From an uncultured Ramlibacter sp. (lineage in GTDB: Bacteria > Pseudomonadota > Gammaproteobacteria > Burkholderiales > Burkholderiaceae_C), in the NCBI RefSeq assembly GCF_936925435.1, contig NZ_CAKZHQ010000019.1, positions 1 to 64,000 on the forward strand: a stretch of DNA of 64,000 bases, in the 5' to 3' direction. Within the stretch, counting starts at the first letter, position 1; each line of letters starts with the position of its first letter. This document shows positions 1-64,000 of the stretch, piece after piece. Below the pieces are notes generated by a model. The model did not search any database. It saw only the letters and a program-made list of their open reading frames with translations, and was not told the origin of the DNA. The translations under genes were made by a program, and so were the position numbers.

Positions 1-185
1 CGTGGAGCTGTTTCACCTCGACCTCGAGCGTCTTGGTCTTGAGCGCGCGCTGGAGCAGCACTTCGAGGCGCTCGAGGTTCACCGGCTTGGTCAGGAAATC
101 CACCGCGCCGCGCTTCATGGCCTCCACCGCCGTATCCACGTTTCCATACGCGGTCATCATGATCACCGCCGGCCGCTGCGGCATG
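1..185 (-). pseudogene. Response-regulator receiver fragment, cut at both ends
   Basis: Read on the minus strand, this stretch encodes the second half of an NtrC-type receiver domain. It includes PQRPAVIMMTAYG, then the beta5 lysine motif FLTKPV, then a helix leading toward the linker (LEVLLQRALKT). The C-terminal side runs off the window at base 1. The N-terminal half, with the acidic pocket and phospho-Asp (DxRMPGMDG-like), should lie above base 185 but is absent: that sequence codes on the other strand for something unrelated. The fragment resembles but does not duplicate the PilR receiver at 19.4-19.7 kb. It is either a gene broken by rearrangement or one side of an assembly join; I cannot tell which. 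Confidence 0.6.
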
Positions 186-544
186 GCTACCACCTCACGC
201 CGATGGGGCTGGCGTTGTTCGACACCTTCGCCGCCCTGCTGCGCTGGCAGCTGCGCTGGCATGGCGCCGGCAGCGCCGGCGGGCTGCAGCTGGACCCCCT
301 GGCCTGCGGCCAGGCCGCCGTGCAGCCCGATTCGGTCAGCGTGGTTACTTCCGTCGAGGACAGTGCCCCGGTGGCGGCCGACGCCACGGCCACGGGCCGT
401 GAGGCCTGGAACCTGAAGGCGTCGCCGGACCCGCTGGTGGCGCTGATCCAGATGTCGCGCCCCACGCTGCGGCTGGCCGGCGGACCGGAAATCTCAGTGC
501 GCGTGCTGGGTGGCTTGAGCGTGACGCTGAAGTCGCTGTTCTAG
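185..544 (+). pseudogene. HxlR-like winged-helix C-terminal fragment
   Basis: The plus-strand frame from about 185 to the TAG at 542-544 has strong GC3 and starts abruptly with GYHLTPMGLALFDTFAALL, which matches the wing and last helix of HxlR-type winged helix-turn-helix regulators (usual form Y-x-LT-x-x-G-x-x-L). About 90 further residues follow, ending VLGGLSVTLKSLF; I do not recognise this tail. No start codon or N-terminal HTH precedes it, because the sequence upstream belongs to the minus-strand receiver fragment. The HxlR assignment rests on one short motif and is tentative. The coding nature of the frame is better supported than its name. Confidence 0.45.
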
Positions 545-582
545 GCGCGGCGCCGCGCAAGCCCGTTCGCGGCGTTCACAGG

Positions 583-2076
583 TCACTGGAACGCCACCTC
601 GGCAAAGCTGCGCAGCTTGCGGCTGTGCAACTGTTCCAGCCGCTGCTGGCGCAGCAGTTCCACCGCGCGCATGCCGATGCGCAGGTGCTGGTCCACGCGC
701 TCGCGGTAGAAGTGGTTGGCCATGCCGGGCAGCTTGATCTCGCCGTGCAGCGGCTTGTCGCTCACGCACAGCAAGGTGCCGTAGGGCACGCGGAAGCGGA
801 AGCCGTTGGCGGCGATGGTGGCGCTTTCCATGTCCAGCGCCACCGCGCGGCTCTGGCTGAAGCGGCGCTCGGGGCCCGGGTGCGGCAGCAGTTCCCAGTT
901 GCGGTTGTCGGTGCTGGCCACGGTGCCGGTGCGCATGATGCGCTTGACCTCGGCGCCGGGCACGCCGGTCACGTCGGCCACGGCGCCTTCGAGCGCGAGC
1001 TGGATCTCGGCCAGGGCGGGAATCGGCACCCACAGCGGCAGCTCTTCGTCGAGCACATGGTCTTCGCGCACGTAGGCGTGGGCCAGCACGTAGTCGCCCA
1101 GCTGCTGGCCGTTGCGCAGGCCGGCGCAGTGGCCCAGCATCAGCCAGGCGTGCGGGCGCAGCACGGCGATGTGGTCGGTGATGGTCTTGGCGTTGGCCGG
1201 GCCGACGCCGATGTTGACCATGGTGATGCCACCGTGGCCGGGACGCATCAGGTGGTAGGCCGGCATCTGCGGCAAGCGCGGCGGCGGCATGCCCAGGGCA
1301 TCACCGTCTTGCGCCGCCAGTCCGGCGCGCCGCGTCACCACGTTGCCGGGCTCGACGAAGGCCACGTATTCGCTGTCCGCCCTGGCCATCTCCTGGTGGC
1401 CCAGCCGCACGAATTCATCGATGTAGAACTGGTAGTTGGTGAACAGCACGAAGTTCTGGAACCAGTGGGGCGCGGTGCCGGTGTAGTGGCGCAGCCGCTG
1501 CAGCGAATAGTCGACCCGGGCGGCCGGGAACAGCGACAGTGGCTGGGCCTCGCCGGGTCCGGCCTCCCTGGTGCCGTTGGCGATGCCGTCGTCCATCGAG
1601 CCCAGATCGGGCAGGTCGAAGACGTCGCGCATCAGCACTCGCCGCTCGGGGCTGAGCGACCCCTCGATGTGGTCGTGCTCGGCAAAAGAGAAGTGCACCG
1701 GGATCGGCTGGGTGCTGGTGCCCACCTCCAGGTCGACCCCATGGTTTTGCAGCAGCAGTCGGAACTGCTGCAGGTAGTAATTGCCGTACAGGTCGGGCCG
1801 GGTCAGGGTGGTCTCGTAGCGGCCGGCGCCGGCGACGAAACCGTAGGACAGCCCCAGGTTCTCCAGCACGTTCTGCCGCACGACGGTGTCGGTGTGGATG
1901 CGCACAAAAGGATAGCAAGCCCTCACATGCCCGGGCAGCGTCTCGCCGGCGACGAAGCGCTGCATGGCGTCGCGCAGGTGCTCGATCTGCTGCGTGTAGA
2001 TCGCACGGACCTGGGCCAGCGCGCTCTCGGCGTCGCTGTGGCGGCTGGGGGCGATGAAGGTCGGCATGTAGGGCAT
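583..2076 (-). CDS. amn: AMP nucleosidase
   Basis: The 497-residue product is full length for AMP nucleosidase (EC 3.2.2.4), which hydrolyses AMP to adenine and ribose 5-phosphate in the cytoplasm and so helps set adenylate levels. The N-terminal half is the Amn-specific regulatory domain (about residues 1-180, with RPDLYGNYYLQQFRLLL). The C-terminal half is the phosphorylase-fold catalytic domain: GGITMVNIGVGPANAKTITD near the middle and ALDMESATIAANGF, holding the substrate-binding Met-Glu, near the end. I took the first ATG (2076); a TTG at 2091 and a second ATG at 2067 are alternatives, and no strong Shine-Dalgarno separates them. It stands alone, read away from the small gene at 2242. 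Confidence 0.95.
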   Translation of the reverse strand: MPYMPTFIAPSRHSDAESALAQVRAIYTQQIEHLRDAMQRFVAGETLPGHVRACYPFVRIHTDTVVRQNVLENLGLSYGFVAGAGRYETTLTRPDLYGNYYLQQFRLLLQNHGVDLEVGTSTQPIPVHFSFAEHDHIEGSLSPERRVLMRDVFDLPDLGSMDDGIANGTREAGPGEAQPLSLFPAARVDYSLQRLRHYTGTAPHWFQNFVLFTNYQFYIDEFVRLGHQEMARADSEYVAFVEPGNVVTRRAGLAAQDGDALGMPPPRLPQMPAYHLMRPGHGGITMVNIGVGPANAKTITDHIAVLRPHAWLMLGHCAGLRNGQQLGDYVLAHAYVREDHVLDEELPLWVPIPALAEIQLALEGAVADVTGVPGAEVKRIMRTGTVASTDNRNWELLPHPGPERRFSQSRAVALDMESATIAANGFRFRVPYGTLLCVSDKPLHGEIKLPGMANHFYRERVDQHLRIGMRAVELLRQQRLEQLHSRKLRSFAEVAFQ

Positions 2077-2241
2077 GGAGCCATTGTGCAACGCCGCAAG
2101 CCGGGCCGCGGACCGGCCGTTGCGCCGTAAGGAAGAGTCCTACACGGTGTTACGAACTCACCTGACTCCCTTTGGCCCGCCGTGCTGCGACAGTCGCTTC
2201 CAGCAACAACAGCAACTGCAACTGCACACAGGAGCCTGCGA

Positions 2242-2502
2242 ATGAGAACAGCAACACTGGCCAGCAACCCTTTTGCCCTGATGACGGATCCGGGCGCCGT
2301 GCGCGAGATGATCGACCAGTCGGAGCAATTGAGCCAACTGAGCCAGCGCAGGTGCCATCCCCTGGACAAGGCCTTCATTCGCAGCGCCAGCGCTGAACTT
2401 GCCGCCTACGACGCCAAGATCGACCGCACCACGGTCTACCTGCCGCCGGACGAGGACACGCCCGCTGCCGCAGGCCGCCGCCTCCCCGAAACCGTCAACT
2501 GA
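2242..2502 (+). CDS. Conserved small hypothetical protein (86 aa)
   Basis: A small acidic, soluble protein with no signal peptide or membrane segment. The ATG at 2242 has an AGGAG about 7 bases upstream. The pattern NPFALMTDPGAVREM...CHPLDKAFI resembles a family of short uncharacterised proteins I associate with Comamonadaceae; I know of no function. It stops only 7 bases before the convergent stop of the glutathione reductase gene, leaving no room for a separate terminator. Frame choice is supported by GC3 and the ribosome-binding site. Confidence 0.7.
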   Translation: MRTATLASNPFALMTDPGAVREMIDQSEQLSQLSQRRCHPLDKAFIRSASAELAAYDAKIDRTTVYLPPDEDTPAAAGRRLPETVN

Positions 2503-2509
2503 AGATTGT

Positions 2510-3874
2510 TTATCGCGCTGCTTCCCGCAACGTGACGAACTCCTCCGCCAGGGTGGGGTGGATGCCGATGGTGGCATCGAACACCGCCTTGGTGGCGCCG
2601 GCCTTCATGGCCACGGCAAAGCCCTGCACCACCTCGCCCGCCTCGGGCCCCACCATGTGCAAGCCGACCACCCGGTCGCTGGCCTGGTCCACCACCAGTT
2701 TGACCAGGCTGCGCTCGCTGCTGCCACTGAGCGTGTGGCGCAGCGGCTTGAAGTCGGAGCGGAACACCCGCACCGCGCCGAATTCCTTGCGCGCCGCTTC
2801 CTCGCTGTAGCCCACCGTCCCGATATTGGGATGGGTGAAGACTGCGGTCGGGATGTAGTCGTAGCCCATCTGGCGCTCCCCCTTGCCGAACAGCTGGTCG
2901 ACCAGGGCCATGGCCTCGCCCAGCGCCACCGGCGTGAGCTGCAGGCGCGCCGTGACGTCGCCCAGGGCGTAGACCGAGGGCAGCGAGGTCCGGTACTGCG
3001 CATCGACCACGATGGCGCCGTCCGGCCGCTGCGCCACGCCGGCAGCCTCCAGGCCCAGGCCGTTGACGTTGGGCACGCGGCCGGTGGCATAGAGCACCGT
3101 GTCCGCTTCCAGCGTGCCGCCATCGGCCAGGCGCAATGCCAGACCCTGCGGCGTGCGTTCGATGGCGGTGACACCGGCTTGCAGGCGCAGGTCCATGCCG
3201 GTTTTGGCCATCTCGGCGGCGGCGAAATGCCGCACCTCGTCGTCGAAGCCGCGCAGGATCTGCTCACCGCGGTACAACAGCGTGACCTGCGAACCCAGGC
3301 CCTGGAAGATGGATGCGAACTCGCAGGCGATGTAGCCGCCGCCCACCACCGCCAGCCGCCGCGGGAAGGGATCGAGGTCGAACATGCTGTCCGACGTCAG
3401 AACGTGTTCACGCCCCGGCAGCGAGGGCACGCTGGGCGTGCCGCCAGTGGCCAGCAGCACATGGCGCGCGCTCCAGCGCCGGTCGCCGTCGGCCAGGCGC
3501 ACCTGCACCGTGTGGCCGTCCACCAACTGGGCCCAGCCGCGCACCGTCTGCACGCCGGTCTTGTCCAGCAGTTGCTGGTAGATGCCATTCAGGCGCGTGA
3601 TCTCGGCCGCCCGCCTGGCCTTGAGCCGTGGCCAGTCCAGGCGCGGCGCGGCCAGGTCCCAGCCGAAGCCGGCGGCCTCCTCGAAAGCTGCGGCGTAGTG
3701 GGCCGCATAGCTGTACAGCTTCTTGGGGATGCAGCCCACGTTGACACAGGTGCCGCCCATGTCGGCCGCTTCGGCCAGCACCACCCGCGCGCCGCGCTGC
3801 GCTGCCATGCGCGCGGCGCGCACGCCGCCGGAGCCGCCGCCGATGACGAACAGGTCGCAGTCGAAATCCGCCAT
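2510..3874 (-). CDS. gor: Glutathione-disulfide reductase
   Basis: A 454-residue flavoprotein of the pyridine-nucleotide disulfide oxidoreductase family. It reduces glutathione disulfide to GSH with NADPH in the cytoplasm. The FAD-binding GGGSGGVRAARMAA motif is at residues 12-25 and the redox-active CVNVGC disulfide about residues 43-48. A second Rossmann motif (VVGGGYIACEFASIF) for NADPH lies near residue 175, and the C-terminal active-site GIHPTLAEEF provides the His-Glu pair. The length and the spacing of motifs fit GorA rather than dihydrolipoamide dehydrogenase or mercuric reductase. It is followed 10 bases upstream (3884) by the end of the LysR gene, transcribed in the same direction. 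Confidence 0.95.
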   Translation of the reverse strand: MADFDCDLFVIGGGSGGVRAARMAAQRGARVVLAEAADMGGTCVNVGCIPKKLYSYAAHYAAAFEEAAGFGWDLAAPRLDWPRLKARRAAEITRLNGIYQQLLDKTGVQTVRGWAQLVDGHTVQVRLADGDRRWSARHVLLATGGTPSVPSLPGREHVLTSDSMFDLDPFPRRLAVVGGGYIACEFASIFQGLGSQVTLLYRGEQILRGFDDEVRHFAAAEMAKTGMDLRLQAGVTAIERTPQGLALRLADGGTLEADTVLYATGRVPNVNGLGLEAAGVAQRPDGAIVVDAQYRTSLPSVYALGDVTARLQLTPVALGEAMALVDQLFGKGERQMGYDYIPTAVFTHPNIGTVGYSEEAARKEFGAVRVFRSDFKPLRHTLSGSSERSLVKLVVDQASDRVVGLHMVGPEAGEVVQGFAVAMKAGATKAVFDATIGIHPTLAEEFVTLREAAR

Positions 3875-3883
3875 GTGTGTCTT

Positions 3884-4774
3884 TCAGGCCCGGAAGGCCG
3901 TGATGTCCTGGAGTGCCCAGGCAATGAATGCACGGGTGCGTGCCGGTAACAGCCGCGCGTGAGGGTAAACGATGTGAATGGGCCGCGCCGGCTGCTCGAA
4001 GGATTCGAGCACGATTTTCAAACGCTTGCTCGCCAGCAGTGGCGCCACCTGGTAGGAAAAGAACATGCCGAAGCCGGCGCCATCGGCGCAGGCCTCGACC
4101 GCCGGCAGCACATGGTTGAACTCCAGGTTGCCGCTGACCGGCACGCGCAATGCGCGTCCGTTCTCCTGGAAGCCGCCCCAGGCCGGCGACCCGCCCGTCA
4201 CGCGAACGCAATTGGCCTGCTGCAGCTCGCGCGGATGGCGCGGCACGCCGTGGCGCCGCAGGTAGGCGGGCTGGGCAACGACCACGCGGCGGGTCTGACC
4301 CAGCGGCCGCGCCACCAGGGAGGAGTCCTCCAGCTTGCCGATGCGGATGCCCACATCGATGCCTTCTTCCAGCAGATTGACAACCCGGTCCAGCAGCACC
4401 ACGCTGCAGCGCAGCTTGGGGTGGGCGGCGGCGAAGCGGGTGATGCTGGGTGCCACGTGCATCTGGCCGAACAGCACGGGTGCGGTGATGGTCAGGTGGC
4501 CGGCCGGTTCGGCCGCCTCGCTGCCCAGGGCGGCTTCGGCCTCGTCCACCGCAGCCAGCACCGCGCGGCAGCGTTCCAGGTGGGCCCGGCCCTCATCGGT
4601 CAGCGAGATGCGGCGCGTCGTGCGGTTGAACAGGCGCACACCCAGCGCCGCCTCGTAGCCGGCCAGCGAGCGCACCACCGCCGGCAGCGAGGACTGCAGC
4701 ACGCGGGCCGCGGCCGTCAGGCTGCCGGCCTCGGCAATGGCGGCGAAAACCTGCATGGCGCGCAGCTTGTCCAT
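3884..4774 (-). CDS. LysR-family transcriptional regulator
   Basis: A 296-residue LysR-type regulator of the CrgA/DsdC-like clade. The N-terminal winged HTH reads MDKLRAMQVFAAIAEAGSLT and continues to NRTTRRISLTDEG; the effector-binding domain starts about residue 90. The start at 4774 gives the usual length; ATG 4783 (three residues longer) is possible. It is divergent from the GST/flavin-oxidase pair, the normal arrangement for a LysR regulator and its target, with a perfect 12-bp inverted repeat in the shared 109-bp gap. The inducer is unknown; control of the neighbouring GST is an inference from position. Confidence 0.9.
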   Translation of the reverse strand: MDKLRAMQVFAAIAEAGSLTAAARVLQSSLPAVVRSLAGYEAALGVRLFNRTTRRISLTDEGRAHLERCRAVLAAVDEAEAALGSEAAEPAGHLTITAPVLFGQMHVAPSITRFAAAHPKLRCSVVLLDRVVNLLEEGIDVGIRIGKLEDSSLVARPLGQTRRVVVAQPAYLRRHGVPRHPRELQQANCVRVTGGSPAWGGFQENGRALRVPVSGNLEFNHVLPAVEACADGAGFGMFFSYQVAPLLASKRLKIVLESFEQPARPIHIVYPHARLLPARTRAFIAWALQDITAFRA

Positions 4775-4834
4775 GCGGCGCATATTAAGCCGGAATGTGG
4801 AGCAGTGATCTGCAGAGCGCGACATTGATTGCGC

Positions 4835-4864
4835 GGGATGCAGCAAACACAATTGCTGCATCCC
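4835..4864. promoter_or_regulatory. Perfect 12-bp palindrome between lysR and gst
   Basis: The arms GGGATGCAGCAA (4835-4846) and TTGCTGCATCCC (4853-4864) are exact reverse complements separated by ACACAA. The element is 19 bases upstream of the GST start codon and about 60 bases from the LysR start. It could be the LysR operator, since such sites are dyads containing T-N11-A, or a hairpin in the GST leader. No T-run follows on either strand, so it is not an ordinary terminator. Confidence 0.6.
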
Positions 4865-4883
4865 AGCCACCCCGGAGCCGAAC

Positions 4884-5522
4884 ATGACCGCATCCACCCC
4901 GCCCGAACGTCTGCGCCTGTACCGCATGCAGCTGTCCGGCCATTGCCACCGGGTCGAGCTGTTCCTGTCGCTGCTGGGCCTGCCCTGCGACCTGGTCGAT
5001 GTCGACGTGGGGCGCGGCGAGACCCGCACGCCCGAATTCCTGGCGCTCAATCCCTTCGGCCAGCTGCCGGTGCTGCGCGATGGCCAGATCACCCTGGCCG
5101 ATTCGAACGCCATCCTGGTCTACCTGGAAGGCCGCTACGCGCCCGGCCGCTGGTTGCCGCGCGACCCGCTGGGCGCGGCCCAGGTGCAGCGCTGGCTGTC
5201 GGTGGCGGCCGGTCAGCTGGCCTTTGGGCCGGCGGCGGCCCGCGTCATCCAGCTGTTCCGCAGGCCCGACGATCCGGCCGCCGCGCTGGCGCGGGCGCAG
5301 GCCCTGCTCCGCGTGATGGAGCAGCAGCTGGCGTCGCGCGCCTTCCTGGCCGCGGAGACACCGACCCTGGCCGATATCGCCCTGTACAGCTACACCGCGG
5401 TGGCGCCCGAGGGCATGGTCACGCTCACGCCCTTTGCCGCCGTCCGTGACTGGCTGGCGCGCATCGAGGCGTTGCCAGGTTTCCTGCCCATGGTGCGCAC
5501 ACCGGTGGGCCTGGAGGCGTGA
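4884..5522 (+). CDS. Glutathione S-transferase family protein
   Basis: A 212-residue cytosolic GST. The thioredoxin-like N-terminal domain (residues 10-85) has SGHCHRVELFLSLLGLP, equivalent to the catalytic Ser/Cys loop in bacterial GSTs. It also has the cis-proline glutathione site (FGQLPVL) and the G-site DSNAILVYL. The all-helical C-terminal domain contains the N-capping/hydrophobic-staple region TLADIALYSY. The substrate cannot be deduced. It overlaps the next gene by one base (TGATG), so translation is probably coupled to the flavin oxidase-like protein. The divergent LysR is the likely regulator. Confidence 0.9.
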   Translation: MTASTPPERLRLYRMQLSGHCHRVELFLSLLGLPCDLVDVDVGRGETRTPEFLALNPFGQLPVLRDGQITLADSNAILVYLEGRYAPGRWLPRDPLGAAQVQRWLSVAAGQLAFGPAAARVIQLFRRPDDPAAALARAQALLRVMEQQLASRAFLAAETPTLADIALYSYTAVAPEGMVTLTPFAAVRDWLARIEALPGFLPMVRTPVGLEA

Positions 5523-6460
5523 TGCAGCCAGCTTTCCATGCAGGAGAAGTCGCGTTACAACAGCGCGCGGGTTCGGCCGACCACCTGGCGCAGATCGGGC
5601 CGCGCGTCATCCGCGACCACATGCCGCAGCAGCACCAGGACTTCTTCGCCCAGCTGCCCTTGCTGGTGCTCGGCGCGCTGGATGACCATGGCCAGCCCTG
5701 GGCTTCGGTGCTGGCCGGACCGCCCGGCTTTGCCCATGCACCCCATGAGCGGATGCTGCGGGTGGACGCGCTGCCGCCACCGCACGATCCCTTGCACGGC
5801 ATGCTGCGCGACGGCGTGCCCATCGGCTTGTTGGGCATCGAGTCGCACACGCGGCGGCGCAACCGCATGAACGGCACGGTGCTTGGCGCTGACGCGCGGG
5901 GCTTCGGTGTGACGGTGGCGCAGAGCTTCGGCAATTGCCCCAAGTACATCCAGGCGCGGCGGCCGCAGTACGACCCCGTGGGCGCAGCACCATCGGCCTG
6001 GCAGGACCATGATGGCCTGGACGTGGCAGACCAGACGCTGGTGGCACAGGCCGACACCTTCTTCATCGCCAGCGCGCATCCGCAGGCCGGGCAGGGGGTC
6101 GGCGCGCATGGCATGGACGTCTCGCACCGCGGCGGCAAGCCCGGCTTCGTTCGCGTGCAGGGGGATGTGCTGACGGTGCCGGACTTCGCCGGCAATGCCT
6201 TCTTCAACACCCTGGGCAACCTCGCGCTGAACCCGCGCTGCGGCCTGCTGTTCATGGACGTCGCCGCGGGTACGGCGTTGTTCATCGCGGCGCATGCCGA
6301 GATCGTGACCGATGCGGCGCAGGTGCTGGCCTTCGAAGGGGCGCAGCGCCTGTTGCGCCTGCGCGTGCTGCGCGTGCGCCGCGTGGAGGCCGCACTGCCG
6401 CTGCGCTGGGGAACGGCAGAGCTTTCACCGCATCTGCAAGGAACCGGCAGCTGGCGCTGA
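5522..6460 (+). CDS. Pyridoxamine 5'-phosphate oxidase-like flavin-binding protein
   Basis: A 312-residue protein of the large PNPOx-like split-barrel class, with an FMN-binding barrel in the first half (QLPLLVLGALDDHGQPWASVL...) and a second barrel-like half (GMDVSHRGGKPGFVRV, then LNPRCGLLFMDV). Homologues of this two-barrel type are usually annotated as pyridoxamine 5'-phosphate oxidase family proteins. Their reactions are mostly unknown; it need not act on B6 vitamers. It is soluble with no signal peptide. It starts inside the stop codon of the GST gene, so the two are a translationally coupled pair, suggesting a joint role in detoxification or reduction of an organic substrate. Confidence 0.8.
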   Translation: MQPAFHAGEVALQQRAGSADHLAQIGPRVIRDHMPQQHQDFFAQLPLLVLGALDDHGQPWASVLAGPPGFAHAPHERMLRVDALPPPHDPLHGMLRDGVPIGLLGIESHTRRRNRMNGTVLGADARGFGVTVAQSFGNCPKYIQARRPQYDPVGAAPSAWQDHDGLDVADQTLVAQADTFFIASAHPQAGQGVGAHGMDVSHRGGKPGFVRVQGDVLTVPDFAGNAFFNTLGNLALNPRCGLLFMDVAAGTALFIAAHAEIVTDAAQVLAFEGAQRLLRLRVLRVRRVEAALPLRWGTAELSPHLQGTGSWR

Positions 6461-6476
6461 CCGCTATCATGCCTGC

Positions 6477-7277
6477 ATGACACAGGCGTCCCCATGGCTG
6501 CGCCGGCCTGCTACCGCCGGCCGCGCCCTGCGCTGGCTGGCCGGCTGGTCGCGCATCATCTGGTTCGGCGCCGTGCTGGTGGTGCTGGGGCTGTCGCCAT
6601 CGAGCTACGGGCGCGCCACGCGCCATGCGCTGCAGCGCCACGTCTACCTGGACACCGCGCCCATCCTGTGGGGCTTCACCATTCTGGGCGCGCTGCTGAC
6701 CCTGGTCATCACCCGCATCGTGGTGGTCACCGCCTACAGCTACGGCCTGTCGCAGTACGCGCTGGAGATGGTGATCCGGGTGCTGGTGCTCGAGCTGATC
6801 CCGCTCACGGCGGCGCTGTTCGTCGCCCTGCGCTGCACCATCCCCAACGGCGCGGCGCTGTCCGAGATGCGGCGCTCGGGCCACTTCGATGCGTTGCGCA
6901 AGGACGGCCGCGACCCGGTGCTGGCCGAGGTGCTGCCGCGCATGCTGGCCGGCGTGTTCTCCACCGTCACGCTGGCGGCCCTGAGCTGCGTGGTCGCCAT
7001 CGTGCTGGCCTACCTGGCGGTCTATGGCCTGACGGTGGCGGGGCTGCCGGCCTACACCCGCATGTTCGGCCGCGTCTTCGACGGCCCGGTGTCGCTGATC
7101 TTCGTGCTCAAGACCGGCTTCTTCAGCCTGGCCGTGTCGGTCATCCCCATGGCATCGGGCCTGTACGACGTGGAGGGGGACGGCTCGCGCGAAAGCGCGG
7201 CGCTGCAGGGCCTGGTGCGCATGTTCGCCGTGCTCGTGGTGCTCGAAGCCGTGTCCCTGGTCGGCAACTACTACTGA
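6477..7277 (+). CDS. MlaE-family ABC permease
   Basis: A 266-residue inner-membrane protein with about five hydrophobic segments. It has the MlaE/YrbE permease pattern: membrane-embedded VVVTAYSYGLSQYALEMVIR, then LVLELIPLTAALFVALR, and the cytoplasmic coupling helix region ending VLAEVLPRMLAGVF. MlaE dimers form the channel of lipid-transporting MCE systems between inner and outer membranes. The next gene, 12 bases downstream, is the MCE-domain partner. In the arrangement I know, an MlaF-type ATPase gene lies between or next to these; none is here. The ATG at 6477 is 16 bases after the preceding gene, so it is probably in the same transcript. Confidence 0.85.
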   Translation: MTQASPWLRRPATAGRALRWLAGWSRIIWFGAVLVVLGLSPSSYGRATRHALQRHVYLDTAPILWGFTILGALLTLVITRIVVVTAYSYGLSQYALEMVIRVLVLELIPLTAALFVALRCTIPNGAALSEMRRSGHFDALRKDGRDPVLAEVLPRMLAGVFSTVTLAALSCVVAIVLAYLAVYGLTVAGLPAYTRMFGRVFDGPVSLIFVLKTGFFSLAVSVIPMASGLYDVEGDGSRESAALQGLVRMFAVLVVLEAVSLVGNYY

Positions 7278-7289
7278 AAACCAACATCC

Positions 7290-8303
7290 ATGCAGGAACA
7301 GCCAGAGCAGGCCGACACCCCGGCGCGCAACTCCGAACCCGCGGCGCAAAAGCCCGTGGACCACCTGGAGTTCAAGGCCAGGCTGCTGCTGGCCTTCACC
7401 GTGCTGCTGATCGCTGGCTCGGCGCTCTACCTGCTGTACGCGCGCGGCGTGTTCGAGCCGACCCAGAAGCTGGTGCTGACCACCGACGACTCCGAGGGCG
7501 TGGTGGCCGGCATGGACATGACCTTCTCGGGCTTTGCCATCGGCCGGGTGCGCGGCGTTGAACTGGCCAAGGACGGCAATGTCCACATCACGGTCGACGT
7601 TGCCAGATCGGATGCCCACTGGCTGCGCACAACCAGTGTGTTCACCCTGGTGCGCAGCCTGGTGGGCTCGACCAATCTGCGCGCCTTCAGCGGCGTGCTG
7701 ACCGACCCGCCCCTGGCCGACGGCGCGGTGCGGCCGGTGTTGCGCGGCGATGCGACGGCCGAGATCCCGCGTGTCATTGCCGCCGCCAAGGACGCGCTGG
7801 ACAACGTCACCGCGTTGACGGCGCAGGATGCGGCATTGGGCGCCAGCCTGGCCAACGTCAAGGCGCTGACCGACAAGCTCAAGGGCCCGCAGGGTGCGCT
7901 CGGCGCGGTCTTCGGCAACGAGGCCGATGCGCGCAAGCTGGTGGCGGCGCTGGACAACACCAACGCCTTGCTGCTGCGGCTGGACACGCTGACCCAGCGC
8001 GTCGACGGCCTGGCGGCCAAGGCCGACACCCAGGTGTTCGGCGAGCAGGGCCTGGTCACGGACGCGCGGGCCACGGTGCAGCAGCTCAATGGCCTGCTGG
8101 CCGACACCCGCGCCAGCCTGAAAAAGATGGACGCCGTGCTGGCCGACGTCCAGGCAGTGGGCGCCAACGTGCGCAGCGCCACCGACGACCTGGGCGCGCT
8201 GCGCGGCGACGTCGAGGCCAACCTGCGCAAGATCGACGGCCTGATCAACGAGATCAACCGCAAGTGGCCGTTCGCGCGCGACACCCAGATCAAGCTGCCT
8301 TGA
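7290..8303 (+). CDS. MlaD-like MCE-domain protein
   Basis: A 337-residue protein. It has a short cytoplasmic N-terminus rich in Glu/Pro/Ala and one transmembrane segment (about residues 33-50, LLLAFTVLLIAGSALYLLYA). A single MCE domain follows (about 55-130, including DDSEGVVAGMDMTFSGFAIG), then a long heptad-rich helical tail (about 150-320) with repeated LxxLxxxVxxL spacing. MCE rings shuttle phospholipids across the periplasm together with MlaE and MlaF. The long helical tail is closer to PqiB/LetB or Mce-like proteins than to the short E. coli MlaD. It follows the permease by 12 bases and precedes a lipoprotein gene by 2. Confidence 0.88.
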   Translation: MQEQPEQADTPARNSEPAAQKPVDHLEFKARLLLAFTVLLIAGSALYLLYARGVFEPTQKLVLTTDDSEGVVAGMDMTFSGFAIGRVRGVELAKDGNVHITVDVARSDAHWLRTTSVFTLVRSLVGSTNLRAFSGVLTDPPLADGAVRPVLRGDATAEIPRVIAAAKDALDNVTALTAQDAALGASLANVKALTDKLKGPQGALGAVFGNEADARKLVAALDNTNALLLRLDTLTQRVDGLAAKADTQVFGEQGLVTDARATVQQLNGLLADTRASLKKMDAVLADVQAVGANVRSATDDLGALRGDVEANLRKIDGLINEINRKWPFARDTQIKLP

Positions 8304-8305
8304 AC

Positions 8306-8953
8306 ATGAAAAATCTCTTCGTCGTCGGCCTGCTTGCCTTGTTGGCGGCTTGCGGCAGCCAACCCAAGGCCCCCGAGTGGCAGATGAACGCCCATGGCGC
8401 GCTGGAGCGCTATGTCGAAGCCGCCATGGCCGGCAACACGCGGGTGGAGAACGCCGAGTTCATGCGCGCCCGCGGCGAGCTGTCCCGCACCGGCGATGCT
8501 GGCCTGGTGGCGCGCGCCGAACTCACGCGCTGCGCCGCGCGCGTTGCCAGCCTGGTGTTCGAGCCCTGCCTGGGTTTCGAGGCCCTGCGCGCCGATGCGC
8601 CGGCAGCCGAGCGCGCCTATGCCGACTACCTGGCGGCGCGCGTGCTGCCGTCCGATATGCCCCTGCTGCCGCCGGCGCACCGCGCGGTGGCCGCCGGCCA
8701 GGGCGATGCCGCAGCGGTCCACGCGGTCAGCGACCCCTTCGCCCGCCTGGTGGCCGCTGGCGTGCTGGTGCAAGCGGGCCGCGCCAGCCCGGATGTGCTG
8801 CAGGCGGCGGTGGACACGGCTGGCGCCCAGGGCTGGCGGCGGCCGCTGCTGGCCTGGCTGGGCGTGCAGGCGCGGCGCGCCGAGTCGGCAGGCGCTAGTG
8901 CCGAGGCCGAGCGCCTGCGCCGGCGCATGGCTCTGGTGGCCGGCCAGAACTAG
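8306..8953 (+). CDS. Putative lipoprotein linked to MCE genes
   Basis: A 215-residue product with a lipoprotein signal: MKNLFVVGLLALLAACGSQP, where the lipobox LAAC places the acylated Cys at residue 17. The mature part is Ala/Arg-rich and predicted helical (AAERAYADYLAARVL and similar), with two cysteine-containing stretches (TRCAARV and FEPCLGF). It begins 2 bases after the MCE gene and so is part of the permease-MCE operon. It does not show the usual features of PqiC/LptE-like ABC auxiliary lipoproteins. The function is unknown; a role in lipid transport is inferred only from the operon. Confidence 0.75.
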   Translation: MKNLFVVGLLALLAACGSQPKAPEWQMNAHGALERYVEAAMAGNTRVENAEFMRARGELSRTGDAGLVARAELTRCAARVASLVFEPCLGFEALRADAPAAERAYADYLAARVLPSDMPLLPPAHRAVAAGQGDAAAVHAVSDPFARLVAAGVLVQAGRASPDVLQAAVDTAGAQGWRRPLLAWLGVQARRAESAGASAEAERLRRRMALVAGQN

Positions 8954-8957
8954 CATT

Positions 8958-8974
8958 GCTATTAATTCAGTAGC
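8958..8974. repeat. 17-bp dispersed palindrome, copy 1
   Basis: GCTATTAATTCAGTAGC, five bases after the stop codon of the lipoprotein gene, in the short convergent gap before the MFS gene. It matches the GCTAT-n7-GTAGC/ATAGC pattern shared by four other copies in this window. It is markedly AT-rich against its surroundings. Confidence 0.7.
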
Positions 8975-9020
8975 ATTCCAGGCCCAGTGGTCGGGGGCTA
9001 GGGCCTGATTCCTTTCGAAA

Positions 9021-10424
9021 TCAGCCGAATTTTCGGGTGTGGCGCAGGCGCAGCAGGCTGAACAGGCTGGCGACGCCGGCGAAGCCCGCAGCCAGAGCCA
9101 GGGCCAGCATTGGGCCGCGCCCGTCGTGCGCGCTGGCGAAGCTGAAGATGATGGCCAGCAGCACTGCGCCGATCGACTGGCCCGTCAGCCGCGCCGTGCC
9201 CAGCATGCCGCTGGCCGCGCCGGCGCGCTGCAGGGGGCCGCTGGTGACGATGATGTGGTTGTTGGGCGACTGGAACAGGCCGAAGCCGGCGCCGCACAGC
9301 GCCATGCGCCAGACGATGTCGGCGCTGGACGGCTGTGGCGGCAGCGCCGCCAACAGGCCCAGGCCGGTGGCCAGCAAGGCCAGGCCGATGCCGCCCAGCA
9401 GGCCGCCGGGCCAGCGGCCGATCAGGCGTCCGGCCAGCGGCGCGACGCAGACGATGGCCACCGGCCAGGCCGTCATCAGCAGGCCGGTTTCCAGGTGGCT
9501 GCGGCCCCAGCCGTCGAGCATCAGAAAGGGCAGGGCGATGGCGGCCAGCATCTGCGCGGCGAAGGCCGTGACCGAGGTGCACATGGACAGGGCGAAGACC
9601 GGGATGCGCAGCAGGTCCAGCGGGAACAGCGGCGCGCTCTGCTGCCATTGGCCGCGCAGGTAGAAGAAGCCCACCACCAGCCCCAGGCCCAGCAGGCCCA
9701 GGCCCCAGACCAGCGCGGCGGGCGAAGGCGTGGCGCCGGCGCGCGTGCCCAGCGCGTCGACGCCCAGGAAAACCAGGCTGAACATCAAGGCGTTGAGCGC
9801 CACGTCCTGCCAGCGCAGGGCGCCGGTCACGGGCGGCGCGGTGTTGTGGGGCAGGGCCTTCCAGCCCAGCACCAGCACCACCAGACCCAGCGGCAGGTTG
9901 AGCGCGAACAGCCAGGGCCAGGGCGCGATGGACAGCACGGCGGCGGCCACTGTCGGTCCCGCCACCGAAGCGGTGGCGACCACCACCGAATTGAGCGCGA
10001 TGCCGCGCCCCAGCAGGCGCGCCGGGTAGGTCAGCCGCACCAGGGCCGCGTTCACGCCCATGATGCCGGCCGCGCCCAGGCCCTGCACCGCGCGCGCCGC
10101 CGCCAGCGCCGGCAGCGAGCTGGCCAGCACGCAGGCGGCCGAGGCCACGGTGAACAGCAGCAGGCCGCCCAGGTAGACGCGCCGGTAGCCCACGCGGTCG
10201 CCCAGGCTGGCGCAGGGCAGCAGGAAGGCCAGGATGGCCAGCTGGTAGGCGTTGACCACCCACACGGCCTGGGCGGCACTGGCCTGCAGGTCGTGTGCGA
10301 TGCCCGGCAGGGCCAGGTTGACGATGGTGCCGTCCAGCACAGACAGCGCGATGCCCAGGACGATGACCGCCATGGAGTGGTAACGCGCCGGGGTGGGCAG
10401 GCCATCGGGGGCGGAAGCGGGCAT
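9021..10424 (-). CDS. MFS drug/solute exporter, DHA2 (EmrB/QacA) type
   Basis: A 467-residue inner-membrane transporter with about fourteen hydrophobic segments, typical of DHA2 proton antiporters. Visible signatures are the helix-1 motif VLDGTIVNLALPGI, the motif A loop LGDRVGYRRVYLGG, ARAVQGLGAAG, and the antiporter motif C region (SVAGPTVAAAVLS). I chose ATG 10424; longer in-frame readings add a non-hydrophobic Arg-rich stretch unlike the family. No membrane-fusion partner gene is adjacent, so it probably works alone rather than as a tripartite pump. Substrates cannot be predicted. It is divergent from the FKBP gene, with an 88-bp gap. Confidence 0.87.
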   Translation of the reverse strand: MPASAPDGLPTPARYHSMAVIVLGIALSVLDGTIVNLALPGIAHDLQASAAQAVWVVNAYQLAILAFLLPCASLGDRVGYRRVYLGGLLLFTVASAACVLASSLPALAAARAVQGLGAAGIMGVNAALVRLTYPARLLGRGIALNSVVVATASVAGPTVAAAVLSIAPWPWLFALNLPLGLVVLVLGWKALPHNTAPPVTGALRWQDVALNALMFSLVFLGVDALGTRAGATPSPAALVWGLGLLGLGLVVGFFYLRGQWQQSAPLFPLDLLRIPVFALSMCTSVTAFAAQMLAAIALPFLMLDGWGRSHLETGLLMTAWPVAIVCVAPLAGRLIGRWPGGLLGGIGLALLATGLGLLAALPPQPSSADIVWRMALCGAGFGLFQSPNNHIIVTSGPLQRAGAASGMLGTARLTGQSIGAVLLAIIFSFASAHDGRGPMLALALAAGFAGVASLFSLLRLRHTRKFG

Positions 10425-10512
10425 CGTCACCGGCAGCACTGTAACGCCCCCGGCGCCGCGGTACCGGGGCGCTGCGCAATAATCCCTCCATCCCCCCGAA
10501 CGAAAGCTCCCC

Positions 10513-10920
10513 GTGCGATCCACTCTTGCCTGCCTCGTCGCCGGCCTTGCCCTTGCCGGCAGCGCCTGGGCGCAAACGCCCGCCCCCGTCACCACCAAGA
10601 GTGGCCTGGTCTACCAGGCGCTCAAGGAAGGCAGCGGGGCATCGCCCGCCGCCAGCGACACCGTCAAGGTCCACTACAAGGGCATGTTCCCCGATGGCCG
10701 CGAGTTCGACAGCTCGTACAAGCGCGGCGAGCCCACCGAGTTCCCGCTCAACCGCGTCATCCCCTGCTGGACCGAAGGCGTGCAGCTGATGAAGCCCGGC
10801 GGCAAGGCCAAACTGGTCTGCCCGCCGGCCATTGCTTATGGTGAGCGCGGCGCCGGCGGCGTCATTCCGCCCAACGCCACACTGCACTTCGAGATCGAGC
10901 TGATCTCGGTGCGACGCTAG
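10513..10920 (+). CDS. Periplasmic FKBP-type peptidyl-prolyl isomerase
   Basis: A 135-residue protein with a cleavable signal peptide ending AGSAWA-Q (about residue 20) and one FKBP domain. The domain includes VHYKGMFPDGREFDSSY, the FPLNRVIPCWTEGVQLM stretch and the C-terminal AYGERGAGGVIPPNATLHFE. These contain the family's active-site aromatic and hydrophobic residues, so it should be an active proline cis-trans isomerase. It assists folding in the periplasm, similar to the C-terminal domain of FkpA/FklB but without their dimerisation domain. The start codon is GTG. It is 6 bases upstream of dbpA. Confidence 0.92.
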   Translation: MRSTLACLVAGLALAGSAWAQTPAPVTTKSGLVYQALKEGSGASPAASDTVKVHYKGMFPDGREFDSSYKRGEPTEFPLNRVIPCWTEGVQLMKPGGKAKLVCPPAIAYGERGAGGVIPPNATLHFEIELISVRR

Positions 10921-10926
10921 GCCGCG

Positions 10927-12320
<1,394 letters not shown>

Positions 12321-12321
<1 letters not shown>

Positions 12322-12350
12322 AAAAGCCCGGGCCTTGCGGCACCGGGCTT
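12321..12350 (-). terminator. Intrinsic terminator of the histone H1-like gene
   Basis: Eight-base arms AAGCCCGG (12324-12331) and CCGGGCTT (12343-12350) form a GC-rich stem with an 11-base loop. On the minus strand the stem is followed by a T-run (complement of AAAAA at 12321-12325), the correct polarity for the minus-strand gene that ends at 12377. It overlaps the dbpA stop codon. On the plus strand no T-run follows. Confidence 0.75.
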
Positions 12351-12376
12351 GAGAGAGCGGAAGAACCGCCTGCCGG

Positions 12377-12874
12377 TCAGGGCTTGCTGGCCGTCGGGAA
12401 CGGCCAGGCCGCCTGAGGGTTCAGCGTGGTCTGCGCCGCAGGCGCAGCCGGCGCTGCAGCAGCCTTGGCTACCGGCTTGGCAGCGGGCTTCTTGGCAGCA
12501 GGCTTTTTCGCGGCTTTCTTCGCAGCGGGCTTTTTGGCAGCCTTTTTCGCAGCAGGCTTTTTCTTGGCTGCAGTCTTCTTCGCAGCCTTCTTCGCCGCCG
12601 GCTTCTTCTTGGCAGCGACCTTCTTCGCCGGAGCCTTCTTCGCTGCCGTCTTCTTGGCGGCGGGGCGCTTCGCAGCGGCCTTCTTGGCCGGAGCCTTCTT
12701 GGCCGGAGCCTTCTTCGCTGCCGTCTTCTTGGCGGCTACTTTCTTGGCCGGAGCCTTCTTGGCCGGAGCCTTCTTCGCAGCTACCTTCTTGGCCGGGGCC
12801 TTCTTGGCGGCTACCTTCTTGGCCGGAGCCTTCTTAGCGGCTTTCTTCGCCGTAGCTTTCTTTGCAGTTGCCAT
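12377..12874 (-). CDS. Histone H1-like lysine/alanine-rich protein
   Basis: A 165-residue basic protein made almost entirely of [13 protein letters not shown] and PAAKK units (residues 1-135), ending in an Ala/Pro-rich, uncharged tail (residues 136-165). It resembles the C-terminal tail of histone H1 and bacterial homologues such as AlgP, HctB and BpH1; these bind DNA or RNA non-specifically and compact the nucleoid. The start at 12874 is fixed by a strong AAGGAGATAGAA immediately upstream. The repeats make length changes by slippage or recombination likely, and assembly may be unreliable here. It has its own terminator. Confidence 0.85.
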
Positions 12875-13062
12875 TTCTATCTCCTTGATCAAGTTGATCA
12901 ACATCAACTAAAGAAGCACTCCATGCCTGTTGGTGGCACGAAGCGATTCATGAGGTTGGGCTTTGCAGCCCAGCGCCATGAACACCGTGGCCCTGGCTGT
13001 GCCGCGCTCTATGGCCGGTCACAGCAAGGACGTATTCCAACTCTACTGTCGCAGTTGCCGTA

Positions 13063-14274
13063 TCAATCCCAGGAAAGAGCGCCACCCGACTGGTATTCGA
13101 TCACGCGGGTTTCGAAGAAATTGCGCTCTTTCTTCAAGTCAATCATCTCGCTCATCCACGGGAAGGGATTTTCCTCGTTGGGGAAGAGCGCTTCCAGGCC
13201 GATCTGCGTGGCACGGCGGTTCGCGATGTAGCGCAGATAGCCCTTGAACATGGAGGCGTTCATGCCGAGCACGCCGCGCGGCATGGTGTCCTCGGCGTAC
13301 TTGTATTCGAGTTCGACGGCCTTGGCGAACAGCAGCTTGATCTCGGCCTTGAACTCCGCGGTCCACAGGTGCGGGTTCTCCAGCTTGAGCTGGTTGATCA
13401 GGTCGATGCCGAAGTTGCAGTGCATCGACTCGTCGCGCAGGATGTACTGGTACTGCTCGGCGGCGCCGGTCATCTTGTTTTGCCGGCCCAGTGCCAGGAT
13501 CTGGGTGAAGCCGACGTAGAAGAACAGGCCTTCCATCAGGCAGGCGAAGACAATCAGGCTCTTGAGCAGGGTCTGGTCGGTCTCGTGCGTGCCGGTCCTG
13601 AAGTTGGGGTCGCTGATCGCCTCGATGAAGGGGATCAGGAACTGGTCCTTCTCGCGGATCGACTGCACCTCGTTGTAGGCGTTGAAGATCTCGCTCTCGT
13701 CCAGGCCGAGCGACTCGACGATGTACTGGTAGGCGTGGGTGTGGATCGCTTCCTCGAAGGCCTGGCGCAGCAGGAACTGGCGGCATTCGGGGGCCGTGAT
13801 GTGGCGGTAGGTGCCCAGCACGATGTTGTTGGCGGCCAGCGAGTCGGCGGTGACGAAGAAGCCGAGGTTGCGCTTGATGATGCGGCGCTCGTCTTCGGTC
13901 AGACCGTTGGGGTCCTTCCACAACGCGATGTCGCGCGTCATGTTCACTTCCTGCGGCATCCAGTGGTTGGCGCAGGTGGCGAGGTATTTTTCCCAGGCCC
14001 ACTTGTACTTGAACGGCACCAGCTGGTTGACGTCGGTCTGGCCGTTGATGATGCGCTTGTCGGCCGCGTTGACGCGGCGCTGGCTGGTCACTGGCTTGAG
14101 TGCTGCGGGGGCTTGCGGCGCGACGGCGCCGTCATCCAATGTGCGCAGCACGGGCTGCGGAATCTGCGAGGGTGCTTGCGAAAGAGGTGAAGACTGCACC
14201 TCGCGGTTCGGGAATGAACCGCTATGCACGGGAGTTGGCGGTGTGGGCTTGACTTCTTCGTCCCAGGTCAACAT
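13063..14274 (-). CDS. nrdB: Ribonucleoside-diphosphate reductase beta subunit
   Basis: A 403-residue class Ia R2 protein that holds the diiron-tyrosyl radical cofactor needed by NrdA. After a poorly conserved, Pro-rich N-terminal extension (about residues 1-75) come the diiron ligand regions: [20 protein letters not shown], then [16 protein letters not shown], then [16 protein letters not shown]. The C-terminal tail ([18 protein letters not shown]) is the peptide that docks in NrdA. It lies downstream of nrdA on the same strand with a 138-bp gap, so it may have its own promoter as well as read-through from nrdA. Confidence 0.96.
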
Positions 14275-14380
14275 AAGTTTTCCAATGCTCGAATTATGTG
14301 AGCAGTGATGCGAAATGAAAAGTGTTCATTCACATCACCACCCGATTGTGTTGTGCAATTGCATCGGCGTTTTGTCGGAG

Positions 14381-14407
14381 AAGGCCGACAGTTTTCACCG
14401 CGGCCTT
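14381..14407. other. Intergenic hairpin between nrdA and nrdB
   Basis: Seven-base arms AAGGCCG (14381-14387) and CGGCCTT (14401-14407) bracket a 13-base loop just after the nrdA stop codon. There is no T-run on the minus strand, so it could be an RNA stability or partial attenuation element rather than a full terminator. Evidence is only the dyad. Confidence 0.3.
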
Positions 14408-14412
14408 TTCCA

Positions 14413-17340
14413 TCATTGGCAGGCTTCGCAGCCCGGGTCATCGATCGCGCAGAACTTGATGTCCGTCGCCGGCGATGCGCTCAGCGGCGCCGTCGAGGTA
14501 TCCGACATCTGGGCGCGCGCAGCGGCCGCAGCCGCGTCGATGGCGCTCATGCCGCCGGAGGCCGCGCCCGAGGACACGGCATTGAGCCGGCCCGAGGTGA
14601 CGGTGGACTTCTCGGTCTGCGTCGCGCTGATGGTGCGCAGGTAGTAGGTGGTCTTGAGACCGCGCAGCCAGGCCAGCTTGTAGGTGTCGTCCAGCTTCTT
14701 GCCCGAGACGCCGGACATGTAGATGTTGAGCGACTGGGCCTGGTCGATCCACTTCTGGCGGCGCGCCGCGGCTTCCACCAGCCAGGTGGTTTCCACCTCG
14801 AAGGCGGTGGCGTACAGCAGCTTGATCTCCTGCGGCACGCGGTCGATCGGGCGCAGCGAGCCGTCGAAGTGCTTCAGGTCCATCACCATGACGTCGTCCC
14901 ACAGGCCCAGGCGCTTCAAGTCGCGCACCAGGTAGTGGTTGATGACGGTGAATTCGCCCGACAGGTTGGACTTGACCGACAGGTTGCCAAAGCACGGCTC
15001 GATCGAGGCGTCCACGCCGATGATGTTGGAGATGGTCGCCGTCGGGGCGATCGCCACGCAGTTGGAGTTGCGCATGCCGTCCTTGGCGATCTTCTTGCGC
15101 AGGCTGTCCCAGTCCAGGCTGGCCGAGCGGTCCACCTCGACATAGCCGCCACGCTGCTTTTCCAGCATGTCCAGCGTGTCCAGGGGCAGCACGCCCTTGT
15201 CCCACAGAGAGCCCTTGTAGCTGGAGTACTTGCCGCGCTCGCGGGCCAGCTCGGTCGAGGCCCAGTAGGCGTGGTAGCAGACAGCTTCCATGGACTTGTC
15301 GGCGAACTCCACGGCTTCCTGCGAGGCATAAGGCACGCGCAGTTCGTACAGCGCGTCCTGGAAGCCCATGATGCCCAGGCCGACCGGGCGATGCCGCAGG
15401 TTGGAGTCGCGGGCCTTCTTGACGGCGTAGTAGTTGATGTCGATCACGTTGTCGAGCATGCGCATCGCCGTCGTGATGGTCTTCTTGAGCTTGTCGTGGT
15501 CGATCTGGCCGTTCTTCAGGTGGCGCGGCAGATTGACCGAGCCCAGATTGCAGACCGCGGTTTCGGTGTCGCTCGTGTTGAGCGTGATCTCGGTGCACAG
15601 GTTGGACGAGTGCACGACGCCCGAATGCTGCTGGGGCGAGCGGATGTTGCAGGCGTCCTTGAAGGTGATCCAGGGATGGCCGGTCTCGAACAGCATGGTG
15701 AGCATCTTGCGCCACATGTCGGCGGCCTGCACCGTCTTGGCGGGCTTGATCTCGCCGCGCCTTGCCTTGTCTTCATAGGCCACATAGGCCTTCTCGAACT
15801 CGATGCCGAACAGGTCGTGCAGGTCGGGCACGTTGGACGGCGAGAACAGCGTCCACTCGCCTTTTTCCATGACGCGGCGCATGAACAGGTCAGGAATCCA
15901 GTTGGCCGTGTTCATGTCGTGCGTGCGGCGGCGGTCGTCGCCGGTGTTCTTGCGCAGCTCCAGGAACTCTTCCATGTCCAGGTGCCAGGTCTCCAGGTAG
16001 GTGCAGACCGCGCCCTTGCGCTTGCCGCCCTGGTTGACCGCGACCGCCGTGTCGTTGACCACCTTGAGGAAGGGCACGACGCCCTGCGACTCGCCGTTCG
16101 TGCCCTTGATGTGCGAGCCCAGGGCGCGCACGCGGGTCCAGTCGTTGCCCAGGCCGCCGGCGAACTTCGACAGCAGGGCGTTTTCCTTGATCGACTCGTA
16201 GATGCCGTCCAGGTCGTCCGGCACAGTGGTCAGGTAGCACGAGGACAGCTGCGAGCGCAGCGTGCCGGCGTTGAACAGCGTCGGCGTCGAGGACATGAAG
16301 TCGAAGCTGGACAGCACTTCGTAGAACTCGATGGCGCGCGCTTCGCGGTCGACCTCATTGAGCGACAGGCCCATGGCCACGCGCATGAAGAAGGCCTGGG
16401 GCAGCTCGATGCGGGTCTTGCGCTCGTGCAGGAAGTAGCGGTCGTACAGGGTCTGCAGGCCCAGGTAGTCGAACTGGTTGTCGCGCTCGGCTTTCAGGGC
16501 CGCGCCCAGCTTCTTCAGGTCGTACTGCAGCAGCTTCTCGTCGAGCAGCTCGGCGTCGACGCCGCGCTTGATGAAACCGGGGAAGTAGTCGGCATAGCTG
16601 GCGGCCATGTCGGCCGGGGCGATGTCGCGGCCCAGCACTTCCTTGAAGATGGTGTGCAGCAGCAGGCGCGCGGTGACGTAGGTGTAATCGGGATCCTTCT
16701 CGATCAGCGTGCGGGCCGCCAGGATGGAGGCCTTGTAGACCTCGTCCATGGGCACGCCGTCGTACAGGTTGCGCATGGTCTCGGCCATGATCGGGTCGGG
16801 CTTGATGTCGGCGCCCAGGTTCAGGCAGGCGCTGTCGATCAGGCCCTTGAGGTGGTCCAGGTCCAGCACGATGCGCTGGCCGCCGTCGAGCGCGTGCAGC
16901 GCGGGCGTCTTGGGCGTCTCCTGCGCGCCCTTCTGGGCGCGTTCCTGGGTGCGGCGTTCGCGGTACAGCACGTAAGCGCGGGCAATCTCGTGGTGGCCGC
17001 CGCGCATCAGGCCGAGTTCGACCTGGTCTTGCACGTCTTCAATATGGAAGGTGCCGCCGCCCGGGCGCGAACGCACCATGGCGCGGATCACGGCCTGGGT
17101 CAGGCTGTCGACGGTTTCGCGCACGCTGGCCGAGGCCGCGCCCTGCGTGCCATGCACGGCCAGGAAGGCCTTCATCATGGCGATGGCGATCTTGTTGGGC
17201 TCGAAGGGAACGACGGCGCCGTTGCGGCGGATGATCTGGTAATTGGCCAGGGGGTTGGTCGCGCTGGCTTGTTCGGGGATGGGGGTGAGAGGTCCGCTGG
17301 CGGGAACGCTGCCACTGACGGTGCTCAAAGCTGACTGCAT
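14413..17340 (-). CDS. nrdA: Ribonucleoside-diphosphate reductase alpha subunit
   Basis: The 975-residue large subunit of class Ia ribonucleotide reductase, which reduces NDPs to dNDPs. An ATP-cone domain (about residues 35-125, YQIIRRNGAVVPFEPNKIAI) provides allosteric activity control. The catalytic ten-stranded barrel includes the active-site NLCTEI, the radical-transfer YYAV region and MRNSNCVAIAPTATISNIIG. The swinging C-terminal pair is in CAIDDPGCEACQ, which is re-reduced by thioredoxin or glutaredoxin. It is first in the nrdA-nrdB unit and is preceded by a promoter with two NrdR boxes. The very long reading frames antisense to it are codon-bias shadows. Confidence 0.97.
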   Translation of the reverse strand: MQSALSTVSGSVPASGPLTPIPEQASATNPLANYQIIRRNGAVVPFEPNKIAIAMMKAFLAVHGTQGAASASVRETVDSLTQAVIRAMVRSRPGGGTFHIEDVQDQVELGLMRGGHHEIARAYVLYRERRTQERAQKGAQETPKTPALHALDGGQRIVLDLDHLKGLIDSACLNLGADIKPDPIMAETMRNLYDGVPMDEVYKASILAARTLIEKDPDYTYVTARLLLHTIFKEVLGRDIAPADMAASYADYFPGFIKRGVDAELLDEKLLQYDLKKLGAALKAERDNQFDYLGLQTLYDRYFLHERKTRIELPQAFFMRVAMGLSLNEVDREARAIEFYEVLSSFDFMSSTPTLFNAGTLRSQLSSCYLTTVPDDLDGIYESIKENALLSKFAGGLGNDWTRVRALGSHIKGTNGESQGVVPFLKVVNDTAVAVNQGGKRKGAVCTYLETWHLDMEEFLELRKNTGDDRRRTHDMNTANWIPDLFMRRVMEKGEWTLFSPSNVPDLHDLFGIEFEKAYVAYEDKARRGEIKPAKTVQAADMWRKMLTMLFETGHPWITFKDACNIRSPQQHSGVVHSSNLCTEITLNTSDTETAVCNLGSVNLPRHLKNGQIDHDKLKKTITTAMRMLDNVIDINYYAVKKARDSNLRHRPVGLGIMGFQDALYELRVPYASQEAVEFADKSMEAVCYHAYWASTELARERGKYSSYKGSLWDKGVLPLDTLDMLEKQRGGYVEVDRSASLDWDSLRKKIAKDGMRNSNCVAIAPTATISNIIGVDASIEPCFGNLSVKSNLSGEFTVINHYLVRDLKRLGLWDDVMVMDLKHFDGSLRPIDRVPQEIKLLYATAFEVETTWLVEAAARRQKWIDQAQSLNIYMSGVSGKKLDDTYKLAWLRGLKTTYYLRTISATQTEKSTVTSGRLNAVSSGAASGGMSAIDAAAAAARAQMSDTSTAPLSASPATDIKFCAIDDPGCEACQ

Positions 17341-17404
17341 GCTTTTTCCTCAGGCTGTGGTTGTTTTTTTTGCGAGGACGAAGTGTATCTCCTCACAGTG
17401 CCGG

Positions 17405-17420
17405 CCACTATATATAGTGG
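17405..17420. promoter_or_regulatory. NrdR box 1 (promoter-proximal)
   Basis: CCACTATATATAGTGG is a perfect 16-bp palindrome matching the known NrdR consensus (ACACTATATCTTGTGT-like). It covers the predicted -10 hexamer of nrdA. NrdR is a zinc-finger/ATP-cone repressor that shuts off ribonucleotide reductase genes when dATP is high. Confidence 0.9.
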
Positions 17421-17434
17421 GTATCCGATGTCAA
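17407..17434 (-). promoter_or_regulatory. Sigma-70 promoter of nrdAB
   Basis: On the minus strand, a consensus -35 TTGACA (17434-17429) is followed after 16 bases by TATAGT (17412-17407), about 65 bases upstream of the nrdA start codon. NrdR box 1 overlaps the -10, and box 2 lies just upstream of the -35, explaining repression by steric block. The remaining 277 bases up to ampD (17453-17729) show no gene. Confidence 0.7.
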
Positions 17435-17436
17435 GG

Positions 17437-17452
17437 GCACTACAGGTAGTGG
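17437..17452. promoter_or_regulatory. NrdR box 2 (promoter-distal)
   Basis: GCACTACAGGTAGTGG keeps the CACTA...TAGTG arms of the NrdR site. Its start is 32 bases from box 1, about three helical turns, which is the spacing expected for the tandem boxes that NrdR oligomers bind together. Confidence 0.85.
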
Positions 17453-17729
17453 TTGCCCCAGGTTCTGGAAAAGCTGTGAATATCATGTGAGGAGGCGGTC
17501 GGCCGTTGCGTAAACGGCTGCATGAATTCAGGCTTAAATACACACAGGCAAGCATTGGTGCGGCCTCTCGAGGCAAAAGCCTTTGAAGGTCGCTTGCGCA
17601 TTGACTTTGGAGTGAGGTAACAGGCTGTTGCGATTTGGTGCGACGAAGACGCGCAATGAGCGAGTGCCAGCTTGAGTGCCGCCCGACGCAGGATGCGTTC
17701 CCGCGATGCCAGCAGGCGCGCGACCTGCC

Positions 17730-18303
17730 TCAACCAGGAAAATTTGCCGCCGGCCAGCCCAGGCTGCGCCGCAGCAACGCCCAGTCGAAGCCCGCGCCCG
17801 GGTCCTGCTTGCGGCCGGGGGCGATGTGCTCGTGGCCGGCGATGTGGGCGATCGGATAGTGCTGGGCCAGGGCGGCGCACAGCAGGGCCAGGGTCTCGTA
17901 CTGGGCAGGCTCGAAGCTGTCGCCCTCCAGGCCCTCGAGCTCGATGCCCACCGAGCCGTCGTTGCAGTTGTCGCGGCCGCGCCAGTGCGAGGCGCCGGCA
18001 TGCCAGGCGCGCTGGTCGCAGCTGACGAACTGCCACAGCTCGCCGCCACGCCGGACATAAAAATGGGCCGAGACCTGCATGCCCTCAATGCTCTTGAAAT
18101 AGGGATGGGCCTGCCAGTCCAGCGTGTTGCCAAACAGCTGCTGGACTTCGTCGCCGCCGTACTGGCCGGGCGGCAGGCTGATCGAATGCACGACCACCAG
18201 GTCGACCAGGGCACCGGCCGGGCGCGCGCCGAAATTGGGCGAGTCCTGCCGGCGCGCGAAGCGGTACCAGCCGTCCTGCCACAGCAGGCCGGCCTGGTGG
18301 GGC

Positions 18304-18317
<14 letters not shown>
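17730..18317 (-). CDS. ampD: 1,6-anhydro-N-acetylmuramyl-L-alanine amidase AmpD
   Basis: A 195-residue cytoplasmic zinc amidase that removes the peptide from anhydro-muropeptides during cell-wall recycling. Loss of AmpD induces AmpC where an AmpR system exists. Visible zinc ligands and motifs: LVVVHSISLPPGQYGG (first His), HFYVRRGGELWQFV, RAWHAGASHWRGRDNCND (second His), and GHEHIAPGRKQDPG, with the third ligand and the catalytic Lys region. There is no signal peptide. It overlaps the pilR gene by 14 bases, so it is the last gene of a pilS-pilR-ampD unit; this order recurs in related genomes as I recall them. Confidence 0.95.
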
Positions 18318-19736
<1,419 letters not shown>

Positions 19737-19737
<1 letters not shown>

Positions 19738-21449
19738 CAGGCGCCTATTGTGGCAAATGAGGGAGTGGCGGCAAGTCCCGACCCGCCGGGACGGAACTGG
19801 ACGAAGAATTCATTGCCTTCGCGCGCGGCGCCGGCCCGGGCGGCACAACGGCGGTAGCCGATCTGCGCGCCATGCTGCTCGCACAGCTCGCGGCAGATGT
19901 ACAGGCCCAGCCCGCTGGAGCGGCTCTCGGAGGAAAAGAAGGGTTCGAACAGGTGGCGCTCGACGGTCGGCTCCAGCGGCGGGCCGTCGCTCCAGACCAG
20001 CAGCCGGACGCGGCTGGCGGCCTCCGAGGTCAGGACCTGGATCGAGTCGCACTGGCTGCCGGCGTGGCGCAAGGCGTTGTCCAGCAGGTTCACCAACACG
20101 CGGCGCAGATGGTCGGGCTCGAACGGCACCTGGGCCGTGCCGGCCTGCAGCGCGAGCTGCATCCGCGCGCTGCCGCAAGTTTGCTGGCCCCAGTCGGCGC
20201 AGGCGGCGGCGACGGCGGCGTCCAGGCCGAGCATCGGTGTGTGGGTGTCGTGCCGCACGCGCGAGATGTTCAGGATGTCCTCGACGATGCGCGCCAGCCG
20301 GCGCGCGTTTTGCGCCACCATGGCGCTGAGCTGTTTGTGCGCCGGCTCGACCAGGTCCTCCTCCAGCAGCGCGTTGGCCTGGGTGATGGCGGCCAGGGGA
20401 TTGCGGATCTCGTGGGCCACGGCGGCCGACATGCGCCCCATGGCGGCGAGTTTCTCGGTGCGCAGCCGCGCCTCCATTTCGCGCAGATCTTCCAGGAACA
20501 TGACGCACAGGCTGTCGCCCGGCGCGTCGTGCTGCGCCGTCAGCCGGGTGCGCACGAAGACACGCCGCGCCGGCCCGGCCGGCACGCTCAGGGAGATCTC
20601 GCCCAGCTGGGGGTCGCGCAGCTCGAAGGTCAGCGTCGCCAGGTCGACCAGCGGTTGCCAGCCGGGCACCGCCGCCAGCGGGAACGGCCGGCCGTGGGCT
20701 GCGGGACCGCCGCCCAGCAGCAGGCGGGCCGAGGGGTTGGCGGCATGGACCTCACCGCGCTGGTCGACCACCAGCACGCCGTCGGCCAGTGTCTCGATCA
20801 CGAGCTCGTTGACCTGGGCCTGCGCGCGTGCAGCCTTCTGGCTGCGGCGGGCGGCCTTTTCCTCGCGCGCCAGCCGCTGCGCCAGCTGGTTGGCCAGGAA
20901 GGCCAGCGCGAAATAGCCGGTGCCCGTCAGGCCTGCCTGCAGGAAGCGCTGGGCGGTGTCGTCGGGCAGCTGCAGCGCCAGCAGCCAGGCGTCGATCAGC
21001 AACAGCAGGGTCACGGCCGCGGCCGTGCCCAGGGCCAGCAGGGTCGATCCCAGCACCGAAGCCATCAGCACCGGCAGGGCGAACAGCGGCGAATAGTTCA
21101 CGCCTCCCGCTTGCAGGAATTGCAGCGTGGAAAACGCCAGCAGGTCGACGCCGATGGTCGACACCCATTGCGGGTCGAAAGCCTCGCCCGGCGTTGGCGG
21201 CCGGGTGAGGATGCGCACCGCCAGCGCGCAGGCCAGGTAGGCGCCACAAAGGCCGAACAGCCAGGCCGCGCTGCCGGGGGGCGGTTGCGGCGCCCGGCTG
21301 TGCAGCACGGCCAGCAGGGCCAGCAGCACCACGGCGATCGCCACGCGGGCTGTGGCGAAGCCGCGCCACAGCCGCACGAAGGCCGAGTCTTGGGGAGGTG
21401 CGGCCGGCGCTTCAGCCCAGGGCGCGATCGATGGCTGGTGATCTGCCAT
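19737..21449 (-). CDS. pilS: Type IV pilus sensor histidine kinase PilS
   Basis: A 570-residue membrane kinase. About six transmembrane helices occupy residues 30-200 (ARVAIAVVLLALLAVLHS, STLLALGTAAAVTLLLLIDA and others). They are followed by a PAS-like domain (VIETLADGVLVVDQRGEVHA), the HisKA phospho-acceptor AHEIRNPLAAI, and the HATPase with NLLDNALRHAG and SSGLGLYICRELCEQHG. This six-TM plus PAS layout matches Pseudomonas PilS, which senses pilin level in the membrane and controls PilR. It starts one base after the stop of the PP0621-type gene and overlaps pilR by one base. Confidence 0.9.
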
Positions 21450-21450
21450 G

Positions 21451-21678
21451 TCAGGGCGCGACGCGGTGCTCCGGGCTGCAGTAGAAGCGCCCGTCGCCGC
21501 CGGCCACGGCCTCGGCGCGTGGCAGGTGCAGCGCGCAGACCGGGCAGCGCACCATGTCCTGCGCCAGCGCGGCGGGTTGCGCTGGCGCAGGCGGCGTGCC
21601 GCTGCCTTCGGTGCGCCGCTGGTGGCGCCACACCAGGTAGACGACCAACAGGACGCCAAACAGCACGATGTACTTCAT
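21451..21678 (-). CDS. PP0621 family protein
   Basis: A 75-residue protein with an N-terminal membrane anchor (MKYIVLFGVLLVVYLVWR), a short Pro/Ala linker and a C-terminal zinc-ribbon-like segment CPVCALHLPRAEAV...FYCSPEH (CxxC plus a later Cys/His). This fits the small PP0621 family of unknown function found next to pilS and cytochrome assembly genes. It overlaps the upstream ccsA-like gene by four bases (ATGA) and precedes pilS by one base, suggesting one transcript for all. Confidence 0.8.
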   Translation of the reverse strand: MKYIVLFGVLLVVYLVWRHQRRTEGSGTPPAPAQPAALAQDMVRCPVCALHLPRAEAVAGGDGRFYCSPEHRVAP

Positions 21679-22472
21679 GTCGGCCGTCCCAGTACCACCT
21701 CGAGCACGAAGCGCGAGCCGACATAAGCCAGCAGCAACAGGAGCGCGCCGGCATAGAGCACGCGCACCGCAGTGCGGCCGCGCCAGCCGAAGCGTGCCCG
21801 CCCCAGCAGCAGGCCGGCAAACACCAGCCAGGCCAGCACCGAGAACACGGCCTTGTGGTCCCAGCGCCAGCCGCGGCCGTAGAAGTTTTCGCTGAACAGC
21901 GCTCCGGCCAGCAGGGTGGCCGACAGCAGCACGAAGCCGGCGCCGGCAAAGCGGAAGGTCAGGCGCTCCAGCGTCAGCAATGGCAGGCCGGCGTGCGGGT
22001 CGGTGGCCTGGCGGATGTGGCGCTCAGCCCGGCGCATCAGCCAGGCATGGACCACGGCGGCGGCGAACAGGCCGTAGGAGGCGATGCCCAGCGCCAGGTG
22101 CAGCGGCAGCCAGGGCGAGGCCGAGACATGCATGGGCGTGCCGGGAAAGACCATGGCCAGCAGCACGGCTGCGGCGCCCAGGCCGGCCAGCGCCCAGCGC
22201 GCCTGCAGCTGCGGAAACAGTTCGCGTTCGACCGCATAGACAGTCAGCACCAGCCAGGCGGTGACCGACAGCGCCGGCGCGAAGCCAAAGCGCGGCGCCT
22301 CGCCCAGCAGGGTCCAGGCCAGCACCAGGGCGTGCAGAAGCCAGGCCACCAGCAGGGCGATGCGCGCGGCCTGTTCGGACAGGCGCGCGGCGGCGGCGGC
22401 GGGCACGGCATAGGCCGCGGCTGCCGCCAGCGTCAGCGCCACACTGGCCCCCGTTGCACTGGCTAGAATCAT
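21675..22472 (-). CDS. Cytochrome c assembly (CcsA/YpjD-like) membrane protein
   Basis: A 265-residue integral membrane protein with about eight hydrophobic segments and the CcsA/HemX-type pattern. Conserved histidines lie in LPLHLALGIASYGLFAAAVVH and WDHKAVFSVLAWLVFAGLL. Members take part in or resemble haem delivery for cytochrome c biogenesis; short versions such as YpjD/HemX are often of unproven function. ATG at 22472 is preferred; the longer reading extends antisense through ffh. It is divergent from ffh with a 66-bp gap and heads the pilS-pilR-ampD unit. Confidence 0.85.
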   Translation of the reverse strand: MILASATGASVALTLAAAAAYAVPAAAAARLSEQAARIALLVAWLLHALVLAWTLLGEAPRFGFAPALSVTAWLVLTVYAVERELFPQLQARWALAGLGAAAVLLAMVFPGTPMHVSASPWLPLHLALGIASYGLFAAAVVHAWLMRRAERHIRQATDPHAGLPLLTLERLTFRFAGAGFVLLSATLLAGALFSENFYGRGWRWDHKAVFSVLAWLVFAGLLLGRARFGWRGRTAVRVLYAGALLLLLAYVGSRFVLEVVLGRPT

Positions 22473-22538
22473 GGTTCGCAGTTTAGCCCCTTGCTTCGCA
22501 CGCCGAAGCTTCCCATCCCGCAGCACCCAAGGGCTCCC

Positions 22539-23903
22539 ATGGCCTCCGCCCTCACAGACAAACTCTCCCGCCTGGTCAAGGAAATGCGCGGCCAGGCGCG
22601 CATCACCGAAGCCAACGTGCAGGACATGCTGCGCGAGGTGCGCATGGCCCTGCTCGAGGCCGACGTCGCCCTGCCGGTGGTGCGCGACTTCATCGCCCGG
22701 GTCAAGGACAAGGCCCTGGGCCAGGAGGTGCTGGGCTCGCTGTCGCCGGGCCAGGCCCTGGTGGGCATCGTCCACCGCGAGCTGGTCGCCACCATGGGCG
22801 AGGGCGTGGCCGATATCAATCTGCAGGCCCAGCCGCCGGCGGTCATCCTGATGGCCGGCCTGCAAGGCGCCGGCAAGACCACCACCACCGCCAAGCTGGC
22901 CAAGCACCTGATCGACAAGCGCAAGAAGAAGGTGCTGACGGTCTCGGGCGACGTCTACCGGCCGGCCGCCATCGAGCAGCTCAAGATGGTGACCAAGCAG
23001 GCCGGCGCCGAGTGGTTCCCCAGCACGCCGGACCAGAAGCCCGTGGACATCGCTCGCGCCGCCATCGATTACGCGCGCAAGCAGTACTTCGATGTGCTGC
23101 TGGTCGACACCGCCGGGCGCCTGGCCATCGACGAGGCGCTGATGCGCGAGATCAAGGAGCTGCACGCCGTCCTCAACCCGGTGGAAACGCTGTTCGTGGT
23201 CGACGCCATGCAGGGCCAGGATGCGATCAACACCGCCAAGGCCTTCAAGGAAGCGCTGCCGCTGACCGGCATCATCCTGACCAAGACCGACGGCGATTCG
23301 CGCGGCGGCGCCGCGCTGTCGGTGCGACAGATCACCGGCGCGCCCATCAAGTTCGCCGGCACCAGCGAGAAGATCGACGGCCTGGAGGTGTTCGACGCCG
23401 AGCGCCATGCCGGCCGCATCCTGGGCATGGGCGACATCCTGGCCCTGGTCGAACAGGTCACGGCCGGTGTCGACATGGAGGCCGCGCAGAAGCTCGCGGC
23501 CAAGGTCAAGAGCGGCGGTTTCGACCTGAGCGACTTCCTCTCGCAGATCCAGCAGATGAAGAGCATGGGTGGCCTGTCCAGCCTGATGGACAAGCTGCCG
23601 GCGCAGATGCAGGCCAAGGCCGGCCAGGTCGACATGGACAAGGCCGAGCGCGACGTGCGCCGCAAGGAGGGCATCATCCAGAGCATGACGCCGCTGGAGC
23701 GCCGCAAGCCCGAGCTGATCAAGGCCACCCGCAAGCGCCGCATCGCCGCCGGCGCCGGCGTTCATGTCCAGGAAGTCAACAGACTGCTCAATGAGTTCGA
23801 GCAGATGCAGGGCATGATGAAGAAGATGAAGGGCGGCGGCCTCATGAAGATGATGAAGCGCATGGGCGGCGGCGGCAAGGGCATGCCCAAGATGCCCTTC
23901 TGA
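22539..23903 (+). CDS. ffh: Signal recognition particle protein Ffh
   Basis: A 454-residue SRP54 GTPase that, with 4.5S RNA, targets nascent membrane proteins to FtsY. The N domain (residues 1-90, LREVRMALLEADVALPVV) is followed by the G domain: GLQGAGKTTTTAKLAKHL, DTAGRLAIDEALM, TKTDGDSRGGAALSV. The methionine-rich M domain runs from about residue 325, with MTPLERRKPELI and the RNA-binding RKRRIAAGAGVHVQEVN, ending in a Gly/Met/Lys-rich tail. The start at 22539 gives the family N-terminus. Confidence 0.97.
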   Translation: MASALTDKLSRLVKEMRGQARITEANVQDMLREVRMALLEADVALPVVRDFIARVKDKALGQEVLGSLSPGQALVGIVHRELVATMGEGVADINLQAQPPAVILMAGLQGAGKTTTTAKLAKHLIDKRKKKVLTVSGDVYRPAAIEQLKMVTKQAGAEWFPSTPDQKPVDIARAAIDYARKQYFDVLLVDTAGRLAIDEALMREIKELHAVLNPVETLFVVDAMQGQDAINTAKAFKEALPLTGIILTKTDGDSRGGAALSVRQITGAPIKFAGTSEKIDGLEVFDAERHAGRILGMGDILALVEQVTAGVDMEAAQKLAAKVKSGGFDLSDFLSQIQQMKSMGGLSSLMDKLPAQMQAKAGQVDMDKAERDVRRKEGIIQSMTPLERRKPELIKATRKRRIAAGAGVHVQEVNRLLNEFEQMQGMMKKMKGGGLMKMMKRMGGGGKGMPKMPF

Positions 23904-23966
23904 GGCCCTTCCACGCCATGTCGGAGGTCAGATCGGCCTCCAGCCACCACCAATCCTTGCGATGAC

Positions 23967-23983
23967 GCTATCTACTTGATAGC
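23967..23983. repeat. 17-bp dispersed palindrome, copy 2 (in opgH 3' end)
   Basis: GCTATCTACTTGATAGC. Read on the minus strand it supplies the last codons of opgH (GCT ATC AAG TAG, i.e. Ala-Ile-Lys-stop). The arms GCTATC and GATAGC pair perfectly. Confidence 0.75.
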
Positions 23984-25930
23984 GAGCGCGGTGCCGCGGC
24001 TGGCGTGGCGCCAGGCCCGGCGCAGCACCATGGGCGAGCGCGATTCTTCCGGAATCAGCAGCAGGCCGCGGCCGCGCATCCAGCCGCCCAGCTCCACATG
24101 GCTGGTCAGCACGGCCAGCGGCACGGCCAGCAGCAGCGGCAGGGCCACCGGCGCCAGCCAGACCAGGGCGCCCAGCTGGATCGATGCCACGGCGCCGGCC
24201 AGCAGGCCGATGACGATGGTCATGGGCGACAGGCGCAGCGCCGCTTCGCGCCAGGACAGGACGGCGGCTTCGCGCGGGGGCGACTTCCATTCCAGCTTGA
24301 GGCCGGTCAGCGCCACCAGCACGAACAGCGAATGCGCCAGCATGCGGATGGGCGCCAGCAGCAGGGCCAGCACGGTTTCCAGCACGGCGCTGCGCAGCAG
24401 GCCGGCGCCGCCGCCGAACTGCGCCTGCTTGCCCTGGAGGAAGACCGCCGCCAGGCCCAGGATGCGCGGCATGAACAGCATGCACAGGGTCCAGGTCCAC
24501 AGGCCGCGCAGTTCGGACGGCACGGCATGCCAGTCGGGCACGATGGCCGCGCCCGACATCCACAGGGCGGTGCCGAAGGTCATGAAGGCCAGCCACAGCG
24601 GCGCCGACAGATAGGACATGGCGCCGATGGCGAACATCGCCCTGTGCACGCGGTGGATGCCGGGTTCGGCGATCAGGCGCGAGTTCTGCAGGTTGCCCTG
24701 GCACCAGCGGCGGTCGCGCTGCAACTCGCTGAGCAGGTCGGGCGGCTGCTGCTCGTAGCTGCCGGTCAGGTCCGAAACCAGCCAGACGTGGTAGCCGGCG
24801 CGGCGCATCAGGGCGGCCTCGACGAAGTCGTGCGACAGGATGCCGCCGGCCATGCCGCCTGCGCCCGGGATGGGCGCCAGCGCGCAGTGCTGCATGAAGG
24901 GCGCGACGCGGATGATGGCGTTGTGGCCCCAGTAGTGCGACTCGCCCAGCTGCCAGAACTGCATGCCCAGCGTGAACAGGCGCCCCGTCACGCGCGAGGC
25001 GAACTGCTGCGCGCGCGCATGCAGCGTGGCGTGGCCGATGGCCTGGGTGGCGGTCTGGATGATGCCGGCCTGCGGGTGGGCTTCCATCAGCTTGACCAGG
25101 GTGGTGATGCAGTCGCCGCTCATCACGCTGTCGGCGTCCAGCACCACCATGTAGCGGTAGTCCTTGCCCCAGCGGCGGCAGAAGTCGGCAACGTTGCCGG
25201 CCTTGCGGTGCGTGCGGCGGCTGCGCAGGCGGTAGTAGACCTCGATCTGCGGCTGCTCCGGGTGCGCGGCCAGGGCCTGGCGCAGGCCCGCCCAGGCGGC
25301 GCGCTCGGCGGCGATGGTGGCGGGCTCGCTGCTGTCGGACAGCACGAAGACGTCGAAGCCGCTGGCGTGGCCGGTGGCGGCCACCGACTCGCAGGTGGCG
25401 CGCAGGCCGGCGAACACCGTGGCCACGTCCTCGTGGCAGATCGGCATGATGATGGCGGTGCGCGCATCGGGATTCATCGGGTGGTGGGCCACCTCGCGCG
25501 CCGACAGCGCATGGCCGTCACCGCGCAGGCTGACCCAGAAGCCCATGAGGGCGGTGACGAAGCCGGTCACGACCCAGACCGAGAGCACGGCGAACAGCGT
25601 GGCCTGGCCGATCTGCAGCCAGCTGTTGTCGTAGTCGGGCTGGGCATTGACGAACAGCGCGGTCGCCACCGCGGTGCTGGCCAGGGTCAGCAGCAGGAAG
25701 ACGAAGCGGCGCCTGGCGGCGGCTCTTTCCCAGGCCTGGCGCCGGCTGGGCGCGGCGGGCGCGCTGGCGCCTTGCCACAGCAAGGCCGTGGCCATGCTGT
25801 TCCAGAAGCCGCGCCAGGGGCGCGGCGCCATCGAGCCGCGATGCAGCGGCGGCGCCGTCATCGCATTCGGATGGCGCTCTCCGCGCAGGCTGCTGCGCGG
25901 GCTCACTCGGGAAGAAGAATGCTGGACCAT
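23972..25930 (-). CDS. opgH: Glucans biosynthesis glucosyltransferase OpgH (MdoH)
   Basis: A 652-residue inner-membrane GT2 glycosyltransferase that polymerises beta-1,2-linked glucose from UDP-glucose and exports it for osmoregulated periplasmic glucans. Two N-terminal TM helices (residues 75-145) precede the catalytic domain: AIIMPICHEDVATVF, YMVVLDADSVMSGD (DxD), SHDFVEAALMRRAG, and the QxxRW motif RRWCQGNLQNS. A multi-helix C-terminal channel follows. It is shorter than the E. coli protein (about 850) because the N- and C-terminal extensions are smaller. It overlaps opgG by 28 bases. Its final residues and stop codon lie in a dispersed repeat. Confidence 0.94.
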   Translation of the reverse strand: MVQHSSSRVSPRSSLRGERHPNAMTAPPLHRGSMAPRPWRGFWNSMATALLWQGASAPAAPSRRQAWERAAARRRFVFLLLTLASTAVATALFVNAQPDYDNSWLQIGQATLFAVLSVWVVTGFVTALMGFWVSLRGDGHALSAREVAHHPMNPDARTAIIMPICHEDVATVFAGLRATCESVAATGHASGFDVFVLSDSSEPATIAAERAAWAGLRQALAAHPEQPQIEVYYRLRSRRTHRKAGNVADFCRRWGKDYRYMVVLDADSVMSGDCITTLVKLMEAHPQAGIIQTATQAIGHATLHARAQQFASRVTGRLFTLGMQFWQLGESHYWGHNAIIRVAPFMQHCALAPIPGAGGMAGGILSHDFVEAALMRRAGYHVWLVSDLTGSYEQQPPDLLSELQRDRRWCQGNLQNSRLIAEPGIHRVHRAMFAIGAMSYLSAPLWLAFMTFGTALWMSGAAIVPDWHAVPSELRGLWTWTLCMLFMPRILGLAAVFLQGKQAQFGGGAGLLRSAVLETVLALLLAPIRMLAHSLFVLVALTGLKLEWKSPPREAAVLSWREAALRLSPMTIVIGLLAGAVASIQLGALVWLAPVALPLLLAVPLAVLTSHVELGGWMRGRGLLLIPEESRSPMVLRRAWRHASRGTALAIK

Positions 25931-27429
25931 GTTTCGCTCACGCTGTGGTTGTCTTGTTGCAGGAAGGCGCGCAGCTCGACCGGCCGAGCCGGGTCGATGC
26001 GCTGCACGCGAAAGCTCATGCGCCAGCCATGGGTGGCGGGATTGGGATAGGCAAGTTGTTCGACAACCCGGCCGTTGCCGTCGGCGCTGACCATGGCGCG
26101 CACCGGCGTGCCGGGGGGCAGGGCGTCCAGCGCCGGGCCGGCGACATCGAGCACGTACTGGACCTGGCCGCTGCGGTTGTCGCCCGGCTGCACGAAGCCG
26201 TGGCCGCGGCGCGACTGCAGCACGCTGGCGCCCGGCGCGCGTTGCTGGGCGTCGCCCTGCCAGGCGATCTCCCAGGCCAGCTCCAGCGGCTCGCCGGCGG
26301 CCGGCAGGCTGCGCGGCACCCAGTAGGCGACCACGTTGTCGTGCGTCTCGTCGGGCGCCGGCAACTGCAGCAGCTCGACCCGACCCGGACCCCAGTCGCC
26401 CAGCGGCTTGACCCAGGCGCTGGGCCGGCGTTCGTAGCGCGCCTCCACGTCCTCGTAGCTGGCGAAGGCGCGGTCGCGCTGCATCAGGCCGAAGCCGGCC
26501 AGGCGCTCCAGCGCGAAGGAGCTGGCGATGGGCCGCGCCGGGTTCTGCAGCGGCCGCCAGATCCATTCGCCGTTGCCGCTGGCCACCAGCAGGCCGTCGG
26601 AGTCGTGCACTTCGGGGCGGAAGTCACCGGGCCGCGGCTGGTTCTCGCCGAAGAAGAACATGCTGGTCAGCGGCGCCACGCCCAGGGTGGCGATGGGTTT
26701 GTCGCTGGCGCGCAGGAACAGGCGCATGCGCACCTGCACTGTGGTCTGCGCGCCGGGCGTGATGTCGAAGCGGTAGGCGCCGGCTGCGCGTGGCGAGTCC
26801 AGCAGCGCGTAGACCGTCAGCTGCCTGGCGTCGGCGGCCGGGCGCTCCAGCCAGAAATCCGTGAAGCGTGGGAATTCTTCCGGCCCGCCGCCGGCGCTGT
26901 CGATGGCCAGGCCGCGGGCCGACAGGCCGTACTGCTGGCCGGCGCCCAGGGCGCGGAAATAGCTCGCGCCCTGGAACACCACCAGTTCGTCCTTGTACTG
27001 CGGGCTGTTCAAGGCGGTGTGGACGCGCAGGCCGGCAAAGTCCAGGTCGCCCCAGGGCGTGGCCGCCAGGGCGTTCTTGCCGAAATCGAAGTCCTCGCGT
27101 GCGTAGGCCAGCTTGCGCGCGCCGTCGGGCGTGATCTCGTGGATGCGCACGGCCTGGGCTTGCAGCTTGCCGCGGTGGAAGAACATGGCCTCGTACGGCA
27201 ACCTGGCGTCGCGCCAGAGCGCGCGCTCTGGCCGGAAGCGGATGTCACGCAGGCCGTCGTAGTCCATGCGCGCCAGGTCCGCCGGCAGCGCCGGCGTGCT
27301 GTCGCTCCAGGCCGACTGGGCGCGGTTGCGGGCCAGCGCGCTGAGTTCCTCGAAGCCGAATGCGGCGGCGTTGGCACTGAGGCCGGCCAGCGCCAGCAGC
27401 AAAGCGGAGAGGGTGTGCAAGGGTTTCAC
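25903..27429 (-). CDS. opgG: Periplasmic glucan biosynthesis protein OpgG (MdoG)
   Basis: A 508-residue periplasmic protein with a signal peptide (MKPLHTLSALLLALAGLSANAAA, cleaved about residue 23). It has the OpgG beta-sandwich: FEELSALARNRAQ, YDGLRDIRFRPERALWR, and the conserved SMFFFGENQPRPGDFRPEVHDSDGL core. It then has RAFASYEDVEARYERRPSAWV and a C-terminal Ig-like domain. OpgG modifies the glucan backbone, probably by forming or trimming branches, and works with OpgH. The two overlap by 28 bases and form the standard opgGH operon. A promoter must lie in the 210-bp gap 27430-27639, which also holds a short direct repeat. Confidence 0.95.
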   Translation of the reverse strand: MKPLHTLSALLLALAGLSANAAAFGFEELSALARNRAQSAWSDSTPALPADLARMDYDGLRDIRFRPERALWRDARLPYEAMFFHRGKLQAQAVRIHEITPDGARKLAYAREDFDFGKNALAATPWGDLDFAGLRVHTALNSPQYKDELVVFQGASYFRALGAGQQYGLSARGLAIDSAGGGPEEFPRFTDFWLERPAADARQLTVYALLDSPRAAGAYRFDITPGAQTTVQVRMRLFLRASDKPIATLGVAPLTSMFFFGENQPRPGDFRPEVHDSDGLLVASGNGEWIWRPLQNPARPIASSFALERLAGFGLMQRDRAFASYEDVEARYERRPSAWVKPLGDWGPGRVELLQLPAPDETHDNVVAYWVPRSLPAAGEPLELAWEIAWQGDAQQRAPGASVLQSRRGHGFVQPGDNRSGQVQYVLDVAGPALDALPPGTPVRAMVSADGNGRVVEQLAYPNPATHGWRMSFRVQRIDPARPVELRAFLQQDNHSVSETWSSILLPE

Positions 27430-27470
27430 GCTGATCCCAGGGCAAACCCTGTGCCAGACTGTAAAAACCT

Positions 27471-27612
27471 TTTGAAATCAACGACTTGGCGCTGAAATCT
27501 GTGTATCCAATTGCTGCAATGCAGCGAATGGTCTGCAGAACCCCTGTTTTTGTCGTCAGCGGGCGACGCCTCGGCCGGCGGTCTTGAAAAAGTCTTTGAA
27601 AATCAACGACTT
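27471..27612 (+). repeat. Short direct repeat pair upstream of opgG
   Basis: TTTGAAATCAACGACTT at 27471-27487 recurs as TTTGAAAATCAACGACTT (one extra A) at 27595-27612, with 107 bases between. Both lie in the non-coding gap between the opgG start and the glrR stop, and the flanks (runs of A before, TGCG/GGCG after) are also similar. This may be a small duplication or a pair of regulator sites for opgGH. Confidence 0.45.
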
Positions 27613-27639
27613 ATGCGCGTCGCCAAAAAGCGACGGGCC

Positions 27640-29009
<1,370 letters not shown>

Positions 29010-29013
<4 letters not shown>

Positions 29014-29597
29014 GGCCGGGGCGCGCTGGCCGCCGGGCGCGAAGGCAGGCTGCGCTCGATGGCGCGCACGGCTTCCAGGCGGTCGTTGAGGGCGTCGATG
29101 CGGCGCTGGCTGTCGCGCAGCTGCTGGGCTTGGCGTTCGGCCTGCTCCTCCAGCCGGCGCGCCTCCAGCTGCTGGCCGATCTGGCTGGCCAGCAGGCGGG
29201 CCAGCGACTGCAGCTCCTGCGCCGAGCTGCCGTTCTGGGCCAGCACGCGCTGCACCAGGGCCTGGGCACGCGCCAGGTTGGGCGGGCTGCGGGTCTGCGC
29301 CAGCGCCAGCGCCAGTTCCAGCGAGGCCAGCGGCGCATCGGCCGGCTCGCCCCGGCGGCTGATCTCCAGCGCCAGCTCGGTGGGCCCGAGCACGCGCACG
29401 CGGTCGGCATAGGCCAGCAGCTCGCTGGCGCCGCTGGCCGGCGGCGGCACGGCTTCAGCCGTGGGCGCAACGACTGCGCTGGGCGGTGGCGCTGGGACCG
29501 GCACGGGCGCGGCGCAGGCCGCCAGCAGCAATGCGGCGGCCAGGGTGGAGTGCAGGCGGAAAACCGCGCGGAGCGTGCGGCCGGTGTCAGGAGGCAT
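29010..29597 (-). CDS. qseG: QseG-like outer-membrane lipoprotein
   Basis: A 195-residue lipoprotein. The signal segment LHSTLAAALLLAACAAPVPV carries a lipobox (LAAC, acylated Cys about residue 28), followed by a Pro/Ala/Val linker. The mature helical domain (about 60-185) includes long heptad-rich stretches with many Gln/Glu/Arg (LEARRLEEQAERQAQQLR). Its place between the kinase and regulator, overlapping both (11 and 4 bases), matches QseG/YfhG, which in E. coli and Salmonella interacts with the QseE sensor. Sequence identity in this family is low, so the name rests mainly on context. Confidence 0.75.
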
Positions 29598-31002
29598 GGG
29601 GCAGTTCTATCTGGAAATGGGCGCCGGCGCCATCGGACAGCAGCGTCACCCGGCCGCCATGGGCCGTGACGTATTCCTGCACGATGGACAGGCCGATGCC
29701 GGTGCCGCGGGCGGCGTCGGCGGGCTGGCGCTCGCCGCGGTAAAAAGGCTCGAACACCAGGTCGCGGTCGGCTTGCGCCACGCCCGGGCCCTGGTCGCTG
29801 ATGTCAATGCGCACGCCCTCGGGCGGCGCCGACAACTGCACGCTGATGGTGCCGTGCGGCGGCGAGAAGCGGATGGCATTGGACAACAGGTTGCCCAGTG
29901 CCGTCTGCAATTTTTGCGCGTCGACAGGCAGCATCACGGCCGGGCCCTCGACTTTCACCGTGAGCTGGCGTGCCTGCCATTGCAGGCGCTGGTCGCGCAC
30001 CTGCTCGCGCAGCAGCTCCAGCAGGTCGGTGGGACGCCGGCGCAGCTGGCGCGCCTCGAAGGCGGCGGCGTTGAAGCGCAGCAAGGCCTCGATCTGGGCC
30101 TGCAGCGACAAGGTGTTCTGGTGCAGGATCTGCGTGACCTCGCGCTGGCTGGGCGTGAGTTCGCCGGTGATGCCGTCTTGCAGCAGGGCCACGCCTTCGC
30201 GCAGCGCGGCCAGCGGCGTCTTGAGTTCGTGCGAGACGTGGCGCAGGAAGCGCGCCTTGTCGGCTTCCAGTTCGGTCAGGCGCAGGCGCAGCCATTCGAG
30301 TTGCTGGCTGATGCGGCGCACGTCGGATGGGCCGCGGATGTTGATCGGCTCCTGCAGCCTGTCCTCGCCCAGGGCCACGATGGCGTGCTCCAGGCGCTTG
30401 AAGCGGCTGGACAGCCACAGGCCCAGGCCGACGGCCAGCATGCTGGCCAGGGCGATGGCGCCCATCACCTGCTGCGTCAGGCGTGTGCGGCTGGCGTCGA
30501 GCCGTTCACGCAAGGCGCGGTTGCGCTCCTCGATCAGGCCCTGGATGTCGGCTGCGATGCGGCTGTTGAGCGCATCGAGCTCGCGGAACTCGGCGGCGAC
30601 GGCGCGCTCGCGGTCCAGCGCCGTTTCCGCCGGCCCCGTCAGCTGGCCCTTGACCGTGTCCAGCTGGCTTTGCCACTGCGGCGTCTTGTCGGCGCGCAGG
30701 CCGCCGGCCTGCATCTGCTGCAAGGCGGCGCCGGCCGCCCTGGATTCGTCCTCGAAGCGGCGCCGCAGCATGGAGTCGTTCAGGATCAGGGACTGGCGAG
30801 CGGCGCGCTCCATGCCGGCGGTGCGCGCGATCAGCGACTGCGCCGCGCCATTGAGTTCCAGTGCGCGGCGGGCTTCCTCGCTGCTTTGCGCCATCAGGCG
30901 GTCCAGGATGACGACGGCGCGCAGGGCCGTGCCGCCCAGCAGGGCGCCGATCAGCATGAAGGCCACCAGCAGCAGCTGGCGAAACGACCCCATCGCCAGC
31001 AT
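29587..31002 (-). CDS. glrK: Sensor histidine kinase QseE/GlrK
   Basis: A 471-residue kinase. TM1 is at residues 5-28 (QLLLVAFMLIGALLGGTALR). A periplasmic four-helix sensor (about 30-165) is rich in Arg/Glu/Gln. TM2 (VMGAIALASMLAVGLGLWLS) leads to a HAMP, then HisKA HVSHELKTPLAALREG and HATPase NLLSNAIRFSPPH, DQGPGV, GTGIGLSIVQEYV. ATG 31002 is used; GTG 31005 or ATG 30993 also fit. It follows miaB by about 10 bases, so miaB and the QseEGF system are probably on one transcript. Confidence 0.88.
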   Translation of the reverse strand: MLAMGSFRQLLLVAFMLIGALLGGTALRAVVILDRLMAQSSEEARRALELNGAAQSLIARTAGMERAARQSLILNDSMLRRRFEDESRAAGAALQQMQAGGLRADKTPQWQSQLDTVKGQLTGPAETALDRERAVAAEFRELDALNSRIAADIQGLIEERNRALRERLDASRTRLTQQVMGAIALASMLAVGLGLWLSSRFKRLEHAIVALGEDRLQEPINIRGPSDVRRISQQLEWLRLRLTELEADKARFLRHVSHELKTPLAALREGVALLQDGITGELTPSQREVTQILHQNTLSLQAQIEALLRFNAAAFEARQLRRRPTDLLELLREQVRDQRLQWQARQLTVKVEGPAVMLPVDAQKLQTALGNLLSNAIRFSPPHGTISVQLSAPPEGVRIDISDQGPGVAQADRDLVFEPFYRGERQPADAARGTGIGLSIVQEYVTAHGGRVTLLSDGAGAHFQIELPHAS

Positions 31003-31012
31003 CACCCGCGCG

Positions 31013-32356
31013 TCAGCCAGCCAGGGCGTGATCGACCTGCAGCACCTCGCCGCGCAGCGAGCGCTGGCCGGCCTCGGTGATGCGCACGTCGACCATCTGC
31101 CCCACCAGCCGCGGCTGGGCCGGCAGCAGCACCAGCCGGTTGCATTCGGTGCGGCCTGTGAACAGGCTGGGGTCCTTGTGCGCAGGGCCTTCCACCAGCA
31201 CCCGCTGCACCGTACCCTGGCGGCTGGCGCTGATGGCCCGCACGCTGGCGTCCAGCGTCGCCTGCAGCCGCTGCAGGCGCGCCAGCTTCACTTCATGCGG
31301 CGTGTCGTCGTGCAGGTTGGCTGCCGGCGTACCCGGCCGCGGGCTGAAAATGAAGCTGAACGAGGTGTCGTAGCCGACATCGTCGACCAGCTTCATCAGC
31401 TTGCCGAAGTCCTCGTCGGTCTCGCCCGGGAAGCCAACGATGAAGTCGCTGGACAGGGCCAGCTGCGGCCGGATGGCGCGCAGCTTGCGCACCGTGCTCT
31501 TGTATTCCATGGCGGTGTAGCCGCGCTTCATGGCCATCAGGATGCGGTCGCTGCCGTGCTGCACCGGCAGGTGCAGGTGGCTGACCAGCTTGGGCACCTT
31601 GGCATAGGTGTCGATCAGCCGCTGGGTGAATTCGTTGGGGTGGCTGGTGGTGTAGCGGATGCGCTCGATGCCAGGGATCTCGGCGACGTACTCGATCAGC
31701 AGGGCGAAGTCGGCGATGTCGGCCGTCCCGCCCATCGTGCCGCGGTAGGCATTGACGTTCTGGCCCAGCAGCGTCACTTCACGCACGCCCTGGTCGGCCA
31801 GGCCGGCGACCTCGGTCAGCACGTCCTCGAAGGGCCGCGAGACCTCCTCGCCGCGCGTATAGGGAACGACGCAGTAGCTGCAGTACTTGCTGCAGCCTTC
31901 CATGATGCTGACGTAAGCGCTGGCGCCGTCGACCCGCGCCGGCGGGAGGTGGTCGAACTTCTCGATCTCGGGAAAGCTGATGTCCACCTGCGGCCGCTCC
32001 TGGCGCGCGCGCTGCTCCAGCAGCTGTGGCAGGCGGTGCAGGGTCTGCGGGCCGAACACCACGTCCACATAGGGCGCTCGCTCGATGATGGCCGCGCCCT
32101 CCTGGCTGGCGACGCAGCCGCCCACACCGATCAGTACGCCCTTGGCCTTGAGATGCTTGACCCGGCCCAGGTCGGAGAACACTTTTTCCTGTGCCTTCTC
32201 GCGCACCGAGCAGGTGTTGAAGAGGATGAGGTCGGCCTCGTCCACGTTCTGGGTGGGCTCGTAGCCCTGCGCGGCGTGCATCACGTCGGCCATCTTGTCC
32301 GAGTCGTACTCGTTCATCTGGCAGCCGAAGGTCTTGATGAAAACTTTTTTGGTCAT
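31013..32356 (-). CDS. miaB: tRNA-2-methylthio-N6-isopentenyladenosine synthase MiaB
   Basis: A 447-residue radical-SAM methylthiotransferase that adds the 2-methylthio group to i6A37 in tRNAs reading UNN codons. The N-terminal MTTase domain begins [20 protein letters not shown], with cluster cysteines also in [13 protein letters not shown] and [11 protein letters not shown]. The radical-SAM core [17 protein letters not shown] has the CxxxCxxC motif. A C-terminal TRAM domain ([14 protein letters not shown]...VDVRITEA) contacts tRNA. All six cluster cysteines are present. Confidence 0.97.
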
Positions 32357-32366
32357 GGCGCTGGCC

Positions 32367-32786
32367 TCACTTGCGCGCGCCGAAGATCGCGGCCAGCAGC
32401 TCGGCGAAGCGCAAGAAGCCCTCGGCCCCGCTGCCAGCGCCGCCGAGCTTGGTGAATTCCGCCTCGGTCAGGATCCAGACCTCGTGCACCAGGCCGGCAG
32501 CGTCGCGCCGGTAGACTACGGGCACGGTCTTGCCGGCCAGGGCTCCGGTCAGCACGAGCATGTTGTTGAGGTCGCGGATGCGGACGCCGGGCGAAAGCCG
32601 GTCGGCCTTGCCGTCCAGCGCGATCTCCGGCGGGTAACCCACCGCCATGCGGGCGGGCTTCACGTCCTTGGGCGCTTCGCGCACCATTCCCTGGGCGGCA
32701 GCGCCGGTGGGCAATGCGGTGACGGCCAGGCAGGCCAGGGAGAGGGACAGGGCCAGGCCGGCCCGGAGTCTGTTGCAGCGGTTCAT
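32367..32786 (-). CDS. Small exported hypothetical protein
   Basis: A 139-residue product with a signal peptide ([20 protein letters not shown], cleaved near ...GAAAQ, about residue 33). The mature part of about 105 residues contains [39 protein letters not shown] and [20 protein letters not shown], predicted mostly beta-strands with a C-terminal helix. It ends 11 bases before miaB on the same strand. I do not recognise a named domain, but similar small proteins occur next to miaB in related genomes as far as I recall. Likely periplasmic; function unknown. ATG 32786 is chosen because it gives a proper signal peptide. Confidence 0.75.
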
Positions 32787-32926
32787 GGTGTCTGTCCAGA
32801 GGCTGTCGAAGGAAAAAGGCACTGCGCGAACAGTGCCTCGGGGATGGGCCGCAGTTTACCAAAGCGGGCCTTCTTATACTGCCGCCTTCGTCCCAGCGCT
32901 GGCTGGCATCACCCACAGGAGTTTTC

Positions 32927-33892
32927 ATGGCATTTCAACCTTTGCGCGGCCTGGGCCTGGCGCTCGCGCTCAGTCTGGCGGCCGGCACGGCACTGGCGCA
33001 GCAGCGCGTCATCCGCATCGTCGTTCCCTACGGCCCCGGCGCGGTGCAGGACACCATCGCCCGCACCTTCAACAACGAGCTGGGCGTGCTGCTGGGTGCG
33101 TCGGTGATCATCGAGAACCGCGCCGGCGCCGGCGGTACCATCGGCACGGCCCAGGTCGCCAAGGCCGCGCCCGACGGCAACACCCTGGTGCTGGCCGCAG
33201 CCAGCCACACCCTGGCCGGCCACATGTACAGCAAGCTGCCCTACGACCCGATCAAGGACTTCGTGGGTGTGAGCTACCTGGGCAATTCGGGCTACGTGAT
33301 TGCCGCGCCGGGCAATCTGGAGGGCGTGAACAGCCTGGCCGACTACCTCAAGCTGCTCAAGGCCAAGCCGGGCCAGTTCAATTACGCCTCGGCCGGCAAC
33401 GGCAGCGCCACCCACCTGGGCATGGCCTCCTTCCTGGCCAAGGCAGGCGCGCAGATGCAGCACATCCCGATGAAGTCCACCGGCGACGCTGTCAACGAGG
33501 CCCTGGCAGGCCGGGTGCAGGGCGTGGTGCCGGCGGTGATCGGCGTTGTGGCCTTCAAGCAGGACGCGCGCCTGAAGCTGCTGGCCTACACCGGCACCAG
33601 CCGCTCGCGCTTCCTGCCCGAGTTGCCCACCGTGGCCGAAGCCGGCCTGCCGGGCTACAAGTTCGATTCCTGGTTCGGCCTGCTGGCCCCGGCCGCCATG
33701 CCCAAGGCCGAGGTCGACAAGCTCAACGCCGCGGTGCAAAAGGTGATGGCCGACCCGGCTGTGCAGCAGCGCTTTGCCAACCTGGGCGTGGAAATGGGCG
33801 CCATGGCCCCGGACGACTTCAACAAGCTGTTGCGCGCCGACTGGGAAACGTCTGGCGCCATCGTCAAGGCCTCGGGCGCCAAGATCGACTGA
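32927..33892 (+). CDS. Bug/TctC-family tripartite transporter substrate-binding protein
   Basis: A 321-residue periplasmic protein with a signal peptide cleaved after TALAQ (about residue 25). The Bug fold is evident: RIVVPYGPGAVQDTIAR near the N-terminus, VIIENRAGAGGTIGTAQVAK, NTLVLAAASHTLAG, then FNYASAGNGSATHLG and ELPTVAEAGLPGYKF. Bug proteins bind carboxylates or amides and are greatly expanded in Burkholderiales. Here no TctA/TctB membrane genes are nearby, so it is an orphan receptor. An ACAGGAG site precedes the ATG. The ligand is unknown. Confidence 0.92.
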   Translation: MAFQPLRGLGLALALSLAAGTALAQQRVIRIVVPYGPGAVQDTIARTFNNELGVLLGASVIIENRAGAGGTIGTAQVAKAAPDGNTLVLAAASHTLAGHMYSKLPYDPIKDFVGVSYLGNSGYVIAAPGNLEGVNSLADYLKLLKAKPGQFNYASAGNGSATHLGMASFLAKAGAQMQHIPMKSTGDAVNEALAGRVQGVVPAVIGVVAFKQDARLKLLAYTGTSRSRFLPELPTVAEAGLPGYKFDSWFGLLAPAAMPKAEVDKLNAAVQKVMADPAVQQRFANLGVEMGAMAPDDFNKLLRADWETSGAIVKASGAKID

Positions 33893-33904
33893 GGCCGCAA
33901 GAAA

Positions 33905-33934
33905 AAAGCCCCGGGCCGGACGGCACGGGGCTTT
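33905..33934 (-). terminator. Terminator between the Bug gene and tRNA
   Basis: Nine-base arms AAAGCCCCG (33905-33913) and CGGGGCTTT (33926-33934) form a GC-rich stem with a 12-base loop. On the minus strand it is followed by a run of T (complement of the As at 33902-33907), so it ends the tRNA transcript. The stem may also serve the plus-strand Bug gene, though no T-run follows it there. Confidence 0.8.
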
Positions 33935-33943
33935 CAGGGGATC

Positions 33944-34020
33944 TGGTGGCGCTTCACGGATTCGAACCGCGGACCTGTGGATTATGATTCCATCGCTCTA
34001 ACCGACTGAGCTAAAGCGCC
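33944..34020 (-). tRNA. tRNA with CAT anticodon (probably elongator Met)
   Basis: On the minus strand: acceptor GGCGCTT pairs with AAGCGCC, followed by discriminator A and an encoded CCA. D-arm GCTC/GAGC, anticodon loop ATCATAA with anticodon CAT, and the T-loop GGTTCGAATCC pattern are all present. The length is 77 nt including CCA. CAT can mean elongator Met, initiator Met or Ile2 (lysidine-modified). It lacks the initiator's features (the 1-72 pair G-C is formed), and I judge Met more likely than Ile2. Confidence 0.92.
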
Positions 34021-34073
34021 GTTCCGGGCGCTTTTTCAGTTTGCGCCGGAGCCCGAGATTATAACGGATGCCG

Positions 34074-34853
34074 TCACTGGTTCCGGAACTGGGGCTTGCG
34101 CTTGTTGACGAAGGCGTCCATGCCTTCCTTCTGGTCGGCGGTGGCGAAGGTCGCGTGGAACATGCGCCGCTCGAACATGATGCCGTCCGACAAGCTGCTC
34201 TCGAAGGCCCGGTTGACCGATTCTTTGGCCGCCATCACCGCGATCTGCGAGAACTCGCAGATCAGCAGGGCCGCGCCCAGAGCTTCTTCCATCAGCTTGT
34301 CCAGCGGCACGACGCGGCTGACCAGGCCAGAGCGCTCGGCTTCGGCGGCGTCCATCATGCGGGCCGTCAGCGCCATGTCCATGGCCTTGGCCTTGCCGAT
34401 CGCGCGCGGCAGGCGCTGGGTGCCGCCGGCGCCGGGGATGATGCCCAGCTTGATCTCGGGCTGACCGAATTTCGCGTTGTCGGCGGCGATGATGAAGTCG
34501 CACATCATGGCCAGCTCGCAGCCGCCGCCCAGGGCGAAGCCGCTGACGGCGGCGATCACCGGCTTGCGCACGCTGCGGATGGTTTCCCAGTTGCGGGTGA
34601 TGTAGTCGCCCTTGTAGACGTCGGCGAAGCCGTAGCTGGCCATGGCGCCGATGTCGGCGCCGGCGGCAAAGGCTTTCTCGCTGCCGGTGACGATGATGCA
34701 GCCGATGGCCTCGTCGGCGTCGAAGGCCTTCACGGCCGCGCCCAGTTCGTCCATCAGCTGGTTGTTCAGCGCGTTGAGTTGCTTGGGGCGGTTGAGCGTC
34801 ACCACGCCGACCTTGCCGCCCTCGGTGCGCACCTCGATGCATTCGTAAGCCAT
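34074..34853 (-). CDS. Enoyl-CoA hydratase (crotonase family)
   Basis: A 259-residue crotonase. The oxyanion-hole region [13 protein letters not shown] and [20 protein letters not shown] carry the conserved Gly residues and the first catalytic Glu (in CEL). The second Glu is in [20 protein letters not shown]. Both catalytic glutamates being present means it should hydrate trans-2-enoyl-CoA, as in fatty-acid or phenylacetate degradation (FadB/PaaF-like). A strong GAGGAGAACGAC precedes the ATG. It is divergent from paaG across a 97-bp gap holding a PaaR-like operator, so it may be part of the phenylacetate regulon. Confidence 0.93.
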
Positions 34854-34906
34854 GTCGTTCTCCTCGGTTGGATCGGAGGACTATACCCAAGGGAAAACAT
34901 TCACCA

Positions 34907-34920
34907 ACCGATCGGTCGGT
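34907..34920. promoter_or_regulatory. PaaR-like (TetR-family) operator
   Basis: ACCGATCGGTCGGT lies 30 bases before paaG in the divergent gap. It is a near-perfect dyad (perfect ACCGATCGGT core plus a second CGGT half-site) and close to the ACCGACCGGTCGGT-type site known for the TetR-family phenylacetate regulator PaaR of Burkholderiales. The regulator gene itself is not in the window. Confidence 0.65.
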
Positions 34921-34950
34921 CAATGCTAGAGTGCCGCCAGGAGACCAGGT

Positions 34951-35754
34951 ATGACCGAACCGACCGTGCTGTATTCGACCGAGGGCGCCGTGGCGCTGAT
35001 CACGCTGAACCGGCCGCAGGCGCTCAATAGCTTCACCCGGCAGATGCACCATGAACTGTGGGCTGCGCTGGACAGGGCCGAGGCCGACAAGGCGGTGCGC
35101 GCCATCGTCCTGACCGGTGCCGGCCGCGGCTTTTGTGCCGGCGCCGACCTGGGCGAATTCGACTTCGCGCCCGGCCCCAACCTGGTCCAACGGGCCGACC
35201 CCGGTCCGGTCATCGACCAGGCTTTCAATCCCACGGTGCGCAAGCTGATGGCGCTGCGCGTGCCGACGGTGGCTGCCGTCAACGGCGTGGCGGCCGGCGC
35301 CGGTGCCTCGCTGGCCATGACCTGCGACCTCGCCGTCGCTGCACCCAACGCCAGCTTCATCCAGGCCTTCAGCAGGATCGGCCTGGTGCCCGATGCCGGC
35401 GGCACCTGGTTCCTGGTCCAGAAGCTGGGGCTGGCGCGGGCCATGGGCGCTGCGCTGCTGGGCGACAAGCTCAGCGCCAAGGAAGCGAAAGAGTGGGGAA
35501 TGATCTGGGACGTTGCGCCCGAAGGCCAGGACTGCGTGGCAGCGGCCATGCAACTGGCCCAGCGCCTGGCCGTGCTGCCGACCCAGGCCCTGGTGGCCAC
35601 CCGCAAGCTGCTGCGTGATGCTGCCTCGCGCAGCCTGGACGAGCAGCTTGACGCCGAGCGCGACACGCAGTCGCAACTGGGCAAGACCCATGACTACATC
35701 GAAGGCGTGATGGCCTTCCTCGAGAAGCGCCCGGCGCAGTTCAAGGGAGAGTGA
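34951..35754 (+). CDS. paaG: 1,2-epoxyphenylacetyl-CoA isomerase
   Basis: A 267-residue crotonase-fold isomerase of aerobic phenylacetate catabolism, which turns ring-1,2-epoxyphenylacetyl-CoA into the oxepin-CoA. It has the crotonase oxyanion motif GRGFCAGADLGEF and, unlike hydratases, no catalytic glutamates: AAGAGASLAMTCDLAVA lacks CE. The PaaG/ECI-type aspartate is in IGLVPDAGGTWFL. A CAGGAG site precedes the ATG. It is the first gene of a paaG-paaI-paaK cluster; the paaI start follows 2 bases after its stop. Confidence 0.92.
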   Translation: MTEPTVLYSTEGAVALITLNRPQALNSFTRQMHHELWAALDRAEADKAVRAIVLTGAGRGFCAGADLGEFDFAPGPNLVQRADPGPVIDQAFNPTVRKLMALRVPTVAAVNGVAAGAGASLAMTCDLAVAAPNASFIQAFSRIGLVPDAGGTWFLVQKLGLARAMGAALLGDKLSAKEAKEWGMIWDVAPEGQDCVAAAMQLAQRLAVLPTQALVATRKLLRDAASRSLDEQLDAERDTQSQLGKTHDYIEGVMAFLEKRPAQFKGE

Positions 35755-35756
35755 CC

Positions 35757-36191
35757 ATGTCCCCGACCGAAATGGCGCGGCGTGTCGGCGAAACCATGTG
35801 GGCCGGCGACACGGCCAGCAAGGACACCATGGGCATGGAGCTCCTGGCCTGCGAGCCGGGCCGCGCCGTGCTGCGCATGCAGGTGCGCGAGCTGCACCTG
35901 AACGGCCACCGCATCTGCCACGGCGGCTTCATCTTCACCCTGGCCGATTCCACCTTTGCCTTTGCCTGCAACAGCCATAACAAGGTGACGGTGGCCGCCG
36001 GCTGCAGCATCGAATTCCTCAGGCCCGGCCAGTTGGGCGACGTGCTCACCTGCGAGGGGGTGGAGCAGGTGCTGCAGGGCCGTCACGGCATCTACGACAT
36101 GCGGGTGAGCAACCAGCGCGGCGAGGTCGTGGCCATGTTCCGCGGCAAGAGCGCATCCATCTCTGGCACTGTGATCCCGGAGGTGACATGA
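35757..36191 (+). CDS. paaI: Hydroxyphenylacetyl-CoA thioesterase PaaI
   Basis: A 144-residue single hot-dog thioesterase. The motif HRICHGGFIFTLADSTFAFA carries the catalytic Asp (in LADS) and the HGG signature of PaaI. In phenylacetate degradation it rescues CoA trapped in dead-end hydroxylated intermediates. ATG 35757 is used; an in-frame GTG at 35751 overlaps the paaG stop. Its last four bases (ATGA) overlap the start of paaK, so the three genes are translationally coupled. Confidence 0.92.
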   Translation: MSPTEMARRVGETMWAGDTASKDTMGMELLACEPGRAVLRMQVRELHLNGHRICHGGFIFTLADSTFAFACNSHNKVTVAAGCSIEFLRPGQLGDVLTCEGVEQVLQGRHGIYDMRVSNQRGEVVAMFRGKSASISGTVIPEVT

Positions 36192-37480
36192 CGGGCTTTC
36201 CCCTCGAGCCCATCGAGAAGGCCAGCGTCGACGAGCTGCGCGGCCTGCAGTTCAAACGCCTGCGCCAGACCTTGCAGCACGCCTGGGCCAACTCACCGGT
36301 GTACCGGGCCAAGTTCGACGCCGCCGGCGTGCATCCCGATGACTGCCGCAGCCTGGCTGATCTGGCAAAGTTCCCCTTCACCACCAAGAAGGACCTGCGC
36401 GACAGCTACCCCTACGGCATGTTCGCCGTGCCGCGCGCGCAGTGCGCGCGCATCCATGCCTCCAGCGGAACGACGGGCAAGCCCACCGTGGTCGGCTACA
36501 CCAGGAACGACATCGCCACCTGGTCCCATGTGATGGCGCGCAGCATCCGCGCTTCGGGCGCGCGGCCGGGCGATCTGGTGCATGTGAGCTACGGCTACGG
36601 CCTGTTCACCGGCGGCCTGGGCGCGCACTATGGCGCCGAGCATCTGGGCCTGACGGTCGTGCCCTTCGGCGGCGGCCAGACCGAGCGCCAGGTGCAGCTG
36701 ATTGCCGACTTCCGGCCCGACATCATCATGGTCACGCCCAGCTACATGCTGGCCATCGCCGACGAGTTCGAGCGCCAGGGGCTGGACCCGGCCCGGTCCT
36801 CGCTGCGTCTGGGCATCTTCGGCGCGGAGCCCTGGACCAACGACATGCGCGCCGCCATCGAGCAGCGCATGGGGATCGATGCCGTGGACATCTACGGCCT
36901 GTCCGAGGTGATGGGGCCGGGCGTGGCCAACGAGTGCGTGGAAACCAAGGACGGCCCCACCCTCTGGGAGGACCACTTCTATCCCGAGATCATCGATCCC
37001 GAGACCGGTGCATTGTTGGCCGATGGCGAACTGGGCGAGCTGGTCCTGACCAGCTTGACCAAGGAAGCGCTGCCGGTCATCCGCTACCGCACGCGCGACC
37101 TGACGCGTCTGCTGCCAGGCACGGCGCGCACCATGCGCCGCATGGAAAAGATCACAGGCCGCAGCGACGACATGATGATCGTGCGCGGCGTCAATGTCTT
37201 CCCCACGCAGATCGAGGAGCTGATCTTGCAGCGTGCGGAGCTGGCGCCGCACTACCAATGCATCCTCAGCCGCGAAGGCCCGCTGGACTGCCTGACTGTG
37301 GCGGTGGAGGCGCGCCAGGGCATAGCGCACGACAGCCTGTCGGCGCGGGCGGCGGCCGACAGGCTGGCCCATGAGATCAAGACCTATGTGGGGACCTCGG
37401 CGCGCGTCGAGTTGCGCGCCGCCGGTGGCATCGAACGCAGTCTGGGCAAGGCCAGGCGGGTCCTGGATCAAAGGAAATGA
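36188..37480 (+). CDS. paaK: Phenylacetate-CoA ligase
   Basis: A 430-residue adenylate-forming ligase that activates phenylacetate to phenylacetyl-CoA with ATP, the first step of the pathway. The ATP-binding loop HASSGTTGKPTVVGYT is at about residues 95-110. IYGLSEVMGPGVANEC, the YRTRDLT motif and RSDDMMIVRGVNVFPTQIEE mark the hinge and C-terminal lid. Its length is typical of PaaK. The operon ends here: the next gene is convergent, and the monooxygenase genes paaABCDE that often follow in relatives are not present. Confidence 0.95.
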   Translation: MTGFPLEPIEKASVDELRGLQFKRLRQTLQHAWANSPVYRAKFDAAGVHPDDCRSLADLAKFPFTTKKDLRDSYPYGMFAVPRAQCARIHASSGTTGKPTVVGYTRNDIATWSHVMARSIRASGARPGDLVHVSYGYGLFTGGLGAHYGAEHLGLTVVPFGGGQTERQVQLIADFRPDIIMVTPSYMLAIADEFERQGLDPARSSLRLGIFGAEPWTNDMRAAIEQRMGIDAVDIYGLSEVMGPGVANECVETKDGPTLWEDHFYPEIIDPETGALLADGELGELVLTSLTKEALPVIRYRTRDLTRLLPGTARTMRRMEKITGRSDDMMIVRGVNVFPTQIEELILQRAELAPHYQCILSREGPLDCLTVAVEARQGIAHDSLSARAAADRLAHEIKTYVGTSARVELRAAGGIERSLGKARRVLDQRK

Positions 37481-37483
37481 CTG

Positions 37484-38548
37484 CTAGCGCTGTTCGATGC
37501 TGTCGACGATCAGGTCGACCACTGCTTCCTCGCCCATGCTCACACGGATGCGCACCGGCAGGTATTGCAGGCTGGGCGCGAACCACATCTCTGCCGTGAT
37601 GTTGCCGCGCGGGTTGGCGATGGGCCGGGGCTTGAGGCGAAAAGCCTCGATCTCGCCCAGCCGCGGCGTGCGCAGCATCTCGCGCTCGACGATGTCGTAG
37701 GTCCAAAGGTCGACGGCATTGGGCCGCGCCAGCCAGAGGTCCACGCTGCGCCCGACCTCCAGCCGCTCCTGGCCGGTGGCGAAGCGGTGGGCCAGCTCGA
37801 CGAACTGGCTGGCCGTGTCCTGCATGCCACCGGGCCGCGGCGCCCTGCGGCCGTCGGCAAAAAAAATGCTGGCCTCGTCCATGCGCATGCCTCGGCTCTT
37901 GCCGCGTCGCACTTCCTCGTAGGCCAGCGGCAGCAGGCCGTCGGAACGCACCTCGCCCTGGCTGGTGATGAGCAGCCGCACCATCAAGGTCACATCGATG
38001 TCGATGCGGGCCTGGTAGCGGTTGCCGTCGCGCTGCCATTGCACCTTGGCGTCGCCATAGAGCTCGCCGCTGCGAAAGCGCCCGCCCAACTGGTAGTTCA
38101 GACGCGTGTCGGCCGGCCAGCTGTCGGCCGGGTCTGCCGTGGCAGTGACGGCGGCTGTGGCGGCTTCGGGCAGGGACTCGGCGGCTGCGGCTTCAGGCGG
38201 CTGCGGCGCGACCGGCTCCGGCGGCGGGGCGGCATCGGTGACGGCGGCAGTGGCGGTCGCCGCCGGACTGCTGATTGCTATCGATTCGGTAGCTGGTGAG
38301 GCCTGTTTCACGGGGGCTGCAGGCCTTTTTTTCTCTGACGCAGGCGGCGCAGGTGGGGTCTGCGGTTGCAGCAGCCGGGTGAACATGGGCTCGGCCTGTG
38401 ATCGCAGCACGCTGGCCGCAGGCAGCTGGCGCGCCAGCCAGTCCAGCGCCAGGCCATGGGCCAGCAGCACGGCCAGGCCGATGGCCAGCAGCCGCAGGGC
38501 CAGGCCGGCCGGAGCGCTGCCGGCGTTCAGGCGGGCACGGCGAGCCAT
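37484..38548 (-). CDS. DUF3108 domain protein with N-terminal TM and low-complexity linker
   Basis: A 354-residue protein. It has an N-terminal membrane anchor (LALRLLAIGLAVLLAHGLAL, about residues 15-34), a long Ala/Pro/Thr-rich linker (about 55-145), and a C-terminal DUF3108 domain (about 150-354). The domain starts RLNYQLGGRFRSGELYGDAK and includes DVTLMVRLLITSQGEV and MWFAPSLQYLPVRIRV; it is thought to be a periplasmic beta-rich fold. The function of DUF3108 is unknown. It overlaps the M61 peptidase gene by 22 bases and ends a four-gene operon. One copy of the 17-bp palindrome lies inside the linker, read as ATESIA. Confidence 0.85.
   Translation of the reverse strand: MARRARLNAGSAPAGLALRLLAIGLAVLLAHGLALDWLARQLPAASVLRSQAEPMFTRLLQPQTPPAPPASEKKRPAAPVKQASPATESIAISSPAATATAAVTDAAPPPEPVAPQPPEAAAAESLPEAATAAVTATADPADSWPADTRLNYQLGGRFRSGELYGDAKVQWQRDGNRYQARIDIDVTLMVRLLITSQGEVRSDGLLPLAYEEVRRGKSRGMRMDEASIFFADGRRAPRPGGMQDTASQFVELAHRFATGQERLEVGRSVDLWLARPNAVDLWTYDIVEREMLRTPRLGEIEAFRLKPRPIANPRGNITAEMWFAPSLQYLPVRIRVSMGEEAVVDLIVDSIEQR
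38277..38293. repeat. 17-bp dispersed palindrome, copy 3 (inside the DUF3108 gene)
   Basis: GCTATCGATTCGGTAGC lies in the coding sequence. In the gene's sense it reads GCT ACC GAA TCG ATA GC, encoding Ala-Thr-Glu-Ser-Ile-Ala within the Ala/Pro linker. It contains a rare ATA codon, and the 15-codon stretch around it is AT-richer than the rest of the gene. Confidence 0.7.
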
Positions 38549-40272
38549 GGCTTGACCAGGCCGGCATCACGCAGAACGAGGCGCCAGGTGGTGGCTGTGG
38601 CCGGCAGTTGCAGGTCGAGGCGCAGGATGCGGCGGTCGCGTGCCACCAGGGCCGTCAGCTTGCGATGGCTGCCGGCGTAGAGCAACAGGTCGTCGAGCTT
38701 GGCCATGCGCCAGGCCGTGCCCGCAACCTCCACGCCCAGCCATTCGTCGTTGGCGGCGATGCCGGCCTGTTCGGCCGCGCCGCCGCGCAGCACGGTCTTG
38801 ATCTGGATGCCGGCCGTCTCGCTCACGCGCAAGCCCAGGCGCTGCTGCAACTGGGCCGGGTCTTCCCGCACGTCGATACCGTGCTGGGGCAGCAATTCGG
38901 CCAGCGGCAGCTCGCGCGTGCCGTGGATCCAGGCGCTGATCTCGCGGCTGAAACTGCGTCCGCCCAGCTCCTTGAGAACGGCGGCGAAGTCGGCCTCGGT
39001 CATGGGGCCGGCCTTGCAGCGCAGCCACAGGGCGCGCATCACATCGTCGAGCGTGGTGCGGCCTTCGGCGCGCAGCGTCAGGTCGAAGCACAGCGCCACC
39101 AGCGCCCCCTTGGTGTAGTAGCTGACCGTGCCGTTGGCGGTGTTCTCGTCCTGCCGGTAGTACTTGACCCAGGCGTCGAAGCTGGCCTGGGCCACGGCCT
39201 GCACCTCGCGGCCCGGGGTCTGCAGCACCTGGTTGATGGTCTTGTTCAGCAGCTTGAGGTAGGCGGCATCGTCGATGATGCCGGCGCGGCGCAGCAGCAG
39301 GTCATCGTAGTAGCTGGTGAAGCCCTCGAAGAACCACAGCAGCTGGGTGTAGTTCTCGCGGCCGTAGTCGTAGCGGCTGAACTCGGCCGGCCGCAACTGC
39401 TTGACGTTCCAGGTGTGGAAGTATTCGTGACTGATCAGGCCCAGCAGCGTGGTGTAGCCCTCGCCCAGGCGCGCATCACCGAGCCGCGGCAGGTCCCGCC
39501 GCGAGGCGATCAGAGCGGTGGAGTTGCGGTGCTCCAGGCCGCCGTAGCCATCGTCCACCACGTTGAGCATGAACAGGTAGCTCTTGAAGTGCGGCTTTTT
39601 CCGGCCATGCCAGAAATGGATCTCGGCTTCGCAGATTTTCTGCGTGTCGGCCAGCAGGCGGGCGCTGTCAAAGGACTCGCTGGCGCCGGCCACCACGATG
39701 CGGTGCGGCACGCCGCCGGCCTTGAACTGCGCGCTCCAGAACGTGCCCAGTTCCACCGGGCAGTCCGCCAGCTCGTCGTAGTCGGCCGCGAGATAGGTGC
39801 CGAAGCCGCGCTTGCCGGCTTTGAGCGGTGCCAGGGCGGTGGCGGCTTCCCAGTGCGGGGCGGCCTTGTCGGCCACCAGCTCCAGCACATGGGGCATGGC
39901 CTCCTGGCCGTGCACCTTCAGGCACAGGCTGGTGCCGTTGAAAAAGCCGCGCTGGCTGTCCAGCCAGGCGGTGCGCACCGAGTTGTCGAAGGCATAGACC
40001 TCATAGATCAAGACCAGCGCCGTGCTGGGCACGCAGTCGATCTGCCAGCTGCACTTGTCCAGCTGCTGCAGGGCCACCGGCTTGCCGTCCTGGCGCGCCG
40101 AGAGTTTCTGCAGATTCTTGGAGAACTCGCGCACCAGGTAGCTGCCCGGGATCCACACCGGCAGCGAAACCCGCTGCTGCGCCGCCGGCTGCGCGATGGT
40201 CAGGGTGACGCGAAACAGGTGGGCATGCAGATCCGCGATCTCGACCCGGTAGTGCACTGCTGCGCCGCTCAC
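38527..40272 (-). CDS. M61-family metallopeptidase with PDZ domain
   Basis: A 581-residue peptidase M61 (glycyl aminopeptidase-like). An N-terminal beta domain (about 1-180) precedes the thermolysin-like catalytic domain with the zinc motif HEYFH in GLISHEYFHTWNVKQLRP. The downstream Glu ligand is in WFFEGFTSYYDDLLL. A C-terminal PDZ-like region follows (GIQIKTVLRGGAAEQAGIAA). I see no signal peptide, so location is unclear. The start GTG 40272 overlaps the dsbC stop (GTGA), and no ATG fits the conserved N-terminus; GTG 40257 is an alternative. The longer upstream reading is not family-like. Confidence 0.87.
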   Translation of the reverse strand: MSGAAVHYRVEIADLHAHLFRVTLTIAQPAAQQRVSLPVWIPGSYLVREFSKNLQKLSARQDGKPVALQQLDKCSWQIDCVPSTALVLIYEVYAFDNSVRTAWLDSQRGFFNGTSLCLKVHGQEAMPHVLELVADKAAPHWEAATALAPLKAGKRGFGTYLAADYDELADCPVELGTFWSAQFKAGGVPHRIVVAGASESFDSARLLADTQKICEAEIHFWHGRKKPHFKSYLFMLNVVDDGYGGLEHRNSTALIASRRDLPRLGDARLGEGYTTLLGLISHEYFHTWNVKQLRPAEFSRYDYGRENYTQLLWFFEGFTSYYDDLLLRRAGIIDDAAYLKLLNKTINQVLQTPGREVQAVAQASFDAWVKYYRQDENTANGTVSYYTKGALVALCFDLTLRAEGRTTLDDVMRALWLRCKAGPMTEADFAAVLKELGGRSFSREISAWIHGTRELPLAELLPQHGIDVREDPAQLQQRLGLRVSETAGIQIKTVLRGGAAEQAGIAANDEWLGVEVAGTAWRMAKLDDLLLYAGSHRKLTALVARDRRILRLDLQLPATATTWRLVLRDAGLVKPWLAVPA

Positions 40273-40988
40273 TTGGCTTCGGCCAGCATTTTCTCGACCT
40301 GCGGCGCGCCGATGGCGCCGGGCACGCGCGAGCCGTCGGCGAAGATCAGCGTGGGCGTGCCGGTGATCTTGTGCTTCTTGCCGAACTCCAGGTTGCGGGC
40401 GACAGCGGCGGCGTCGCAGCTGCCGGCGGGAACGTTGGCGTCGCGCACCATCATGTCCTGCCAGGCCTTGCCCTTGTCCTTGGCGCACCAGACGTTGCGC
40501 GACTTGTCGTGTGAGTCGGGGCTGAGGATGGGGTAGAGGAACATGTAGACGGTGACGTTGTCGACCTTCTGCAGGTCGCGTTCGAAGCGCTTGCAGTAGC
40601 CGCAGTTGGGGTCCTCGAAGACCGCCAGCTTGCGCTTGCCGTTGCCGCGCACGATGGTGAAGGCGTCCTTGATCGGCAGGCTGTCGAAGTCCACCGCCAG
40701 CAGTTTTTCGGTGCGCTCCTCGGTCAGGTTGCGCCGCTGCTTGGTGTCGATCAGGCTGCCCTGGATGAGGAAGCTGCCCTCGGCGTCGGTGTAGAGGATG
40801 TCGGTGCCCACGCGCACCTCGAACAGGCCGGGCATGGGCGTCTTGCTGATCTCGTCGATCTTGCCCAGTTGCGGGATGCGTTCGCCCAGGTTCTTGCGGA
40901 TGGTGGCTTCCTGCGCATGGGCTGCGAAGGCGGCCAGCAGGCCGGTGGCAAAAAGGGCCGCCAGCAGCCCGCGTTTGAAATCAATCAT
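40269..40988 (-). CDS. dsbC: Thiol:disulfide interchange protein DsbC
   Basis: A 239-residue periplasmic disulfide isomerase. It has a signal peptide (LLAALFATGLLAAFAAHAQ), a DsbC/G N-terminal dimerisation domain (about 25-85), then a thioredoxin fold with active site NCGYCKRFE (CGYC). The cis-Pro loop is KKHKITGTPTLIFADGS, and a second structural cysteine pair is in NVWCAKDK and AGSCDAA. It reshuffles wrong disulfides and is kept reduced by DsbD. It follows the UbiH-like gene by 31 bases and overlaps the M61 peptidase start. Confidence 0.95.
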   Translation of the reverse strand: MIDFKRGLLAALFATGLLAAFAAHAQEATIRKNLGERIPQLGKIDEISKTPMPGLFEVRVGTDILYTDAEGSFLIQGSLIDTKQRRNLTEERTEKLLAVDFDSLPIKDAFTIVRGNGKRKLAVFEDPNCGYCKRFERDLQKVDNVTVYMFLYPILSPDSHDKSRNVWCAKDKGKAWQDMMVRDANVPAGSCDAAAVARNLEFGKKHKITGTPTLIFADGSRVPGAIGAPQVEKMLAEAK

Positions 40989-41019
40989 TTGTTGTCCAGG
41001 TCGTTCATCCACCGTGGCG

Positions 41020-42138
41020 TCAGAGCCGCCCTGCAGCCTGCCGCGCCACCCATTGCTTGAGCGGTCCGCTGCGCTCGAATCCCCGCATGCCCCAGTTGCG
41101 CAGCCAGCCCCAGGGACCGGCCTCTTGTGCGAACAGCTGCTGCAGGCCGTCGGTCGCCGCGCCCATGGCCAGCACCGACGCCTTGCGCGAGCGCTCATAG
41201 CGCCGCAGCAGTTTCACGTCGCCCACGCCGCGCCAGTACTCGCGTTCGTGCAGGACCCTGGCCAGCTCGCTGGCATCGGCCAGCCCCAGGTTCAGGCCCT
41301 GGCCGGCCAGGGGGTGGACCGTGTGGGCGGCGTCGCCGGCCAGCGCCCAGCCCGGCCCGCACCAGCGGTCGGCCCGCGCCAGCTGCAGCGGCCAGCAGGC
41401 CCGCTCGCTGGCCAGGGCCAGTTTGCCCAGGGCGCCATGGCTGGCCGCCTGCAGCCGGGCTTCAAATTCCGTCGCCGGCAGCGCGAGCAACTGCGCTGCA
41501 CGTTCCTGGGGGACTGACCAGACCAGGGCCACGGAGTTCCCGTCGGCGGTCTCGGCCGGCCCGCCCAGCGGCAAAAATGCCAGGATGCCGCCCTCGCCGA
41601 ACCACTGGCGGGCCACCTGGCCGTGCGGCTGCTCGCAGCTCACACGCGCCGCGATGGCGTGCTGCGGGTAGGGTGTGACGTCGTACTGCACGCCGAATTC
41701 GGCACGGGTCGCGCTGGCCCTGCCTTCGCAGACCACGGTCAGGGCCGCCGCCTGCGGTTGTTCCAGCAGTTGCACCAGGGGCTGGAAACGCAGCGCCTGG
41801 TCCAGCTGCGCCTGCAATGCAGCCACATCGACGATCCAGGCCAGGGCCTGTACGCCCTGCTGCTGCGCGTCGAAGCGGACCTCGCCGCCATCGTCGCCAT
41901 GCACCTGCATGGCCTTGACCGGCGTGCAGTGGCGCTCGTCGGGCCAGGCCCGCAGGGCCTCCAGCAGCTGGCGCGAGGCGGCATTGAGCGCATAGGCGCG
42001 CACGTCGCTGGCCGCGCCGGTGGCGGCGGCAGCTTGGCCGGTCAGGCCGACGTTCAGGCGCTCACGCGCCAGCAAAAGGGCCAGCGTGCGGCCGACCACG
42101 CCGGCGCCGCGAAGACAGACATCGAGAGGAGGCGCCAT
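41020..42138 (-). CDS. UbiH/Coq6-type FAD monooxygenase
   Basis: A 372-residue flavoprotein of the UbiH/UbiF/Coq6 family, which hydroxylates the ubiquinone ring or relatives. The N-terminal dinucleotide motif is RGAGVVGRTLALLLARE. The FAD/NAD-binding DG region is only partly visible. The conserved C-terminal FAD motif ALAGDAAHTVHPLAGQGLNLGL is intact. Ubiquinone hydroxylases are often named UbiH, UbiF, UbiI or UbiM, and I cannot choose among them from sequence alone. The ATG at 42138 follows GAGGAGGCGCC. It heads the operon with dsbC, the M61 peptidase and DUF3108, and is divergent from a MOSC gene. Confidence 0.88.
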   Translation of the reverse strand: MAPPLDVCLRGAGVVGRTLALLLARERLNVGLTGQAAAATGAASDVRAYALNAASRQLLEALRAWPDERHCTPVKAMQVHGDDGGEVRFDAQQQGVQALAWIVDVAALQAQLDQALRFQPLVQLLEQPQAAALTVVCEGRASATRAEFGVQYDVTPYPQHAIAARVSCEQPHGQVARQWFGEGGILAFLPLGGPAETADGNSVALVWSVPQERAAQLLALPATEFEARLQAASHGALGKLALASERACWPLQLARADRWCGPGWALAGDAAHTVHPLAGQGLNLGLADASELARVLHEREYWRGVGDVKLLRRYERSRKASVLAMGAATDGLQQLFAQEAGPWGWLRNWGMRGFERSGPLKQWVARQAAGRL

Positions 42139-42198
42139 GCCTGGGATTGTAGGAGGCGGGGCACAATCGCGGCTGCCCATCCCACCAGCCCCTTGCCC

Positions 42199-43065
42199 AT
42201 GAGCTCCACTCCTGCCGATGTCACCGCCCGGATCGCCCGGTTGTTCGTCTATCCCATCAAGTCCTGTGCCGGCATCGAGCTGGCCGAGGCCGTGCTGACC
42301 GAAACCGGCCTGGACCTGGACCGGGCCTGGATGGTGGTGGATGAAGAGGGCGAGTTCGTCAGCCAGCGCGAACTGCCGCGCATGGCCCTGGTGCGGCCCC
42401 AGCTCAAAACCCAGGAGGTGGTGCTGCGGGCCCCGGGCATGCTGGCCTTGCACCTGGCCATCGACACCGTCGAGGAGCCGGTGCGGGTGCGCGTCTGGAA
42501 CGACGAAGTGCCGGCCTACGACATGGGCGCCATCGCCGCCCAGTGGTTCAGCGACTTCCTGGGCCGCAAGCTGCGCCTGGTGCGCTTCGACCCCGAGCAC
42601 CGCCGCCTGTCGAGCCTGCAGTGGACCGGCGGGGTGGAGGCGCCCAACCAGTTCAGCGACGGCTATCCGGTGCTGGTGACCAGCGAGGCCTCGCTGCCGG
42701 GGCTGAATGAGAGGCTGGCGGCCGTCGGCCACGCCGCGGTGGGCATGGAGCGCTTCCGGCCCAACATTGTGCTGGCCGGCATCGATGCCCACGACGAGGA
42801 CCGGCTCGATGAACTGCAGGTCGCGGCCGGCGATGCGCCGGTGCGGTTCAAGCTGGTCAAGCCCTGTGCGCGCTGCCCCATTCCCAACATCGACCCGGCC
42901 ACCGCCGAGAGCCGCAGTGCCGTCGGCGATGCGCTGCAGGCCTACCGGCGCGACGACCGCCTCGGCGGCGCCGTGACCTTCGGCATGAATGCCATCGTGC
43001 TCGAAGGCGATGGCCAGGTCTTGCGCGTTGGCCAGCAGCTGACGGCGAACTGGCGCTTCGAGTAG
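42199..43065 (+). CDS. MOSC N-terminal beta-barrel domain protein
   Basis: A 288-residue protein with MOSC_N (about residues 8-130, ARLFVYPIKSCAGIELAEAV) followed by the MOSC domain. The MOSC domain has the RFRPNIVLAG segment and the conserved cysteine in LVKPCARCPIPNIDPATAE. MOSC proteins bind the molybdenum cofactor; family members include the amidoxime-reducing mARC/YcbX enzymes. A C-terminal ferredoxin domain, present in E. coli YcbX, is missing here, so a partner reductase would be needed. It is divergent from the UbiH-like gene and ends 5 bases from the convergent GGDEF gene. Confidence 0.9.
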   Translation: MSSTPADVTARIARLFVYPIKSCAGIELAEAVLTETGLDLDRAWMVVDEEGEFVSQRELPRMALVRPQLKTQEVVLRAPGMLALHLAIDTVEEPVRVRVWNDEVPAYDMGAIAAQWFSDFLGRKLRLVRFDPEHRRLSSLQWTGGVEAPNQFSDGYPVLVTSEASLPGLNERLAAVGHAAVGMERFRPNIVLAGIDAHDEDRLDELQVAAGDAPVRFKLVKPCARCPIPNIDPATAESRSAVGDALQAYRRDDRLGGAVTFGMNAIVLEGDGQVLRVGQQLTANWRFE

Positions 43066-43070
43066 GGGCC

Positions 43071-44894
43071 CTAGCTGCTGGCCAGGCCCGCCGAAGCTTC
43101 GGGCAGCAGGCTGTCCTCGTCGCCCTCGTGGGCGGGATCGTCGTCCAGCGGCGCTGGCTGGGTGACTTCCGGTTCCAGGAAGCGGATCGGCCGGCGCGTG
43201 CGTGCCGACATGCCGTCCAGCAGCACGCCCAGCGAGTCGGCCAGTGCGGGGGCGTCCATGGTGCGCTCGCGCAGCACCACGGCGGCGATGTGGAACTGCA
43301 GGGTGACGTCGGGCTTGAGGCCCTTGAGCGGCATCAGGCCGGCGGCGATCAGGCGGGCCGCGCTTTGCGTGACCTCGGTGCGTGCCGTCACCCCTTCCAG
43401 GATCAGGCCGAAGCGGGCCTCGGCGACGCGGCTGACGGTGTCGACGTCGCGCAGCAGCCGGCGCAGCTTGATGACGCTGCGCAACAGGCTCTGTTCGGCC
43501 ACGGCCGAGCCGTAGTGGGCCTTGATGCGCCCGTGGTTGACCAGGTCGATGAAGACCACGGCGGCGTCCTCGCGGTCGCGCCGGTAGCGCGCCACCACCT
43601 GGCGCAGCCGGTCGTGGAACAGGTGCGGCGCCAGCAGGCCGGTCAGCGCGTCCTGGCTGGACAGGGCCAGCTCGCGGATCTGCGTGCCGTGGCGCTCGCG
43701 CGCGCGGATGCTCAGGGCCACCAGCAGCAGCGGCACCTCCAGCGCCGTCGCCACCACGATCGCATAGAGGGTGCCGAAGGACGCGGGCAACCAGCCGAAG
43801 ACGCGCGCCAGGGACAGCAGCACCGCGGTGGCCAGCGGCGCATAGGCCAGCAACACCCACAGGCCGACGCTGTCGCGGCGGCGCCAGGACAGCCAGGCCA
43901 CCAGCACGTTGAGCGCCACCGCGCAGGCCATGTAGGCTGCCACCAGGCCCAGGGCCAGTGGCCGGGCCAGGAAGGGGTAGGCCAGGGCCAGCACGCCGCC
44001 CAGCGGCCCGGCCACCGCGGTGACCCGCGCCAGCACGCGGTGGCGCACCGCAATACCGGCCAGGCTACGTACGAACAGGACGGCGGCGCCGGTGGCCAGC
44101 AAGGCCAGGCTGCCTTGCAGTGCGTCGGCCCAGAAGCCCGAGCCGGTCCACAACAAGTGGGCCGCCACGCCGGTATAGGCCATCAAACCCAGCATGGTCG
44201 CCGCCGCATAGGCCGCATACCAGCCGTAGATGCGGTCCCGGTAGGCCCAGCTTTGCGCCGCGCAGCTGGCGATCAGCAGCACCAGCGCGCCAAAGGCCAC
44301 GCCCAGCCCCAGGTATTCGACCTGCAGTTGCTGCGCATGGGCGGCTTCTGACTCCAGGCGCACCGGCACGCTGGTGGGGGTCTGGCTGCGCACCTGCAGG
44401 TAGACATCGTGCGACTGGCCCGGCTCCAGATCCAGGCGGAAGGATGGGTAGCGGCCCGGCTCGGGCCAGGCATCCACCGCCACCGTGTCGCCGGCGGTTT
44501 GCGAGCGCCACTGGCCGTCGGCGTCGCGCTGCCACAGGCGCACAAAGTCCAGCACCGGCGAGGGCAGGGTGATGAGCCAGCCCTGGCGGGTGTACGGTGC
44601 CAGCGCCAGCCGGTAGTGGATCCACAGGGCGCCGCGGTCGCCGAAGTCATGGATGGCGCTGGTTGAGCCCGGTTTCAGATGCAGGTCGCCGCCTGCCACC
44701 TGGTCGATGCCGGCGCTGCCGGTGGCATCGAGCCACAGGCTGCCCAGCTCCTCGCCGTCCAGTCTCGGCGGGCCATCGCCCAGTGTGATGGCGGGCAGCG
44801 CCGGGGCCGCCTGGGCGTGGGCGCCAGCCGGTGCGGCCAGCGTCAGCAGCAGTGCCAAAGGCCAGGCCCGCAGCCCGGCGGCAAGCCATCGCAT
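43071..44894 (-). CDS. 7TMR-DISM sensor with degenerate GGDEF domain
   Basis: A 607-residue membrane protein with a signal peptide (MRWLAAGLRAWPLALLLTLA). A periplasmic 7TMR-DISMED2 beta domain (about 30-190) is followed by seven TM helices (about 195-400) and a C-terminal GGDEF domain (about 420-590; LALSSQDALTGLLAPHLFHD, VVFIDLVNHGRIKAHYG). The catalytic GG(D/E)EF signature is replaced: at that position the sequence is VAEARFGLILEG. It should not make c-di-GMP and may act as a receptor or pseudo-enzyme. The Ser/Asp/Glu-rich tail (PLDDDPAHEGDEDSLLP) is unusual. It is divergent from ychF. Confidence 0.88.
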   Translation of the reverse strand: MRWLAAGLRAWPLALLLTLAAPAGAHAQAAPALPAITLGDGPPRLDGEELGSLWLDATGSAGIDQVAGGDLHLKPGSTSAIHDFGDRGALWIHYRLALAPYTRQGWLITLPSPVLDFVRLWQRDADGQWRSQTAGDTVAVDAWPEPGRYPSFRLDLEPGQSHDVYLQVRSQTPTSVPVRLESEAAHAQQLQVEYLGLGVAFGALVLLIASCAAQSWAYRDRIYGWYAAYAAATMLGLMAYTGVAAHLLWTGSGFWADALQGSLALLATGAAVLFVRSLAGIAVRHRVLARVTAVAGPLGGVLALAYPFLARPLALGLVAAYMACAVALNVLVAWLSWRRRDSVGLWVLLAYAPLATAVLLSLARVFGWLPASFGTLYAIVVATALEVPLLLVALSIRARERHGTQIRELALSSQDALTGLLAPHLFHDRLRQVVARYRRDREDAAVVFIDLVNHGRIKAHYGSAVAEQSLLRSVIKLRRLLRDVDTVSRVAEARFGLILEGVTARTEVTQSAARLIAAGLMPLKGLKPDVTLQFHIAAVVLRERTMDAPALADSLGVLLDGMSARTRRPIRFLEPEVTQPAPLDDDPAHEGDEDSLLPEASAGLASS

Positions 44895-44925
44895 ACACTT
44901 CCCCGCCTGATTTTTGGAAACTGAC

Positions 44926-46017
44926 ATGAGCTTGAAGTGCGGGATTGTAGGTTTGCCCAATGTGGGGAAATCAACCTTGTTCAACGCGCTGACGAAAGCC
45001 AGCGTGCCGGCGGAGAACTACCCTTTCTGCACGATCGATCCCAGTGTGGGGGTGGTGGAGGTGCCCGATCCGCGGCTGGCGCAGCTGTCTGCGATCGTCC
45101 AGCCCGAGCGCATCGTACCGGCCATTGTCGAGTTCGTCGACATTGCCGGCCTGGTCGCTGGCGCCAGCAAGGGCGAGGGCCTGGGCAACCAGTTCCTGGC
45201 CCATATCCGCGAGACCGACGCCACCGTGAACGTGGTGCGCTGCTTCGACGATCCCAACGTGATCCACGTGGCTGGCAAGGTTGACCCCATCTCCGACATC
45301 GAGGTCATCCAGACCGAGCTGTGCCTGGCCGACCTGGGCACGGTGGAAAAGGCGCTGCACCGCCACTCCAAGACCGCGCGCTCGGGCGACAAGGAAGCGG
45401 CCAAGATCGTCGCCATCCTGGAGAAATGCCAGGCGGCGCTCAACCAGGGCACGCCGGTGCGCGCGATTGACTTCAGCAAGGAAGATCAACCCCTGGTCAA
45501 GCCGCTGTGCCTGATCACGGCCAAGCCGGCCATGTTCGTCGGCAACGTCGCCGAGGATGGCTTCGACAACAACCCCTACCTGGACAAGTTGCGCGAGTAC
45601 GCCAAGAAGCAGGGGGCGCCGGTGGTGGCGATCTGCGCCAAGATGGAGGCCGAGATGGCCGACATGAGCGACGAGGACAAGCAGATGTTCCTGGCCGAGA
45701 TCGGCCAGCAGGAGCCGGGCCTGAACCGGCTGATCCGCTCGGCCTTCACGCTGCTGGGCCTGCAGACTTATTTCACCGCGGGCGTCAAGGAAGTGCGTGC
45801 CTGGACCGTGGCCGTCGGCGCCACCGGGCCACAGGCCGCCGGCGTCATTCACACCGATTTCGAGCGTGGCTACATCCGTGCCCAGACCATCGCCTTCGAC
45901 GACTTCATCGCCTTCAAGGGTGAGCAAGGCGCCAAGGATGCCGGCAAGATGCGCAGCGAAGGCAAGGACTACGTCGTCAAGGATGGCGACGTGATGAACT
46001 TCCTGTTCAACGTCTGA
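44926..46017 (+). CDS. ychF: Redox-regulated ribosome-binding ATPase YchF
   Basis: A 363-residue OBG-family P-loop protein. Walker A is [16 protein letters not shown]; switch II is [16 protein letters not shown]. The G4 position reads TAKPAMF instead of NKxD, the change that makes YchF prefer ATP to GTP. A coiled-coil insertion (about 125-205) and a C-terminal TGS domain ([15 protein letters not shown]...[12 protein letters not shown]) are complete. It binds 50S ribosomes and responds to oxidative stress. The start at 44926 is the family N-terminus ([12 protein letters not shown]). Confidence 0.96.
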
Positions 46018-46027
46018 GAGAACCGGC

Positions 46028-46498
46028 TCAGACCGGCCAGATGTACAACAGCACCGTCGTCATTGTCACGTAGCGCAGGAATTTGCCGATCAGCATGTAG
46101 AAGGCGCAGGGCCAGAAGGGCAGCCGCAGCCAGCCCGCCACCGCGCACAGCGGGTCGCCGAACAGCGGCAGCCACGACAGCAGGCAGGCCTTTGGCCCGA
46201 GCTTTTCCAGCCAGGCGATGACCCGCGTGTGGTGCGATGAGTGGTGGTACTTGTCGACCACCTGGTGCGCGCCATAGCCCATCCACCAGTCCAGCATGCC
46301 GCCCAGGGTATTGCCTGCCGTGGCCACGCCGATGGCCGTCCAGAACATCTCTGGATTCAGGTGCAGCAGGCCGAACAGGATCGGTTCCGAGCCTATGGGC
46401 AGCAGCGTCGCCGAAATGAAGGCGGCGATGAACAGGGTGCTCAGCCCGTATTGCGGCAGAGCGAGCAGGGCGAGGAGAGCGTCGAGCCAGGCTTGCAT
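46028..46498 (-). CDS. YqaA-type DedA-like inner-membrane protein
   Basis: A 156-residue membrane protein with about four hydrophobic segments and the SNARE-associated/VTT (DedA-like) signature: GNTLGGMLDWWMGYG and LSWLPLFGDPLCAVAGWLRL. YqaA is a short relative of the DedA lipid flippase superfamily, with unproven substrate. ATG 46498 gives the standard N-terminus (MQAWLDALLALL); the upstream extension to 46600 is not conserved-looking. It is convergent with ychF (10 bases) and divergent from dusB. Confidence 0.85.
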   Translation of the reverse strand: MQAWLDALLALLALPQYGLSTLFIAAFISATLLPIGSEPILFGLLHLNPEMFWTAIGVATAGNTLGGMLDWWMGYGAHQVVDKYHHSSHHTRVIAWLEKLGPKACLLSWLPLFGDPLCAVAGWLRLPFWPCAFYMLIGKFLRYVTMTTVLLYIWPV

Positions 46499-46628
46499 GC
46501 GGGCCGAGTATGGCAGCAGCCCGGCCGGCCGGCTGTAGGTGCGGACCGCCGGCGCGCATTTCAGCGTCTGAAACCGTGGGCGCATACAATCGTGCCTCAT
46601 TTTTCAGCAGCAACCCCTCCCTTACCCC

Positions 46629-47675
46629 ATGAAGATCGGCCCGCATGACCTGGCGAACAACCTGTTCGCCGCGCCCATGGCCGGCGTGACGGACCGGCCC
46701 TTCCGGCAGTTGTGCCGCAAGCTCGGCGCAGGTTATGCGGTCAGCGAGATGGTCACTTCGCGGCGTGATCTGTGGAACAGCCTGAAGACCTCGCGGCGCG
46801 CCGACCACACTGGCGAGCCCGGGCCGATCGCGGTGCAGATCGCCGGCACCGACGCCGCCATGATGGCCGAGGCCGCGGCCTACAACGTCGAGCGCGGCGC
46901 CCAGATCATCGACATCAACATGGGTTGCCCGGCCAAGAAGGTCTGCAACAAGTGGGCCGGCTCGGCGCTGATGCAGGACGAGGCGCTGGCCGTGGCCATC
47001 GCGCAGGCCGTGGTCCAGGCCTGCGCGCCGCACGGCGTCCCCGTCACGCTGAAGATGCGCACCGGCTGGTGCCAGGCGAACAAGAACGCGGTGACGCTGG
47101 CGCGTGCCTTCGAGGGCGTGGGCATCCAGATGCTGACGGTGCACGGCCGCACGCGCGAGCAGGGCTACAAGGGCCAGGCCGAGTACGAGACGGTGGCGGC
47201 CGTGAAAGCCGCGGTGCGCGTGCCGGTGGTGGCCAACGGCGACATCAGCACGCCCGAGCGGGCGCGCGACGTGCTGGCCCTGACCGGCGCCGACGCCGTG
47301 ATGGTCGGCCGCGCTGCCCAGGGCCGGCCCTGGATCTTCCGCGAGATCGCGCATTTCCTGGCGACCGGAACCCACCTGGCGCCGCCGCTGGTGGTCGAGG
47401 TGCGCAAACTGCTGCTCGAGCACCTGGACGACCACTACGCGCTGTACGGCGAGTTCACCGGCGTGCGCAGCGCCCGCAAGCACATCGCCTGGTATGTGCG
47501 CGGCCTGCCCGGCGGCGAGGACTTCCGCGACAGCATGAACAGGATCGAGGAGGCGGCCGCCCAGCAGGAGGCGGTGGCCGCGTATTTCGACGCATTGGGC
47601 GGCACCATGGACCGCCTGCCGGCGGCCGGCGCCGCCGGCAACAACCAAGAAGAAGCAATGGAAGCAGAGGCATGA
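46629..47675 (+). CDS. dusB: tRNA-dihydrouridine synthase B
   Basis: A 348-residue FMN-dependent Dus enzyme that reduces uridine in the tRNA D-loop. Signature motifs: [54 protein letters not shown] (catalytic Cys), [14 protein letters not shown] and [20 protein letters not shown], then [14 protein letters not shown]. It overlaps fis by four bases (ATGA), the dusB-fis order known from many proteobacteria. Confidence 0.96.
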
Positions 47676-47908
47676 GCAAAAAGCACATCGAGGAATGCGT
47701 GCGCACCAGCCTGGAGGGGTATTTCCGCGACCTGCGCGGCACCGAGCCCGACGGCATGTACGAGATGCTGGTCAAGGTGGTGGAAAAGCCGCTGCTGGAG
47801 GTGGTGATGGCGCGGGCCGACCACAACCAGTCCAAGGCCGCCGAGTGGCTGGGCCTGAACCGCAACACCCTGCGCAAGAAACTCGTCGAACACAAGCTTC
47901 TCAAATAA
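47672..47908 (+). CDS. fis: DNA-binding protein Fis
   Basis: A 78-residue nucleoid protein: N-terminal helices ([18 protein letters not shown]) and the C-terminal Fis helix-turn-helix ([20 protein letters not shown]). It is shorter than enterobacterial Fis (98) because the N-terminal beta-hairpin arm is reduced, as in other betaproteobacteria. It bends DNA and regulates growth-phase genes. It overlaps dusB by 4 bases and is followed 2 bases later by purH, so dusB-fis-purH forms one operon. Confidence 0.94.
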
Positions 47909-47910
47909 AC

Positions 47911-49500
47911 ATGAACGCACTCATCTCCGTTTCCGACAAGACCGGCATCCTGGAATTCGCCCAGGCCCTGCACGCCATGGGCATTCGCCTGCTCTCCACC
48001 GGCGGCACCGCCAAATTGCTGGCCGACGCCGGCCTGCCGGTCACCGAAGTGGCCGAGCTCACCGGCTTTCCTGAAATGCTGGACGGCCGGGTCAAGACCC
48101 TGCATCCCAAGGTCCATGGCGGCCTGCTCGCGCGCCGCGACCTGCCAGAGCACGTGGCGGCGCTCAAGGCCCACGGCATCGAGACCATCGACCTGCTGGT
48201 GGTCAATCTCTACCCCTTCGAGGCCACCGTGGCCAAGCCCGGCTGTACGCTGGAGGATGCGATCGAGAACATCGACATCGGCGGCCCGGCCATGGTGCGC
48301 AGCGCCGCCAAGAACTGGAAGGACGTGGGCGTGCTGACCGACGCCGGCCAGTACCCGCTGGTGCTCGAGGAGTTGCGCAGCGGCGGCAAGCTCACGGACA
48401 AGACCAAGTTCGCCCTGTCGGTCGCGGCATTCAACCGCATCAGCAACTACGACGGCGCCATCAGCGACTATCTCTCGCGCATCGACGACCCCGAGTCAAG
48501 CTCGGGGCAGGCTGGCCTCAGCCAGTTCTCGGGCCAGACCAACGGCCGCTTCGTCAAGCTGCAGGACCTGCGCTACGGCGAGAACCCGCACCAGCAGGCC
48601 GCCTTCTACCGCGACCTGCACCCCGCGCCCGGCTCCCTGGTCACCGCCGTGCAGTTGCAGGGCAAGGAGCTGTCGTACAACAACATCGCCGATGCCGACG
48701 CCGCCTGGGAATGCGTCAAGAGCTTCAGCGAAGCTGCCTGCGTCATCGTCAAGCACGCCAACCCCTGCGGCGTGGCCATCGCGCAGGACGCGCTGGGCGC
48801 CTACAGCAAGGCCTTCCAGACCGACCCGACCTCGGCCTTCGGCGGCATCATCGCCTTCAACCGCACGCTCGACGGCGCCGCGGCGCAGGCGGTGAGCAAG
48901 CAGTTCGTCGAGGTCCTGATGGCGCCGGCCTTCACGGCCGAGGCGCTGGAGATCTTCAAGGCCAAGGCCAATGTGCGTGTCCTGCAGATCGCTTTGCCGC
49001 CCGGTGGTGCCAGCGACTGGGACAACGGCCGCAACCTGATGGACATCAAGCGCGTCGGTTCGGGCCTGCTGATGCAGACCGCCGACAACCGCGAACTGAC
49101 GGTGGCCGAGCTCAAGGTGGTGACGAAGAAGCAGCCGACGCCCGAGGAGTTGCAGGACCTGCTGTTCGCCTGGAAGGTCGCCAAGTACGTCAAGTCCAAC
49201 GCCATCGTCTTTTGCAAGGGCGGCATGACCATGGGCGTGGGTGCCGGCCAGATGAGCCGGCTGGACTCGGCGCGCATTGCCAGCATCAAGGCCGGCCATG
49301 CCAAGCTGTCGCTGCAAGGCACGGCGGTGGCCAGCGATGCCTTCTTCCCGTTCCGCGACGGCCTGGACGTTGTCATCGACGAAGGCGCGAGCTGCGTGAT
49401 CCAGCCCGGCGGCAGCATGCGCGACGGCGAGGTGATCGCCGCCGCTGATGAGCGCGGCGTCGCCATGGTGTTTTCCGGCGTGCGCCACTTCAGGCACTGA
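47911..49500 (+). CDS. purH: Bifunctional AICAR transformylase/IMP cyclohydrolase
   Basis: A 529-residue enzyme for the last two steps of IMP synthesis. The IMP cyclohydrolase domain (1-200) has the MGS-like [20 protein letters not shown] and [15 protein letters not shown]. The AICAR transformylase domain follows with [28 protein letters not shown], the catalytic Lys-His pair, and [20 protein letters not shown] at the end. It uses 10-formyl-THF. It is the last gene of the dusB-fis-purH unit. Confidence 0.97.
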
Positions 49501-49546
49501 TTCCAGAGCGGAATCGGCGCCTGGCCCCCTGCGGCGGGCCTGAGTT

Positions 49547-49563
49547 GCTATCAGTTTTGTAGC
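49547..49563. repeat. 17-bp dispersed palindrome, copy 4 (in hemL 3' end)
   Basis: GCTATCAGTTTTGTAGC. Read on the minus strand it holds the last codons of hemL (GCTACAAAACTGATAGC, in frame ...CTA CAA AAC TGA), giving Leu-Gln-Asn-stop. It also occupies the convergent gap with purH. Confidence 0.72.
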
Positions 49564-50849
49564 GTCTTGAAGGCTTCGCGGGCCGCTTCGACAGTTTGCG
49601 CGATGTCGTTGGCGCTGTGCGCGGAGCTGACGAAGCCGGCTTCGTACAGGGCCGGTGCAATGTAGACGCCGCGGTCCAACAGGCCGTGGAACAGCTTGTT
49701 GAAGCGTGGGCTGTCGGTCTTCATCACCTGGGCATAGTTGTGCGGCAGCTCGGGCAAGAGGAAGAAGCCGAACATGCCGCCTTCGCAGTCGGCGTTGAAG
49801 GGCAGGCCCTCGGCCTGGGCCGCTGCGCTCAGACCGTCGACCAATGAGCGGGTGCTGGCCGACAGCGCGTCGAAGAAGCCGGGCTTGCTGATTTCAGCCA
49901 GGGTGGCCAGGCCGCAGGCCGTGGCCACGGGGTTGCCCGAGAGTGTGCCGGCCTGGTAGACCGGGCCCAGCGGCGCGAGCTGCTCCATGATGGCGCGCGG
50001 TCCGCCGAAGGCCGCCAGCGGCATGCCGCCGCCGATGACCTTGCCCATCACCGTGATGTCGGGCGCGAAGCCGGGGATAGCCCTGGCGTAAACGGCCTGT
50101 GCGCCACCGAGCGCCACGCGAAAGCCCGTCATCACCTCGTCGAACACCAGCAGCGCGCCGTGCTGCGTGCACAGTTCGCGGCAGCGCTGCATGAAGGGCA
50201 GGCTGGCACGCACGAAGTTCATGTTGCCGGCGATCGGCTCGATCGCCAGGCAGGCCAGCTCGCTGCCGTGCAGGGCGAAGGCTTCTTCCAGCTGCGCGAC
50301 GTTGTTGTATTCCAGGACCAGGGTGTGCTGCACCACCTCTGGCGGCACGCCGGCGCTGGTGGGATTGCCGAAGGTCGCCAGGCCCGAGCCGGCCTTGACC
50401 AGCAGGGCGTCGGCGTGGCCGTGGTAGCAGCCTTCGAACTTGATGATCTTGCTGCGGCCGGTGGCGCCGCGCGCCAGCCGGATCGCGCTCATCGCCGCTT
50501 CGGTGCCCGAGCTGACCAGGCGCACCATGTCCATCGAGGGCATCAGCGCCAGGATGGCCTCCGCCAGTTCGACCTCGCGCTCGGTCGGCGCGCCATAGGA
50601 GAAGCCTTCCAGCACGGCCTTTTGCACCGCCTCGACCACGGCCGGATGGCCATGGCCCAGGATCATCGGGCCCCAGGATCCGATGTAGTCGATGTGGCGC
50701 TTGCCGTTGGCGTCCCAGAAGTAGGCGCCCTGGGCGCGCTGCACGAAGCGCGGCGTGCCGCCGACGGCGCGAAAGGCCCGCACCGGCGAGTTGACCCCAC
50801 CGGGGATGCAGCGCCGTGCGCGCTCGAAAAGTTGTTCGTTCTGGTCCAT
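49551..50849 (-). CDS. hemL: Glutamate-1-semialdehyde 2,1-aminomutase
   Basis: A 432-residue PLP enzyme that converts glutamate-1-semialdehyde to 5-aminolevulinate in the C5 haem pathway. Motifs: [65 protein letters not shown], and the PLP lysine in [20 protein letters not shown]. Length is standard. It is 4 bases downstream of the ThiD-like gene. Its stop codon and last residues come from the dispersed repeat. Confidence 0.97.
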
Positions 50850-50853
50850 GGGC

Positions 50854-51780
50854 TCAATGCTTTGTGTCGTGGGCAGGCATGTCGAAGACTTGCAGGGCCT
50901 GCGCTTCTTCCTCGGTCAGGTCGCCGCCTGCGGTCTCGGGCTGGGCCCAGAACAGCCGGTCGGGCACCACGTGGCCCATGCCGGGGCGAAAGCCCCCGTC
51001 CAGGCAGCGGTCCAGGTAGCTCAAGGCTTCGGTGGCGGCGGCGGCCAGGTCGGTGCCGCTGGCCAACAAGGCCGCCAGCGCCGCCGCGAGCGTGTCACCG
51101 GCACCGGCGAACACGGCTTCGAAGCGCTCGAATTTTTCGCTGCCCAGCACCGCCTGCGGCGAGGCCAGCACGTTGTCGATGAACTGCTCGGGCAGGGGAA
51201 TGCCGGTGACCAGGGTGTAGGGAACGCCCATCTCTGAAGCGGCCTTGGCGATGTCGCGCGCCGAGGGGCTGCGGTCGGAACTCCAGTCCGGCAGCAGCCA
51301 GCGCCACAGCGTGCTGTGGTTTCCTACCAACACGGTGGTCTGCGGCAGCATGAGTTCGCGGAAGGCGTCGAGGTACAGGTCGATCTGGCCTTCGTCCCAC
51401 CAGGACAGGTTGGGCATGTAGGCCACCACAGGGACATCGGCGTAGTCGGCGGCGATCTCGGCGATCGTGCTGATGGCCTCGGGGCTGCCGACAAAGCCGA
51501 CCTTGAAGACTTGCACCGGCACGTCTTCGAGGATGGCGCGCGCCTGTTCGGCGATGCTCTCCTCATCGAATGCGAAGTGGTCGAAGACCTCGGCGGTGTC
51601 GCGCGCATAGGCGCCGGTCACGACGGGCAGCGCGTGTGCGCCGACCGAGGCGATTGCCGTGACATCTGCGGCCAGGCCGCCCGCGCCGCTGGGATCGCTG
51701 GCGTTGAAAACCATCACGCAGGCCGGGCTGCCAACGTCGTCGTCTTCGCTGTCGGATGTGGGGGGAGTTGGGTTTGGCAT
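50854..51780 (-). CDS. Divergent ThiD/ribokinase-family kinase
   Basis: A 308-residue ribokinase-fold protein resembling hydroxymethylpyrimidine(-phosphate) kinase ThiD. It has [19 protein letters not shown] at the substrate site (ThiD: GSDPSGGAGIQAD) and [11 protein letters not shown]. The active-site anion-hole motif is [15 protein letters not shown], with Asp where ThiD has Cys (GTGCTL). The usual DPVMV and TPNxxEA motifs are not visible; instead [17 protein letters not shown] and [14 protein letters not shown] appear. The N-terminus carries an acidic tail (SDSEDDDVG). Most tools would name it thiD; I think the substrate is uncertain. ATG 51780 is preferred, and ATG 51801 is possible. It precedes hemL and is divergent from rubredoxin. 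Confidence 0.75.
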
Positions 51781-51875
51781 AGGCCCGAGTGATCCAGGCA
51801 TCGGCACGCTGTGCTTTCGGCGCGCAACAGGGCCTCGATACAATCGTTGCATTCTATTCGAAGGCCCTTTAAGCT

Positions 51876-52049
51876 GTGACTGAAACAAAAACATGGATGT
51901 GTCTGATCTGCGGGTGGATCTACGATGAGGCCGCCGGCGCCCCCGATGAAGGCATCGCTGCGGGCACGCCCTGGGCCGAGGTTCCGATGAACTGGACCTG
52001 CCCCGAATGTGGCGCCCGCAAGGAAGATTTCGAGATGGTGCAGATCTAA
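51876..52049 (+). CDS. Rubredoxin
   Basis: A 57-residue protein starting at GTG 51876, too short for typical reading-frame cut-offs. It carries both iron-binding CxxC loops: WMCLICGWIYDEAAG at residues 7-21 and NWTCPECGARKEDFEMV near the end. The C-x2-C...C-x2-C arrangement and the flanking aromatics define rubredoxin, a one-iron electron carrier. It lies between the divergent ThiD-like gene and pilG. The 78-base gap to pilG makes co-transcription with the Pil-Chp genes likely. An upstream TACAAT (51839-51844) is a plausible -10 hexamer. Its redox partner is unknown. Confidence 0.93.
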   Translation: MTETKTWMCLICGWIYDEAAGAPDEGIAAGTPWAEVPMNWTCPECGARKEDFEMVQI

Positions 52050-52127
52050 CAAGGGGGCGTGCATTGGTGGCATCCTGCGGGTGCCGGCGCAACCCCCCGA
52101 GCAGTTACAAAAGAGGAGCAGCGTCAA

Positions 52128-52526
52128 GTGAGCACGACTGGAGCAGGGTTCAAGGTGCTGGTGATCGATGACAGCAACACCATCCGGCGCAGTGCTGAGA
52201 TTTTCCTGAAGCAGGGTGGCCATGAGGTCATGCTGGCCGAGGACGGTTTCGATGCCCTTGCCAAGGTCAACGACTACCAGCCCAATCTCATCTTCTGCGA
52301 CATCCTCATGCCCCGTCTGGATGGCTACCAGACCTGCGCGATCATCAAGCGCAACGCCAAATTCGCCTCGGTGCCTGTGGTCATGCTGTCCTCCAAGGAC
52401 GGCGTGTTCGACAAGGCCCGCGGCCGCATGGTCGGGTCGCAAGACTACCTGACCAAACCGTTTACCAAGGACCAGTTGCTGCAGACAGTGCAGCAGTTCG
52501 GTGCCGCCAATCAAGGAGTAGTGTGA
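52128..52526 (+). CDS. pilG: Twitching motility response regulator PilG
   Basis: A 132-residue single receiver domain, full length for PilG. It has VLVIDDSNTIRRSAEIFL with the acidic DD pair, phospho-Asp in IFCDILMPRLDGYQ, a Ser switch residue in VVMLSSKDGVFD, and QDYLTKPFTKDQLLQ with the conserved Lys. It has no output domain. In Pseudomonas PilG receives phosphate from ChpA and promotes pilus extension. The start is GTG with AGGAG upstream. Overlap with pilH is one base. Confidence 0.93.
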   Translation: MSTTGAGFKVLVIDDSNTIRRSAEIFLKQGGHEVMLAEDGFDALAKVNDYQPNLIFCDILMPRLDGYQTCAIIKRNAKFASVPVVMLSSKDGVFDKARGRMVGSQDYLTKPFTKDQLLQTVQQFGAANQGVV

Positions 52527-52891
52527 TGGCTATCAAGAAAGTCCTGGTCGTGGACGATTCCAAGACCGAGCTGATGTTCATGACGGACTTGCTGCAAAAG
52601 AACGGCTTCGCGGTGAAGACCGCCGAGAACGCCGAAGACGCCTTTCGTCGCCTGGCCGAGGAAAAACCCGACCTGATCCTGATGGACGTGGTGATGCCGG
52701 GCCAGAATGGCTTCCAGCTGACGCGCGCCATCACGCGCGATCCGCTCTATGCCGACGTGCCAATCATCATGTGCACCAGCAAGAACCAGGAAACCGACCG
52801 CGTCTGGGGCATGCGCCAGGGCGCGCGCGACTACATCACCAAACCGGTGGACGCGGACGAGCTCATGGCCAAGATCAAGGCCCTGAGCTGA
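52526..52891 (+). CDS. pilH: Twitching motility response regulator PilH
   Basis: A 121-residue single-domain response regulator: VLVVDDSKTELMFMTDLL, phospho-Asp in LILMDVVMPGQNGFQL, IIMCTSKNQETDRVWG (Thr/Ser switch), and RDYITKPVDADELM. PilH opposes PilG by promoting pilus retraction or acting as a phosphate sink. ATG 52526 overlaps the pilG stop; AAGGAG is correctly placed before it. Confidence 0.93.
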   Translation: MAIKKVLVVDDSKTELMFMTDLLQKNGFAVKTAENAEDAFRRLAEEKPDLILMDVVMPGQNGFQLTRAITRDPLYADVPIIMCTSKNQETDRVWGMRQGARDYITKPVDADELMAKIKALS

Positions 52892-52911
52892 TCCGGGCCC
52901 CCTAGAGAACA

Positions 52912-53442
52912 ATGGCCAACCGCGAAGCCCTCCGCGAACTTCAAAGCCGCCTGGCAAGCCGTCTGCAGGCCGCCCGTACCGAGGGCACGCAAGCCTCCTG
53001 GCTGGCGGTGGAGGCTGCCGGCAAGCGGTACCTGTTCCCGCTGGCGCAGTCCGGCGAGATTTTTCCATTTGCCAGCACCCAGCCCGTGCCGTACACCCAG
53101 GCCTGGTTCCTGGGCGTGGCCAACCTGCGCGGCGGCCTGTTCGGCGTCGTCGATCTGGCCGGCTTCGTGGCCGGGCAGGCGCCGGCGCCGCGTTCGGACG
53201 CCATCCGCGCCGAGTCGCGCCTGGTCGCGCTCAACGCCATGCTCGAAGTCAATTGCGCGCTGCTGATCGACCGGCTCTCTGGCCTTCGCAATCTTGACAG
53301 CTTCTCCTCGTCCAGTGAGCCCCCGGCGGGCTCGCCCGACTATTTCGGCAGCGGCTACACCGATGCCGGCGGCGCCTACTGGCAGGAAATCAATCTGCAA
53401 GCCCTGTCGCAACAACCCCAGTTCCTGAGCATCAGCGCTTAA
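52912..53442 (+). CDS. pilI: CheW-like adaptor PilI
   Basis: A 176-residue CheW-domain protein that couples PilJ to the ChpA kinase. It has [20 protein letters not shown], a groove segment [20 protein letters not shown], and [20 protein letters not shown], typical of CheW beta-barrel subdomains. The C-terminal [21 protein letters not shown] is characteristic of PilI. It follows pilH by 20 bases and precedes pilJ by 23. Confidence 0.92.
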
Positions 53443-53465
53443 GTTTTCCCCGGAAGGTTCGCATC

Positions 53466-55760
53466 ATGTCCGTCGTTGACCAACTCAAAAACCTGTTCTC
53501 CAAGAAACCTGCCGACAGCTCGGCCGACCCCGGTGGAGAACTGAGTCTCGCGATGCCCGATGCCTCGCTTGACCCGATGGCCACGGGCGCCATGGATGCG
53601 GCCGGCAGGAACACGCTGCTGGAGCAGCCACTCGATCCCGACAGCGTGGCCGGCGAAGACTCGCTCGAGCCGATGGATGTTGTCGACGAGGCCGAACTGA
53701 TCTCGGTGCCCCTGCTCGGGCGCCGCACCATCGTCACGCACCAGCGCATTTTGTTCACCCTGCTGGCCCTGTCGCTGGTGGTGCTGGGCTCTGTGGCCGT
53801 GTTCGCGGTGAACCAGGCGGACAAGGTGGCCTTGCAGGTGGCCGGCACCGGCCAGTCGCTGATGCAGTCGCAGCGCCTGGCCAAGTCGGTGTCGCAGGCC
53901 CTGGTGGGCAGCCCCCAGGCCTTCCCGGACGTGAAGGAAAGCGCCGACGTGCTGGCCAAGACGGTGCGCGGCCTGAAGTCCGGCGACGAGTCGCTGCGCA
54001 TCCAGCCGGTGGCCGAGGAATACCAGGACGACATCGCCAAGATCAATCCGCTGATGGAGCGCGCCGAGAAGAACGCCGGCACCGTGATGGGACAGCAGAA
54101 GATCCTGACCCAGGTGGGCAACGCCCTGCGCACCATCAACCGCCAGTCGTCCGACCTGCTGGAAATCGCCGAGACCGTGTCCTCGCTCAAGCTGCAGCAG
54201 AACGCCGCGCCGGCCGAAATCTCCGCCGCCGGCCAACTGGTGATGTTGACGCAGCGCATCGGCAAATCGGCCAACGAATTCCTGACGATGGAAGGCGTGT
54301 CGCCCGAGGCGGTGTTCCTGCTGGGCAAGGACTTGAACTCGTTCAAGGAAATCGCCCAGGGCCTGCTCGAAGGCAGCCCTGACCTGCGCCTGGCCGGCTC
54401 CAAGGACCCGCAGACGCGCGAGCGCCTGGAGGCGCTGATGAAGCTCTATGAACAGACCCGGACGCAGGCCGGCGCCATTCTGGGCAACCTGCAGGGCCTG
54501 GTGTCCGCGCGCGAAGCGCAGGCAGCCATCATTGCCGACAGCGAGCCGCTGCGCCGCTCGCTGGAAGACTTGCAGGGCAAGCTGTCGTCGCAGACCGGCC
54601 TGGGCGCCGGCGCCCTGACGGCCCTGTTCGTGTCGTCGATCTTCGCCATCCTCTGCGCCGTGGGCCTGGCCTACGTGCAGCTGCAGGACAGCCGCAAGCG
54701 CCAGACTGTGGCTGAGCAGCAGCGCCTGGAAGCCGAGCAGCAGGAGCAGGAAGCCAAGCGCGTGAACGACGCCAACCAGGCGGCCATTTTGCGGTTGATG
54801 AACGAGCTGCAGACAGTGGCCGAAGGCGACCTGACCCAGGAAGCCACGGTGACCGAGGACATCACGGGCGCCATCGCCGACTCAGTGAACTACACGGTGG
54901 AAGAACTTCGCCAGCTGGTGGGCAACGTGCAGAACACGGTCACCCGGGTGGCGCAGACGACGGCCCAGGTGGAAAGCACCTCGACCGAGCTGCTGGCGGC
55001 ATCGACCGAGCAGCTGCGCGAAATTCGCGAAACCGGCCAGTCGGTGCTCGACATGGCAGGCCGAATCAACCAGGTGTCCGGGCAGGCGCAGGAGTCGGCC
55101 CAGGTGGCCCGTCAGTCGCTGCTGGCCGCCGAGTCCGGCCTGGCAGCCGTGCAGAACGCCATCGGCGGCATGAACTCCATCCGCGACCAGATCCAGGAAA
55201 CCTCCAAGCGCATCAAGCGGCTGGGCGAATCGTCCCAGGAGATCGGCGAAATCACCGAGCTGATTTCCGACATTACCGAACAGACCAATGTGCTGGCCCT
55301 GAACGCCGCCATCCAGGCGGCGTCGGCCGGCGAAGCAGGCCGCGGCTTCTCGGTGGTGGCCGAAGAAGTGCAGCGCCTGGCTGAACGTTCCGCAGACGCC
55401 ACGCGCCAGATCTCGGCGCTGGTCAAGGCGATTCAGACCGACACCCAGGACGCCGTGGCCGCCATGGAGCGCTCCACGCAGGGCGTGGTGGAAGGGGCCA
55501 AGCTGTCCGACAACGCCGGCACCGCACTGACCGAGATTGACCAGGTGTCGCGCAAGCTCGCCGAGCTGATCGAGCAGATTTCGGCCTCTGCGTCCAAGGA
55601 AGCCGAATCGGCCAACGTTGTGGCCGGCAACATCCAGCACATTTTCGCGGTGACGGAGCAGACCGGAGAAGGCACGCGCTCGACGGCACAGCAGGTGCGC
55701 GAACTGTCCCGCATGGCCGAGGAACTGCGCCAGTCGGTCTCGCGGTTCAAGATCGCCTGA
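53466..55760 (+). CDS. pilJ: Methyl-accepting chemotaxis protein PilJ
   Basis: A 764-residue transducer. An acidic cytoplasmic N-terminal extension (1-85) precedes TM1 ([20 protein letters not shown], about 95-115). A large periplasmic region contains two PilJ-type helical repeats ([20 protein letters not shown] and [19 protein letters not shown]). TM2 ([19 protein letters not shown]) is near 385, then HAMP and the MCP signalling domain with the hairpin tip [21 protein letters not shown]. It senses surface or pilus tension in Pseudomonas. It lacks an obvious C-terminal CheR-docking pentapeptide, and no cheR or cheB gene is adjacent. Confidence 0.95.
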
Positions 55761-55871
55761 AAGATGTTGGCCCCCATGCTCGCCCGAAGCTCGCTGCCCC
55801 CTGTGGGAGTGTTCGCGCCTTGGGGCGGCCCGGCGGCGCTCATGCCCGCTCGTTAAATAGGCAGAGCCACC

Positions 55872-58800
55872 ATGCAAGCCAACGAAACTGATCTGGATCT
55901 GGCAACCAACGACCTCGGCCCATTGGCCTGGGTGCTCGATGAACTGCGCAAGTCGCTCGATTCGGCCTCAGCCGCTCTGCGCCGCTTTGTCCGCGATGCC
56001 GGCATGGCGCGCGGCACCGATATGGCGTCGGTCGACGCGGGCCAGCTGCGCATCGCACGCCAGCAGCTGCACCAGGCGGTGGGCGCGCTCGAGATGGTTG
56101 GCCTGGGTGCGCCGGCGCTCATGCTGCGGGCTATGGAATCGGCCGTGCAGCAATTCGTCGAGCGGCCCGAGCTGTGCATCGAGCCGGCTGCGGCCAAGGT
56201 GGAACGGGCCGGCTTTGCGTTGACCGAATACCTCGAAGGCCTGCTGCTGGGCAAGCCGGTCACGGCCGTGGCACTGTTTCCGCAGTACCGCGACGTGCAG
56301 GAGCTGTCGGGCGCCGACCGCGTCCACCCGGCCGACCTGTGGGCGCTGGACTGGCGCTGGGTCGAGCCGCAGACGCCGGCGGCAGCCGAGTCGTTGGTTT
56401 ATGACCCTGCCGTGCGTTCGCGCCTGGACCAGTCCGTGCTGCGCGTCGTCAAAACCGGCAACGTGGCCAGCGCGCGTGAGATCGCCGGCGTCTGCCTGGC
56501 GCTGGCCTCGACCCAGCCCGCGCGCCAGCCAAAGATTTTCTGGAAGATCGCCGCCGCCTATTTCGAAGCGATGGCGCTGGGACTGCTGCCACTGGACATC
56601 TACGTCAAGCGCGCCGCCTCGCGGGTGCTGCTGCAATACGCATCACTGGCCAAGGGCGAGATGGGCGTGTCCGACCGCCTGGCCCAGGACCTGCTGTTCT
56701 TCTGCTGCCAGGCCGTGCCGCCGCGCGCGAGCGATGCGCCCATCCTGACCAGCGTACGCCTGGCCTGGGGCCTGGCGCGCTTCAAGCCCGTCGACTACCA
56801 GACCAGCCAGTTCGGCCGCTTCGACCCGGTCCTGCTGGCCCAGTCGCGCAAGCGCATCGGCGTCGCCAAGGAAACCTGGTCGGCGCTGGCTGGCGGCGAC
56901 GCCGGCAAAATCAAGGCGGTGGCTGACCAGTTCCAGTTGGTCAGCGACTCCCTCACCCGGCTGTATCCGCCCAGTGCACCGCTGGCCCAGGCCTTGAGCG
57001 CCGCGATCGATTCGGTGGTGCGCACCGCACAGCCGCCGCGGCCGGAACTGGCCATGGAAGTGGCCACCGCCGTGCTGTACCTGGAAGCGGCCTTCGAAGA
57101 CCTCGACCCCAGCGACTCGCAGCTGGCTGCGCGCACTGCGCGCCTGGCCGAGCGCCTGGACCAGGTGCGCCAGGGCGGCAAGCCCGAGCCGCTGGAATCC
57201 TGGATGGAGGAGCTGTACCGGCGCGTGAGCGATCGCCAGACCATGGGCAGTGTGGTCGGTGAGCTGCGCACCACGCTCAGCGAGCTGGAGAAGCTGCTCG
57301 ACGTGTTCTTCCGCAAGCCGCAGGACAAGACGCCGCTGCAGACGGCCCCTGGCCACCTGTCGCAGATGCGCGGTGTGCTGTCGGTGCTTGGTCTGGACCA
57401 GGCATCGCAGGCGGTGTTGCGCATGCGCGAAGCAGTCGAACAGATCATGGTCACCGAGATCGACGAGGACAAGGCGCGCGCCGCCGGCACCTTCGACAAG
57501 CTCGGCAACAACCTGGGTGCGCTGGGTTTCCTGATCGACATGCTCAATTACCAGCCGACGCTGGCCAAGAAGCTGTTTGTCTATGACGACCAGCTGGGCG
57601 AACTCAAGCCGCTGATGGGTCGCACCGTGCAAGGGGCCGGCGATGCCGCCGCCGCAGTGGGCGTCAGCGACGAACTCTCGCAGCAGGTCAGCGCTGTGGT
57701 CACCGAGGCCGACCGTGGCGAGACCCCGGGCGAGCTGACGGCCAGACTCGACCAGATCGCCACCCATGCCGTGCTGGCCGACCAGACGGCGCTGGCGCAT
57801 ACGGCGCGAGAGGCCGCCGCGGCCGTTGCGGCCCATGATTCCGGCGCGGCTTCGGCAGCGCTGCACAGCCTGGCTGCCGCGGTGCAGCCGCCGGCGGCTG
57901 AGCCCGCTGCGCCGGCCGGCAGCGACATTGAAGAAGACGACCTGCTCGACATCTTCCTGGAAGAGGCGCGTGAGGTGGTGCAAAACGGCCTGGCTGCCGT
58001 CCAGACGCTGCGCGCCAACCCCGCCGACATGTCGGAGTTGACCACCCTGCGACGCGCCTTCCACACGCTCAAGGGCAGCTCGCGCATGGTGGGCCTGACC
58101 GAGTTCGGTGAAGCCGGCTGGTCGCTCGAGCAGGTGCTCAATGCATGGATGGGCGACCAGAAGCCGGCCAGCGAAGGCCTGCTGACCCTTGCGAACGATG
58201 CGATGCGCGGCTTTGGCCGCTGGGTGGAGGACATCGCCCTGCACCAGGACGGCAGCTGGAAAGCCTCCATGTTCCGCGGCCCTGCAGATGCCATGCGCAA
58301 CGAGCAGAAGCTGGTGCCGCTGGCCTTGCCCAGCGTGGTGGAAGCGCCCGAAGCCGAGGCACCGGTCGCAGCAGCGGACGCAGTGGTGGTTGTGGAGACG
58401 GCGGCTGCCGATCCGCTGGCCGGCATGTTCGACCTGCCGCTGGAAGAATCCGTTGCGCCGGTTGCAGATGCAACGCCGGCACATGTGGACGAGGCCTTCT
58501 CTTTCGACATGGCCGAAGTCTCCGGTGCCGAGTCGATCCAGGTGAGCGAAGTCCCGGCGGACGACCTGCTTGCGGACTTCAATTTCGATCTTGGGCCCGA
58601 GGCTGGTGCAGCGACGGCGCCGCCGGCAGCGGAGGCCGTCGAAGTGGCGCAGATCGAGGGTATCGACTTCGCCAGCCTGGCCGCCTTGTCGGGCATGCAT
58701 GACGCATCGCCGTCCGCTGATGGCCCCCCAGTGGCAGAGACGGTCGAACTGGCCGCCGCCGATGTCGATTTCGACATTCTCTCGGCCACGCCGCAGGATC

Positions 58801-61800
58801 ATGCACCGCCGGTGGCGACCGAGAGCGTTGACCACAGCGACGCCAAGGCGCCCGACGAGCAGGTCAAGGTGATCGGTTCGCTGCGCATCGGCATCCCTCT
58901 GTACAACGTCTACCTGAACGAGGCGGACGAGTGGTCGCGCCACCTGCTGACCGAGCTGACCGAATGGACGCTGGAGCTGGACCGCCAGGTCCCCGATGCG
59001 GCCGTGGGCCTGGCCCATGCCCTGGCGGGCAGCTCCGCCACCGTGGGCTTCCAGGCCTTGTCGGACATTGCGCGTGCGCTGGAAAACGCCTTGCAGCATG
59101 CGCAACTGCTGGTCTGCGGCACGCCCCAGCACGGCCAGGCCTTCGTCAATGCGGCCGAAGAAATCCGCCGCTTGCTACACCAGTTCGCTGCCGGCTTCCT
59201 GAAGGAACCGGACGCCACCATTGCCCCGGCATTGGCGGCGCTGGAAGACATCCAGGCGCCCAAGCGCGCCGACCTGCCGGAAGACGTGCCGCTGAGCGAT
59301 TTCACCGGCCTGGACGTGCTTGCCGAGCCCACCGCCCCTGTTGCGGCGCCGCTTGCCAGCGTCCCGCCCGCCCCGGCACCTGTGGCCGCACCCGTGGTGG
59401 CCGCAGCGCCCCTGGCTTTTGCTCCCGCCCGCGTTGCCGCGCCGGCGCAGACCAGGACGGTGGACCGCGAGCAGGACGCAGACGATATCGACGTCGCCGA
59501 TGCGATCGACCTGGATCTGTTCCCGATCTTCGAGGAAGAGGCGGTCGAGCTGATCCCGCAACTGGGCGGCGCTCTGCGCCAATGGTCGGCGCGGCCGGAC
59601 AACCGCGGTGCGCGCGACGAAGTGTTGCGCGCCCTGCACACGCTCAAGGGCAGCGCCCGGCTGGCCGGCGCCCTGCGGCTGGGTGAAATGGCCCACCGCA
59701 TGGAGTCGGAGATCGAGCAGTTCGGCGCCGAGGCCTTGGCCACGGCCGACCTGGAGCCGCTGCTGCAGCGCTTTGACAACCTGCAAACCCGATTCGACGT
59801 GCTGCGCGCCGTGCAGGCGGCCGGCCCTGAGGCCGCCGTGGCCGAGCCGCTGGACGAGGAAGTGCCCGGCGCCGCCGATGTGCTGGTCGTTCCGGCCGCG
59901 CCTTCGGCGGGGCGTGCCTCGCTGGCCATGCCGGTGGTGACCCTGATGGCGCCCAAGCGTGCCGCCGCCAACCAGGCGGTGCGCGTGCGCTCCCAGCTGC
60001 TGGACCGCCTGGTCAACCAGGCCGGCGAGGTGATGATCACCCGCTCGCGGCTGGAGACCGAACTGCGCCAGCTGCGCGTGTCGCTGGGCGATCTGACGGG
60101 CAACCTGGACCGCCTGCGCAGCCAGCTGCGCGACATCGAGCTGCAGGCCGAGTCGCAGATGCAGTCGCGCTTGGCCCAGGCCAAGGACTCGGCCGCCAAC
60201 TTCGACCCGCTGGAGTTCGACCGCTTCACCCGCGTGCAGGAACTGACCCGCATGATGGCCGAGTCGGTCAACGACGTGGCCACCGTGCAGCGCAACCTGC
60301 AGCGCACGGTGGAAGCGACGGAAGACGACCTGATTGCCCAGGCCCGCCAGACCCGCGAGCTGCAACGCGACCTGCTGCGCACCCGCATGGTGGAGTTCGA
60401 AGGCATCTCGGACCGCCTGTACCGGGTGATCCGCCTGGCCTCCAAGGAGACCGGCAAGCAGGTCAAGCTGGACATCACCGGCGGCTCCATCGAGATGGAC
60501 CGCGGCGTGCTCGACCGCATGACGCCGGCCTTCGAGCACCTGCTGCGCAATTGCGTGGCGCACGGCATTGAAGACCCGGCGACGCGCCTGGCCGCAGGCA
60601 AGGACCCGGTCGGCACCATCGAGATCGGCCTGCACCACGAAGGCAACGACGTGTCGGTGGATTTCCACGACGACGGCGCCGGCCTGAACCTGCCGCGCAT
60701 CCGTGAGAAGGCGCAGCAGCAGGGCCTGATCGCGCCGGGCCAGTCGCTGAGCGACGCCGAGGCCGCCAATCTGATCTTCATGCCGGGCTTTTCCACCGCC
60801 GCGCAGGTGACCGAACTGGCCGGCCGCGGCATCGGCATGGACGTGGTGCGTTCCGAAGTCAACGCCCTGGGCGGGCGCATCGAGACCACCACCGAAGCCG
60901 GCAAGGGCAGCAACTTCAAGCTGGTGCTGCCGCTGACCACCGCCGTGACGCAGGTGGTGATGATCCGCTCGGGCAACCTGACCGTCGGCGTGCCGGCCAA
61001 CGTGGTGGAACTGGTGCGCCGCGCCCCCGCCACCGAGGTCGAGCAGGCCTACAAGAGCGGCATCTACGAGTTCGGCGGCGAGCAGCTGCCCTTCCACTGG
61101 TCGGGCGCCCTGCTGCAGTCTTCGGCGCGCAGCGCGGAAGCCCAGGCCAAGACGCTGCCGGTGGTGGTGTTCCGCAGCGCCGCCCAGCGCGTCGCCATGC
61201 ACGTCGATGAAGTGCTGGGCAACCAGGAAGTGGTGGTGAAGAACCTCGGCCCGCAGCTGTCCCGCCTGCCTGGCCTGTCCGGCATGACGGTGCTGGCCTC
61301 CGGCGCGGTGATCCTGATCTACAACCCCGTGGCCCTGAGCACGGTGTACGGCGAACAGGCCCGCCTGCTCAGCGCCGACAGCGTGCAGGCCTCGGACCAG
61401 GGCGACGCGGGGCAGCCGGCCCTGCCGGTCATGCCGGCCCAGCCGCAGATCCCTCTGGTGATGGTGGTCGACGACTCGATCACCGTGCGCCGCGTGACCC
61501 AGCGCCTGCTGGCCCGCGAAGGCTACCGCGTGGTGATGGCGGCCGACGGTCTGCAGGCCCTGGAGCGCCTGGCCGAGGAAAAGCCCACCGTGGTGCTGTC
61601 GGACATCGAGATGCCACGCATGGACGGCTTCGACCTGGCCCGCAACATCCGCGCCGACGCTCGGCTGGCCGACCTGCCCATCATCATGATCACCTCGCGC
61701 ATCGCCGAGAAGCACCGTGAGCATGCGATGGAACTGGGCGTCAACAACTACCTGGGCAAGCCCTATTCGGAAGAAGAGCTGCTGAGCCTGGTCAAGCACT

Positions 61801-61826
61801 ACTGCAGCGCAGCGGTTGCGGCCTGA
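55872..61826 (+). CDS. chpA: Chemotaxis-type hybrid kinase ChpA (PilL)
   Basis: A 1984-residue CheA-like kinase. Two weak N-terminal Hpt-like modules have His near residues 67 and 495 but lack the LKGSS pattern. A canonical Hpt is at His731 (FHTLKGSSRMVG). A variant is at His1049 (AHALAGSSATVG, no Lys). Another canonical Hpt is at His1256 (LHTLKGSARLAG). Low-complexity Ala/Pro/Glu linkers lie near 810-980 and 1140-1215. Then follow the dimerisation helices, the HATPase (LLRNCVAHGIEDP, DDGAGLN, GRGIGMDVV), a CheW domain (about 1690-1830) and a receiver with phospho-Asp1911 (LSDIEMPRMDG). It phosphorylates PilG and PilH. An 111-base gap separates it from pilJ. Confidence 0.95.
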   Translation: MQANETDLDLATNDLGPLAWVLDELRKSLDSASAALRRFVRDAGMARGTDMASVDAGQLRIARQQLHQAVGALEMVGLGAPALMLRAMESAVQQFVERPELCIEPAAAKVERAGFALTEYLEGLLLGKPVTAVALFPQYRDVQELSGADRVHPADLWALDWRWVEPQTPAAAESLVYDPAVRSRLDQSVLRVVKTGNVASAREIAGVCLALASTQPARQPKIFWKIAAAYFEAMALGLLPLDIYVKRAASRVLLQYASLAKGEMGVSDRLAQDLLFFCCQAVPPRASDAPILTSVRLAWGLARFKPVDYQTSQFGRFDPVLLAQSRKRIGVAKETWSALAGGDAGKIKAVADQFQLVSDSLTRLYPPSAPLAQALSAAIDSVVRTAQPPRPELAMEVATAVLYLEAAFEDLDPSDSQLAARTARLAERLDQVRQGGKPEPLESWMEELYRRVSDRQTMGSVVGELRTTLSELEKLLDVFFRKPQDKTPLQTAPGHLSQMRGVLSVLGLDQASQAVLRMREAVEQIMVTEIDEDKARAAGTFDKLGNNLGALGFLIDMLNYQPTLAKKLFVYDDQLGELKPLMGRTVQGAGDAAAAVGVSDELSQQVSAVVTEADRGETPGELTARLDQIATHAVLADQTALAHTAREAAAAVAAHDSGAASAALHSLAAAVQPPAAEPAAPAGSDIEEDDLLDIFLEEAREVVQNGLAAVQTLRANPADMSELTTLRRAFHTLKGSSRMVGLTEFGEAGWSLEQVLNAWMGDQKPASEGLLTLANDAMRGFGRWVEDIALHQDGSWKASMFRGPADAMRNEQKLVPLALPSVVEAPEAEAPVAAADAVVVVETAAADPLAGMFDLPLEESVAPVADATPAHVDEAFSFDMAEVSGAESIQVSEVPADDLLADFNFDLGPEAGAATAPPAAEAVEVAQIEGIDFASLAALSGMHDASPSADGPPVAETVELAAADVDFDILSATPQDHAPPVATESVDHSDAKAPDEQVKVIGSLRIGIPLYNVYLNEADEWSRHLLTELTEWTLELDRQVPDAAVGLAHALAGSSATVGFQALSDIARALENALQHAQLLVCGTPQHGQAFVNAAEEIRRLLHQFAAGFLKEPDATIAPALAALEDIQAPKRADLPEDVPLSDFTGLDVLAEPTAPVAAPLASVPPAPAPVAAPVVAAAPLAFAPARVAAPAQTRTVDREQDADDIDVADAIDLDLFPIFEEEAVELIPQLGGALRQWSARPDNRGARDEVLRALHTLKGSARLAGALRLGEMAHRMESEIEQFGAEALATADLEPLLQRFDNLQTRFDVLRAVQAAGPEAAVAEPLDEEVPGAADVLVVPAAPSAGRASLAMPVVTLMAPKRAAANQAVRVRSQLLDRLVNQAGEVMITRSRLETELRQLRVSLGDLTGNLDRLRSQLRDIELQAESQMQSRLAQAKDSAANFDPLEFDRFTRVQELTRMMAESVNDVATVQRNLQRTVEATEDDLIAQARQTRELQRDLLRTRMVEFEGISDRLYRVIRLASKETGKQVKLDITGGSIEMDRGVLDRMTPAFEHLLRNCVAHGIEDPATRLAAGKDPVGTIEIGLHHEGNDVSVDFHDDGAGLNLPRIREKAQQQGLIAPGQSLSDAEAANLIFMPGFSTAAQVTELAGRGIGMDVVRSEVNALGGRIETTTEAGKGSNFKLVLPLTTAVTQVVMIRSGNLTVGVPANVVELVRRAPATEVEQAYKSGIYEFGGEQLPFHWSGALLQSSARSAEAQAKTLPVVVFRSAAQRVAMHVDEVLGNQEVVVKNLGPQLSRLPGLSGMTVLASGAVILIYNPVALSTVYGEQARLLSADSVQASDQGDAGQPALPVMPAQPQIPLVMVVDDSITVRRVTQRLLAREGYRVVMAADGLQALERLAEEKPTVVLSDIEMPRMDGFDLARNIRADARLADLPIIMITSRIAEKHREHAMELGVNNYLGKPYSEEELLSLVKHYCSAAVAA

Positions 61827-61852
61827 CAGGGCCCCAGCTCCCGTCAATTGGA

Positions 61853-61885
61853 CCTGATCAGCTATCGATTTGATAGCTGATCAGG
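61853..61885. repeat. 17-bp dispersed palindrome, copy 5, in an extended 14-bp inverted repeat
   Basis: The core GCTATCGATTTGATAGC (61861-61877) is extended on both sides: arms 61853-61866 (CCTGATCAGCTATC) and 61872-61885 (GATAGCTGATCAGG) are exact complements with a 5-base loop GATTT. It fills the gap between the convergent chpA and phr genes and encodes the last photolyase residues and stop. The RNA hairpin would be strong on either strand, but no T-run follows. Confidence 0.78.
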
Positions 61886-63370
61886 CGCCTTTCCCCGTTT
61901 CACCACTGCATAGCGCTCCAGCGTGAGGGCGCGGGCGGCCTCGTGGTCGACGATGGGCGCCGGATACTCCTTGCCCAGCGTGACGCCGGCGGCCGCCAGT
62001 TCCACCGGCGAAGCCGTCCAGGGCGCGTGCAGGGCCTGCACCGGCAGCCCCGCGAGCTGCGGCAGGTAACGCAGGATGAACTTCCCATCGGGATCGAACT
62101 TGCGGCTCTGGGTGACCGGATTGAAGATGCGAAACCAGGGCTGGGCGTCGCAGCCGCTGGAGCTGGCCCATTGCCAGCCGCCGTTGTTGGACGCCAGTTC
62201 GAAGTCGTTCAGGTGCTCGGCGAAAAACTGCTCGCCGCGCCGCCAGTCCAGCCCCAGGTCCTTGCACAGAAAGCTCGCCACCACCATGCGCAGGCGGTTG
62301 TGCATGTAGCCGCTCTGACGGATCTGCGCCATGGCGGCGTCCACCAGCGGATAGCCTGTGCGCCCCTCGGCCCAGGCGGCAAACAGGGCGTCGGCCTGCT
62401 TGCCGCGTTCCCAATGGATGGCGTCGTACTCGCGCCGGAAGCTGTGGCTGGCGCCGCGGCTGTCCACCACGTGCGCAAAGTTGGCCAGCACCTGGATGTA
62501 GAAGTCGCGCCAGACGAGTTCGGCCAGCCAGGTGGCGGCGCCGCCATTGCCCTCCTGCGCCAGGCCATGGGCCAGGCCCGCCACTGCGCGCACGGAGACG
62601 GTGCCAAAGCGCAGATGCACGCCCAGGTAGCTGGGGCCTTTGAGAGCGGGAAAGTCGCGCGCCTCCTGGTAGCGATCGATGCGCTCGGCAAATTCGGCCA
62701 GCAGCTGCCGGCCGCCCTCGGCGCCCACCGGCAGTGCCAGTTGGGCCAGGTTGGTCGGCTCGAAACCCAGGCTGGCCAGCGCCGGCACGCCCTGGCGCCG
62801 CTGCGGCGGCAAGGGCGCCAGGGCGCCGGCATGGCGCTCCACCGGGTAAGGCTTGAAATAGAAGGCATCGGCCTTGGCCAGCCAGGCGTTCTTGTAGGGC
62901 GTGAAGACGGCGTAGGGCTTGCCTGCCTGCGTCAGCAGCTCGTCGCGTTCAAAGATCACATGGTCCTTGGCGGTGTGCAGGGCGATGCCGGCCTCGGCCA
63001 GGGCGCCGCGCACCGCCGCATCGCGGGCCATGGCCTGGGGTTCGTAGTCGTGGTTGGCGAAAACCGACTGCACGCCCAGTTCTCGCGCCAGCCGGGGGAT
63101 CTCCTCGCGTGCCGCCGCATGGCTGACGATCAGGCCGGCGCCGTCCTGGCCGGACATGGCGCGCAGCTGCGCCTGCAGTTGCAGCAGGGACTCGCGGATG
63201 AACTCGACCCGGCGGTCGCGCCGCGGCAGGCCCTCCAGGATGTCGCGGTCGAAGACGAAGGCGCAATGCAGCTGGCGGCAGGCCTTGAGCGCGTGGTACA
63301 GCGCCGCGTTGTCATGCGAGCGCAGGTCACGGCGGAACCACATCAGGCCGGTGGCGTAGGGTTTGTCCAT
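61862..63370 (-). CDS. phr: Deoxyribodipyrimidine photolyase
   Basis: A 502-residue class I CPD photolyase that repairs UV-induced cyclobutane dimers using blue light. The N-terminal antenna domain (residues 1-130) begins GLMWFRRDLRSHDNAAL. The FAD-binding helical domain has LVWRDFYIQVLANF, TGYPLVDAAMAQIRQSGYMH and LNDFELASNNGGWQWASSSG; the conserved Asn and Trp contacts to FADH are present. ATG 63370 gives the family start (MDKPYATG). The last residues LSNR and the stop codon lie in the dispersed palindrome. It is divergent from yqgE with only 19 bases between start codons. Confidence 0.95.
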   Translation of the reverse strand: MDKPYATGLMWFRRDLRSHDNAALYHALKACRQLHCAFVFDRDILEGLPRRDRRVEFIRESLLQLQAQLRAMSGQDGAGLIVSHAAAREEIPRLARELGVQSVFANHDYEPQAMARDAAVRGALAEAGIALHTAKDHVIFERDELLTQAGKPYAVFTPYKNAWLAKADAFYFKPYPVERHAGALAPLPPQRRQGVPALASLGFEPTNLAQLALPVGAEGGRQLLAEFAERIDRYQEARDFPALKGPSYLGVHLRFGTVSVRAVAGLAHGLAQEGNGGAATWLAELVWRDFYIQVLANFAHVVDSRGASHSFRREYDAIHWERGKQADALFAAWAEGRTGYPLVDAAMAQIRQSGYMHNRLRMVVASFLCKDLGLDWRRGEQFFAEHLNDFELASNNGGWQWASSSGCDAQPWFRIFNPVTQSRKFDPDGKFILRYLPQLAGLPVQALHAPWTASPVELAAAGVTLGKEYPAPIVDHEAARALTLERYAVVKRGKAPDQLSNR

Positions 63371-63389
63371 CGGAGGGTAAAATCGCATC

Positions 63390-63989
63390 ATGCCCGCCGA
63401 TGACGCCGCCATCAATCTCACGCATCATTTCCTGATCGCGATGCCGGGGCTGGAGGACGAGGCTTTCGCCAAGAGCGTGGTCTACCTGTGCGAGCACAGT
63501 GCCCGCGGCGCCCTGGGCCTGGTGATCAACAAGCCCAGCGACATCAACCTCAAGCACCTGTTCGACAAAGTCGATCTGCCGCTGGCGCGCCACGACCTGG
63601 TGGGCACTCCCGTCTTCCATGGCGGCCCGGTGCAGACTGAGCGCGGCTTCGTGCTGCACGAACCGGTGTTCACCGCTGGCGAGTCGCCCGAAGAACCGGT
63701 CTACGCCTCCACCATGACCATCCCCGGCGGGCTGGAGATGACCACCTCCAAGGATGTGCTGGAAGCCCTGTCCACGGGCGCAGGCCCGCGCAAGGTGCTG
63801 ATTTCGCTGGGCTATGCGGCCTGGGGCGAAGGCCAGCTCGAGTCGGAGCTGGCCGAGAACAGCTGGCTCACCGTCAGCGCCGACACCGCCGTGATCTTCG
63901 ACACGCCGGTCGAACAGCGCTATGCGCGGGCCCTCTCTCTTCTGGGCCTGGAAGCCTGGATGCTGTCACCCGACGCGGGGCATGCATGA
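63390..63989 (+). CDS. yqgE: YqgE/AlgH family protein
   Basis: A 199-residue protein of the UPF0301 family: INLTHHFLIAMPGLEDEAFA, VVYLCEHSARGALGLVINKP, VFHGGPVQTERGFVLHE and YAAWGEGQLESELAENSWL. AlgH (its name in Pseudomonas) was linked to alginate regulation, but the biochemical role is unknown. A TAAAAT at 63378-63383 is only 6 bases before the start codon, which suggests a transcript that starts at or near the ATG. Its stop overlaps the next gene (ATGA). Confidence 0.92.
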   Translation: MPADDAAINLTHHFLIAMPGLEDEAFAKSVVYLCEHSARGALGLVINKPSDINLKHLFDKVDLPLARHDLVGTPVFHGGPVQTERGFVLHEPVFTAGESPEEPVYASTMTIPGGLEMTTSKDVLEALSTGAGPRKVLISLGYAAWGEGQLESELAENSWLTVSADTAVIFDTPVEQRYARALSLLGLEAWMLSPDAGHA

Positions 63990-64000
63990 GCCTTCCGGCC
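63986..64000 (+). CDS. ruvX: Start of probable ruvX (yqgF), partial
   Basis: Five codons (MSLPA) begin at ATG 63986, which overlaps the yqgE stop codon by four bases. In many proteobacteria yqgE is followed by ruvX/yqgF, encoding the putative Holliday-junction resolvase or 16S rRNA processing nuclease. Only 15 bases are inside the window, so the name rests on gene order. Confidence 0.4.

Follow-up and report, generated by a model that had tools for sequence, protein, structure and literature searches.

The window analysed here, 64,000 nucleotides from an uncultured Ramlibacter sp., carries five copies of a 65-bp directional motif, of which the 17-bp palindrome reported in a preliminary description of this DNA (hereafter P1) is the first part. 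Many Comamonadaceae genomes repeat this motif at hundreds of places, with species-specific spelling. We propose that this bacterium, like many Comamonadaceae, uses it as a DNA uptake signal, a reading to which we give a probability of about 0.6 and which would make Comamonadaceae the third bacterial family with such a signal. Sequence-preferring DNA uptake is described for two families only (PMC7811141).

From a Palindrome to a 65-bp Motif

Five copies of GCTAT-n7-(G/A)TAGC had been reported at positions 8958, 23967, 38277, 49547 and 61861, and all of them are found at these coordinates, a total for which 0.03 matches are expected by chance and which none of 100 dinucleotide shuffles of the window reached. 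We extended the count to the genome of the window (G000; 4.49 Mb, 57 contigs), as the preliminary description had suggested, and found GCTAT-N7-ATAGC at 56, GCTAT-N7-GTAGC at 80 and GCTAC-N7-GTAGC at 29 places. The two GCTAT patterns combined lie far above chance, their 56 + 80 places standing against 1 + 1 in the backwards-read control. For GCTAC-N7-GTAGC, the same control gives 46 + 46 against the 29 real places, and its count therefore rests on the AT-rich centres and on the flanking motif.

The core consensus is roughly GCTAY-N-RAWTY-N-RTAGC. The arms had been called conserved, which has to be corrected for the left arm, looser and spelled GCTCY or GCTTC in many copies. Both arms vary independently of each other: the observed 56:80:29 compares with an expected 55.9:80.3:28.9, and the arm combinations among 153 oriented copies of G000 are CA 59, TA 45, CG 29 and TG 20. 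They are thus like half-sites read by a protein and unlike a paired hairpin. Among the three functions guessed at in the preliminary description, a protein-binding site would, by these independently varying arms, be the best fit.

The idea of a composite repeat, drawn from a Comamonadaceae repeat that we take to end in AAGCGCTAGAGGCC, prompted a look at the flanks of P1. The bounded motif that emerges comprises P1, a middle module from position 18 to about 44, and AT blocks at the P1 centre, at 52-54 and at 62-64. It is over-represented, a hold-out profile giving 32 matches at E<=1e-3 (one being the other strand of another) and the reversed control 0. In 464 kb there are 37 copies, i.e., about one per 12.5 kb and, when extrapolated, around 350 per genome. 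The 156 copies collected in G000 leave aside 9 of the 165 strict P1 places, and the consensus excludes 13 of the 156 that fell below the cut. Between genes, P1 positions 6 and 12 pair slightly more often than in shuffles (z 2.4). Plasmids and phages, searched with one g5 copy as a single 67-bp query, which is a weak test, gave no match.

Five Copies and Their Host Genes

Copy 1 (8957..9021, + strand; P1 8958-8974; hold-out profile E=4e-13), whose module and AT tail extend rightward, lies between a + strand gene ending at 8953 and a converging MFS transporter gene. Four bases separate its P1 from the stop codon, in keeping with the earlier mention of a copy 5 bases after a stop; it falls outside the coverage of the relatives' stretches, which were compared by blastn. 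Copy 2 (23920..23984, - strand; P1 23967-23983; E=5e-5) converges with an SRP54 (ffh-type) gene and forms the end of an opgH-like glycosyltransferase gene (23972..26566, - strand; Pfam glycosyl transferase family 2; called opgH in the preliminary description); G453 and G422 both have P1 at the orthologous position. Copy 3 (38276..38340, + strand; P1 38277-38293; E=4e-11) is the one that had been placed inside a reading frame: it sits within, and antisense to, a DUF3108 gene (37484-38548), in a Pro/Ala-rich linker. G453 and G574 have a P1 at the orthologous position, and six of six same-genus sister stretches have none.

Copy 4 (49500..49564, - strand; P1 49547-49563; E=1e-5) bridges the gap between purH and a class-III aminotransferase gene (49551..50849, - strand), hemL-like by the name first given to it; P1 occurs in the same gap in G453, G422 and G319, and in none of 12 sister stretches. 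Copy 5 (61814..61878, - strand; P1 61861-61877; E=1e-10) forms the end of the phr (DNA photolyase) gene (61862..63421, - strand), and its P1 is part of a longer inverted repeat (61853-61885). The orthologous position holds P1 in both G453 and G574, and P1 is absent from six of six sister stretches, in four of which the gap is resolved. The three genes said to draw their stop codons from P1 do so: their products end in ...ALAIK* (opgH), ...FKTLQN* (hemL) and ...QLSNR* (phr), with the stop codon inside the palindrome. Gene calling was started from the opgH-, hemL- and phr-like genes, and starts are approximate; the calls of two other gene finders were discarded because they picked shadow frames.

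Copy 5 also overlaps the end of a gene (55872-61826) for a 1984-aa Hpt/CheA/receiver kinase, which we take to be ChpA-like. This gene closes a type IV pilus chemosensory cluster (52155..61826, + strand) that further encodes two response regulators, CheW and PilJ. The cluster shows the presence of type IV pilus control genes alone, not of competence, and its region also aligns in element-poor sister stretches.

Placement Relative to Genes

The copies had been described as forming the ends of genes. Some do, but 15 of the 32 copies of contig C2 lie within genes, as do 11 of the 37 in G453; in all, a third to half are intragenic and in frame and over half lie between genes, opposite-strand matches of one place being merged in this count. 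The preliminary description had put up enrichment at gene 3' ends for testing; at convergent gene ends it is real but secondary: among 47 intergenic copies, 21 lie in convergent gaps (8.0 expected), 5 in divergent, i.e., promoter, gaps (13.7 expected) and 21 in the remaining ones (25.3 expected). Between genes that run in one direction, 28 copies have the same orientation as the genes and 30 the opposite one, an even split; inside genes, 20 have the same and 30 the opposite orientation, which is only mildly uneven. These orientation counts exclude 15 of the 156 copies, those with a score below 5.

Inside genes, the reading phase is restricted: all 20 sense copies are in one phase, and the antisense copies are in one phase in 26 cases and in another in 4. 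Rare codons are found at the 50 in-gene P1s, ATA in 26 and GTA in 23 of them; otherwise each accounts for about 1 percent of the codons for its amino acid (ATA for 110 of 9753 Ile, GTA for 159 of 18357 Val).

Copies Evolving in Place, Dialects, and Near-Absence in Sisters

Protein alignments show copies evolving in place rather than by insertion. The PurK protein of G000 aligns without gaps across its copy, with no residues added, and its HscA has no extra residues at the copy compared with its sisters; at these two loci, we found no inserted copy with an empty site in relatives. Of 17 element-rich genomes, 10 carry the exact P1 at the same HscA codons, and of 13 element-poor ones none does; four of the latter (G420, G592, G519 and G498) were scanned whole for the pattern, and the other nine were judged by 20-kb stretches from among the 12 sister stretches, all P1-free. 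Some copies do have indels nearby: PurL has 7 more residues at its copy than a solved PurL, and three HscA proteins with P1 carry 4 extra residues just before it.

Between G000 and G453, P1 is at the orthologous place for all four covered window copies. Beyond the window and the HscA locus, which had been chosen beforehand, a strict P1 is at the orthologous G453 place for 1 of 12 G000 copies, which is not above chance (P=0.28). None of the window places recurs in G511. In six of six shared pairs, each copy scores higher with the matrix of its own species, built without those sites, each G453 copy being taken in its better-scoring orientation.

The middle module is respelled from species to species while the frame stays constant. 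We distinguish nine dialect groups, seven of them built from 4-19 copies and all oriented by the agreement among their own copies, a procedure that makes small groups look better than they are. P1 was the search key, so its constancy across groups is by selection; the tail positions were no key, and the tail is weak in G304 (4 copies). The motif is nearly absent from close kin: in a pattern scan of 299 genomes, three same-genus genomes have 0, 1 and 0 sites against 54, and G498 has 1 against 167 and 214 in its genus. In the HscA tree, the neighbours of G000 are the 12 members of its genus that are poor in the element, and those of G498 are G397 and G575.

Alternative Explanations

Non-autonomous mobile repeats of the REP or MITE type, moved by a RAYT or another transposase and sometimes landing on gene ends, would be dispersed, bounded and homogeneous within a species, as these copies are, and over half of the copies are indeed intergenic. 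We nevertheless hold them to be very unlikely. The guess of a mobile non-autonomous element is contradicted by the in-place, non-inserted copies in PurK and HscA of G000, which largely refute mobility, and places are common to several genera yet the modules differ. Moreover, a link with RAYT was rejected: in a co-occurrence test of one gene family, Y1_Tnp (PF01797, over 32 genomes), there was no association with element abundance, the family being present in 15 of 17 element-rich genomes (absent from G171 and G552) and in 14 of 15 element-poor ones, with one of the 14 below the family cut-off and G594 (16 strict sites) classed as poor. Equally improbable are RNA hairpins at mRNA 3' ends, acting as terminators or stabilisers. 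Convergent gaps are enriched, the module can fold into an imperfect hairpin in G000 and, by eye, other hairpins or ordinary-looking terminators occupy the same gap in some sisters. However, covariation is lacking in both palindromes, module-stem pairing being that of shuffles (496 of 792 against 496.8 between genes, 237 of 450 against 238.3 in genes) and P1 positions 5 and 13 being independent. With near-even orientation between co-directed genes and so many copies inside genes, the earlier guess of an mRNA 3'-end hairpin is hard to sustain. At gathering scores, Rfam finds one tRNA and nothing else in the window. By analogy with paired DUS, a side role as terminator is possible for some intergenic copies.

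The palindromic core would also suit operators of a global transcription regulator, an explanation that we find scarcely credible, as promoter gaps are avoided, many copies lie deep inside genes, and the named hosts are mostly housekeeping genes with no common theme. More weight is due to the idea that a chromosome-structuring protein (matS-, Noc- or gyrase-like) binds the motif, with a dimer sitting on the palindrome and a second domain or partner on the module, so that some 350 sites would organise the nucleoid. The half-site-like independence of the arms and the avoidance of divergent gaps agree with it, as do AT blocks that, on our reading of the consensus, lie near whole helical turns apart, and a genome-organising protein could likewise yield many in-place sites. 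In the single-contig G422, sites extend across 3.3 of 4.5 Mb among the matches listed, and spacing on C2 is slightly more even than random (CV 0.72 against 0.955, P=0.043). This regularity is weak, however, and no clear chromosomal domain or strong regularity was found among the G422 sites listed or in the C2 spacing. The respelling, species by species, of a module of about 25 bp at many sites would be unusual for a housekeeping role, and so would near-absence in sister species. On balance, we consider a chromosome organiser unlikely; were it the true explanation, a DNA-binding system whose hundreds of sites are respelled from species to species would be equally unexpected.

A Candidate DNA Uptake Signal

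In-place evolution, dialects, near-absence in sisters and the lack of both RNA covariation and a RAYT link together make the motif behave like the uptake signals USS and DUS. We infer an uptake function, a pilus protein as reader, maintenance by drive, and loss as the cause of absence in sisters. The type IV pilus or competence machinery would prefer the motif when importing outside DNA; motif-bearing fragments would be imported and recombined more often, and the motif would accumulate. Such biased transformation, a molecular drive, could keep copies in place, both between genes, with a preference for convergent ends, and inside genes whose products tolerate the peptide that a copy encodes. 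The conserved core P1 would be the common recognition part, and the middle module a species dialect co-evolving with the receptor, making transformation species-specific, while the AT blocks may make the DNA easier to bend or melt. Loss of the receptor or of competence would let the copies decay, leaving sister species with almost none.

Transformation in this family offers a setting for such a signal. Acidovorax temperans is transformed by own-species DNA only, and uptake in the earthworm symbiont Verminephrobacter eiseniae is type-IV-pilus dependent and sequence-selective (PMC4212676), cloned pilBC, pilT and ptsI fragments having served as transforming DNA in that work; no signal is named for either genus in the accessible part of that paper. 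Of the four Acidovorax species tested, two yielded no transformants at all (PMC4212676), which counts against the uptake reading. So do a density of about 1 per 12.5 kb, low beside that of USS at about 1 per 1 kb (PMC7811141), a length of 65 bp far beyond that of USS or DUS, the palindromic core, the chance-level sharing of places with G453 beyond the window and HscA, and the indels near the PurL copy and beside P1 in three HscA proteins. In a literature search covering few subscription journals, no Comamonadaceae uptake signal was named in titles or abstracts.

We see somewhat better than even odds for the fuller proposal that a third family has its own 65-bp two-part signal, with a family-wide core and a fast-changing dialect, and that this signal lies behind the species-specific transformation, so far unexplained, seen in Acidovorax and Verminephrobacter. 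If true, it would be a third, independent case, with long dialect-coded signals, showing how self-recognition in bacterial sex arises and changes. It would supply the missing signal in these two genera and reveal a barrier that limits gene flow between species in an environmental group that is common, and the gain, respelling and loss of a signal could be read in hundreds of genomes.

Comparison with Known Systems

The USS of Pasteurellaceae resembles the motif in its many copies, intragenic and intergenic, and in its core with AT tracts; it arises by point mutation in place, not by insertion, and limits uptake to relatives (PMC7811141). It differs by a 9-bp core and a density of about one copy per kb (PMC7811141), as opposed to the long, palindrome-cored and sparser putative uptake signal found here. 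The DUS of Neisseriaceae, with ComP as receptor, also has species dialects around a conserved core and intragenic copies with a stop in one frame, and its inverted pairs are associated with terminators (PMC3630211). DUS, however, are short, with dialects that have most of their bases in common, whereas here a module of roughly 25 bp is respelled. REP/RAYT systems are likewise dispersed, high-copy palindromic repeats, from which the motif is set apart by its in-place copies and the lack of RAYT association. The BRE of Betaproteobacteria, a repeat of Comamonadaceae and Bordetella often found at gene ends, was set aside as the identity of the motif on its description: about 90 bp, at most 29 copies, often in tandem (PMC3110155).

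Two "potential novel motifs" had been described earlier, GCTTAT(N)5AAGCG of Acidovorax ebreus and ATAGCT(N)22CAAAAG of Polaromonas naphthalenivorans, from the same family, each with over 100 copies, many between convergent genes (PMC5217627). In the accessible part of that paper they appear as spaced pairs of oligomers, and neither the 65-bp motif nor dialects, in-place copies or any function are linked to them. The g5 module GCGCTT...AGCGCT is similar to the first, and the second begins with the P1 end ATAGC; judged by this resemblance, both are likely fragments of the 65-bp motif.

The Palindrome Heads a 65-bp Directional Motif

The five 17-bp palindromes of the window (P1, starting at 8958, 23967, 38277, 49547 and 61861) were correctly located in the preliminary description and lie far above chance (0.03 expected). 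Comparing the flanks of 156 distinct copies from the genome of this uncultured Ramlibacter sp. (G000), each oriented by its own right-hand flank, we found that P1 is the head of a gapless, directional motif that occupies positions 0 to 64, with little information beyond. Its spelling, taken from the 143 copies that fit well enough, is Y-GCTAY-N-R-W-T-T-Y-N-R-TAGC, followed in the G000 species by about DNCYCRGGYCCATTNSACGGGGGCTRSAGSCCNATTTNNCTNNAAA. A hold-out profile trained on 125 copies, those of contig C2 and of the window being excluded, gave 32 matches across 464 kb at E<=1e-3, the reversed sequence giving none. At E<=0.05, merging by place yielded 32 copies from 400 kb of C2 plus five from the window, i.e., by extrapolation, about 350 copies per G000 genome.

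A whole-genome pattern search returned 56 GCTAT-N7-ATAGC, 80 GCTAT-N7-GTAGC and 29 GCTAC-N7-GTAGC places, the last with a high backwards control (46+46). These counts are those expected if the arms vary independently (55.9, 80.3 and 28.9). The pattern first proposed, GCTAT-n7-(G/A)TAGC, is real but too narrow, missing many copies with a looser left arm (GCTCY, GCTTC). On C2, those of them with a T-rich centre make up another, non-palindromic P1 class in which ATAGC is retained. On contig C4, two palindromes lie 45 bp apart (190385 and 190430; 1501 and 1546 in stretch L125), the second without a clear module, as we call the middle of the motif.

Copies Between and Inside Genes

Among 141 classified G000 copies, predicted genes fully enclose 50; 58 lie in co-directed, 25 in convergent and 5 in divergent gaps, and 3 at an edge. 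In contiguous stretches, which are 88-94 percent coding, the intragenic share is 15/32 (C2), 1/5 (window) and 11/37 (strict copies of G453, a genome of another genus); the remaining copies comprise 21 convergent, 21 co-directed and 5 divergent ones, against 8.0, 25.3 and 13.7 expected from intergenic length. The initial description of copies as gene ends covers only part of the set: many are intragenic, and those between genes favour convergent and avoid divergent gaps. Orientation is even relative to co-directed neighbours (28 same, 30 opposite), and relative to host genes 20 intragenic copies are in the same and 30 in the opposite orientation.

Around the fifth window copy, a 33-bp inverted repeat (61853-61885; 30 of 33 positions self-complementary, those at other copies being shorter) may additionally terminate transcription between phr and the ChpA-like gene. 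In sister genomes with almost no P1 sites (element-poor), some of the gaps that hold the motif in G000 contain, by eye, unrelated hairpins or ordinary intrinsic-looking terminators (hemL end, L153-L164; phr end, L394).

Sense intragenic copies share a single reading phase (20/20), and antisense ones fall into two (26 and 4); we interpret these as phases that would keep the TAG of the palindrome out of frame. The 50 intragenic P1s carry the rare codons ATA 26 times and GTA 23 times, while in predicted genes ATA accounts for 110 of 9753 Ile codons and GTA for 159 of 18357 Val codons. Host genes include gcvP, hscA, leuS, purK, putA and a cysN-like gene. On contig C38 (L226), a copy starts directly after a predicted start codon and would give the N-terminus of a CysN-like protein. 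PurK aligns without gap through its copy to solved PurK chains, and PurL has, at its copy, 7 residues more than chain 4l78. In HscA from 30 genomes, exact P1 is found at identical codons in 10 of 17 element-rich and none of 13 element-poor genomes (one-sided P=0.0006, relatedness ignored), with near variants, by eye, in three more element-rich ones. HscA of G000 has no extra residues relative to its sisters; those of G574, G294 and G362 have four, immediately before P1. Copy 38277, rightly described as lying inside a reading frame, falls in a Pro/Ala-rich linker, where it encodes PATESIA; peptides of similar kind (NAINSVA, KATKSIA) occur in G453 and G574, and six element-poor sisters have none.

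Shared Places and Species Dialects

G453 carries P1 at the orthologous place for all four window copies covered by its stretch. By our own reading of block coordinates, common places are 23967 and 49547 in G422, 38277 and 61861 in G574, and 49547 in G319; G511 shares none. The alignments of G422, G319 and G511 do not include the gene around 38277, and none of the five relatives covers copy 8958. In a wider test, 6 of 17 G000 copies were matched by a strict P1 at the predicted position in G453, against 9 of 340 random stretches; leaving out the four window copies and HscA, where P1 was known beforehand, the figure was 1 of 12, not above chance. Together, these two figures point to a motif set that is partly old and partly turning over.

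The G453 consensus (36 usable of 37 copies) keeps P1 and the GSC, TTT and AAA positions of G000, and its middle differs (about ATGACCGC..GAC..GGACATC). At 6/6 shared places, each copy scores higher with its own species' matrix, the shared sites having been left out when the matrices were built. Seven more genus- or species-level groups show further spellings on the identical frame, roughly defined from 4-19 copies each.

Distribution across the Family

The host is placed as Comamonadaceae-like by its hemL relatives, the best named matches including Curvibacter gracilis (87 percent), Paracidovorax anthurii (84), Variovorax (82-84), Limnohabitans (82) and Polaromonas (82). Across its GTDB family, the strict symmetric pattern has at least one site in 106 of 299 genomes and, by our own count from the table, at least 10 in about 65 (controls 0 or 1). 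Order-wide, among 300 genomes, the asymmetric pattern exceeds 25 only in family members G000, G171, G204 and G294. Sites are numerous in Paracidovorax anthurii (112), Polaromonas sp. CG_9.7 (143), a Polaromonas MAG (125) and Burkholderiales bacterium PBB3 (116), and few in Limnohabitans sp. G3-2 (0), Curvibacter gracilis (6, control 10) and two Variovorax (18 and 26, controls 15 and 16). Close relatives can differ sharply: G000 has 54 sites against 0, 1 and 0 in three congeners, and genus g204 has genomes with 167 and 214 sites against 1. Twelve 20-kb stretches of same-genus genomes contain no site, against about nine expected at G000 density. In the HscA tree, the twelve element-poor congeners form the sister group of G000 (98/94), and G397 with G575 that of G498, so at least two losses of the motif would be the simplest reading.

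Two potential novel motifs, often in convergent gaps, are left unexplained in the accessible text of PMC5217627: Acidovorax ebreus has 114 copies of GCTTAT(N)5AAGCG, and Polaromonas naphthalenivorans has 125 of ATAGCT(N)22CAAAAG. By resemblance of the listed oligomers, both are very likely pieces of the 65-bp motif in two dialects. In the open-access literature, judged mostly from listings, we found no paper that joins both motifs, gives the 65-bp motif or suggests uptake.

A Candidate DNA Uptake Signal

A paired RNA or DNA hairpin was rejected, and the earlier guess of mRNA 3'-end hairpins is not supported. Module stem pairing equals that of shuffles between genes (496/792 paired cells, 496.8 in shuffles) and inside them (237/450, 238.3), and P1 positions 5 and 13 are independent. 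Positions 6 and 12 pair slightly above shuffles in intergenic copies (z 2.4) and show no such excess in intragenic ones. Rfam at gathering scores reports only a tRNA in the window. A repeat borne by a RAYT transposase is also out, Y1_Tnp being present in 29 of 32 genomes, element-rich and element-poor alike, and missing in element-rich G171 and G552; this, with the gap-free PurK and the unextended G000 HscA, disfavours the mobile elements suggested earlier. The Y1_Tnp (RAYT-like) gene of G000 (C5:29900-30229; L173), of a family mostly single-copy in the genomes, is apparently unrelated to the motif.

We favor, at a probability of about 60%, that the motif is a DNA uptake signal. What leads to this reading is that copies formed in place, are tolerated inside genes in safe frames, carry species dialects around an unchanged core, favour convergent ends and are nearly absent from some lineages. 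The window encodes a type IV pilus chemosensory cluster (52155-61826: two response regulators, CheW, PilJ (PF13675) and a 1984-aa Hpt/CheA/receiver protein), which is compatible with uptake and proves nothing, because element-poor sisters also align over it. In the accessible text of PMC4212676, A. temperans is transformable by own-species DNA only, V. eiseniae uptake requires type IV pili and drops only about tenfold when foreign DNA is in large excess, and DUS are discussed without any sequence being named. The same source reports no transformants in two of four Acidovorax species, which counts against the uptake reading, as does the low sharing of places outside the window. The main rival, in which the copies would be sites of a chromosome-organising protein, we regard as rather unlikely.

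Compared with known uptake signals, the motif has about a tenth of the density of USS, is several times longer and has a palindromic core, all of which count against an uptake signal. USS evolve by point mutation, not insertion, and can be maintained by biased-uptake drive (PMC7811141); DUS have dialects as well as intragenic and terminator-associated copies (PMC3630211). If the motif is an uptake signal, biased uptake would, as it can for USS, drive the retention of its copies, intragenic ones would be tolerated where the frame is safe, and the core would stay fixed while the dialect is species-specific.
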